A stretch of 43,134 nt of DNA from Nanobdellota archaeon (GTDB taxonomy: Archaea > Nanobdellota > Nanobdellia > Parvarchaeales > Parvarchaeaceae): positions 1 through 43,134 of the forward strand of contig JAJZIX010000006.1 in the NCBI GenBank assembly GCA_021810345.1, written 5' to 3'. The position numbers were made by a program, and so were the translations under genes. Below are positions 1 to 43,134 of the stretch, piece after piece (within the stretch, counting starts at the first letter, position 1; every line of letters starts with the position of its first letter). Under the pieces are notes generated by a model. It saw only the letters and a list, made by a program, of their open reading frames with translations. It was not told the DNA's origin and searched no databases.

Positions 1-1
1 G

Positions 2-2134
2 GAAGAGGACCTGAAAAAGGCCAGTTCAACCATAAAGCAGCTTTTCCTGTCAGCCAGCCTGCCGGCGGACCTGGTAAAGGCGATTTTGGACGCTTATCAC
101 AAGCTGATGAAGGACTACAATGCGGAATTCGTCGCAGTAAGATCATCAGCAACGGCAGAGGACCTGCCGGATGCGAGTTTTGCGGGCCAGCAGGACACAT
201 TCCTTAATGTCCATGGAGATGCCGAGCTGCAGCAGAAGGTAAAGGAGTGCTACGCAAGCCTGTTCAACGAGCGTGCAATCTACTACAGGGCAAAGAATAA
301 CATAGACACGAAGACAGTGTCCCTGGCGGTGGCGATACAGAAGCAGGTGTTCTCGGTGGCTTCCGGCGTCATGTTCACACTGGATGTTTCAACGGGAGAC
401 GAATCGGTTATAGTAGTGGAGTCAAGCTACGGCCTGGGGGAGTACATAGTGGGCGGCATCGTCACTCCGGACCTGTTTTACGTAGACAAGAAGACGATGA
501 AAATCAAGAAGAAGACCATAGAGAACAAGGACAGCAAGCTCGTCAGGCTCAAGGAAGGCGGCACGAAGGACGTAAAGCTCACCAAGGAGGAGGCGCAGTC
601 CCAATCATTGAGTGATACAGAAGTATTGGAGCTGGCTGGCTACGGAGCAAAAATAGAGCAGCATTACCAGAGACCAATGGACATAGAGTGGGCGAAGGAT
701 GAGGATAACAAGATCTACATAGTGCAGGCCAGGCCAGAGACGGTATGGTCGAGGAAGGACAAAATTAAGACAGCAGAGAGCAAGGAAGATGTGATCCTTA
801 ACGGACTGCCCGCGTCACCGGGTTTCGTTTCAGGCGAAGCTCACGTAATCTTGGATGTGAAAGACATAAACGAGTTCAAGTCCGGGGAGATACTTATAAC
901 GGTGATGACTAGCCCCGACTGGGTCCCTGCGATGAAGAAGGCAAAAGCCATAATAACAGACGAAGGTGGTATAACATCCCATGCAGCAATAGTCTCAAGG
1001 GAGCTGGGAGTACCATGCATCGTCGGCACGGGAGGTCACGGCAAGAAGGCGACTGAGACCATAAAGACCGGCGACATTATAACAGTCGACTCGAAGAACG
1101 GCATAGTCTACAGCGGCGAGATCAAGGTGGAAGAGCCAGAAAAGCCCGAAGCAGGGCAAACAGTAGTATCAGAAACCCAGGAGATAGTAACAGGCACGAA
1201 GATATTCGTGAATCTGGGCGAGCCGGATCTGGCGGAAAAGACATCAAAGCTGCCTGCAGACGGCGTAGGGCTGATGAGAGAGGAGTTCATCTGGGCGAAC
1301 ATAGGGCAGCATCCGCTTTACATGATAAAGCAGGGCAAATCCGATCTTTTGGTCGACACATTGGCAGACGGCATAAGAAAAGTGGCAGCAGCGTTCGCTC
1401 CAAGGCCGGTAATACTGAGGTTCAGCGACTTCAAGACGGACGAGTACGCAAACCTGGAGGGCGGAAAGGAGTTTGAGCCGAAGGAAAGCAGCCCTCTTTT
1501 GGGCTGGAGAGGCTCCTCAAGGTACTATGATCCTAAATACAAGGACGCTTTCGTGCTGGAACTCAAGGCAGTCAAGAAAGTAAGGGAAGAATTCAGGCTG
1601 AAAAACCTGTGGGTCATGGTGCCCTTCACCAGGACTGTGGAAGAGCTGCAGAAAGTACTGGCGATAATGAAGGAAAACGGTCTTGAAAGGAACGAAGACT
1701 TCAAGGTCTTCCTCATGGCAGAGATCCCAAGCAACATAGTACTGGCAGACAAGTTCAACAAGTACATAGATGGATACTCGATAGGCTCGAATGACCTGAC
1801 GATGCTCGTTTTAGGAGCCGACAGGAACAACGATACGCTCAGCAGCATATACGATGAAAGGAATCTGGCAGTCCTGAGGATGATACGATACCTGATAAAG
1901 GTGGCGCACAGGGACGGAAAGACCGTTTCGATATGCGGCCAGGCTCCTTCAGAGTACGACGAGATAGTCGATTTCCTGGTCAGATCGGACATAGATGACA
2001 TCTCCGTGAACCCGGACACAGTGGAGCATGTCAGGGAGCTCGTTGCATCGATAGAGAAGAAGATAGAATTGGAGAGCTCATTGAAGCAGAAGGAAACCTA
2101 CAATAAAGACTGGGACTTCCCCATAGTAAGCTGA
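2..2134 (+). CDS. ppsA: Phosphoenolpyruvate synthase, 5'-truncated by the window edge
   Basis: Frame stays open upstream of the listed start at 86 (EEDLKKASSTIKQLFL...). Contains VRSSATAEDLPDASFAGQQDTFLNV, the phospho-His region GGITSHAAIVSRELGVPCIVGT and the C-terminal PEP-binding barrel (GSNDLTMLVLGADRN, CGQAPSEYDEIVDFLV). Confidence 0.95.
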   Translation, partial: EEDLKKASSTIKQLFLSASLPADLVKAILDAYHKLMKDYNAEFVAVRSSATAEDLPDASFAGQQDTFLNVHGDAELQQKVKECYASLFNERAIYYRAKNNIDTKTVSLAVAIQKQVFSVASGVMFTLDVSTGDESVIVVESSYGLGEYIVGGIVTPDLFYVDKKTMKIKKKTIENKDSKLVRLKEGGTKDVKLTKEEAQSQSLSDTEVLELAGYGAKIEQHYQRPMDIEWAKDEDNKIYIVQARPETVWSRKDKIKTAESKEDVILNGLPASPGFVSGEAHVILDVKDINEFKSGEILITVMTSPDWVPAMKKAKAIITDEGGITSHAAIVSRELGVPCIVGTGGHGKKATETIKTGDIITVDSKNGIVYSGEIKVEEPEKPEAGQTVVSETQEIVTGTKIFVNLGEPDLAEKTSKLPADGVGLMREEFIWANIGQHPLYMIKQGKSDLLVDTLADGIRKVAAAFAPRPVILRFSDFKTDEYANLEGGKEFEPKESSPLLGWRGSSRYYDPKYKDAFVLELKAVKKVREEFRLKNLWVMVPFTRTVEELQKVLAIMKENGLERNEDFKVFLMAEIPSNIVLADKFNKYIDGYSIGSNDLTMLVLGADRNNDTLSSIYDERNLAVLRMIRYLIKVAHRDGKTVSICGQAPSEYDEIVDFLVRSDIDDISVNPDTVEHVRELVASIEKKIELESSLKQKETYNKDWDFPIVS

Positions 2135-2242
2135 AGCCTTCCTGGGTCTGCGAGAGAGTGTAGTAAGTATCGATTCTCTATTAAAGAGTGGTTTTTAGCA
2201 TAAAAACATAAGGTTTAAATAGTAGAGAGATGTAGGAATGCT

Positions 2243-3628
2243 ATGCAGCCGAACAAAAAAAGCCAAGGTAAAGAAATTTATCATGCTTTGGACAATGCAA
2301 AATCATCCGGCACGCATTACAGGGTTACTTTACTTTCAGTCGCAGGTACTTTTTTGGACGGCTACGACATTTCAATAATAGGTGTAGCCTTAACTATAAT
2401 AGGGGCAATATCAGCATTCAGTTACGTTAATACTCCGCTTGGAAAAGGATTGATGGCCGCATCGACGACCATAGGTATGCTTTTCGGAGCGTTGTCAATA
2501 GGTTATATAACGGATCTCAGGGGCAGGAAGTTCATGTATCTCTGGGATATGGTCATCTTCATAATCTTCACAGCATTAATAACAGTCTCGTTCAATTTCT
2601 GGTCGCTTTTCATCTTCAGGCTCATACTGGGTCTGGCAATAGGCGCAGATTACGCAATCGGCGCAACCATAATCTCAGAGTTTGCTCCAAAGAAATCCAG
2701 AGGAAAGTACTTAGCAAGCGATGGACTTGCATGGTGGGTTGGCGCGGCATTTGCTTTCATAGTAGGCTTTCTCCTGCTTAACACAGGCATAAACTCATGG
2801 CGTTACATGTTCGCCATAGGTATAATCCCAGCAATAATCGTCCTTATCTTAAGGAGAAAGGTACCTGAATCCGCAAGGTGGCTTGCCAATAAGGGTGATA
2901 TCGCGGGTGCAAAGAACACAGAGAAGTACATGACAGGCAAGTCTGATGCCGTTATTAAGGTCACAAGGCAGAAGGTCTCCTTTATGACGCTTTTCGATAG
3001 GAAATGGATCAAGAACACACTATATTTCGGATTGGCATGGTTCTTCTATGATGTCGCATTCTATGGCATAGGGCTTTTCACTCCTACTATCCTTATTCTT
3101 CTTGGATTGACGCACAGCCTTTCGATACTAGGCTCGGCGGTATTCTCCTCGGTTGCTATACTAGGTTCAGTGATGTGCATACTGACAGTGGACAGGTGGG
3201 GCAGGAAACCAGTCACTATATTAGGATTTGCGGGAATGTTTATTTCTCTGCTTGTTTTGGCGCTGATAGCGATGAAAACGCCTACAGATGCATTCGCAGT
3301 CGGAGCCACTGGAGTTGTGATAGCTTCAATGTACATACTGTTTGAGCTCACCCAGTCATGGGGTATGGGAAGCACGGACTTTGTTTACGGCCAGGAACTG
3401 TTCCCTGTTTCTATAAGGGCTACAGGCCAGGGATGGGGTACTTCTATCAGTAGGATAGGCGCGATACTTGGATTGACTACATTCCCTACGATAGTCGCAC
3501 TTTATGGGTTAGGATACGGCCTACTGTTCTTCGCGATAGCGGGACTTCTAGGACTGCTGCTTACAATATTCATGGCGCCTGAGACAAAGGGTAAGACGCT
3601 TGAAGAGCTGGAAGCAACAGCAAAGTAA
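2243..3628 (+). CDS. MFS transporter (sugar/metabolite:H+ symporter-like)
   Basis: About 12 hydrophobic segments; DLRGRKFMYLWD and DRWGRKPVTILG motifs; C-terminal PETKGKTLEELE. Confidence 0.9.
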   Translation: MQPNKKSQGKEIYHALDNAKSSGTHYRVTLLSVAGTFLDGYDISIIGVALTIIGAISAFSYVNTPLGKGLMAASTTIGMLFGALSIGYITDLRGRKFMYLWDMVIFIIFTALITVSFNFWSLFIFRLILGLAIGADYAIGATIISEFAPKKSRGKYLASDGLAWWVGAAFAFIVGFLLLNTGINSWRYMFAIGIIPAIIVLILRRKVPESARWLANKGDIAGAKNTEKYMTGKSDAVIKVTRQKVSFMTLFDRKWIKNTLYFGLAWFFYDVAFYGIGLFTPTILILLGLTHSLSILGSAVFSSVAILGSVMCILTVDRWGRKPVTILGFAGMFISLLVLALIAMKTPTDAFAVGATGVVIASMYILFELTQSWGMGSTDFVYGQELFPVSIRATGQGWGTSISRIGAILGLTTFPTIVALYGLGYGLLFFAIAGLLGLLLTIFMAPETKGKTLEELEATAK

Positions 3629-3634
3629 ATCCCG

Positions 3635-4348
3635 ATGAAATTCAGATTTTTGGGTACCTGGAGTTCGAACATAATACGTTCCCAGCGTAACATATCTTTC
3701 ATAGTTGACGATAAGATCGTATTCGACTTTGGCCCGCATGCCCTGGAATCGCTGCTTGATCTGAGGATAGACCCGGCATCAATACCTGTACTTGCGATAA
3801 CTCACATGCACCTGGATCACTATTCCGGCGTAGCTGAGCTATTGTGGTACAGGGCAATACACAAGGCGAAGGATCCATTGATCATTTTAGGGCCAAAGGG
3901 CATAAAGAAGAACACGGAAGAGCTGCTTAAGGTAACCAAAACACCCGAACAGTTCGACATAAACGTAAAGTACGTTGAAGACAGGAAATTCGACAACATA
4001 GAGCCTTTTAGAGGCCATCACTTGGTCATAGACAACGGATACAGGTTTGAGAAAGGGGGGAAAACGCTGTTTTACAGCGGAGACACAGCTTACTCAGAGA
4101 ACATAGTGAAGGGCGCAGAGGGCGTAGACTACCTGTTCCATGAGATGACTTACACGGATGAGAAAGAAAAGGAAGCAGCCTTCTGGCGGCACTCGACTTA
4201 CAGCAGCGCGATGCGCGTCTTCAAGGAGAGTAAGGCAAAGCACATAGTTCCAGTCCATCTCACGACCGATTCAAGCAATCTAGTCTTGGAGTTATCAGGA
4301 AAGGTAAAAGGCCTTATACACCCATCAAAGATGCCTACATCGATTTGA
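3635..4348 (+). CDS. MBL-fold metallo-hydrolase, RNase Z-like
   Basis: THMHLDHYSG, LFYSGDTAYSE, HEMTYTDE and HIVPVHL metal-binding motifs. Confidence 0.85.
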   Translation: MKFRFLGTWSSNIIRSQRNISFIVDDKIVFDFGPHALESLLDLRIDPASIPVLAITHMHLDHYSGVAELLWYRAIHKAKDPLIILGPKGIKKNTEELLKVTKTPEQFDINVKYVEDRKFDNIEPFRGHHLVIDNGYRFEKGGKTLFYSGDTAYSENIVKGAEGVDYLFHEMTYTDEKEKEAAFWRHSTYSSAMRVFKESKAKHIVPVHLTTDSSNLVLELSGKVKGLIHPSKMPTSI

Positions 4349-4393
4349 GGCGCTTTAGCCAAAGCTTAAATATCTAAATTTGACACTATAGTA

Positions 4394-5260
4394 ATGTTTG
4401 AAAGACTGAAGAACGGATGGAGACTTGCAAAAGCCACGAGAAAACTGGTTTTTCAGGACAGGTCGCTGCTTAAATTTCCAATAATCGCATTTGTAGTCTC
4501 CATAATTGAGATGATTGCGATCTTTATCCCGATTTTTTTCATTTCATTAAGCTCTTCATCAGCGGTTTCTGAGGCGCTAATCATAATATCCCTGCTTGCA
4601 TTCTACATCCTGGTGACTTTCACATCCACCTACATAATAATGGCAATGTTTATTTCGTTTAGGTCTTTTCTTTCAGGTAAGAAAATTAGCTTTGGCAGCG
4701 CTTTTAGTCAGGTAAAGCCTTACTGGAAACTTATACTGGAATGGAGTCTTTTCTTGTCCATAATAATAATGGTTTTAAGGATAATCGAATCAAGGCTTGG
4801 CAGCCTTGGGCGGATTCTCAACCTCATAAGCTCAATGGCAATCTCCCTGGCAACCCTTTTCGTAGTACCTGTCATACTCGATAACAAGCTCACCCCAATA
4901 GCCGCGATGAAAAGAAGCACTAAGTTCATAATAGACCATTTTGGCGCAACATTCGGCGGCCTGGCCTATACCGATTTATACAGCCTTGCGATAGTGTTTG
5001 GCGGACTTGCTTTGCTGATAGGAGGATTGGCATTGGTTTCTATCTCTCTTGTCTTTGGCGCAGTAGTTGCACTGGTAGGATTCATCATAATGATTGGCGG
5101 AGGCATGCTTCTCTACCTCCTTTCAAACATCTTCAGGCTCATCCTCTACGATTTTGCCAACTACAACAAGGTACCGCCGGGCTTCTCTGCGGATCTTCTG
5201 CAGAGCAGTATAAAGAACAAGAAAAGCGGTATTAGGGGCTTTGTGCCAGGACAGATTTGA
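4394..5260 (+). CDS. Multi-pass membrane protein of unknown function
   Basis: Long ORF with several hydrophobic segments; ends PGQI* at 5260. Confidence 0.7.
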   Translation: MFERLKNGWRLAKATRKLVFQDRSLLKFPIIAFVVSIIEMIAIFIPIFFISLSSSSAVSEALIIISLLAFYILVTFTSTYIIMAMFISFRSFLSGKKISFGSAFSQVKPYWKLILEWSLFLSIIIMVLRIIESRLGSLGRILNLISSMAISLATLFVVPVILDNKLTPIAAMKRSTKFIIDHFGATFGGLAYTDLYSLAIVFGGLALLIGGLALVSISLVFGAVVALVGFIIMIGGGMLLYLLSNIFRLILYDFANYNKVPPGFSADLLQSSIKNKKSGIRGFVPGQI

Positions 5261-5293
5261 TTCTGTATATAGACAAAAAGAAGATTTTTCAAC
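5243..5293. repeat. Left copy of an imperfect direct repeat flanking the DUF4143-type ATPase gene
   Basis: gtgccaggacagatttgattctgtatatagacaaaaagaagatttttcaac matches 6730..6773 gtgcgacggaccagatttgactctgtacagacaaaattttcaac with small indels. Confidence 0.6.
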
Positions 5294-5424
5294 GATCTTA
5301 CCATAGAATCGGCCCTACGATCCACAAATTTTAAAAAAGTATTTGTGAATGAATAGGCATTCAAAGACACTTCAATACGGCTAATAGAAAGACTTAAATA
5401 TATTTACTAATAACATAGTTATAT

Positions 5425-6714
5425 ATGAAATATATTAATAGATTATTATTAGATGAAATAAAGAAATGGATCAAAAGAAAAGAAATATTAGCCATTAAAG
5501 GGCCTAGACAATCGGGTAAAACTACCTTGCTAAAGATGTTGTCAGAATGGCTAAAAAGCGAAGTTAAGGTGGACACAAGACACCTGATATACATAACCTT
5601 CGAAGACCGCGATCAATTGGACGGCTTTTATCAGAACCCAGCGGATTTTATAGGCCATTACATCTCAGATAATGAAAGGTATTACTTCTTGATAGACGAG
5701 GCGCAATACTGCCGAGAGCTGGGCCAAAAACTTAAGCTGGTATATGATTTGTTTGAGAATATTAAATTGGTAATAACGGGTTCTTCGTCTCTGGAGTTAA
5801 AGAATCAGACAGGAAAGTTTCTTGTCGGCAGGATTTTCGAGTTTGAGTTGTTTCCCCTGAATTTTTATGAGTTTCTCGCTTATAAAGATAGCGGGCTTGC
5901 AAGATATTACAAGGCACAGAAAGACAATTTAGATTCTGCGTTGTCCGGACGGAGCAACAGTTTTATGATAAAAAAAGATAAGGATGTGCTTCTCAAGGGC
6001 CTCCTCAACTATCTAAATGAGTTTATAAAGTTTGGCGGCTTCCCTGCCGTGGTGGCCGCTGAAAATGATGAAGCGAGAGTCACAATACTCAAAAACTTGA
6101 TAAATACGTACTTAGACAAAGACATAGTGTACTTTCTACGGATAAACGACACTATAAAATTCAGAAAGTTCATGACCGCTATAGCGGCTTCCAATGGCGG
6201 TATGTTAAAGTTGGATAGGCTGGCCGGCGAGATAGGAAGTTATTTCAAGGAAACGTCTGGGTTGCTAGATGATCTTGAACAGACCTATATAATAAGAAGG
6301 ATAAGCCCTTACCACAGGAATCTGGTAACTGAACTGAAAAAAGAACAAAAAATCTACTTCACCGACACCGGCCTTAGAAATGCGCTCATCATGAATTTCT
6401 CCAATCTGGATCAAAGGCCCGATGCAGGTGCGTTGGTAGAGAACTTCGTGCTGGATGAGCTTTATCCAAATTTGCGCATGCATTTTTGGAGGACGACAGC
6501 AAAAACAGAAGTTGATTTCATTGCAGAAAGCGGAACCTTGGTACCTATAGAAGTCAAATTTCAACATCTTTCGGCTGCTGTTGGCTCCAGGAGCCTATAC
6601 AGTTTTCTAGATGAATACTCTCCAAAAGTTTGTTTTGTTCTAACCAAGGATTTTTGGGGGGAGAGATCCTTTAAAAACTCGAAGATATTCTTTATGCCAG
6701 CAGTCTATGCATGA
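5425..6714 (+). CDS. AAA ATPase with C-terminal DUF4143-like nuclease-fold domain
   Basis: Walker A GPRQSGKTTLLK, Walker B YYFLIDEAQY, sensor VITGSSSLELK, C-terminal ...TEVDFIAESGTLVPIEVKFQ. AT-rich compared with its neighbours. Confidence 0.88.
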   Translation: MKYINRLLLDEIKKWIKRKEILAIKGPRQSGKTTLLKMLSEWLKSEVKVDTRHLIYITFEDRDQLDGFYQNPADFIGHYISDNERYYFLIDEAQYCRELGQKLKLVYDLFENIKLVITGSSSLELKNQTGKFLVGRIFEFELFPLNFYEFLAYKDSGLARYYKAQKDNLDSALSGRSNSFMIKKDKDVLLKGLLNYLNEFIKFGGFPAVVAAENDEARVTILKNLINTYLDKDIVYFLRINDTIKFRKFMTAIAASNGGMLKLDRLAGEIGSYFKETSGLLDDLEQTYIIRRISPYHRNLVTELKKEQKIYFTDTGLRNALIMNFSNLDQRPDAGALVENFVLDELYPNLRMHFWRTTAKTEVDFIAESGTLVPIEVKFQHLSAAVGSRSLYSFLDEYSPKVCFVLTKDFWGERSFKNSKIFFMPAVYA

Positions 6715-6729
6715 GCCGCCCTTATTATC

Positions 6730-6773
6730 GTGCGACGGACCAGATTTGACTCTGTACAGACAAAATTTTCAAC
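6730..6773. repeat. Right copy of the imperfect direct repeat flanking the ATPase gene
   Basis: See 5243..5293. Confidence 0.6.
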
Positions 6774-7011
6774 AACCAGCTCAATACGCTTCACAGCAAA
6801 AAATTTCATAGGGGAATAAGAAATTTGGCACCAAAATGGCCAGTACAAATACAGACAAGAAAATTGAAATATCGTAAAAATGATAATCACTTCTTTTCGT
6901 AAGAGAATATAAGCGCATCCTAAATCTAAGAAGAAGCCTTAAAGTTGACAGGCACAGCTGCCCACTCAGAGTAGAAAGCATTAAATCCGACAATTGCCTT
7001 CTTCTTTTGAA

Positions 7012-7082
7012 GCGGCCATAGTCTAGTGGGAGAACGTGAGCCTTCCAAGCTTATGACGCGGGTTCAAATCCCGCTGGCCGCA
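7012..7082 (+). tRNA. tRNA-Gly(TCC)
   Basis: Acceptor GCGGCCA/TGGCCGC, anticodon arm TGAGC-CTTCCAA-GCTTA, T arm GCGGG-TTCAAAT-CCCGC. Confidence 0.93.
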
Positions 7083-7108
7083 TTGAAATCCAATGAGATG
7101 ACGAGATC

Positions 7109-7870
7109 ATGCCAAAAGAGACAGAGCACATTATTAAATCAGTTCACTACAAGCCCAATCCTGTCATCTTAGCGCTCAGGAAACTTACAAAGTCAGTTGT
7201 TTGGGTCTCTTCCCCTAAAATGAGAAGGAAAATATCCTCATTTGCGCTGCACATAGACAAGGTTGTGGATTTTTTCAGGGGGCCTTTAAGCACTAGGAAA
7301 AGCAGTGTACACGCATCTTTTAAAAAGAAGATAATGCAGGTTAGAATCAACGGCGTAAGCCTGCCCTGCATCGTTTATGACAACCTTAATCTAAGCCGGC
7401 TCCCTGCCGGCCTGTCGTACAAGCGCTACAGGCCGTACAAGTTCTGGCATTCTCCGGTAGACCAGTTTCTGCTTCTTAGAATGCTGTACAAAGCAGAGCC
7501 TAAGATGATGATAAAGCCGATATGCATAGTGCTAAATCGCTATATGAAACCCACTGGCTTTATCGTCGAGAAAGCAGAAGGAGAGAGTTTAGGTACGCTG
7601 CTAAAAAACAAAGGTCTATCCTTGAGAGACAGCATAAAGATAGAGCAGGCTGTGGAAAGCTTTGTAAAAAGATTGCACAGAAAGGGGCTGAGCCATGGAG
7701 ACCTAAACCCTGGAAACTTGATAGTAGACAGAGGGGCAGTCCTGAAAATAATCGATCCCTTGGAGCTAATGCCGAAAAGGAAGGCGATGAAGGACGATTT
7801 TGCATGGGTCTCCTACCTAAAGAGAGAATTAAAAAACTACAGAAAAAGGCTGTCAGCAGGCAAAGGTTGA
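7109..7870 (+). CDS. Protein-kinase-fold protein (Kdo kinase/Bud32/RIO-like)
   Basis: LHRKGLSHGDLNPGNLIVDRGAVLKIIDP resembles a catalytic loop plus a DFG-like IDP; the rest is divergent. Confidence 0.65.
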   Translation: MPKETEHIIKSVHYKPNPVILALRKLTKSVVWVSSPKMRRKISSFALHIDKVVDFFRGPLSTRKSSVHASFKKKIMQVRINGVSLPCIVYDNLNLSRLPAGLSYKRYRPYKFWHSPVDQFLLLRMLYKAEPKMMIKPICIVLNRYMKPTGFIVEKAEGESLGTLLKNKGLSLRDSIKIEQAVESFVKRLHRKGLSHGDLNPGNLIVDRGAVLKIIDPLELMPKRKAMKDDFAWVSYLKRELKNYRKRLSAGKG

Positions 7871-7881
7871 CTGCAGCCGAT

Positions 7882-8403
7882 TCAGCTCTTGTTGACTAGG
7901 GGTTTGCCTTCCTCCCAGTTAACTCCACACAGGCCGCCTGTCTGCAAGGCACTCAAAACCCTGTAGGTTTCATGCGTGCTCCTGCCTATATCATCATCAG
8001 TTACGACCATGTATTTTATTATGCCGTCCGGGTCTATTATGAACAGACCCCTTCTAGCGTTGCCTGTTTCTTCATTCAGGACTCCATAGCTCCTGCTTAT
8101 TGTACCTTTGCGGTCCGCGACCATCGGGTATTTGACCTTTGCTATCCTCTTATCCGCTTCGCTCCATGCTTTGTGGACATAAGCGGTATCCGTACTTACT
8201 GCTATTATCTCCGCTTCTTTTTTGGTGAATTTTTCATAGTCATCTGCAAAGCCTTCAAGCTCAGTAGGGCAGACAAACGTGAAATCCGCGGGGTAAAAGA
8301 AAAGTACGACCCACCTGCCTTTATAGTCGCTAAGCTTTATTTTAGCTATTTCTCCATTCTTGTAGCAGTCAGCAGTGAATTCAGGCGCTTTTGTTTCTAT
8401 CAT
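7882..8403 (-). CDS. 2-Cys peroxiredoxin (AhpC/Prx family)
   Basis: FTFVCPTELEGFADDYEKF and GGLCGVNW. Internal Met (MIETKAPEFTADC) is the likelier start than 8442. Confidence 0.93.
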   Translation of the reverse strand: MIETKAPEFTADCYKNGEIAKIKLSDYKGRWVVLFFYPADFTFVCPTELEGFADDYEKFTKKEAEIIAVSTDTAYVHKAWSEADKRIAKVKYPMVADRKGTISRSYGVLNEETGNARRGLFIIDPDGIIKYMVVTDDDIGRSTHETYRVLSALQTGGLCGVNWEEGKPLVNKS

Positions 8404-8518
8404 TATATAACTATTGACAGCATTATTAATAAACCTTTGCATGAAGTCTGGTAAATTTATCGTTTACCCCCACGCAATCTAATTAAAACTATTTATTTAC
8501 TCTTGCCTTCTCTATCGT

Positions 8519-9952
8519 ATGAGTCTCCCACGAAGATCCCAATCGGCATTGGAATACATGATGACGTACGGCTGGGCCATACTGGTCATTGTCATCGTCG
8601 CAGCAGTCCTGTATTCTTTAGGTATCTTCTCTCCTTCATCATCGTTGTCAACAACAATAACAGGCTTCTCCAATTTAGGAACAGTAAATGCAGTCTGCCT
8701 GGGAGGAACAAGCTTCACAATATCTATGGGAGACTCAACAGGTTACCCTATAAACATAACCCAAATCAATCTAACGTCCTCATCAGGCAAGACAACCTAT
8801 TCTCCAAACATCCTAATCCAGCCCAACAGCATCCAGACTGTAACGGTACCCTCATCCTCATTATGCAGCCCAGGAGCAAGGTACTCTGTTTCTGCGGTCA
8901 TATCTTACCTTGAGCCAGGACAGATCTTCCCAGGACCATATACATCGACAGGAACAGTGGCAGGAACCGCAGCTTCTCCCCCTTCTTCAGCTACTTCATA
9001 TGAGCCTCTAACAATAACCAATTCTCAGAATCAAGGAACCCCCACACCATTCCAGCAGATGATTAATGTGACAAGCAGTAGTCCAGGCTGGGCAGACATC
9101 TCCTCATCTCCTTTTGGCCAGAACGTTGAATTCTTCTCGGCGACTGGCCAGATACTCGATTCCTGGCTTGAAAACTACACGTCGGCCCATGCAATCTGGT
9201 GGGTCAAGCTGACCTCATCTATCCCCGTGGGCTCCAAGCAGATAATCTACATGGGCTTCGCCCCCACATCGACCAATCTTTTCAACACAAACAATGTAGG
9301 AGAGGCCCCTCAGTTATCTTCCACTTATGCGGAATATGATGACGGTGCAAATACCTTCCTGTATTATCAGAGATTTGGGGGGTTATCTTCTTTGCCAAAT
9401 AATTGGAGTTCAATAAGTGGTACTGTTATAACATACTATCCAATGTATATAGAAGTAGCTGCAATAACTTCCAGTACTTGGTACGGAATCTATATGAACC
9501 CTATACCCTCTTCTCTTTCATCTTCTACAACAGTATGGGAATATTATGGTAATGAGTATGATTCGAAAATTGCGGGAAGTGCGGTTGGTATAGGGATAGG
9601 TTCAACTAACGAAATATCATATGGATTTTTAGAAGGGGATAACCCGCCGAATTTAGTGTTTTTAGATAATAATAATAATGGTTTTTCCATAAATACAGGA
9701 TATTACGACACAAATGATAGTAAAATCTACACTATGGAAATAGTTTCCGGAAAGGATGTAAATATGTATGTCAATTATAAGCAAATATATTCAACAACAA
9801 GTGCGACCTCGGCAAGCCCGACATACTTTGTTATACAAAGTAGTAATAACGGTGGTACATTATCTTCTCCCATAACGATTGAATGGTTCCGTCTTCGTGC
9901 CTATCCACCAAATGGAGTGATGCCTTCCGTGAGCTTTGGAAGCGTGAGCTGA
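8519..9952 (+). CDS. Class III signal peptide (pilin-like) surface protein with DUF2341-like and C-terminal lectin-like region (copy 1)
   Basis: MSLPRRSQSALEYMMTYGWAILVIVIVAAVLYSLGIF; DUF2341-like NVEFFSATGQILDSWLENYT...IYMGFAPTSTNLFN...EYDDGANTF; end PPNGVMPSVSFGSVS. Confidence 0.88.
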   Translation: MSLPRRSQSALEYMMTYGWAILVIVIVAAVLYSLGIFSPSSSLSTTITGFSNLGTVNAVCLGGTSFTISMGDSTGYPINITQINLTSSSGKTTYSPNILIQPNSIQTVTVPSSSLCSPGARYSVSAVISYLEPGQIFPGPYTSTGTVAGTAASPPSSATSYEPLTITNSQNQGTPTPFQQMINVTSSSPGWADISSSPFGQNVEFFSATGQILDSWLENYTSAHAIWWVKLTSSIPVGSKQIIYMGFAPTSTNLFNTNNVGEAPQLSSTYAEYDDGANTFLYYQRFGGLSSLPNNWSSISGTVITYYPMYIEVAAITSSTWYGIYMNPIPSSLSSSTTVWEYYGNEYDSKIAGSAVGIGIGSTNEISYGFLEGDNPPNLVFLDNNNNGFSINTGYYDTNDSKIYTMEIVSGKDVNMYVNYKQIYSTTSATSASPTYFVIQSSNNGGTLSSPITIEWFRLRAYPPNGVMPSVSFGSVS

Positions 9953-9998
9953 TTACATTATTGTTTTAAATTTGAAAGAAATTTGGAATCTAAGCAAT

Positions 9999-10571
9999 CT
10001 ATTTGACAAAGGAAATCTTAAGTTTGCTTATTTTATTGAGCCCTTCAATCTCCTTTGATCTCACAACAATGAACAGAATGGTCGATGCTGGCCCGGTTTC
10101 AGGCGCGGATATCCTGAATTTGAAGTTCTTCGTGTCTTCTGTGTCTATTATTGATTCGCTGGACACTGAATTAAAGTATCCGTCGTCTATCTTATTGTAT
10201 ATTATCGGAAGGAAGTTGTCCCTATCCTCGAGTGTCAGGTCAAAAACCAGTGGAACGTCAAACTTGTTCGTTATCGAGACATTGAGTGTTTCCTCGTTCC
10301 CGCGCTTAAGCTCCATTGTTTCTATCGATAAACCCACTTCGACCCTTGATGAGAGCTCGTCGCCTATCCTCTCAAGTATGTCCTTTATCTTTAGCGCATA
10401 GGTTGATCTGACCAAAGCAGAATTTAGCTTGTGTATCATCGAGCTTGTTCTCTCATCGTACAAGTCCAGCATGCTGAACATTGATTCAACGTCCTCCTCC
10501 TTGATGAACCTTTTAAGTGACTCATTCAGGATCCTGCTGATCACCTTGCTGTCTTTTACGGTCAATTCCAC
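9999..10571 (-). CDS. Hypothetical protein; helical N-terminus and probable beta-sandwich C-terminus
   Basis: Complete ORF with GTG start, immediately downstream of aRF1 and codirectional. Confidence 0.6.
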   Translation of the reverse strand: MELTVKDSKVISRILNESLKRFIKEEDVESMFSMLDLYDERTSSMIHKLNSALVRSTYALKIKDILERIGDELSSRVEVGLSIETMELKRGNEETLNVSITNKFDVPLVFDLTLEDRDNFLPIIYNKIDDGYFNSVSSESIIDTEDTKNFKFRISAPETGPASTILFIVVRSKEIEGLNKISKLKISFVK

Positions 10572-10605
10572 AGATTTACTATGTTTAGGCTAATATTTAA
10601 CTTTT

Positions 10606-11691
10606 TTATGCTCCTTTTGAAGGTCTTTTGAGCAGCGCTGCAACCCCACCAAGGTTGTACAGCTGTAGGCCGTCACTTGATTCCTTTGATATGAACTCTA
10701 CGTTTATGTTCTTGTTCTTTGCCATGTAATAAAGCTCATTCTTTATTGTGTCGTCTATTCCGGATGATATCAGCAGCATGTCGACATTGTCGTTTTTCAG
10801 CTCGTTCCTTACCTGCAGTTCTCCGTAGGTTGACAGGTTGTCGTTCCTGGCTATGCTGCCCATCAATTTCTGCACAAGCTTTCTCTCTATAAGTATCCTT
10901 TCATTCTCCAGCAGATCCCCGCTTTTCTCCACAAGCTCGCGCAGGCCGCTCTCATCCGTGTAGCTTGTGCTTTTCATCCCTTTGACTCGGTTCTTTAGGT
11001 CTGTTATCAGGTACCCACTCTCAAGGAAATTGTCCTTTATTGAGCCCGGCCCGCCGATTATTATGCCAGCGAGGTTTTTGCTGAAAAACAGGTCTTTGGC
11101 GGTTTCGGCGACTTCCTTGAAGAAGTCCCTTATTAACCCTTCTCTCTCCCTAGAGAACCTCATCGCAGACTGGCCACCCTTGGAAAATTTACCAGGGACT
11201 AGCGATTTTATATGTTTAAGCGGAGTTATCCTCGCGCCTTCAAGCAACCCGAAAGTCGCTTCCCTGACATCCATGACTATAAGCCCGTATGTATTGCCTT
11301 GCTGGAAAGTGGACTTCAATGGGTCTGTTATGAACCTTTGATCGCACCTGTAAAGCCTTATGTCCAATTTTGTCGGCGGCTGCACATCCCATATCTTTAT
11401 ATCCGGCTCGCCTTCCTTGTCAGAGACATTGCCGCAGAAGATCACAAGGCCGTTCGGTGGTACTGCTTTTATCAGCTTAAGCTCATTGATTATCTTCTCG
11501 AGCGCCTCAATAACATTTTTCCTGTTGTTCCTGTCCTTTATGTTTGATGCCGTGCTCTTCTCATCCAAAAGCTGTGATCTGACTATGTCAAGGCTGAAGC
11601 CGGACGGTATATAAACCGTAACAAGCTCGGTATGCCTGCCTTTTATTCCCTCAAGGTATTTTATCAAGTTAAGAGTCTCAAATTCATCCAT
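10606..11691 (-). CDS. prf1: Peptide chain release factor aRF1
   Basis: TASNIKD (NIKS-like), YRCDQRF (YxCxxxF) and GGQSAMRFSR (GGQ) motifs. Confidence 0.93.
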   Translation of the reverse strand: MDEFETLNLIKYLEGIKGRHTELVTVYIPSGFSLDIVRSQLLDEKSTASNIKDRNNRKNVIEALEKIINELKLIKAVPPNGLVIFCGNVSDKEGEPDIKIWDVQPPTKLDIRLYRCDQRFITDPLKSTFQQGNTYGLIVMDVREATFGLLEGARITPLKHIKSLVPGKFSKGGQSAMRFSREREGLIRDFFKEVAETAKDLFFSKNLAGIIIGGPGSIKDNFLESGYLITDLKNRVKGMKSTSYTDESGLRELVEKSGDLLENERILIERKLVQKLMGSIARNDNLSTYGELQVRNELKNDNVDMLLISSGIDDTIKNELYYMAKNKNINVEFISKESSDGLQLYNLGGVAALLKRPSKGA

Positions 11692-11845
11692 ATAAACCTA
11701 AAATAGGCTAAAGAGCCAAATGCTTAGTAACCCAATGGCTGCACAGTCCTATTAAAAATGAACCAGCGATTTGCTTGTTCATATCCCTAATTAGTCGTCT
11801 TGGTTTAAAAGCTTATGACTTAATGGCGCAATACATCGAACCCAA

Positions 11846-11918
11846 TGGATCGTGAGGGAGTTGAACCCTCCATCTCTCGATTATCAGTCGAGCGCTTTAA
11901 CCGCTTAGCCAACGATCC
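11846..11918 (-). tRNA. tRNA-Ile(GAT)
   Basis: Reverse complement GGATCGTTGGCTAAGCGGTTAAAGCGCTCGACTGATAATCGAGAGATGGAGGGTTCAACTCCCTCACGATCC; anticodon loop CTGATAA. Confidence 0.92.
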
Positions 11919-12008
11919 TATACCTAATTAGGATAAGTCGCTAATTTAAATATAATTGCGGTTGTTGCATTTTTACCGTTAGAAAAGCTTATATATGACT
12001 TATGTCCT

Positions 12009-12038
12009 ATATCTATAATCGATATCGGTTTTAGATAT
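12009..12038. promoter_or_regulatory. Candidate PadR autoregulatory operator (dyad)
   Basis: ATATCTA-N4-CGATATCG-N4-TAGATAT: outer arms and inner palindrome share one centre; overlaps the padR ATG at 12037. Confidence 0.5.
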
Positions 12039-12486
12039 GGACTTTTTCACAAGCAGCACGCATAGGAGAAGCTTCGGTTTGAAGTACTGGGTACTTGGTA
12101 TGCTGTACAGGCAAGACATGAGCGGTGCGATGATAATAGATACAATGTCCCAGAAATCCTTCGGCATGTGGAGGCCTTCTCCAGGAAGCATATATCCCCT
12201 GCTTAGGGACATGGAGAACAGGGGGGAGATAAAGATGAAGAAGACTGTAGTCGGGCAGAAAATCTACGGGATAACCGATAAAGGCAAGAGGTCTTTGAAT
12301 AGCTTTGATATCCCCTTCTTTGGTAGGTTCTGGGAGTCCGACGGCTCATCAGTCTCAAGCACGATCGATTCTATGGAAGCCGATCTGGATTACTTGTCGG
12401 ATAAGTCGGAAGAGCTGAAGAAGGACAAAGAGGCGGTAAAACGCCTGAACAAGATAAAGGATGATCTCAGCAGGCTGGCGAAGTGA
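12037..12486 (+). CDS. PadR-family transcriptional regulator
   Basis: YWVLGMLYRQDMSGAMIIDTMSQKSFGMWRPSPGSIYPLLRDMENRGEIKMKK...YGITDKGK. Confidence 0.9.
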   Translation: MDFFTSSTHRRSFGLKYWVLGMLYRQDMSGAMIIDTMSQKSFGMWRPSPGSIYPLLRDMENRGEIKMKKTVVGQKIYGITDKGKRSLNSFDIPFFGRFWESDGSSVSSTIDSMEADLDYLSDKSEELKKDKEAVKRLNKIKDDLSRLAK

Positions 12487-12490
12487 AATC

Positions 12491-13465
12491 TTGGAATACT
12501 CGATTAAAGTAAAAAACCTGGTAAAAAACTACGGCGATGTAAAGGCCCTTGATGACGTTTCATTCGACGTCAGGAAGGGAGAGATATTTGGATTGCTTGG
12601 CCCGAACGGCGCCGGGAAAACCACGACGATAAAGGTTCTGACCACGCTAACGGAGCAGACAAGCGGCACAGCTTTTGTAGGGGGTGTGGACGTCCTCAAG
12701 GATCCGACCAAGGTCAAGTCCAAGATAGGCTGGATATCTGCCGATATAATCTTGGATGAGGATTTGACCGCTATGGAGAACCTTCATTTACAGGCCCGGC
12801 TGCAGAACACAAAGGATTGGAGGAAAAAAGCGGAAACGCTCCTAAAGACATTTGGTATATTGGACGCAGCCAACAAGAGAATAGGCAAGTTCTCCACAGG
12901 GATGAGGAAGAAAGTTGAGATAGCGATGTCCCTGATAAGCGATCCTGAGATAATATTCATGGACGAGCCCACCATAGGCTTGGATGTGGCGACAAGGCAG
13001 ATGCTGTGGGATCTGATAAGGGATGTGAACAAGAACCATGGTAAAACAATCCTTCTGACAACTCACTACATGGAGGAAGCAGACTCCCTGGCGGATAGGA
13101 TAGCGATAATAGACAAGGGCAAGATAGTGGCGATAGGCACCCCTTCTGAACTGAAGAACAAGGTCGGCGGGACAGTGATAGACATGGAAGTATCCGCCGA
13201 ATTCGACAAGAAAAGCGTGGAAAAGATGAAGAACGTCAAGAAAGTGGACATAAAAAACAACCATGTCATGATAACTCTACGCAATGAAAATGATGCAGTG
13301 GAGATTCTCAGGAGAATAGACCTGAAGAAAGTAACAAGCTTCAAGCTGATAAAGCCGAGCCTGGATGCCGCATTCATAAAGCTTACTGGCTCGTCGATAA
13401 ACCAGGACAATGACACCGACTACAGGAAGCTCTATTCGATAATAAGGAACAACACGAGGGGATGA
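12491..13465 (+). CDS. ABC transporter ATP-binding protein (DrrA-like)
   Basis: GPNGAGKTTTIK, FSTGMRKKVEIAMSL signature, IIFMDEPTIGLD. TTG at 12491 (LEYSIKVKNLV) is the likely start. Confidence 0.93.
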   Translation: MEYSIKVKNLVKNYGDVKALDDVSFDVRKGEIFGLLGPNGAGKTTTIKVLTTLTEQTSGTAFVGGVDVLKDPTKVKSKIGWISADIILDEDLTAMENLHLQARLQNTKDWRKKAETLLKTFGILDAANKRIGKFSTGMRKKVEIAMSLISDPEIIFMDEPTIGLDVATRQMLWDLIRDVNKNHGKTILLTTHYMEEADSLADRIAIIDKGKIVAIGTPSELKNKVGGTVIDMEVSAEFDKKSVEKMKNVKKVDIKNNHVMITLRNENDAVEILRRIDLKKVTSFKLIKPSLDAAFIKLTGSSINQDNDTDYRKLYSIIRNNTRG

Positions 13466-13466
13466 T

Positions 13467-14234
13467 ATGTTCAGGGAATTTTACGCTTTGTTCGCCAGGG
13501 AGATATTGAAAACCTACAGGAATGTAGCTGTTGTGATCATGATGGTTGCCCAGCCGATAATATGGCTGGCTTTCTTCGGAAGCAGCTTTGGAAGCGCCCC
13601 TAAGGCGTTTTTGAGCGAGTTTTTCCACACAAGTAACTATATAGCCTTTTTACTTCCGGGCATAATGACGGTCTCGATGCTATTTGTAGGCATGTTCGGC
13701 GCGATGAGTCTGATACAGGATAAAAGGCTGGGCTTTCTGAGGAGGATACTTGTATCGAGTCCGTCGAAATCCGCCGTTTTTCTCGGTAAGGTTTTTGGTG
13801 CAATGACAAGGGGCCTTTTCGGGATTCCTATAATGTTGGCCGTGGCTGTAGCTTTTGGAGTGGTGCTACCTGCGAATCCGTTTGCTTATATCGATCTTAT
13901 AGCAGCACTGTTTTTCTTCAGCCTCGGGATGGTCTCAATATACTTTATAATAACCATAAGGTCATCCGACTGGCAGACCCCAGGGGTAATAGCCAATTTC
14001 ATAAACCTTCCACTAATGTTCTCAAGCACGGCGATCTTTCCAGAAGCGCTGTTTCCTTCCTGGATGAGGACAATTGCGACATATAATCCAGTGACATATG
14101 CAGCAGATGTAGGTAGAAGCGCTCTGCTTTCAACAGGCGTCAACCTTTGGTACATACTTTACCTTGCAATATTCGGTATAGCGTTCATGGCCCTGGGTAT
14201 GTTTCTGTCGAAAAAATGGCTCAGTGCAGACTGA
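13467..14234 (+). CDS. ABC transporter permease (ABC-2 type)
   Basis: Six hydrophobic segments, next gene after the ATPase; PLMFSSTAIFPEALFPSWMRTIATYNPVTYAAD is ABC-2-like. Confidence 0.88.
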   Translation: MFREFYALFAREILKTYRNVAVVIMMVAQPIIWLAFFGSSFGSAPKAFLSEFFHTSNYIAFLLPGIMTVSMLFVGMFGAMSLIQDKRLGFLRRILVSSPSKSAVFLGKVFGAMTRGLFGIPIMLAVAVAFGVVLPANPFAYIDLIAALFFFSLGMVSIYFIITIRSSDWQTPGVIANFINLPLMFSSTAIFPEALFPSWMRTIATYNPVTYAADVGRSALLSTGVNLWYILYLAIFGIAFMALGMFLSKKWLSAD

Positions 14235-14239
14235 AAACG

Positions 14240-14458
14240 CTATCCTTTGAAGCGTTTTTTGACGTGATGCCTCGCTTTTATTAGAAATTCCTCCAAAACA
14301 AACATCAGTCCTAACTCGATCACAGCAAGGACAATGGTCACAGCGATGAACCCTGTATACCCGCCCGGCTTAAGCAGCCCAGTTGCTACAAGCGCGAAAC
14401 TCTCCAAAAACGACACTACTATCGCGGAAATTATCAGCTCAATCGTTACCTTTCTCAT
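14240..14458 (-). CDS. Small membrane protein of unknown function
   Basis: Internal Met start (MRKVTIELIISAIVVSF...), two TM segments; the longer ORF would overlap the tRNA. Confidence 0.55.
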   Translation of the reverse strand: MRKVTIELIISAIVVSFLESFALVATGLLKPGGYTGFIAVTIVLAVIELGLMFVLEEFLIKARHHVKKRFKG

Positions 14459-14506
14459 TTGCTGAATACTGTGCCAATCTTTTAAATACCTTTGTAAAAA
14501 ATAATA

Positions 14507-14593
14507 TGGACCGAGGGGGATTTGAGCCCCCAGTCTCTCCCGTTCTAGGAAATCCTTGCAAGGGGAGCGCGTTGCCAATTGCGCCATCGGCCC
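14507..14593 (-). tRNA. tRNA-Ala(TGC) with 14-nt intron
   Basis: Acceptor GGGCCGA/TCGGTCC; CTCCC-CTTGCAA-[GGATTTCCTAGAAC]-GGGAG; T arm GGGGG-CTCAAAT-CCCCC. Removing 14 nt restores a perfect Ala anticodon arm. Confidence 0.83.
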
Positions 14594-14689
14594 ATCTGTT
14601 AACTATAGAGATTTGTTTTTAAATAAGTGACTGCTATCGATTTTTGCCGTGATAAAAAGCATTAAATACTATATCCTCATTAAGATAAT

Positions 14690-16027
14690 ATGCAGAATAA
14701 ACATACCAGGGCGAGAAGGACCCAAGCCAGAAGCCGGGTTGTAAAAAAACCCGTCAAAAAGGTAAAGGAGCATTCTCTGATAGAACTTTATCTTCATGGT
14801 CTCACGGGGGTCATAGGCCTTGGCATCCTGGTAATACCCCTTTTCCTGGCGCTGCTGTACGGCGGTCCGTTTTCAATATACCTTGTGATAGCGGCGGGAT
14901 TTATAGCGCTTCTAATCGGCATACTGATATATGATATATCCCTGACTCACAGCCACGACCCATATAATTTCCTGAAGGCAACATCAGGAAAGGAATATTC
15001 ATTTATATTCGGCTTCCTGCTGCTTGTATCCTTCCTGATAACCATAACAATTGCGGGAATAGCAGCAGTTGGAGAGCTGGCCTTCTTCTTTGGGTTGTCA
15101 GTTTACACTGCCATAGTAGCGGTCGATGCAGTCCTGATATTCATCTGGATACTTTTCTTCTTCAACAAAGTTAGAAAATCGCTCAACTTCAGCGGGGCTT
15201 TGAAGCTGTTCTTCATCGTCCTTCTAATAGCTTTGGGCGCAATATCCCTGGCGTCTCACGGTGTGCATTCAGGGAGTTACCTATCGATTCCGCTCAGCAC
15301 ATCATACACTCTGCCATCGTTCGCTTTTGCGCTTCTTATGTTTTTGTGGATGTATGGAGGGTTTGAGGGCGCGTCGATAGTCTACAAGGGCCAGAATCGG
15401 TCAAAGGTGGCAAAAGCCCTCGTTTATATAATAATCACCTCAATCGTGCTTTTCTCGCTGGTGCAGCTGTTCGTTTATGAAAGCGGAAGCATGATCACGG
15501 AATCAACGATCCTGTCAGCCCCAGCAACGATATTCACCGCCAACATAATATCCTTCGGCTTCAGCATGCCGGTGCAGGATATTGTTGTGGGCCTTTCGCT
15601 CATAGTTATACTGGCGACAGCGTTCGCCCTGGCAAATGCATCGAATAGGACGCTGGATGACATGTCGAGGGATGGCGTGATGCCCGCTTTCCTGGCAAAG
15701 GATGAAAACCTCAAGCTCTTGGTGTCGATAGCAATACCTCTTGTGCTTGTGACGATCTTTTCGCCGATAATTGTGCTCGGCACGGCCCTGTTCAGCTATC
15801 TGCTTATAGTAATAATAAGCGCGCTTGTATTTGCTTCAGCCTTTGCTTTCTTCAGCTTCGGCTACCTCTACCATTACGCCAAAAAGAAGGATTACCTGCG
15901 TGTTCTTCTCGGTCTTTTCACGACTGCGGTGCTTATAGCATTGATAGTGTCCGCTCCCGCGGCTTTCCTTATAGGGCTGGTCGTAATCCTTGTAATCTCC
16001 TTGATAGGATACGTTTTAATAAAGTAA
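14690..16027 (+). CDS. APC-superfamily amino acid permease
   Basis: About 12 TM segments, glycine-rich TM1 (HGLTGVIGLGILVIPLFLAL), MYGGFEGASIVYKGQNRSK, ANASNRTLDDMSRDGVMPAFLAK. Confidence 0.85.
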   Translation: MQNKHTRARRTQARSRVVKKPVKKVKEHSLIELYLHGLTGVIGLGILVIPLFLALLYGGPFSIYLVIAAGFIALLIGILIYDISLTHSHDPYNFLKATSGKEYSFIFGFLLLVSFLITITIAGIAAVGELAFFFGLSVYTAIVAVDAVLIFIWILFFFNKVRKSLNFSGALKLFFIVLLIALGAISLASHGVHSGSYLSIPLSTSYTLPSFAFALLMFLWMYGGFEGASIVYKGQNRSKVAKALVYIIITSIVLFSLVQLFVYESGSMITESTILSAPATIFTANIISFGFSMPVQDIVVGLSLIVILATAFALANASNRTLDDMSRDGVMPAFLAKDENLKLLVSIAIPLVLVTIFSPIIVLGTALFSYLLIVIISALVFASAFAFFSFGYLYHYAKKKDYLRVLLGLFTTAVLIALIVSAPAAFLIGLVVILVISLIGYVLIK

Positions 16028-16043
16028 TCTATTCATAATAAGC

Positions 16044-16604
16044 ATGGTTAACAGAAGACTAAAGCAGATAGTTGCTTTGTTGATAATAATAGGTTTTGCC
16101 GGCTCGATTTTCTTCTTCCTGCCGAAGACTCCCAACAATACCCCAGTCTCATACTATATAATAGTGCCACAGCCACTGATCAACAAAACCCTGCAGACCG
16201 ATTATAGCACGCTCAGCATAAATTCTGGGCAGGTCGATTCGGTGATAGGGCAAGCCCCAGGAGTGCAGGTTTCAACGTTAGTGTCGATAGATAACATAAC
16301 AAACATGCTCCAGTTCACTGAAAGCATGCTCAAAAGCGTGAACATGTCCTACACTGTATCGGGAGGAAGCATATCATGCGTGTCCTCTCCCATATTTACC
16401 AGGGACCTGTGTGCGAATGCCTCTCTGTCCCAAAGCTGGGTGCTGTTCAAGGAGGGTGCAGGCGGCAAGCTTATCGCGCAGACGGTTCCACTGAGCTCAA
16501 TAGCTTTGAATTCAATATATTCCAACACAACATTTATACTCGCGTTCTTTTCAAATGTAAACTCATCTGTGTCCACCCCTGTAAATGTCACTTATCCTGG
16601 TTAA
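16044..16604 (+). CDS. Membrane-anchored hypothetical secreted protein
   Basis: N-terminal TM segment, then a low-lysine extracellular-type sequence with N-x-S/T sequons. Confidence 0.6.
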   Translation: MVNRRLKQIVALLIIIGFAGSIFFFLPKTPNNTPVSYYIIVPQPLINKTLQTDYSTLSINSGQVDSVIGQAPGVQVSTLVSIDNITNMLQFTESMLKSVNMSYTVSGGSISCVSSPIFTRDLCANASLSQSWVLFKEGAGGKLIAQTVPLSSIALNSIYSNTTFILAFFSNVNSSVSTPVNVTYPG

Positions 16605-16708
16605 ACCGCGCAATGATGATATGAACACCTTCCGATAAAACATGAGGATAAGGGTAGCTTCTGAGCGCGTTTTAATATTTAAATACAAAAAGCCAGTAGA
16701 GTAATATT

Positions 16709-17416
16709 ATGGTTGATAGTAAAAACGGCGTAAAGCTTGCGGACAATGTACATGAGATAAATCTTGGACAGGTAAAAGCCTTCCTGATAGAGATGAAGGA
16801 TGGAGGGTTGATACTCGTCGACACTGGGCTGCCGAACAGCGAGAAGAAGATCATCAGTTACATAAACAGCATAGGTAAGTCAGTTTCCGATATAAAATAC
16901 ATATTCCTGACGCACTCGCATGTGGATCATTTCGGCAGCGTGTACATGCTACAGAAACTTACAGGGGCCCATATTGGTATACAGCAGAACGGCATAAAGT
17001 TCATAAATGGCGAGGCAGGGGTGCTTTTGCCGAAGCCAAAGCAGCCAACACAGTTCAAGACAAAGCTCATGATATCCTTGATGAAAGTGGCATTGAAAGT
17101 AAGCAAGCCAAAGTTTATCAAGCCGGATATAGCGCTGAAGGAGGGGATCCTCCCGGACAACATGGGCGTAAACGTCAAAATACTAGAGACTCCCGGGCAT
17201 TCATCCGATTCTGTGTCGATATACCTGCCTGATTCTAAGATCGTTATCGTTGGGGACCTGCTATATGGAACCCAGAGCAAGCTTGTTGCACCCGAGTTTT
17301 TCGAGGATTACATAACATTGATGAACAGCGTGAACAAGATAAAAGCCCTGGGCCCGGATGTTACCGTATGCGTTTCCCATGGAAAGGACCATACCGTAGC
17401 TGATATAGACATCTGA
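16709..17416 (+). CDS. MBL-fold metallo-hydrolase
   Basis: FLTHSHVDHFGSVY, ETPGHSSDSVSIYLPDSKIVIVGDLLYG, CVSHGKDH. Confidence 0.88.
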   Translation: MVDSKNGVKLADNVHEINLGQVKAFLIEMKDGGLILVDTGLPNSEKKIISYINSIGKSVSDIKYIFLTHSHVDHFGSVYMLQKLTGAHIGIQQNGIKFINGEAGVLLPKPKQPTQFKTKLMISLMKVALKVSKPKFIKPDIALKEGILPDNMGVNVKILETPGHSSDSVSIYLPDSKIVIVGDLLYGTQSKLVAPEFFEDYITLMNSVNKIKALGPDVTVCVSHGKDHTVADIDI

Positions 17417-17420
17417 ACTT

Positions 17421-20120
17421 TCAGTTCCAGAATTCGCGGGTTTCTATGTAGTTCTTCTCGGCTTCTATGACTTTGTCGATAAGTTCGTCCTGGCTCTTGC
17501 TGTAGCTTGCAAGGATCCTGCTTGCAGTGGCCGGGCCAACACCATATGAGGCACCGACTATGCATGCTTTGCCGCTGTATGCCAGGTAAAGCGCGCCACT
17601 CTGCTTTATGCTGTCGAATATCCCTTTCTCCTCCTTTGTTAATTGCTTGTTTTTAAGTCCCTTGGTTATTATTGGCTGGTACACATCCTTGTACTTCGCT
17701 TTGTAGAAACCTATATACTTGGAGTGGCATTTCCTGCACTGCAGACCGTCTGCATCGCCCGCATTCATCTCGCCAATCTTGTATCCGCAGTTAAGACACT
17801 GCAGCTCCATTCTGGTAGCTTTGAGCCTTTCAATCACCATCTCCCTGAGCGCTTTCTTCGCCTCCTCCGGTTTCATTATCGACCCGCCATATGTATTCTC
17901 CAGGCCTTCGTAAGTCAATGGGGAAGCGGGGCCGTCGTTTATCGTGACTTTTATACTTCCATCCTTTATCCCTTTGAGCACGTCGACTAGCCCTTTGAAG
18001 TCTATCTTATCCCTGAAAAGTTCATTGTAGGTTTCATCTTCGATTATACTGCCCTTGTACATGTCAATTAGCGTGCGGAGGTGCATTTTTGTGAAATCCG
18101 CATATTTGTTTATGACTCCCATCCTCTTTGCTACATTTAGGAACCTGTACTCATAAAGGGAGGTGCGGCTTAGTCCTTCCTTTACTAGCGTTTCTGGGTC
18201 ATCTATCGTCGAGATTATACTCTGGAGCTGTTTCAAGGGGAAAAGTATCTTTACTATGACCCTGTACGGGTCTATCTTGGTTATAACGCTCTCACCCGTG
18301 GCCATTGATATCTTTGCCGATAGGGCTTTTGAAAACGCCTCATTGACCTTATTACCAAAAGTTGAGTGTATAACTGCATATTCACGTACCCTCTCTATCA
18401 GGATATTGTGCTTGTCTGGAATAACAAAGTTGTCATTCTGCTCCTGTAGCACGGAAAACTTGCTTGCATACCGATGCCTCAGCTCGCCGGCTGCCTCCGC
18501 CACGAACCTATGGACCGGCATAAGCTCTCCCTCCCACGCAGGTATTGCACCAATTGAATTGTGCGCCCTTATCACACTGATCTTAGATTGCTCAACCTTG
18601 ACTATCTTCCATGTCTCTCCACGCATCACGAAGCTCTCCCCTTCTTTTCCGTGCTCTGCAACGAACTCTTCATCAAGCACGCCCATCCTCTTGTTCAGCT
18701 GCGAATCTATCACAAAGTAAGTCTTGCGGTTTGGTATTGAGGAGATGTTGCTTATATAGAACAAAAGCCCCCTCCTCGTGCGCACAAGGCCGTCTCCGTA
18801 GTATCTCAGCATGTAATGCTTGATCAGGAAATCAAGCGTGCTGTTGAAAGTTTTTTTATCCAGATCCTTGTAGGCGTATGATCTCTTTATCAGCGCATAA
18901 ATATCTGCCTGCTTTGTAATCCCCTGCATTACGATTCCGACTATCTGGTGCGCCAATATATCGAGGCTTCCCATAGGGAGGTTTATGACCTCGAGCTTGT
19001 TTTCCTGCCTGCATTTCTCTATTGCCTGGCTTTCGAGGTAGTCATCGACGTTTATTGTCAGTATCTTGCCTACTGCAATGCCTTCCTGTCTGTGATTTGA
19101 CCTGCCAACCCTTTGGATCAGTTTTATCACCTGCCTCGGAGACATATACTGTATCACCAGGTCTACATCGCCTATATCTATCCCCAGCTCCAGCGAGCTC
19201 GTTGCTATCATCAAGTCTATGTCCCCTACCTTGAACTTGTTCTCTATCTCCATGCGCACTTCCTTGGAAAGCGAGCTGTGGTGGACCTCCATCTTCTTGT
19301 CTTTTAGGAATTTCGCAAGCCTGGACCCAAGCAGTTCAGCGGTTTCGCGCGTATTTGTAAAAATCAAGGTAGATTTTGAGCTGCTTATCTCCTTTTCTAT
19401 ATACCTTAAAGAGGTGGCAACGATCTCGTTTACTTCCTGCTTTTTTGCTACGTTTTCATCTCCTTCCTCAATGCTCGGATAGATCACTTTTACGTCATAT
19501 TTTTTGTCTCCTTCGAATGAGATGCTTTCCGTGCATCCAAGGAATCTTTTGGTCTCTTCAAAGTCGCTTATCGTCGCACTTATGCCTACTATCTGGAAAT
19601 CTGCTATGGTCTTCAGTCTCTCTAGCCCGACGCTGAACTGCGTTCCCCTCTTTGATTCCATAAGGCTTTGGACCTCATCCACTATCATGAACTTCAGGTT
19701 CTTCATGTGCTCCATCATCTTTTTGCTTAGGAACATAGATTGGAGCGTTTCAGGTGTGGTTATAAGGCAGTGCGGAGGCTGGCTTACTTGGTTTGCTCTT
19801 TCGTAGGCTGAGGTGTCCCCGTGCCTTACGTCTATCTCCACGCCGAATTTGTTGCCTATATTTATTATATTCTTAAATACGTCCCTGTTGAGAGATCTTA
19901 GCGGAGTGATGTATAATAACTGTACTCCCGGCTTGTCTATATCTATCCTGTCGAGCATCGGTAGAAACGCCGCCAACGTTTTTCCGTACCCGGTTGGTGC
20001 TCTTATCACTATGTTTTTTCCCGATGCTATGCTCGGGATCACTTCCTTTTGTATTCTTGTCAGCTCGGTGAAGCCAAAATCAGTTATTATCTTTTGTAGT
20101 TTTGGCGATAGAGTTTCCAT
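17421..20120 (-). CDS. lhr: Lhr-type DEAD/DEAH helicase with zinc-ribbon
   Basis: APTGYGKTLAAFLP, IVDEVQSL, GISATISD, QRVGRSNHRQEG; zinc-ribbon CLNCGYKIGEM...CRKCHSKY. METLSPKLQKI is the likelier start. Confidence 0.88.
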   Translation of the reverse strand: METLSPKLQKIITDFGFTELTRIQKEVIPSIASGKNIVIRAPTGYGKTLAAFLPMLDRIDIDKPGVQLLYITPLRSLNRDVFKNIINIGNKFGVEIDVRHGDTSAYERANQVSQPPHCLITTPETLQSMFLSKKMMEHMKNLKFMIVDEVQSLMESKRGTQFSVGLERLKTIADFQIVGISATISDFEETKRFLGCTESISFEGDKKYDVKVIYPSIEEGDENVAKKQEVNEIVATSLRYIEKEISSSKSTLIFTNTRETAELLGSRLAKFLKDKKMEVHHSSLSKEVRMEIENKFKVGDIDLMIATSSLELGIDIGDVDLVIQYMSPRQVIKLIQRVGRSNHRQEGIAVGKILTINVDDYLESQAIEKCRQENKLEVINLPMGSLDILAHQIVGIVMQGITKQADIYALIKRSYAYKDLDKKTFNSTLDFLIKHYMLRYYGDGLVRTRRGLLFYISNISSIPNRKTYFVIDSQLNKRMGVLDEEFVAEHGKEGESFVMRGETWKIVKVEQSKISVIRAHNSIGAIPAWEGELMPVHRFVAEAAGELRHRYASKFSVLQEQNDNFVIPDKHNILIERVREYAVIHSTFGNKVNEAFSKALSAKISMATGESVITKIDPYRVIVKILFPLKQLQSIISTIDDPETLVKEGLSRTSLYEYRFLNVAKRMGVINKYADFTKMHLRTLIDMYKGSIIEDETYNELFRDKIDFKGLVDVLKGIKDGSIKVTINDGPASPLTYEGLENTYGGSIMKPEEAKKALREMVIERLKATRMELQCLNCGYKIGEMNAGDADGLQCRKCHSKYIGFYKAKYKDVYQPIITKGLKNKQLTKEEKGIFDSIKQSGALYLAYSGKACIVGASYGVGPATASRILASYSKSQDELIDKVIEAEKNYIETREFWN

Positions 20121-20154
20121 ATAGAGATTTAAATCAGCAGCGCTAAGATTATTT

Positions 20155-21390
20155 ATGGTGTCCAAGCTTAATAACATTATCAACAGAGCGTACAGGGAGT
20201 TTGTCCCAAAAAAGGCGAATGAACTTAAGGTTACGAAGATAGCCGACAAGATCAGAAGTTATTTGGATAGCTCTCTGAAGCGGCTCGGCATAAGCGCAGA
20301 GATAGAATTTGGCGGGTCTTATGCGAAGAACACCTGGATAAATAAGGAGAGCGACATAGACATATTTGTAATTTTCAACTCAGAAGCAGAGACTAAATTA
20401 CTCAAAAGACTAGTCCCCAAGTCTTTCATGGAAGCACATGGAAGCAGACTCTATTTTAGGGGAAAAATCAGTGGCATAACCATAGAGGTTGTCCCGCTTG
20501 TAAAGTTTACTGACAGGTCAAAAGTGGAAAACTCTATAGATCTGTCGATTCTGCACGAGAGATATATTAGGGATAAGCTCAGTGATAATCTGAGGAAGGA
20601 CGTAATAATACTAAAGCGCTTCTGTAAGGCTAATGACTGCTATGGCTCGGAGACCTACAAGCATGGCTTCTCCGGTTATGCTTTGGAGCTTCTGGTAATA
20701 AACTATGGGGGGTTTGTCCCTCTGTTGAAGGCAGTGGATTACTGGTACCAGGATATGGTGATAGACATCGGCGGGCATTACAATAGCGAGGCCCAGGCGC
20801 GTTCAGCAATCGGAAAGCAGGAAGCCCCCATGGTGCTTATTGATCCGACAAACCCTAAGAGGAACATATGCGGCTCCCTCAACCAGGACAACTTTGTGAA
20901 ATTCATCTTTGCGTGCAAGAGGCTTTTGGTTTTTCCCTCATTCTCGATGTTTCAGAATCATGACATGGAAAAGGAGATCAAAAACCTATCAAAAGCGAGG
21001 CGATCCAAGCTATTCATTTACGAGACGAAGATCCTGGAGCCAAGAGACACTTTCCTTTCAAAATACAACAAGGCGCTGGATAGGCTGCTCCGCGAGCTGA
21101 GCGCAAATGACGTAGAAATATACAGTTGCAATGTGGATTATGGTACGTCAAAGGCGAAGCTTTTTCTAGAGATAAAGAATATCCCATCGACCGCAGCCAG
21201 GCCAGTTTCTGGGCCTAAAGTTTGGTTAGAGTCGAAGAAACTGGGCGATTTTCTAAAGGTCCACAATGAAGTTTATTTAAGAGGTGACAGCCTCTATTAT
21301 GACAAGAAATACGGAATAAAAAACTTTAATATAGCTATAAAGACAAGTATTGTAAAATACATGTCTGAAAAGGCTGTGTTAAAAATTTGA
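20155..21390 (+). CDS. cca: CCA-adding enzyme (archaeal class I tRNA nucleotidyltransferase)
   Basis: FGGSYAKNTWINKESDIDIFVIF nucleotidyltransferase motif; ILKRFCKANDCYGSETYKHGFSGYALELLVINYGGF. Confidence 0.93.
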   Translation: MVSKLNNIINRAYREFVPKKANELKVTKIADKIRSYLDSSLKRLGISAEIEFGGSYAKNTWINKESDIDIFVIFNSEAETKLLKRLVPKSFMEAHGSRLYFRGKISGITIEVVPLVKFTDRSKVENSIDLSILHERYIRDKLSDNLRKDVIILKRFCKANDCYGSETYKHGFSGYALELLVINYGGFVPLLKAVDYWYQDMVIDIGGHYNSEAQARSAIGKQEAPMVLIDPTNPKRNICGSLNQDNFVKFIFACKRLLVFPSFSMFQNHDMEKEIKNLSKARRSKLFIYETKILEPRDTFLSKYNKALDRLLRELSANDVEIYSCNVDYGTSKAKLFLEIKNIPSTAARPVSGPKVWLESKKLGDFLKVHNEVYLRGDSLYYDKKYGIKNFNIAIKTSIVKYMSEKAVLKI

Positions 21391-21462
21391 GCCCGAATAG
21401 CTCAACGGCAGAGCATTTGGCTGTTAACCAAAGGGTTGCAGGTTCGAATCCTGCTTCGGGCG
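21391..21462 (+). tRNA. tRNA-Asn(GTT)
   Basis: GCCCGAA/TTCGGGC acceptor; TTTGG-CTGTTAA-CCAAA; T arm GCAGG-TTCGAAT-CCTGC. Confidence 0.94.
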
Positions 21463-21511
21463 CTTAGACTCTATGTGCTTGTTTCTCTGCTACTTGTGGT
21501 CAAGATATATA

Positions 21512-22699
21512 TTAGGAAAGCCCAGTATCCTGGTAATTACTTGTAAACAGAACATCTGAAACAATTCCATTTTTATTATTTCCGCTGTAATCGACAGCTG
21601 AACCATTCAAGGGCCAAAATACATCTATATCCATTCCGCCAATGGGCTTACCGGTTAATCCACTTATATATAATTGTTTTATTTGTGCAGGCGAAAGAGA
21701 ACTGTTATAGTATTGAAAGTTACTAACAAAACCATCTATTGTAGATACTATACTTGGGGTATTATCTGAGGCGTAGACGCTAGTGGGATGCCCATTTGGA
21801 TAACCTAAATAAAAACATACACTGCCAGGCGGCCAGCTTTCTGCCCCCGTATTAGATGAAACTAAATCCCCATCTATATACAAAGAATCATTATCAGTGG
21901 CGTTGTTATAAGACAGAACTGTATAGTACCATTCTCCTTGGTGTACACTTGGACTTACAAGGTCAGGAAGACTCCATACTGATCCCCAGATAACTCCTGA
22001 GTTTAGGCCTAAGGGTGACATAGAGCCTGTGCAAAGTAATTGAATGAAGGGCTGCACAGAATTCACATTAGATATTGAATTCATATAAACCCACATCGAA
22101 AATGTTTTTGGTGAATTCGTTTCCATAGCTAAATTACTTATTTCTATTGTGCTTATCGGCGAACTACCCCCATCGGTTGAATTTTGACCAAAGAATTCAG
22201 CTACATATTTCGGTAAAATTAAAGAAGAAGACGTTCCAGAAACCGTTCCACTCGAGATATATGGTCCCGGGAATGTCTGACTTGGTTCAGTGTAGTTTAC
22301 CGTCACGGCCAGAGAATAGCGCGAGCCTGCTGCCGGACAGATGTTTGGAACTGAGAATATATAACTCGAAGTAGGCTGGATTATTGGATTTGGGTCCACG
22401 GTTGAATTTGGCTTAAATGTAGATATCTGGCCCGTGGATGATTTTGCTGTGACGCTGGTGATATTTATAGGATAACCTGTCGAGTCCCCTAAGCTTATCC
22501 TTAATATTCCATTAGCAGTGCACTCTCCAGTAACACTGCCCAGATTGGAGAAACCGATTACTGTTGAGGACAATGAGGATGCTGGAGAAAATATCCCCAG
22601 ACTGTATAAAACACCTGCAACTATAACAATGACAAGTATGGCCCAGCCATAAGTCATCATATACTCCAGTGCTGATTGGGATTTTCGTGGTAGACTCAT
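21512..22699 (-). CDS. Class III signal peptide surface protein with LamG-like domain (copy 2)
   Basis: MSLPRKSQSALEYMMTYGWAILVIVIVAGVLYSLGIFSP; FSMWVYMNS..., SLYIDGDLVSS, VFWPLNGSAVDYSGNNKNGIVSD. Confidence 0.85.
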   Translation of the reverse strand: MSLPRKSQSALEYMMTYGWAILVIVIVAGVLYSLGIFSPASSLSSTVIGFSNLGSVTGECTANGILRISLGDSTGYPINITSVTAKSSTGQISTFKPNSTVDPNPIIQPTSSYIFSVPNICPAAGSRYSLAVTVNYTEPSQTFPGPYISSGTVSGTSSSLILPKYVAEFFGQNSTDGGSSPISTIEISNLAMETNSPKTFSMWVYMNSISNVNSVQPFIQLLCTGSMSPLGLNSGVIWGSVWSLPDLVSPSVHQGEWYYTVLSYNNATDNDSLYIDGDLVSSNTGAESWPPGSVCFYLGYPNGHPTSVYASDNTPSIVSTIDGFVSNFQYYNSSLSPAQIKQLYISGLTGKPIGGMDIDVFWPLNGSAVDYSGNNKNGIVSDVLFTSNYQDTGLS

Positions 22700-22896
22700 A
22701 TGATAGAGAAGGCAAGAGGAAATAAATAGTTTTAATCAGAAAGGCAAATTCTAGAGAGAAGTAAGTTTCGCTCTATTTTGATGTGCGACTTAGGTTTTAT
22801 TATCTTGGAAGATTTAGATATAATGAATTTTATTAGAAGTATAAACGAAAAGAGACCTTAACTAATTAAATCCGTTCCACTTCGGGTGCTTATCTT

Positions 22897-24042
22897 CTAT
22901 TTGTTTGTCTCTCTAGGCAGAAGCGGTATAAACAGTATCGAAACTACAAGCACAGCAGCCATATAATACATCGATATGGTGATAGTTGTGAATGTCAGAA
23001 AGAAAGTCATCAATCCTACACCAAATGCCCCCCCAAGGATATTACCTACTCCCCACACCATACCATAAGCGCGGGAGTAGTACTTCTCTGGCACCAGCTG
23101 GTAGGTGTAATCAAGCAGGACAGAGAATCCATTGAAAAGCACGAAAGCGATTATTGCATACAATAAAGTTAGAAGAATGATGTTGCTAGTGGATAGAAAC
23201 GCAAGAAAAGCAAACAGCGTAATCACCGACGTGAGGGAAATAGTGTATTTTCCTCCTTTTTTGGATGTCATATACCCGAAGAAGGGCTGGCCAGCTATAG
23301 CGGGTATGAAGCTTAGCGTTAGTATCACACCTGTCAGCTCAGCCGAGCCGGTTATATGGTCAAGGTACGCCGCAACGAAAGTGACAGATCCCATTAGGAA
23401 TGCGCCCTTGACGAACACGGGAGCAACCACGCGGTAAAGGGTGCTTCTCACTTCCTTTGGTGTTGGTATTTTGGCGCGCTTTACAATAGGTTCTTTGTAT
23501 ATTCTTCTGAAGCCCCGCAACCCAAAGTATACTGCGAGCGCAAGAATCCAAGTATACACAGCAAGAACTTCAACTCCGGCGAAAGTCCCAAGCTCTATGA
23601 TGAAAAAAGTAATCAGAGAAGGCACGAGCGCCCTGCCGACGCTGCCCGCACCCCCGTTTATGCCGAGGAAGGTACCAAGTTTATCTTTTTTGTAGGAAAA
23701 AGACAGAACCGTCGCCCCAAGCGGGTGATAGAAGGCCTGCCCCGCGCCAAGGGCCACTGATCCCAATAAAACCAGCGGCAAATAAGCCCCAGGATAAAGG
23801 AAAACCACGCCGAATATAGAGGCAGCCGCAGCTTCCAACCCTATGCCTAAGGTTATCAAAGCCGCGTCTCTGTTGATTCTATCAGCTATTCTTCCGATAG
23901 GGAGACTGATTGCGCCATAAAGAACGTTGTAGATTATGGCGTTTACGCCTAAAAAGGCAAGGCTGACGTCCGGCAGCTTCGAGAAATAGACTATAAGGAT
24001 AGAAAACAGAAGGAAGTTCCCATCGTTGGCGAAGTGCGCCAA
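22897..24042 (-). CDS. MFS transporter
   Basis: 12-TM pattern, GRIADRINRDAALI, GYMTSKKGGKYTISL. Start codon uncertain: TTG at 24042, frame open further upstream. Confidence 0.85.
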   Translation of the reverse strand: MAHFANDGNFLLFSILIVYFSKLPDVSLAFLGVNAIIYNVLYGAISLPIGRIADRINRDAALITLGIGLEAAAASIFGVVFLYPGAYLPLVLLGSVALGAGQAFYHPLGATVLSFSYKKDKLGTFLGINGGAGSVGRALVPSLITFFIIELGTFAGVEVLAVYTWILALAVYFGLRGFRRIYKEPIVKRAKIPTPKEVRSTLYRVVAPVFVKGAFLMGSVTFVAAYLDHITGSAELTGVILTLSFIPAIAGQPFFGYMTSKKGGKYTISLTSVITLFAFLAFLSTSNIILLTLLYAIIAFVLFNGFSVLLDYTYQLVPEKYYSRAYGMVWGVGNILGGAFGVGLMTFFLTFTTITISMYYMAAVLVVSILFIPLLPRETNK

Positions 24043-24098
24043 AGAAGTGAAAACTAACGCGCGTTTGCTGCTTGTTTTTTCCGTATCGAAAAGCCGTG

Positions 24099-25022
24099 TT
24101 ATATTTTCAGGGATTCTAACACTGGCTGTATATCAGTGGCTGGCCTGCCCTTATCATCTGCTATCTTCTGTGTTAAAGGTGGCACCATCCCTCTCTTCTG
24201 CAGCCTGCTTTCAAATATATCCGGATCCTCATTTTGGAAGAAAATTCCGACGTGCATGTTGTCCGGATCCTCATTCAGGAGCAGATTTATCGCCTGAAGC
24301 TTTTTTTGGTTTACCTCTTCCCTGTTGCTAGGGTCCTTTACCACACCGTCATATCCGTCTGGCAAAGGCTTAGTATGCGCATTGAACCATGCAGCCGAAG
24401 TGAACTCAGGATTGTAGGTGGGGCATCCTTGCAGTATATCTACCAGTGCAAGCCCTTTGTGCTGTATAGCCTTTGTCATTATATCAGAAAGCTCGTTGAC
24501 CTTGTAGCTTTGCGCCCTTGCGACAAAATTGTATCCGGACATTATTGCCAATGACAGCGGGTTTAGGGCCCCATTTATGTTCGGTTCTGGCAGTGATTTT
24601 GTTTTTCTCCCCTCTGGAAGCGTTGGGCTGGCCTGCCCCTTTGTCAGTGAATAGACCCCGTTGTCGTGGATGAACAGCTTTATGTCATTGTTCCTCCTGC
24701 CTGCGCTTATGAAATGTCCTACCCCTATACCGTAAGTGTCGCCGTCTCCGCTGTCTATCAGGACGTTTAGATCGGGGTTTGCCATCTTTATCCCTTCTGC
24801 GAATGGTATCGCCCTCCCATGTAGGGTATGAACTCCGTTTACATTCACGAAATGCGGAAGTTTTGATGAACAGCCTATGCCTGAAACTATCACGGTTTTG
24901 TTTGGGTTTAAGTTTGCTTTCATTATCGCATTTTTGACAGCCAGTACTATGCCTGCATCGCCACAGCCTGGACACCAGTCATTGAATTCATTCGATGTCA
25001 AGCCCTTAACATCAGTAGCCAT
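24099..25022 (-). CDS. korB: 2-oxoacid:ferredoxin oxidoreductase beta subunit
   Basis: NEFNDWCPGCGDAGIV, SGIGCSSKLPHFVNVNGVHTLHGRAIPFAEG, DSGDGDTYGIGVGHF TPP motif. Confidence 0.93.
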   Translation of the reverse strand: MATDVKGLTSNEFNDWCPGCGDAGIVLAVKNAIMKANLNPNKTVIVSGIGCSSKLPHFVNVNGVHTLHGRAIPFAEGIKMANPDLNVLIDSGDGDTYGIGVGHFISAGRRNNDIKLFIHDNGVYSLTKGQASPTLPEGRKTKSLPEPNINGALNPLSLAIMSGYNFVARAQSYKVNELSDIMTKAIQHKGLALVDILQGCPTYNPEFTSAAWFNAHTKPLPDGYDGVVKDPSNREEVNQKKLQAINLLLNEDPDNMHVGIFFQNEDPDIFESRLQKRGMVPPLTQKIADDKGRPATDIQPVLESLKI

Positions 25023-26862
25023 TGAGTATCACCTTCTTCTCTCCTTTTATGACCCTGTTGAGGGCATCTGAAACTTCATCGTATCTTACAAGCCTGCCAT
25101 TGTACTTGAGTATCTCATTTTGAATTACGAAGCCGGTTACCGAAGCTATATGCTGTTTCAGCTGTGCACTTGAATTCTCCTCCAGCACCACCGTTTTCTT
25201 TGCTTTTTTCAGTATCTCTTCGACCTCCTTTGGTAGGGGATAAATCAACTTGATCTGCAGCACCGATACGTTACTTTTTGATGCGCCCTCCATAACTGCA
25301 GCAGAAGGCCCGCCCCAAGTCACCACCAAAAGATCCGCCTTTGCAGGATCGCCTATCAGGTTGAACTTTTCATCTTGGCTTAAATCTGAAAGTATCTTAT
25401 CATACTTGCCGTTTCTTTTGTCCATCATCTTTATCCTGTTGTTTGGCTCCTCCGATATGTGGCCCCATTCATCGTGTTCGTCTCCGGCAAGCCAGAATAT
25501 TGCATTTGGATTTCCTGGGATTATCCTTTCGGATATGTTATCTTCTGTGAACTTGAATCTCTTGTAGTCTTTGTCCACGTTCTCCACGAGTTTTCCTCTG
25601 TCCACCTTGTAATTTTCTTTAATGTCGAGTATGGTCTTTTTGTCTATGTTTGTGGATCCCTGGGATATTGCCTTTTCGCCCAGCATTATCACTGGCAGCT
25701 GGTATCTCTCTGCGTAGTTAAAGGCCTCTGCGGTCATCTTTATGCTTTCTTCAATGTTCCCAGGGGCTAATACTATTCTGCCAAAGTCCCCATGCCCCTG
25801 ATGTATTGCAAACATTAAGTCTCCCTGTTCAGTTCTTGTAGGAAGACCTGTTGCCGGTGCGCCCCTCTGGTGGTCAACAAGTACTATCGGGATCTCATTC
25901 ATGCCAGCCCACGTCACAGTTTCTGTCATCAATGAGAAGCCGGGACCTGACGTTGAGCTTGATGCCCTTACACCCGCTATCGCTGCGCCCGTAGTCATTG
26001 AAAGCACTGCAAGTTCGCTTTCGGGCTGTATTACCCTTATTCCTAGCTCGGGATGCGACTCTATGAAGACGCTCTCATCACTTGCAGGTGTTATAGGGTA
26101 GTAAATCTGCATTTTGCATCCGGCTATGGCTTTGCCTAATGCCGTGGACACAAAGCCCTCCATATAAAGCTGCTCCCCATTGTCGGAAGAGTTAAGGTGT
26201 TTTGCCGGTTGCATCCCCTTGGATTTTAAGCTGGCTATCGTGGCTTTTGTTACCTCATCGTTTCTGCTCTCCAGGTATTCTATTGTCTGGCTGGACACTG
26301 ACACGTCAAGGTCGACCACAGTCTTCGGCTTTTTGGAGAATTCATCCTGTACTGCTGACACAATACTGTTCTCGTCGAATCCAAGCAAGTAAGCAGACAC
26401 GGTCACGCATATAATGTTCTTTGCTATCACGACCTCACTGGTGGGCCTGTTGAATTTCTTGGCAACTGCCGAGATTATTGAATCAAAATCTACATCCAGT
26501 ATGGTTATATCATTCCTGCTGATTTTTGACTTGTCGATCTTGCTGTCGACAATCAGAACCCCTCCCGGCGATATATCCCTTAGGTGGCCTTCATGTACGA
26601 TCTCTCCGCGCGGGTTTTTTTCGCCGAATACAGACTCGCTGTCGAAGAACACAGCCATATCGACTTTGCTTGGTATAGCTGAGACCTTCTTGTCGGATAT
26701 TCTCACTGTGAAGAAGCTGTGCATCCCTTCTATGTTTGAGAAGTACTCGCGGTAGCCGTATATGTTATAGCCGAACTTGACCATTATCCTGGAAAATAGG
26801 CTGAGCGCAGAGTCGATTCCGCTTCCTTGCTTACCGCCGGTCATCCAATTTATGTCTGTCAT
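25012..26862 (-). CDS. korA: 2-oxoacid:ferredoxin oxidoreductase alpha subunit (fused gamma-alpha)
   Basis: N-terminal gamma domain (WMTGGKQGSGIDSALSLF), then YYPITPASDESVFIESHPELGIRVIQPESELAVLSM. Overlaps korB by a few nt. Confidence 0.92.
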   Translation of the reverse strand: MTDINWMTGGKQGSGIDSALSLFSRIMVKFGYNIYGYREYFSNIEGMHSFFTVRISDKKVSAIPSKVDMAVFFDSESVFGEKNPRGEIVHEGHLRDISPGGVLIVDSKIDKSKISRNDITILDVDFDSIISAVAKKFNRPTSEVVIAKNIICVTVSAYLLGFDENSIVSAVQDEFSKKPKTVVDLDVSVSSQTIEYLESRNDEVTKATIASLKSKGMQPAKHLNSSDNGEQLYMEGFVSTALGKAIAGCKMQIYYPITPASDESVFIESHPELGIRVIQPESELAVLSMTTGAAIAGVRASSSTSGPGFSLMTETVTWAGMNEIPIVLVDHQRGAPATGLPTRTEQGDLMFAIHQGHGDFGRIVLAPGNIEESIKMTAEAFNYAERYQLPVIMLGEKAISQGSTNIDKKTILDIKENYKVDRGKLVENVDKDYKRFKFTEDNISERIIPGNPNAIFWLAGDEHDEWGHISEEPNNRIKMMDKRNGKYDKILSDLSQDEKFNLIGDPAKADLLVVTWGGPSAAVMEGASKSNVSVLQIKLIYPLPKEVEEILKKAKKTVVLEENSSAQLKQHIASVTGFVIQNEILKYNGRLVRYDEVSDALNRVIKGEKKVILNGY

Positions 26863-26880
26863 CCCTATCTATCCAGTTAT

Positions 26881-27198
26881 TCAGAGATTATCGTTCAGCC
26901 ACTTTGTCAGCTGATCTTTCTGCATAGCCCCTACAAAGCTGGCCTTAACTTCTCCTTTCTCTATGAGCAGCGTTGTTGGTATTGCCTCTATGCCGTATTT
27001 TTCTCCGAGTTCCTGGTTCTCGTCCACATTAACCTTTGCCAGTGCAAACTTGTCCTTCATGCTTTCCGATACTTCCTCTATTATAGGGGAGTACCATCTG
27101 CACGGCATGCACCATGGGGCCCACATGTCCACGATCACGGGCTTTTCAGACTTCAGAACGTCGTTTTCAAACTGTTCACTGTCTTTGATTTCTATCAT
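26881..27198 (-). CDS. Thioredoxin
   Basis: VIVDMWAPWCMPCRWYSP (WCMPC active site) and AIPTTLLIEKGE. Confidence 0.94.
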   Translation of the reverse strand: MIEIKDSEQFENDVLKSEKPVIVDMWAPWCMPCRWYSPIIEEVSESMKDKFALAKVNVDENQELGEKYGIEAIPTTLLIEKGEVKASFVGAMQKDQLTKWLNDNL

Positions 27199-27310
27199 AT
27201 CCCCTATAATATAACTAAACTATTTAACCTTTTCGTTTTTTGTCGCAAATTCTATGAACTTCCGGCTTAAACGCTTTTTAAAACCAAACACGTTGTATAA
27301 CTAGAAGAAT

Positions 27311-27913
27311 ATGCTCAAAAAATTGAAAGAACTACTGGCAGACGGCAGGGAAAGGGAAGACAGCAATATAAAAAGGAGACTTTATAATTTAGTTTCATAT
27401 CTGGAAGACGATGAGGGTGCGGACTACAAGAATCCGTTCGAGAAATACCTGAGGAAAATCCAAAAAACGTATTCGAGGCAGAGGTACAGAATCGAGCCAG
27501 TCCTGGAAAAGTTTAGGTTTTACATAGCTTCGGCGGCAAGCTTATCCATAGGAATATCAAACTGGAGCAAGGACTTTGCCGTCAACAACCCAGTGGCGGC
27601 GCCCCTGTTGAACCATGATGTGCTTTACTCTGGTATGCAATGGTATTCCATGGCTTTTCTGCAGGAGGCGGCCACGATCGGAGTCCTTGCCGCCACCGCT
27701 AAGAACAAGAAAATCGTCAACAAGCTCGCAGTGCTTTACGAAGCGGCAAGCTCATTGAATTTCTTTCTTTATTACAGGGAGATGACGGACAAGCTTTCTA
27801 TAACCCAGTATGGGCTGGAGTGGAATACAATATTCTTCTTTTTCCAGCTGCCGGTCTACTTCCTGCTTATAAGGTTTTATAAGGGCGGGAAGCAGAAGAG
27901 CGATAAATATTGA
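27311..27913 (+). CDS. Hypothetical protein with predicted TM segments
   Basis: Complete ORF, charged N-terminus, hydrophobic C-terminal half. Confidence 0.55.
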   Translation: MLKKLKELLADGREREDSNIKRRLYNLVSYLEDDEGADYKNPFEKYLRKIQKTYSRQRYRIEPVLEKFRFYIASAASLSIGISNWSKDFAVNNPVAAPLLNHDVLYSGMQWYSMAFLQEAATIGVLAATAKNKKIVNKLAVLYEAASSLNFFLYYREMTDKLSITQYGLEWNTIFFFFQLPVYFLLIRFYKGGKQKSDKY

Positions 27914-28028
27914 TTAGATCGCCAAAAAAGAAAATATATAAGCACGCAACTTATATCTTTATTGTAAAAATAGTGTGTTTGGCGTGCACTTTATCCCGCA
28001 AGGGGTATTATCATGCCGCTGGTGATTT

Positions 28029-28307
28029 ATGGCAAAGGTTACAGTTACAATATGTGACGTGTGTAAGCAGAAGATAGCTACAAGGACTTGCCCAGTTTGT
28101 GGCAGGGACCTGTGCGAAGCGGATACAAAATCCTTCTCAATCGATGTTGGGCTCAGGTTTGGGCAGAGAATGGAGATATATCACGGCTATATGTGTGAAG
28201 ACGATTACAAGAAGCTAGAACAGAACCTTGGTAAAACACTTAGCAAAGTGAGCGACAAGCTGAAGTCTGAGATAGACGGGATAGTTAAGGAAAGCGTGAG
28301 CAGCTGA
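28029..28307 (+). CDS. Small zinc-finger protein
   Basis: CDVCKQKIATRTCPVCGRDLCEAD: paired CxxC motifs. Confidence 0.65.
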   Translation: MAKVTVTICDVCKQKIATRTCPVCGRDLCEADTKSFSIDVGLRFGQRMEIYHGYMCEDDYKKLEQNLGKTLSKVSDKLKSEIDGIVKESVSS

Positions 28308-28414
28308 ACACCGGACCTATTTGCCGAAGTTGGCAGATACTTTCCACCAGGATTTTGACAGCCAAAGCCCGGCCTAAAAACACTTATAAACATAGTGCGT
28401 TTTAATCATTAAAT

Positions 28415-28533
28415 CCCTGCGTAGCCCAATGGTAGAGCGACCGGCTGTAGAATTGCCAAGTGCTGTTTAAGTGCGATGAAGGGTTTCAGCTGCGGTCACC
28501 GGTAGGTTGCGGGTTCGAGTCCGGCCGCAGGGA
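28415..28533 (+). tRNA. tRNA-Tyr(GTA) with about 47-nt intron
   Basis: C1-G72 acceptor CCCTGCG/CGCAGGG, a feature of archaeal tRNA-Tyr; ACCGG-CTGTAG-[intron]-A-CCGGT; T arm GCGGG-TTCGAGT-CCGGC with one G-G mismatch. Confidence 0.85.
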
Positions 28534-28576
28534 TTCTTCTTATCTCTGTATCCTAAATCAACTTTGCCAAAAGCAC

Positions 28577-30244
28577 TTACCTGCTTATGAATATGAATTT
28601 GTCCTTGCCATCCATCCTGCAGAAGCCGAACCGTTCGAACTGGACAATGTCGCCTTCCTTCATCGACCGGACGTCTTCCTCTGCGAGGCCGTTAGATTCG
28701 CTAAGACTTTCTTCGTTGAAGTTTCCCTCGGAATCGACAAGGTTTCCGATTTTTATGATTTTTATAGGATAATTCCTTTCGGTAACCCACTGTATTATCT
28801 TTTCACCGGTCTTCTCTGCGAGATACTTTCCCTTCAGGTTGTCCTTATCTATAGACAGTATCTTGATCGAATAGAGGTCCTTCAATCTTACTACCTCGCC
28901 TGCCTTGAGCCCATCTACATCTTTCTTTGATATAAAGAATTCTCCATTAATGTCTATTTTCCTTGTGCCGAGATCGATTGAGGGGTGATTTCTCAGCTCT
29001 ACAGGTTCATTCGGGCTACCCTCGACGGACAGCTTCACCGGGTCCTCAACGAAAAACCTTCTAACCGCCTTTCCGTCTATTACCCTTCTGTTCAGCGTGA
29101 ATAACAGGTCCCACGAATATTCGTGCTTTGACTGCGAGTACCCGACGGACATGACGAATTCCCTTATTGCTTCTGGCTGTATCCCTCTCCGTCTTATTGC
29201 TGACAAAGTGGGCAGCCTGAGGTCATTCCAGTCGGGTATGGCCCCTTTTTTTATCAATTCCCTTATCTTCCTTTTAGAGAAGAGAGTCCCCTCAAAGTTA
29301 AACCTGCTGTACTGGACTATTGTAGGCTTGTTCAGCCCCAGTTCCTTTCTGAGCCTGTCTTGAAAGGATACTTTGAATTCGTTGCTTCTTAGGATATGGG
29401 TCACGCCGCATATGTGATCCTCCACTACGCTTGCGAAATCATATATTGGCCAGAGGGAGTACGGCTTATAATCTGTCTTTATAATCCTGAAGATCGAGGG
29501 ATCACGCATAGACATGTCTCTGTCGTCCATCCTGCCCTTAAACCTTACAACAGCCTTCCCCTGTTCGATCTTGCCGGAGATAGCATCGTTCCAAAGCACC
29601 AGGTTCTGCTCGGGGCCCTGCTGTCTGTGCTGGCATTCTTTGCCCTTCATTCTGTTGTCCTTTATTACATCAGGATCGCATGAGCAGATGTATGCTTTCC
29701 CCCCCTTTATGGCCCTTTCCCCATACTTGTAAATCTCATCCATATCGGAGGATATGAACTTCTTCTCGTCATATTTTATGCCAAGCCACTTTATTCCCTC
29801 TTCGAAGTTCTTCACGAATTCCTCCTTGACTAAGTTTGGGTTGGTGTCTTCGAATCTCAGCCAGAGCTTTCCGCCGTATTTCTCCTTGTATAGGTAGTTT
29901 ATCATGAAAGAAATGGCATGGCCAAGATGCATGAAGCCTGATGGCTCTGGAGGCAGCCTCAGCACCACCTGGCCCGAGACATTTGGAAGGTCCTTTAGGC
30001 CTGTTTTTTCCTCCTTTTTTGCGCTAAGCTCGATCCCAAGCGCCGCCGCTTCATCTTTCTGTTCCTGCAGGCTCTTTGAATTGATGTCTGACACGATCTT
30101 TTCAATTTTCTCCCTGAGAGACTTGGGGTCTTTAAGAAGCGATTTGTCGGCTCCGACTGCGGCTGAAAAAACCGACCCCGCGCTGGCCTTGCCGTCGTGC
30201 GACAGTGCGTTCTTCAGCGCAATCCTCTTTATATCCTCATCCAT
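28577..30244 (-). CDS. gltX: Glutamyl-tRNA synthetase, archaeal type
   Basis: PPEPSGFMHLGHAISFM (HIGH-type), WLRFEDTNP, FEGTLFSKRKIREL (KMSKS-type). MDEDIKRIALK is the likely start. Confidence 0.93.
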   Translation of the reverse strand: MDEDIKRIALKNALSHDGKASAGSVFSAAVGADKSLLKDPKSLREKIEKIVSDINSKSLQEQKDEAAALGIELSAKKEEKTGLKDLPNVSGQVVLRLPPEPSGFMHLGHAISFMINYLYKEKYGGKLWLRFEDTNPNLVKEEFVKNFEEGIKWLGIKYDEKKFISSDMDEIYKYGERAIKGGKAYICSCDPDVIKDNRMKGKECQHRQQGPEQNLVLWNDAISGKIEQGKAVVRFKGRMDDRDMSMRDPSIFRIIKTDYKPYSLWPIYDFASVVEDHICGVTHILRSNEFKVSFQDRLRKELGLNKPTIVQYSRFNFEGTLFSKRKIRELIKKGAIPDWNDLRLPTLSAIRRRGIQPEAIREFVMSVGYSQSKHEYSWDLLFTLNRRVIDGKAVRRFFVEDPVKLSVEGSPNEPVELRNHPSIDLGTRKIDINGEFFISKKDVDGLKAGEVVRLKDLYSIKILSIDKDNLKGKYLAEKTGEKIIQWVTERNYPIKIIKIGNLVDSEGNFNEESLSESNGLAEEDVRSMKEGDIVQFERFGFCRMDGKDKFIFISR

Positions 30245-30364
30245 CCATAAACCAATCATTTTTGGCTCTTATAATTTTATAATGCCTGTAAACACCCCTA
30301 GAATGGCTGTAGAGACAAGTTTTTAAAGGAGCAGAGGCATCATATTACAATAAGAGGTGATAAA

Positions 30365-30544
30365 ATGGCAGACTTTATAAGAAAGAGTATAGTCAAGGCC
30401 GAGGTCAAGAAAGTCGGTAAGGACATGAGATGCCCTGACGAGACCATAGAGGGCCTGGATAAAGTCGTGAAAGAGCTCATCTCCAAGGCAGTTGGAAGAG
30501 CAAAGGCTGACGGCAGAAAAACCGTGAGAGCGCACGACTTCTAA
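30365..30544 (+). CDS. Histone-fold small protein (DUF1931/CBF-NF-Y-like), 59 aa
   Basis: Translation MADFIRKSIVKAEVKKVGKDMRCPDETIEGLDKVVKELISKAVGRAKADGRKTVRAHDF*. The GRKTVRAHDF tail and preceding helix match short archaeal histone-fold proteins. Absent from the ORF track. Confidence 0.8.
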   Translation: MADFIRKSIVKAEVKKVGKDMRCPDETIEGLDKVVKELISKAVGRAKADGRKTVRAHDF

Positions 30545-30618
30545 ATAAGTTTTGTATTTTTTTATTTTTGTTTTTTTCGTTATGTAACATTTTTATACCA
30601 TAGATTCTATAATTTAGC

Positions 30619-31074
30619 ATGATAAGCATACCTCTGATTCTTGGTATAGCCATAATAATCGTGGCGATTATAACTTTCATAAGAATAATAAAGCAGGTCC
30701 TGGAGGGCGCAGTAATAATAATTCTGATAGTCATAGGCAGCTTTTTGATATACCATTCTGTCCCAATAATAGGCGTCCCGAACTTCCACATACCGATAAG
30801 CCTGGGCCCGAATATCCTCGGTGCCAATCCGGGCGTTGGCAATACCACAGACATCGCGGTTTTCAATGCAAATGCGCTCGCGATAGGTTCTTTTTCCGTT
30901 ACGCTGAACAATAAATCGGTGGCGGTTCTGAATCCATCTTTGAGCATACCTGCCACAAAAACAGGAGTTCTCGTGCTCAACTCTACGGCCCACGGCAAAA
31001 TAGTCCTCAAAGCCGGCACAGACGTGCTAGGATTTACGCTTGCAACCCTCTCAGCGTCTTACAATTACACCTAA
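30619..31074 (+). CDS. Hypothetical membrane-anchored protein
   Basis: Two N-terminal TM segments, then an extracellular-type domain. Confidence 0.6.
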   Translation: MISIPLILGIAIIIVAIITFIRIIKQVLEGAVIIILIVIGSFLIYHSVPIIGVPNFHIPISLGPNILGANPGVGNTTDIAVFNANALAIGSFSVTLNNKSVAVLNPSLSIPATKTGVLVLNSTAHGKIVLKAGTDVLGFTLATLSASYNYT

Positions 31075-31730
31075 AAGATTTTATAGTTCAAGCCAAAACT
31101 TGAAAGCAGACTCTTAAAATCCTCGTCATCAAGTACTTCTTTGCTCAAGTAAACATTGTATGGAACTTCCTTGTTGTAAAGCGCTCTGCACCTGACACAG
31201 TTATTCTCGGCAATCAGTTTGTACATTATGAATACCTTGCTTATCTTTTCGCTGAAGGCCTGGTAATAAGGTAGCGCCGACGTGTGGCTGCATGAGCTGC
31301 AGCTCTTCACGATGGGAAAATACTCCGAGGAAGGGATCCCTTTAAACAGCTCCGGCTCGTCGGCATCCTTTAGCTCCAAAGCAGACTTTCCGCCGAGCCT
31401 CTTGAACATTGCTTTCCATTCTTCGTCCTGTATAAACCTGCTCTCAGGCAGGAGCTTCATCTTTGTCCTGAACGCTATCTCGTGCAGCAGTACGTTTGCA
31501 AGCCCGGCAATCGATGAGAAGGCAGCGGTTGTCTCATCAAATGTCATAGTATCATCAACTGGATTATAAAACATGTAGACTCCCAGTGCTTGTATCGGTT
31601 CGATAGAGTACTCCTCTGGTTTTGGGATAAATGGCTCATACTCTGGAGGATAACCGCTTGACCGCACGTTTTCAAGCGCAGATTCCAGATTCTGCCTGGC
31701 TTTTTTCCTGATTTCTTCTTGTTGTTCCAT
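31071..31730 (-). CDS. Hypothetical cysteine-motif protein
   Basis: Complete ORF; CSSC and CVRC pairs suggest a zinc site. Confidence 0.6.
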   Translation of the reverse strand: MEQQEEIRKKARQNLESALENVRSSGYPPEYEPFIPKPEEYSIEPIQALGVYMFYNPVDDTMTFDETTAAFSSIAGLANVLLHEIAFRTKMKLLPESRFIQDEEWKAMFKRLGGKSALELKDADEPELFKGIPSSEYFPIVKSCSSCSHTSALPYYQAFSEKISKVFIMYKLIAENNCVRCRALYNKEVPYNVYLSKEVLDDEDFKSLLSSFGLNYKIF

Positions 31731-31830
31731 CAGTGGCCTGCTTTATAGTATATAATAGACAGGCGGGATTAATAATATTTTTCTTGCTAGATTTTGACTT
31801 GGATCTTTATGATCATAGCTTAGATGTGTA

Positions 31831-32700
31831 TTAACCCAAAATAGCGCCCGGGGGCAGTGCAGTCACGTCGTTGGCATTGGATGGTGCTGGGTTTATCGCC
31901 GAAACTGTATCCTCTGCAAACACAGAACCGTTTACTTGCAGCTTGACATAGAGTGGAAGTCCGTTTGCCGAGGAAATGCAGTCATTAATTGACACCCCTG
32001 TTGAACCTGTCTCATTTGGTGGTGGGAGTATCTCCTCCATTGAGCAACTTTGTCCTAAATACGTTCTGTACCCTAAGAAATGAACACTTCCTTTGCTGAG
32101 TTCTAGGGAAGTAAAATTATCATACATTGTATGGAATGTTTCGAACGGAATTATAGCAAATGAACTTACGATATAGAAAGGGGAAACGGCTAGAGCAGTA
32201 GAATTGCAGCTCATTGGCTTTGAGTTTATGGAGGATATTGTGCTCTCAATGCTGGCGTTTACCGGAGTTTCGTTGGTAATAGTTTCCTTCTCGCAGAAAG
32301 TAAGATGTGAGTCATTGTAGATAGTTACTGCCCCATTATTCAGTAAGACAGATGCGTTGAGGATATTATACGGAAATGGTGTTGAAGACGTTGAATATGT
32401 TCTAAAATAGCTTCCGTATTTAGCTATCCGAAAAGTGCCGTTGGTGGCACCGCTAGGTGCAGCGTTTGCCGGGCCGGTGGAAAAGTAGGGGATCTTCATT
32501 TGAAAAGTATATGAGATGTTAAATGGGCCAGAAGAATTATATAAGCCCTGCGCGGTGGCAAACATGGAAGAAATATTACTGACATTGGAAAGCGCAGTAT
32601 TTTGGGCAGGAAAGTTCAGAACGTGCAAGAAGAATAAAACCGCTACTACTATGATGATTGCAACTGCCGCAACTACTAGTAGCCCAAGTCTTCCCACCAT
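31831..32700 (-). CDS. Hypothetical secreted/membrane-anchored protein
   Basis: Single N-terminal TM (LLVVAAVAIIIVVAVLFFLHV), then a sequon-rich extracellular region. Confidence 0.6.
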   Translation of the reverse strand: MVGRLGLLVVAAVAIIIVVAVLFFLHVLNFPAQNTALSNVSNISSMFATAQGLYNSSGPFNISYTFQMKIPYFSTGPANAAPSGATNGTFRIAKYGSYFRTYSTSSTPFPYNILNASVLLNNGAVTIYNDSHLTFCEKETITNETPVNASIESTISSINSKPMSCNSTALAVSPFYIVSSFAIIPFETFHTMYDNFTSLELSKGSVHFLGYRTYLGQSCSMEEILPPPNETGSTGVSINDCISSANGLPLYVKLQVNGSVFAEDTVSAINPAPSNANDVTALPPGAILG

Positions 32701-32887
32701 TATTATGTAATAATCTGCTTATTTATATACTTAAAATAGTCAGCAGCTCAAAAAGTTTATTTTTTGTATTAAACCCTCTAAAGAGTTCATGATTTTTATT
32801 TTAAAATGTAGTAGTAGTTTTTAGGTTAACTTGTCTATCTACTGGCGCTTTGGGAATGTATTTATCCTATAGAAATCAGTTAATATT

Positions 32888-33152
32888 TGACAAGCTAGCC
32901 GGGGAGACAGTCCCTCCTTGTAACGCAAATGGACTTTAGGCGTGGCGAAACGTGGTGGAGGAACTGCGATTTCATACAAAGTAGCGGAGCTATCTGAGAG
33001 TCACAGCCCTACAGGATGCCTTTGTTTGGCAACCCAGCCAGGCCCGGAAGGGAGCAACTGTAACTATACGAAGACGTGCTTGTAGACAATCTGTGAGGAG
33101 AAAATGCCGTTATTCAATATATGAATAGCAGTCTCGAAGCCACGGCTTGTCA
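32888..33152 (+). ncRNA. Signal recognition particle (7S) RNA
   Basis: Terminal helix TGACAAGC/GCTTGTCA; Alu-domain TTGTAAC; helix 8 signature CAGCCAGGCCCGGAAGGGAGCAACTG. Confidence 0.9.
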
Positions 33153-33196
33153 CTTAAAGAATATTAAGCATAATTGTGTTGGTTTACCTATCGTAT

Positions 33197-33278
33197 GTCG
33201 GGGTACTCAAGCGGTTACGAGGCAGCACTGCTAATGCTGTTGGCTATGCCTTCATGGGTTCGAATCCCATCCCCGACG
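33197..33278 (+). tRNA. tRNA-Ser(GCT)
   Basis: GTCGGGG/CCCCGAC acceptor; CAGCA-CTGCTAA-TGCTG; long variable arm; T arm ATGGG-TTCGAAT-CCCAT. Confidence 0.92.
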
Positions 33279-33336
33279 TTTTGTTTTTAACCCGGGTAGT
33301 TGAAAGATATTTAACCATCAAAAGGCTATCTAAATT

Positions 33337-33558
33337 ATGGAATCAAAAAGCAAGAACCCAATGTATGACAGCATGAAGGCACTTCTGGACGCCATAAGAG
33401 ATAACATCTCGGAGAAAGCATCTGAACCGAAGAAGCTATCAGTGAACTTAGACAAGCTTGAAGTAAAATTGTCTGGCCTGAAATACCCGATAAGGCTTTC
33501 AGCAAAGCTGGAAATTGATTTCTCCGGCGAAAAGTCTTCCGGCAAGTCGTCCAAGTGA
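33337..33558 (+). CDS. Small protein of unknown family (paralog A)
   Basis: LSVNLDKLEVKLSGLKYPIRLSAKLEIDFS shared with the next ORF. Confidence 0.65.
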   Translation: MESKSKNPMYDSMKALLDAIRDNISEKASEPKKLSVNLDKLEVKLSGLKYPIRLSAKLEIDFSGEKSSGKSSK

Positions 33559-33646
33559 CATTGTTTCAAGAAGAAGGCAGCTTATCCGCTCCAACTGCGG
33601 AAAGCATGAAAATGCTTATAAATAGGAGTAAGTATATAAAATTGCT

Positions 33647-33841
33647 ATGGAAAAGAACAGCAGCGATAACAAGCTTTTCAGCATGTTCCCGCAGATGTTG
33701 ATGGGTTTTCTGGGCGGAAGGAACAAGAAATTCTCTTTCAGCTTGGACAACCTCGAAGTGCATCTGCCAAACATCAAGGAGCCAATAAAGTTGTCTGGTA
33801 AAATAACCATAGATTTTTCGAAGCAGAAAGACAAGAAGTGA
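33647..33841 (+). CDS. Small protein of unknown family (paralog B)
   Basis: FSFSLDNLEVHLPNIKEPIKLSGKITIDFS matches paralog A. Confidence 0.65.
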   Translation: MEKNSSDNKLFSMFPQMLMGFLGGRNKKFSFSLDNLEVHLPNIKEPIKLSGKITIDFSKQKDKK

Positions 33842-33844
33842 ACT

Positions 33845-34360
33845 ATGGCAAAGATAAGACCGGGAAGAGCATACAGAGAACTCAAGATGGCCTACACGCG
33901 CAAGTCAAAATACAAGCGCCTGAGCTACATAAAGATAGCACAGAAGCCTAAGATAACCCAGTACCATTCTGGCGCAGTTTCAAAACAGTTCGGAAAGAAG
34001 GTCGTTCTGCTTTCAGAGATATCATGCCAGCTAAGGGAGAATGCTATAGAAGCGGCAAGGATAATAGCCAATAAGTACCTCACGGATACTATAACCGATC
34101 AGAATTTTCATATAATAGTTGTTGCTTACCCACATCAAGTCCTTAGGGAACACAAGCTTGCGACAGGGGCCGGTGCAGACCGATTCTCGTCCGGGATGCA
34201 GAAGTCGTTTGGAAAGCCAGTAGGCATGGCCGCGCGGCTTATGGCTGGCAGCAGGATATTCGAGATACACGTAGATGAGGCAAATATCATAAGCGCCAAA
34301 ACTGCAGCCCAGAAGATGGGCAAGAAGCTTGGCATAAGGACCAGGGCAGTAATACTCTAA
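33845..34360 (+). CDS. rpl10e: Ribosomal protein uL16 (L10e)
   Basis: MAKIRPGRAYRELKMAYTRKSKYKRLSYIK...; GADRFSSGMQKSFGKPVGMAARL. Confidence 0.94.
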   Translation: MAKIRPGRAYRELKMAYTRKSKYKRLSYIKIAQKPKITQYHSGAVSKQFGKKVVLLSEISCQLRENAIEAARIIANKYLTDTITDQNFHIIVVAYPHQVLREHKLATGAGADRFSSGMQKSFGKPVGMAARLMAGSRIFEIHVDEANIISAKTAAQKMGKKLGIRTRAVIL

Positions 34361-34884
34361 AAGAAGTCCTCTTTGAATCCGACTTTCTGATTCAGCCACC
34401 TGAACAGCACAAAGAAAAAGGAGGACAGCCTGTTTATGTACGGTTTTATCGCTTCATTGCCGCATTTTATCGCGGCTAAAGCCCTCTCGACGCGCCTAGT
34501 CTGCGTGCGGCATATGTTTACTGATGTCGCTGCCTGCGTGCCATTTGGATAGACAAACCTGTTAGTGTCTTTCAATTCTTGTGAGTAAGAATCCGTGAGC
34601 GCCTCAAGTTTTTTAACAGAATCAGAGGATATGGGGTTTACTCTCCTGTTCTTGACCAGTGGCAGATACCCCGATAGCTCAGCGCTGATAAGGTAAAGGT
34701 CTGATTCTATCGATTTCAAGTCCTCCTTTATTTTATTGTCTTCTATTAGTGAGTAGGCCGCACCGATTTTGGCCGATAAATCATCAATCTCCCCTATAAC
34801 CCGGACCGTTTTATTATCCTTCGGAACCCTGCCATCTGCAAGTGACGTTTTTCCATCATCACCTTTTCCAGTGTAGTATTTCAT
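34357..34884 (-). CDS. Cob(I)alamin adenosyltransferase, PduO type
   Basis: YYTGKGDDGKTSLADGRVPKDNKTVRVIGEIDDLSAKIGAA; TSVNICRTQTRRVERAL. Confidence 0.92.
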   Translation of the reverse strand: MKYYTGKGDDGKTSLADGRVPKDNKTVRVIGEIDDLSAKIGAAYSLIEDNKIKEDLKSIESDLYLISAELSGYLPLVKNRRVNPISSDSVKKLEALTDSYSQELKDTNRFVYPNGTQAATSVNICRTQTRRVERALAAIKCGNEAIKPYINRLSSFFFVLFRWLNQKVGFKEDFF

Positions 34885-35228
34885 ATAGCGTCGTCTTTGA
34901 CATTATCTGGGTTTTTCAGGAGGTAGTATTTCGCTTTCCTCCTTATACCATCTATGTAAACCCTGAAAAGGTCATACGATAGGTGGTAATAGACGGACCT
35001 GCCCCTGTGCTCCGAGACCAGGATCACACCGAACATCGGCGAAAGAAGGTTGTAGAAGTGCTTCTTGTCTGACTGAGAGTTCAAATCTAAACCAAGTGCT
35101 GCTGAAAGCTCGTCCCTGCTCATTTCGCCCTTTTCTCTAATTAGGTTTATTATCTTCTCTGCTTCCGCGTACAGCATTTTACTCTTTGGGTGATTCCCGT
35201 ATATGACGTAAAGCAGGTCTTCCATCAA
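34881..35228 (-). CDS. Winged-helix-like hypothetical protein
   Basis: IINLIREKGEMSRDELSAALGL suggests HTH; overlaps the adenosyltransferase start (ATGA). Confidence 0.6.
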   Translation of the reverse strand: MMEDLLYVIYGNHPKSKMLYAEAEKIINLIREKGEMSRDELSAALGLDLNSQSDKKHFYNLLSPMFGVILVSEHRGRSVYYHLSYDLFRVYIDGIRRKAKYYLLKNPDNVKDDAI

Positions 35229-35301
35229 TTATATATAGGTCTCGCCTATAAAAATACTTGCTATAGGTATCTTATTTATATAACAAAATGCTATCAATTA
35301 A

Positions 35302-35967
35302 ATGGCGTTGAACGAGAACAAAATATTCGGTGACAGCTTTGTGCTGCTTTTCAAGGACAGGTTGATTCTAGTTCTTGCGCTTCTGCTGACGGCCATAGAT
35401 GCAATCTTTCAGTTTGTTACCGATTCATTCAATATCTCAAATTCTTTTTATACCGGGATATATGCCATGTTGCTGCTGGTTATACTAGCGCTTTTCAGTG
35501 TGTTTGTATATGGAATCGTCTTCTTTAGGCTTGGAGGCGGCAAGAATCTTAAGCTGTCGGATCTTGCGAAGATGTCCGCAAGCCGCTATCTCAGCATACT
35601 GGCAACCTACGTGCTGACCGGCTTGATAGTCGGTTTGGGAACAATGTTTTTTGTGATTCCAGGGATTTACCTGTTCGTCAGGCTTTTCATTGCGCCGGTT
35701 TCGGCCGCGCGCGATAAGAAGAATCCGCTCGATGCTTTGAGCAAAAGCTGGAGCATGACAAAAGGTCAGGGCTGGCCAATATTCATAATTACACTGCTTG
35801 TTGGGATAATCCTGCTTATAATAGATGTTGGCGCAAGCATGGCAGGGGTCTCATTTATATCCACATTCTTTGGTTTTGCGATGGTAATAGCATCAGTGCT
35901 GATTTATAACGGCCTATCAAGAAAGAAGATCGCGTCCGTCAAGCGCACCCGCCATGCAAGCCGATAA
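35302..35967 (+). CDS. Multi-pass membrane protein, unknown function
   Basis: Several TM segments; FVIPGIYLFVRLFIAPVSAARDKKNPLDALSKSWSMTKG. Confidence 0.7.
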   Translation: MALNENKIFGDSFVLLFKDRLILVLALLLTAIDAIFQFVTDSFNISNSFYTGIYAMLLLVILALFSVFVYGIVFFRLGGGKNLKLSDLAKMSASRYLSILATYVLTGLIVGLGTMFFVIPGIYLFVRLFIAPVSAARDKKNPLDALSKSWSMTKGQGWPIFIITLLVGIILLIIDVGASMAGVSFISTFFGFAMVIASVLIYNGLSRKKIASVKRTRHASR

Positions 35968-36017
35968 AGCGCTTCTGCTCTAAGCTCATCTTTAAATATG
36001 ACTTGATTTCTAATAGC

Positions 36018-36623
36018 ATGATGGGATACAGCCTCGAGGAAGTTTTGCTTGATTCTAGGAAGCTAATGAGCTATGTGTTAAAAAGACCGGAAATAAGCGC
36101 AAAGTTGTCTATTTTCTCCCTTGTGTATAGAAAAGAATATGATCCCTCTTACCTCTCACTGGACATGGTTGACAACTCGCTTGCAAGAAAGCATTCATAC
36201 TTGAATGTTGATCCAAATAGGCCAACTGATTATATCTCTGTGCTCAGCAATACAATTCCTTCCTGGACGCTGTCTCTTTCAGAAGGGGACGATTCGGAGG
36301 AAATTTTTGGTAAGGATTTTCATAATGAGAAAACAGGACATAGAATCCCAGTCATGGAACTTATAACAGAAGTGCTCAAAAAGGTAGAAGAAGAGCAAAC
36401 AAAATTAAACTCACCTAAATTTGCATTTTCGGTTAGTATGAAATTTACTTCTAAAGCTGATCTTGACTACCGCAGGGAGTATATTGTTCCTGAAGCGAGG
36501 GAAACCTCCGATGGTATAAAGACTTGCTGGCATATATACCCTGCAAAAAGCGGCAGAATATTTGTTATAGAACACCCTCATTCGTTTAATTTGTACAATG
36601 ATGCAGTATTTTATAAAATGTGA
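36018..36623 (+). CDS. Hypothetical protein
   Basis: Complete ORF; ATG at 36018 preferred over TTG at 36003. Confidence 0.5.
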   Translation: MMGYSLEEVLLDSRKLMSYVLKRPEISAKLSIFSLVYRKEYDPSYLSLDMVDNSLARKHSYLNVDPNRPTDYISVLSNTIPSWTLSLSEGDDSEEIFGKDFHNEKTGHRIPVMELITEVLKKVEEEQTKLNSPKFAFSVSMKFTSKADLDYRREYIVPEARETSDGIKTCWHIYPAKSGRIFVIEHPHSFNLYNDAVFYKM

Positions 36624-36842
36624 GCCGGGAAACCCATAATTTGGATCACTCTCATAGATGAAATTCATGTCCACGGACCAAATGCCCTAGTGGAGCACAT
36701 GTGCTTCACTGTTTTTTGCTGTTAGCTGACATATTCAGGATAGCTCCTGCGAGCAGATCGTTTGAAGCCGCTACCATAACGTGGCCTTTGCTCTTCACTG
36801 GTTTGATGAAAACTATTTATCTACTCTCTTTTTCTTTAGTAT

Positions 36843-38252
36843 ATGAGTCTCCCACGAAGATCCCAATCAGCATTAGAGTATATGATGACTTATGGCTGGG
36901 CCATTTTGGTCATTGTCATCGTCGCAGCAGTCTTATACAGTTTAGGTATCTTCTCTCCTTCATCCTCGCTGTCAACGACAATAACAGGCTTCTCCAATTT
37001 AGGAACAGTAAATGCAGTCTGCCTGGGAGGAACAAGCTTCACAATATCTATGGGAGACTCAACAGGTTACCCTATAAACATAACCCAAATCAACCTAACG
37101 TCCTCATCAGGCAAAACAACTTATTCTCCAAACATCCTAATCCAGCCCAACAGCATACAGACAGTGACAGTCCCTTCATCATCATTATGCACTTCAGGAG
37201 CAAGGTATTCTGTTTCTGCGGTCATATCCTACCTGGAGCCAGGACAGATCCTCCCAGGACCTTACACATCAACAGGAACGGTGACAGGAACTGCAGCTTC
37301 TCCTCCTTCCTCAGCTACTTCATATGAACCCTTAAATATAACCAACACCCAAAACCAGGGCACTCCTTCACCATTCCAGCAGATGATTAACGTCACCAGC
37401 ACCAGCCCAGGCTGGGGAGACATATCCTCATCTCCATTCGGCCAGAATGTCGAATTCTTTTCTTCAACAGGCCAGATACTTGATTCCTGGTTAGAAAACT
37501 ACACTTCAACCCGTGCTATCTGGTGGGTAAAGCTGACTTCCTCGATTCCAGCAGGCTCCAAGCAGACAATTTACATGGGTTTCGCCCCCACATCAACCAA
37601 TCTTTTCAACACAAACGATGTAGGAGAAGCTCCACAACTTTCAACGACTTATGGAGAATACGATGACGGTGCAAATGTATTTAACAACTACTGGAACTTT
37701 GCTGGGACAAGTTTTCCGACTGGATTTACTAATTATAATAATGGTGGAACATCAACAGTGGATAACGGACTAAATATAAGTTTAGCAAGTTCTGGAAACT
37801 ATTACGCTTTTGTTTATAATACCGCAATAAGCCCAGATTCAATTGTTGAAACTTATTCTACTGGAAAAAGAACTAACGGTCCTACTGACCTTGGGGCGTA
37901 TCCCTCAAATAGTGAAAGTGTAACTGGGTTTGCAGGAGTAGCTAACACTTGGGGTTGGGGATATGGAACTATAAGTGGGGGATATGGTAACATAGGCAAC
38001 CCATTTGATATAAGTTCGGGAAGCGGAGTAGCAAGTATATATTGGATTGGAACCGGAGATGAAGGTGTCGGATGGAATTACGATTTTGTTAGTTCTACTT
38101 ATTCAATTACAATACCTTCTTCTATATATTTATCCATCGGTATGGGTAATAATTGCGGTAGTAGTGATTTAGTTTATTATTGGCTTCGCACACGTACCTA
38201 CCCTCCAAACGGTGTTATGCCTTCCGTGAGTTTTGGAAGCGTTTCTCAATGA
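36843..38252 (+). CDS. Class III signal peptide surface protein with DUF2341-like and C-terminal lectin-like region (copy 3)
   Basis: N-terminal ~278 aa nearly identical to copy 1; unrelated middle; shared end PPNGVMPSVSFGSVS. Confidence 0.88.
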   Translation: MSLPRRSQSALEYMMTYGWAILVIVIVAAVLYSLGIFSPSSSLSTTITGFSNLGTVNAVCLGGTSFTISMGDSTGYPINITQINLTSSSGKTTYSPNILIQPNSIQTVTVPSSSLCTSGARYSVSAVISYLEPGQILPGPYTSTGTVTGTAASPPSSATSYEPLNITNTQNQGTPSPFQQMINVTSTSPGWGDISSSPFGQNVEFFSSTGQILDSWLENYTSTRAIWWVKLTSSIPAGSKQTIYMGFAPTSTNLFNTNDVGEAPQLSTTYGEYDDGANVFNNYWNFAGTSFPTGFTNYNNGGTSTVDNGLNISLASSGNYYAFVYNTAISPDSIVETYSTGKRTNGPTDLGAYPSNSESVTGFAGVANTWGWGYGTISGGYGNIGNPFDISSGSGVASIYWIGTGDEGVGWNYDFVSSTYSITIPSSIYLSIGMGNNCGSSDLVYYWLRTRTYPPNGVMPSVSFGSVSQ

Positions 38253-38283
38253 TTACTATAATTAGTTGCTGTGGATTAGAATT

Positions 38284-38356
38284 TGCTCCTGCCGGGATTT
38301 GGACCCGGGTCTGTGACTCGAGAGGCCACTGTCCTTGGCCGCTAGACTACAGGAGC
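38284..38356 (-). tRNA. tRNA-Glu(CTC)
   Basis: GCTCCTG/CAGGAGC acceptor; GTGGC-CTCTCGA-GTCAC; T arm CCGGG-TCCAAAT-CCCGG. Confidence 0.93.
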
Positions 38357-38398
38357 AACTATAGAATAATGATAGGTTTTGTATTAATAAATGATGCC

Positions 38399-39029
38399 TT
38401 ATGTCTGTAGCGGTGGCTTTTCCCATAAGTAAATAAGCTCATATAATTCTTTCGGTGGTTCAAGTATCATTTGGAGGACTTCTCTGCCGCTGTTCGTGGC
38501 GTAGGCATACCCGATACAACTGCCGTAGCGGTCCAAAAGAATAGGATTGCGTTTTAGGTAAGACAGCAAAAGCCCCCCATGTCGTCAGGGTCTATGCTTT
38601 CGTATGGGCTTCTTACGCGCTCTTTGTTGAACTGATTTACGTCGTTTAAGGCCCCTTGTATCACCGTCTCCATACCATTTTTAAGCAGCAGATCTCGCTC
38701 CTTAGCTTTTTCAACAAGCGAGTAGTTTCCGCTGTTTACTGCCGATCTGAATGTGATATACTCTGACAAGCCGTTGTAAAAAGCCGGCCAGACTGGACTT
38801 TGTTTTTCTGTTTTTTTGGCATTGAATCAGCCGAGCCGTTTCTTTGATCTATACTGAATATAAGAGCATGGCTGGTCTCAAGAAGCAAGCCGTATCGCAG
38901 GCCTGCTCCATCTTCTAGGTGTTCTGCCTGTCTTTGGAAAGTAATTGTATACTCATGGTTTATCAGCCTTCCGTAGTATACGCTTTGCGCAGCAGGCTTG
39001 GCGGGGATTCGGATATGCTTGCTATTCAA
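38399..39029 (-). pseudogene. Frameshifted hypothetical gene with at least two homopolymer-associated frame changes
   Basis: Reading frames join at a T7 tract (38811-38817) and a C6 tract (38573-38578); the third segment GLLLSYLKRNPILLDRYGSCIGYAYATNSGREVLQMILEPPKELYELIYLWEKPPLQT* ends at 38399. Confidence 0.6.
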
Positions 39030-39211
39030 GCGTAGCGCCGGCGCATCAAACTCGCAGGCAAAGGTTCTTTCTACTACCGGTGCGATTCTGAAATTATCTC
39101 CTGCAGTCTTGAGATTTTCATTGTTAATCTTGTTTTGCCGTATTTAAAAGGCTTAAGCTGCCTTTAGACGTAAAACACCAAATATATTAGTCCGTAGCCG
39201 TTATAGAACTT

Positions 39212-40321
39212 ATGAATCTGAGGTATCTTGCAGCGTTGAGCACTACCGTTGGCACGATAGTTGGAGGAGGGATACTTGCTCTGCCGTATGCGGTGGAGAA
39301 ATCCGGTATCCTGGTTGGTTTGCTGCTTTTTGCGGTGATAGGGGCAGCTTCTATACTAATAACAATGTACACCGGAGAACTATCAAGCAGGTTCAAAAAG
39401 TTTCACCAGCTGCCAGTTATGGTGGGAGGATATATGGGCAGGAAGTTCAGGATGCTTACGCTGCTTTTCCAAATACTGACGATCTACGGCGCTCAGATAG
39501 CTTATCTTATAGGTATATCTATAGTGCTAGTCGCACTTTTTGACGTTCCGTACTACATAGCGCTGACCCTGGTTTTCCTGCTGACTCTTCCATTGATCTA
39601 CAAAGGGTATAAGCTGGTAGAAGACGCTGAAACCCCGTTGCTTTTTATAAAACTTGGACTGATTGTAGCGGTTTCGATAATCATACTGACTACATTCCAT
39701 GTAGGCAATATCAGTCTGTTCAATAATGGAAACATCTTTGGGCCGTTTGGAGTGATACTTTTCTCCCTAACGGGTTATACAATAATACCGGAGGTCAGGG
39801 AGGAACTGGGAAACAAGCCCAAAGACCTCAACAGCGTGATAATAAGCGCTTATGTAATATCGATAGCAATGTACGTCCTGTTTACGCTTGCTTTTATAGG
39901 TGCTTTTGGAAGCGGTGTGGCGGAAATAGCGACAAATTCAATAACTTCCAATGGATATCAGCTGCTTCTGGCGGTTACAACTTTGTTCCTTTTGATAACA
40001 CCCTACATAGCGCTGAGCCTTGTGCTTACCGATGCGTTTTCGTACGACTTTAAGATAAACAGAGGAGTAAGCCTCGCAATGGCGGCAGTTATACCGTTCG
40101 CAATCGCCTTTTTGGACCTGGATTTCCAGGCAGTATTATCTATAACAGGCGGGATATTCGTGTCAGCATTGTCGATCCTGATACTTGCTGCAGTCCATCT
40201 CGCGAGAAAGCGCGAAAGGGCCACCCCCAAGTACTATGTAAGGGGCGGTGAGGTTGCCATCGTGTTTACAGGTATAATAATGGCCTTAGGTGTTGTCTAC
40301 ACCCTGCTCCAGGTCATATGA
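39212..40321 (+). CDS. Amino acid permease, HAAAP/aromatic type
   Basis: LSTTVGTIVGGGILALPYAVEKSG; ~11 TM segments. Confidence 0.85.
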   Translation: MNLRYLAALSTTVGTIVGGGILALPYAVEKSGILVGLLLFAVIGAASILITMYTGELSSRFKKFHQLPVMVGGYMGRKFRMLTLLFQILTIYGAQIAYLIGISIVLVALFDVPYYIALTLVFLLTLPLIYKGYKLVEDAETPLLFIKLGLIVAVSIIILTTFHVGNISLFNNGNIFGPFGVILFSLTGYTIIPEVREELGNKPKDLNSVIISAYVISIAMYVLFTLAFIGAFGSGVAEIATNSITSNGYQLLLAVTTLFLLITPYIALSLVLTDAFSYDFKINRGVSLAMAAVIPFAIAFLDLDFQAVLSITGGIFVSALSILILAAVHLARKRERATPKYYVRGGEVAIVFTGIIMALGVVYTLLQVI

Positions 40322-41307
40322 AATTACTCAAATTGGACCGTAAAGAGGGGATCATCAGGGGGGTGATTAAGTCATACGACGACCTGGTAGTGCTGTCTTA
40401 TGTGATAACCCCAGGGGACAGGCTTACAGCCTACTCAAGAAGGAAGATCACGATAGGCAAGGAGCATGTGATAAAGACCGTGAAAATAGGGATAGACGCG
40501 GAGAAAACCGAGCTTACTCCTGTTGGATTGAGCGTCAGCGGGAAAATCTTCTTCTCGTCTGACCCGGACATACCGCTGCACAAGTACCATACCATATATC
40601 TTAAGCTGAAATCAGGTTTCAGCCTGTCAAAGAGCAGGATACTGGATTTTCAGGCAAGCATCCTCAGAAGGTCAGAGCAGAGGTCGCCAAAGATATTCGT
40701 TTGCGTTTACGAGCTCGGCTATGCAATTTTCTATAGGATAACAAATTACTCCGTGAAAAGGTTGTATGAATTGAAGGAGAATGTACAGGGCAAGAGATTT
40801 AAGAATGAGACTAAGGAGAAGTTCTTCGACAAGCTTGAGGAAAGCATAGAAAGTGAGTACAAAAAAACCAAGTGGGACGTTTTCATAGTTGCCGGCAAAG
40901 CAATGGACAACGAAGAGTTGAAGAGGGGCAGGCTAAAAGATCTTGACATATCGTATGAAACAGTCTCTTACGCCGACACAGGTTTGCATGAGCTTATAGC
41001 GAAGGATAAGATAAACGCGCTGCTTAAGGATACAAAGATTGGCATGCAGAGAAGGCTTATCAAAGAGTATCTATCAGCCATATCCGCTGGCAGCCCAGAT
41101 TATGTTTATGGTCGCGCGAAGATACTTGAAGCTTTAGGCTCAAAGAGCCCTGTCGAAGTCTTGGTTACAAGAGATTTTGTGATGGAAAACCTGGATCTGA
41201 TGGCGAAGCTCGAGTCATTGGGCGCCGAGATCCAGTTTTTCGATGAAAAGGATGATTCGCTGGACCAGCTTGCCGGCTTTGGCGGAATCCTCCTTAAGCT
41301 TGCCTGA
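40318..41307 (+). CDS. pelA: Pelota (Dom34), mRNA surveillance/ribosome rescue
   Basis: MKLLKLDRKEGIIRGVIKSYDDLVVLSYVITPGDRLTAYSRRKI; FQASILRRSEQRSPKIFVCVYELGYAIFYRI. Overlaps the permease stop by 4 nt. Confidence 0.92.
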   Translation: MKLLKLDRKEGIIRGVIKSYDDLVVLSYVITPGDRLTAYSRRKITIGKEHVIKTVKIGIDAEKTELTPVGLSVSGKIFFSSDPDIPLHKYHTIYLKLKSGFSLSKSRILDFQASILRRSEQRSPKIFVCVYELGYAIFYRITNYSVKRLYELKENVQGKRFKNETKEKFFDKLEESIESEYKKTKWDVFIVAGKAMDNEELKRGRLKDLDISYETVSYADTGLHELIAKDKINALLKDTKIGMQRRLIKEYLSAISAGSPDYVYGRAKILEALGSKSPVEVLVTRDFVMENLDLMAKLESLGAEIQFFDEKDDSLDQLAGFGGILLKLA

Positions 41308-41366
41308 GTCCTGAAATACCATAGTTTGGTAGGCATATTTATATCCTTTAAAAGATAATATTCAAT

Positions 41367-42455
41367 ATGTCCAGGACAATCATCTATGTGATTTTGCCGA
41401 TCATGGCGCTTGTGTTACTGTTCATAAGCAGTTCCCATGCCTCGGCTTACCACGTCTCCTTCCAGTCGATAAATTCGACTCTTGGCATAAATCAATACGC
41501 CTTTTTCAACGTTTCTGCCTATTTCGGCCAGAATGTGAGCTATTCTATATTCCTGAACAACTCAAAGATCTATTCGGGTACAATACCCGCGGATTTCAGT
41601 GGTTACAAGATAATAAAGTACAATATAACCAATCTCCGTTATGGGACTTACAGAGCTTACGCAACCTTTTCTACGCTGACCGTCAGGGTCAACTCCTCAA
41701 ATAACATTACCATTATGCCAAAGCCCTCGCTAAGCTTTGGTAACTACTCGAATATCACTGCGATTTACAACAATTCAGCTAGAATCAATATAGACCTAAT
41801 AAACAGCGGCAACACCCCTTTGAACATAACATGGGCCCTGCCTATTTTCAGAGGGATATCTATGAGCATATCCAGCCTGAAGGAAACCTTTCCTTTATCA
41901 GCCGGGGAGTCATACAGCATCCCAATAAATCTGACATTGTCAGGAAACTACACAAAGACGCTGAATTTCTCGTTTGGTGCCTCATTCAACGGCACTATCG
42001 TGGTGAAAAACTACGTTACTACTCTCTTCAAGCCGTATATAAACCTGTCGTTCTACAATACCAGCCTGAAGACGAACAATGCGACCAGCAGCTCCTGGAC
42101 AGTCTACCTTAGCAACAAGGATAACACTCCTGTAATGGTGACTTTCGAATTCATGCTTTACATAAACAAGAGCGAGCTTTACTACAACAAGACGCTGCTG
42201 ATCTCTCCTACCACTACACAGATCACATTTCCGATACCAAAAAGCGATGTTTTGGGAGTAAAAGTGTTCTATCCATCCTCAAACAGCTCTGAGGTTAGCC
42301 AGCAGATATTCAGCTCCCCCGTTCCTGGCCAGCCGAACTCAATAGTGAGCGCGGTATACGGAAACATTTCATACATTGCGCTGACTGTAATTGTCGTAGT
42401 TTTGCTGGTCGTGCTTAACAGGAAGCTATCAAGCAAGGGCAGGGGCAAGAAATAA
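41367..42455 (+). CDS. Secreted/membrane-anchored beta-sandwich protein (NEW3-like)
   Basis: N-terminal signal segment, sequon-rich repeated beta-domains (INLINSGNTPLNITWALP...), C-terminal TM. Confidence 0.65.
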   Translation: MSRTIIYVILPIMALVLLFISSSHASAYHVSFQSINSTLGINQYAFFNVSAYFGQNVSYSIFLNNSKIYSGTIPADFSGYKIIKYNITNLRYGTYRAYATFSTLTVRVNSSNNITIMPKPSLSFGNYSNITAIYNNSARINIDLINSGNTPLNITWALPIFRGISMSISSLKETFPLSAGESYSIPINLTLSGNYTKTLNFSFGASFNGTIVVKNYVTTLFKPYINLSFYNTSLKTNNATSSSWTVYLSNKDNTPVMVTFEFMLYINKSELYYNKTLLISPTTTQITFPIPKSDVLGVKVFYPSSNSSEVSQQIFSSPVPGQPNSIVSAVYGNISYIALTVIVVVLLVVLNRKLSSKGRGKK

Positions 42456-42456
42456 G

Positions 42457-43134
42457 ATGGAATACATAGATAGAGCTATAGAGGTTGCATTGAAGCACAA
42501 GAAAGACCTGAAATTCATAGCTTACATAATAGTCGCGATCTCTGTGCTGTTTGCTGTGAACAGCGAATACCTGTCGGTTGCTTTCATACCGTTATACATA
42601 GGAGTTATCCTGGCGGTATCCCTTATAATCTTCTTCTCAAAGTTCATGATCTCACGCATTTACAACATAAGGCTGTACGGAGATATCTGGGTGGCGGGGC
42701 TCGTGTTCTCCTTTGTGGTTTCTCTCGTCCTCTCAAGCTTCGGCATGCCGGTTCTTATACCCATACTGAGCCTGAACAGGTATGGCAGGCTTTCAACAAT
42801 AAAGGGGATCAAGAAGGGCGAGGTCAACATCCATGAGAAATGGAAGATAGTGGTATTCTCTGCCATGGCTATACTTTCTTTCTCCATGCTTTTCATGTTC
42901 GCCTGGAAATGGTCGGGCAACATTGCATTTTTTGCAGGAGGAATAGCGCTGGCCATGTTCGTGCTGGTCGATTTTCTCCCGCTTCCGAGGTTCGAGGGTT
43001 CGATGCTAATCTATCATAACCAGCTCGTCTACTCAATAACGCTCGCATTCTTGGTCATAATCGGTGTGCTTTCGCTGGTATCACTGGTTTCTGCGCTTAC
43101 TGCATTCATTGTCTTCGTGGCGATGAACTTTGCC
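42457..43134 (+). CDS. Multi-pass membrane protein, possible divergent M50/S2P-like, 3'-truncated
   Basis: Frame from ATG 42457 stays open to the window end: MEYIDRAIEVALKHKKDLKF...VDFLPLPRFEGSMLIYHNQLVYSITLAFLVIIG. Missing from the ORF track because it has no stop. Confidence 0.55.
   Translation, partial: MEYIDRAIEVALKHKKDLKFIAYIIVAISVLFAVNSEYLSVAFIPLYIGVILAVSLIIFFSKFMISRIYNIRLYGDIWVAGLVFSFVVSLVLSSFGMPVLIPILSLNRYGRLSTIKGIKKGEVNIHEKWKIVVFSAMAILSFSMLFMFAWKWSGNIAFFAGGIALAMFVLVDFLPLPRFEGSMLIYHNQLVYSITLAFLVIIGVLSLVSLVSALTAFIVFVAMNFA

Follow-up and report, generated by a model that had tools for sequence, protein, structure and literature searches.

The window, the whole 43,134-nucleotide stretch of DNA analysed here, contains three genes that begin alike and end differently, which raises the question of what their common part is and how different C-termini came to follow it. 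The source genome is a 670-kb metagenome-assembled genome (MAG) of an archaeon that is probably host-dependent, and its named relatives are likewise MAGs, of Parvarchaeota and Nanoarchaeota. Our answer is that the genes probably encode modular type IV pilins, run as a recombining and horizontally exchanged adhesin repertoire. Modular pilins are a known kind of protein, and in our best reading it is the recombining, dispersed repertoire that is added here.

A common pilin module and its heads

Translation gives open frames of 477, 395 and 469 aa for the three genes, with the boundaries that the initial annotation had assigned (Table 1), and all three start with MSLPR[R/K]SQSALEYMMTYGWAILVIVIVA[A/G]VLYSLGIFSP as it had reported. 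That annotation took the shared part for a constant secretion module with a QxSxE class III signal of family PF04021. The constancy stands, although the shared part extends beyond a signal to an entire pilin domain of ~150 aa. The type of signal was also read correctly: [K/R]SQSALEYMMTYGWAILVIVIVA is present in all copies, with Glu at +5 when Q is counted as +1, although the motif is QSALE and not strictly QxSxE. The PF04021 profile matches none of the window genes and nothing over cut-off in the source genome, and was dropped as the defining domain.

Table 1. Positions of the pilin genes, their parts and neighbouring sites in the window.
Feature	Position	Strand	Basis or remark
Copy 1, modular pilin, 477 aa	8519..9952	+	Translation, DNA comparison
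Copy 1 promoter-like element (R)AAAACTATTTATTYAYTC, shared start of homologous unit	8484..8502	+	
Copy 1 pilin module, helix aa 10-33 and beta domain to ~aa 153	8519..8977	+	AlphaFold2, conserved columns
Copy 1 DUF2341 region, Pfam stretch aa 200-260	8996..9328	+	Pfam, AlphaFold2 model
Copy 1 variable head, predicted ConA/L-type-lectin-like jelly roll	9344..9895	+	DNA comparison, Foldseek
Copy 1 conserved C-terminal cap AYPPNGVMPSVSFGSVS	9896..9949	+	86% DNA identity with copy 3
Copy 2, modular pilin with LamG head, 395 aa	21512..22699	-	
Copy 2 pilin module, aa 1-153	22241..22699	-	63% aa identity to copy 1
Copy 2 LamG head, Pfam stretch aa 185-341	21677..22147	-	Laminin_G_3, E 2.1e-9
Copy 2 promoter-like element	22716..22734	-	
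Copy 3, modular pilin, 469 aa	36843..38252	+	
Copy 3 promoter-like element	36808..36826	+	
Copy 3 pilin module	36843..37301	+	AlphaFold2 model, Foldseek 8fk7
Copy 3 DUF2341 region, Pfam stretch aa 200-251	37320..37652	+	28.2 bits
Copy 3 variable head, predicted lectin-like jelly roll, sequence unrelated to copy 1	37677..38192	+	
Copy 3 conserved C-terminal cap	38193..38249	+	
tRNA-Asn(GTT), 3' end towards copy 2	21391..21463	+	
tRNA-Glu(CTC), 3' end towards copy 3	38283..38357	-	
Empty site between convergent genes 16709-17416 (+) and 17421-20249 (-)	17417..17420		Pilin gene there in L063, L123, L232

The features expected of a modular type IV pilin are found together. The signal is of class III type, in which a short, charged leader is followed by Gln/Phe at +1, by Glu at +5 and by a hydrophobic helix, and a pilin fold, which rests on models of middling confidence, precedes the extra domain. 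The helix at aa 10-33 is present in the AlphaFold2 models of both copies 1 and 3, and Foldseek matches the copy 3 model to the archaeal type IV pilus subunit of Pyrobaculum (8fk7; prob 1.00, TMt 0.50). The extra C-terminal domains (Laminin_G_3, DUF2341/jelly roll, beta-propellers) are unspecific to pili. A pilus ATPase and platform protein are encoded in the same genome (T2SSE, PF00437, and T2SSF, PF00482, on contigs C13 and C20), as is a prepilin peptidase (Peptidase_A24, PF01478, on C17), all over cut-off, and a stand-alone 158-aa version of the pilin is encoded there too. A promoter-like element lies upstream of 11 of the 13 copies listed from this genome; its three matches in the window are all at the three pilin genes, against 0.02 expected, which excludes chance.

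By Pfam the heads are DUF2341, Laminin_G_3 and lactonase/NHL/YncE propellers, and they fall into three classes: DUF2341 with an L-type-lectin-like jelly roll, LamG, and beta-propeller. The LamG-like domain reported for copy 2 is confirmed by Laminin_G_3 (38.1 bits, cut-off 27.6) after the first ~150 codons, which places a ConA-like jelly roll there; in copies 1 and 3 such a fold is indicated by models of middling confidence (mean pLDDT 64.5 and 62.7, with the heads partly below 50). Of the DUF2341-like domains given to both of these copies, that of copy 3 scores above the Pfam cut-off (28.2 vs 23.4) and that of copy 1 just below it (22.8). Their C-terminal regions, described as unrelated, are so in sequence, although AlphaFold2 and Foldseek indicate that they probably have one lectin-like fold in common: the best match of the copy 1 head by E-value is the Emp47p lectin domain (prob 1.00), the copy 3 head matches Emp47p lectin domains and also ERGIC-53, and the predicted secondary structure elements come in the same order in both.

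From three copies in the window many more had been expected genome-wide, and this proved to be so. The N-terminus occurs at 16 places in the source genome, 13 of the 16 being intact genes, and 6-25 times in each of 11 same-genus genomes, with 0-2 copies per genome in other families of the class.

These parts suggest how the proteins would work. The carrier is a complete pilin with leader, alpha-1 helix with Glu at mature position 5, and beta domain, and its C-terminus bears a head, most often a lectin-like beta sandwich. Prepilin peptidase would cut before the Gln, and the products would be built into a type IV pilus as its minor or tip components. The heads would bind ligands, perhaps glycans or glycoproteins of other cells, with an archaeal host as the most plausible partner, and shuffling of heads would then alter partner specificity. 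Alternatively, the pili could serve DNA uptake or general biofilm attachment, with heads that bind DNA or matrix and not a host. In Methanococcus maripaludis, a DUF2341 protein encoded beside pilin genes was a repeated hit in a transformation-defect screen (PMC10133366), and DNA uptake would also fit the frequent horizontal exchange described below. However, so many unrelated propeller, LamG and L-type-lectin-like heads suggest many ligands, a variety that DNA binding does not need, and we consider this alternative unlikely. A role in DNA uptake is compatible with adhesion as a second function.

Genomic sites and movement between species

Loci were collected by a peptide-pattern search, and the sample thus consists of close relatives of the pilin family described here. 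Where a tRNA gene adjoins a pilin gene, it turns its 3' end to it in 20 of 21 cases, compared with 32 of 92 controls, although the tRNA-Glu loci are orthologous and these are therefore not 21 independent events. Pilin genes also occupy gaps between convergent protein genes, and these two kinds of site are the ones that they prefer. The initial annotation had named the same head at each orthologous position as the finding that would speak against a repertoire; this was not seen, and at the tRNA-Glu(CTC) site the relatives have a different head, an inverted gene or no pilin gene. Polymorphism among relatives extends to the tRNA-Asn and convergent-gene sites, and at the copy 1 locus the relatives with usable flanks have no pilin gene, which shows gain or loss but not its direction. 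Between species, identity at fourfold synonymous sites is 0.57-0.86 for the pilin genes as against 0.23-0.34 for neighbouring genes; the pilin genes are thus far younger between species than their neighbours, which indicates horizontal movement. In two other genomes, copy 2 homologues that lie elsewhere than at the tRNA-Asn locus have a remnant of tRNA-Asn with them. Whole pilin genes, then, move between loci and between species.

Could the pilin genes be carried by an element dedicated to mobility or diversification, such as a tRNA-targeting integrase, a plasmid or virus, or a diversity-generating retroelement? The tRNA 3' end is the usual attachment side for archaeal integrases, and the orientation of the adjacent tRNAs, the polymorphism of the sites and the tRNA-Asn remnants on copy 2 homologues would all agree with this. 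However, neither Phage_integrase (PF00589) nor the reverse transcriptase RVT_1 (PF00078) has a match in eight genus genomes, in searches whose controls gave matches, and for no gene does a duplicated tRNA end on its far side rise above chance, so that a tRNA-targeting integrative element and a diversity-generating retroelement were both rejected. Carriage by a virus or plasmid was rejected likewise, since the peptide pattern of copy 1 found no related stretch in IMG/VR viral contigs, and searches of phage records for copy 2 and of plasmid records for copy 1 gave no match. Some occupied sites, moreover, lie between convergent protein genes, and we regard a dedicated element as quite unlikely. 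With neither an integrase nor a reverse-transcriptase family found in the genus, the most likely route of exchange is ordinary homologous recombination, in which the constant arms pair with DNA from outside; that this DNA is taken up through the pili is speculation.

Genealogies of pilin and head

Starting 37 bp upstream of the ATG and continuing to around codon 276, copies 1 and 3 share 87% DNA identity; beyond that point DNA similarity is gone over ~540 bp and returns at 86% identity for 50 bp at the 3' end. Copy 2 shares 63% aa identity with copy 1 over aa 1-153 and none beyond. Pili are common virus receptors, and the heads might be variable decoys against viruses or predators that use pili in this way, with binding secondary; escape at a receptor would also give a hypervariable outer part on a constant carrier. 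Yet many genes coexist in one genome and the head classes are recognisable binding folds and not random surface loops, which makes decoys a very unlikely explanation.

The heads could also have come to differ with no recombination at all, if after duplication they diverged fast under positive selection while pilin and cap remained under purifying selection. The common order of secondary structure elements and the lectin fold matches of the copy 1 and copy 3 heads, which are probably distant homologues, would accord with this. But amino acid selection leaves the age of synonymous sites unaffected, and in 46 pairs with the same pilin and different heads, identity at fourfold sites is 0.64-0.67 in the pilin and 0.59 in DUF2341, compared with 0.27-0.34 in the head, where chance is 0.28. 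The head stays at chance even on confidently aligned conserved columns (0.27 on conserved LamG columns only; n=365). In pairs with orthologous heads the pattern is reversed (head 0.72, pilin 0.51), heads that are 83-90% identical sit on pilins just 70-85% identical, and genes with the same head do not form pilin clades; such clades are rejected for the copy 2 head (p-AU 0.0047) and for the head of C15 (p-AU 0.014). Pure accelerated divergence of the heads was rejected on these synonymous ages, and the explanation without recombination is highly improbable.

The mosaicism first proposed is thus borne out by synonymous-site ages and clade tests, and also by genome-specific homogenisation of the 5' end, where third positions of the helix region cluster by genome (0.61 vs 0.44, which shuffles never came near). 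Pilin and head have different genealogies, and recombination at or near the pilin-head junction accordingly puts new heads on a constant carrier. The cap has a fourfold identity of 0.63 in the DUF2341 type and an intermediate 0.40 in the LamG type, so that only the former gives clear evidence of a double exchange. It is extremely improbable that the mosaic is an artefact of metagenome assembly or binning, even though contigs break at pilin repeats (the ends of C18, C9, C2 and C22), the pilin copy of the relative L055 is frameshifted and, all genomes compared being MAGs, binning errors could inflate some cases, L055 most, because a single 43-kb contig contains all three window genes, whose flanks are unique, a given head recurs on different pilins among independently assembled genomes (the copy 2 head in four) and the divergences are far above sequencing error.

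A probable recombining repertoire and its known counterparts

The proposal of a combinatorial repertoire, with exchangeable heads on a constant anchor, is therefore supported, with the amendments that the anchor is a pilin and that whole genes also move between species. In the recombining adhesin repertoire that we favour, each unit begins at its own promoter-like element, and the DUF2341 type undergoes a second exchange before the conserved C-terminal cap. A fuller picture, possible but somewhat doubtful, is that the genus keeps a cross-species pool of lectin-headed pilin cassettes, which land at tRNA 3' ends or in promoter-free gaps, have their 5' ends gene-converted within each genome and their heads swapped between pilin arm and cap, possibly with DNA imported by the pili, and so track host surfaces as these change.

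In the antigenic variation of Neisseria pilin, a constant N-terminus is followed by a variable C-terminal part through gene conversion from silent cassettes. Here, in contrast, no silent-cassette store with one expression locus is seen, nearly all copies come with an intact frame and a promoter-like element of their own, and the differences span whole domains and not short loops. A close parallel is offered by Streptococcus sanguinis PilB and PilC, modular pilins in which a binding domain is grafted C-terminally onto a complete N-terminal pilin; PilC has an Ig-like domain and a ConA-like lectin with demonstrated glycan binding, and bacterial modular pilins have a wide variety of architectures (PMC8179133, PMC9934059). 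The pilin, DUF2341 and predicted lectin-like head described here closely resemble PilC, although they are archaeal, with at least a dozen copies dispersed over a 0.67-Mb genome where S. sanguinis has a fixed pil operon, and their heads recombine and their genes move between species. The bacterial survey used the bacterial pilin signature IPR012902, and the word 'archaea' is absent from its text (PMC8179133).

DUF2341 has been found together with archaeal pili before, in proteins of type IV pilus loci that were compared with PilY adhesins and proposed to sit at the tip (PMC4858521), but those are large proteins inside the pilus loci, whereas here DUF2341 is fused to a pilin and the genes lie dispersed, apart from the machinery. 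The ARMAN-2-related Mia14 likewise shows a LamG expansion in a small host-associated DPANN archaeon, some of its LamG-like jelly-roll proteins being tied to type IV pilus loci, although it belongs to another lineage, and the passages considered here mention neither a constant pilin as fusion partner nor any exchange of heads or preference for particular sites (PMC5498576). VARTIG of Thermococcales also joins a constant part to a recombining C-terminus, hypervariable by between-species recombination, and its authors report having found nothing closely comparable in other archaea (PMC8416519). It differs in domains and carrier, VARTIG being encoded at gene islands and not a pilin, and the genes described here do not encode a large Ig-domain protein with a hypervariable C-terminal Ig domain.

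How DPANN archaea choose and hold their hosts is an open question, and most of them cannot be cultured. Recombining lectin-like pilins offer concrete candidates for recognition molecules, open to expression and testing without culture of the archaeon. With them, the idea of modular pilins would reach the archaea, in a form that is genome-wide and horizontally exchanged, and VARTIG would be joined by a second archaeal surface protein diversified by recombination.

Modular pilins in the window and across the genus

The initial annotation placed three surface-protein genes in the window, and both their coordinates and their translations are borne out. The profile does not support its assignment of their N-terminus to PF04021; the motif [K/R]SQSALE is compatible with a type IV prepilin in which Gln takes position +1 and Glu position +5. 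At the DNA level, copies 1 and 3 are 87% identical over a stretch that begins 37 bp upstream of the ATG and runs to about codon 276; no similarity is seen over the next ∼540 bp, and 86% identity resumes over the final 50 bp. Copy 2 has only the first ∼150 codons in common, with a LamG domain thereafter.

AlphaFold2 models of copies 1 and 3 (mean pLDDT 64.5 and 62.7) have the same layout of a helix (10–33), a pilin beta domain, a DUF2341 beta region and a beta-rich head. Searched against solved structures, copy 1 matches the Emp47p lectin domain best by E-value; copy 3 matches the Emp47p and ERGIC-53 lectin domains, and its pilin region matches 8fk7, a pilus subunit of Pyrobaculum. Because strand order is identical in the two modeled heads and both match Emp47p, these sequence-unrelated heads probably have a common lectin-like fold. 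Pilus machinery genes in the genome comprise two T2SSE/T2SSF sets and a single Peptidase_A24.

The prediction of many more copies genome-wide held: this 670-kb MAG, of which the window is contig C21 and whose closest named records are Candidatus Parvarchaeota and Nanoarchaeota MAGs, has 16 places with the N-terminus (E up to 1e-3). Of the 13 intact copies, five carry DUF2341 plus a head, five LamG, one a beta-propeller and one another head (708 aa in total), and one is a bare pilin. The count is 6–25 per genome in 11 genomes of the genus. Eight genomes belonging to other families of the class have 0–2, mostly with open frames of 114–168 aa that amount to bare pilins; the expansion is thus a feature of this genus. 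What stays constant in the family is the whole pilin. Heads also occur on other anchors, including a non-pilin transmembrane N-terminus (Table) and, in a gene split across contigs C9 and C2, one beginning with GQSSLEYLIVVG. The C9 end and C2 start are probably one giant gene, split by assembly, that couples several DUF2341/lectin heads to another class III anchor.

Exchange of heads

If the heads were merely evolving fast, without exchange, synonymous sites should be equally young in head and pilin. We compared gene pairs with a pilin identity of 85% or more but a head identity of 45% or less, 20 of LamG type and 26 of DUF2341 type. At fourfold-degenerate sites, identity in the pilins is 0.67 and 0.64, respectively; it is 0.59 in the DUF2341 region of the latter type, and 0.27 and 0.34 in the heads, where codon usage predicts 0.284; in the conserved C-terminal cap 3' of the DUF2341-type head it is 0.63. 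Fast evolution alone is therefore rejected. As a control for misalignment, restriction to columns conserved across LamG heads leaves the head value at 0.27 (n=365). Ten pairs with orthologous heads give 0.72 in conserved head columns and 0.51 in pilins, so the reverse incongruence also exists, some heads being younger than their pilins. Pilin DNA rejects a single clade for genes with the copy-2 head (p-AU 0.0047) and for those with the head found on contig C15 (p-AU 0.014).

The helix region groups by genome, with third-position identity of 0.61 within and 0.44 between genomes (difference 0.17; highest shuffled value 0.026). The helix nearest to that of copy 1 is in a LamG gene on contig C7, and a copy-2 homologue in L087, a stretch from a relative, has a helix matching its own genome's. 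Such clustering is the signature of gene conversion at the 5' end.

Insertion sites and movement between species

Of the tRNAs lying no more than 200 bp from a pilin gene, 20 of 21 face it with their 3' end; near other genes the figure is 32 of 92 (Fisher p 2e-7). These counts are partly non-independent because some tRNA cases are orthologous. Pilin blocks also favor convergent gaps (34/82 versus 170/1113 other gaps, p 5e-8), and site occupancy is polymorphic among relatives. Each unit begins with a common promoter-like element, (R)AAAACTATTTAT, which precedes 11 of the 13 own copies listed and, in the window, occurs nowhere besides pilin units.

The genes have moved horizontally. Between the genomes compared, synonymous sites of flanking genes are saturated (0.23–0.34), and pilin genes reach 0.57–0.86; in L087 a pilin at 0.59 adjoins a gene at 0.29. 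Copy-2 homologues in L055 and L087 have no intact tRNA-Asn nearby, and directly downstream lies a tRNA-Asn 3' end (L055) or a whole degenerate tRNA-Asn (L087). Judging from these remnants, the copy-2 gene was copied from a tRNA-Asn-linked position; the true tRNA-Asn locus (L063) of the L055 genome lacks any pilin.

Table. Pilin-family genes, remnants and insertion sites (C, contigs of this genome; L, individual stretches, mostly from relatives).
Location	Strand	Feature
Window 8519-9952	+	Copy 1
Window 21512-22699	-	Copy 2, adjoining tRNA-Asn(GTT)
Window 36843-38252	+	Copy 3, at tRNA-Glu(CTC) site
L054		tRNA-Glu(CTC) site: same pilin and DUF2341, other head
L056		tRNA-Glu(CTC) site: more divergent gene
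L082		tRNA-Glu(CTC) site: two genes
L116/L193		tRNA-Glu(CTC) site: gene inverted
L189, L190, L192, L194		tRNA-Glu(CTC) site: without gene bearing this N-terminus
Window 17417-17420		4-bp gap, empty; filled in L063, L123, L232
L123:5173-8154		994-aa modular pilin with long head, filling the 17417 site; sole Pfam matches of head, Cyclin_C and CLP_protease, judged implausible
L055:10001-10900 (relative JAJZNV)		Copy-1/3-type gene, frameshift near codon 240; suggests decay of some acquired copies, or sequencing error
C7:53986-54120, C7:34597-34644		Remnants of pilin N-termini, 49-51 bp past the tRNA-Pro/tRNA-Leu 3' ends; probably scars of lost copies
C17:6640-8895 (L159:4641-6893)		DUF2341/lectin heads on non-pilin transmembrane N-terminus (MNRKSQVISIFFAVFLIIAVLSIIG)
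L166:5838-8069 (C9 end), L168:27-2708 (C2 start)		Peptide GNTGNALRFTTGSSEAVTTVDMFTSTSLPN common to both ends
Window 14507-14593	-	tRNA gene found by Rfam, missed by default ARAGORN; probably intron-bearing
Window 28415-28533	+	As preceding

Possible mechanism and function

A dedicated mobile or diversifying element is unlikely, since neither integrase nor reverse transcriptase was found in the eight genus genomes searched and the genes lack end duplications. The queries tried gave no viral, phage or plasmid matches, and Phage_integrase (PF00589) has no match in eight genomes of the genus, most of them incomplete MAGs; absence of even a XerA-like recombinase would, if real, be unusual. For the mosaicism established above, we infer homologous recombination between the constant arms, with insertion presumably tolerated at points that spare promoters.

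Modular pilins, LamG expansion in DPANN archaea and recombining archaeal surface proteins such as VARTIG (PMC8416519) are each already known; no description of them combined, as lectin-headed archaeal pilins that are spread genome-wide and exchanged horizontally, came up in the open-licence literature searched. Modular pilins are common across bacteria (PMC8179133), and DUF2341 has been assigned to archaeal pilus tips by analogy (PMC4858521) and recovered in a transformation screen (PMC10133366). A functional precedent for lectin-headed pilins is the glycan-binding PilC of S. sanguinis, which joins a pilin to Ig-like and ConA-like lectin domains (PMC9934059). Pili-like contacts between ARMAN cells and Thermoplasmatales have been reported (PMC5864196, PMC5498576). 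The heads may be displayed on a pilus, where they would bind glycans of partner cells.
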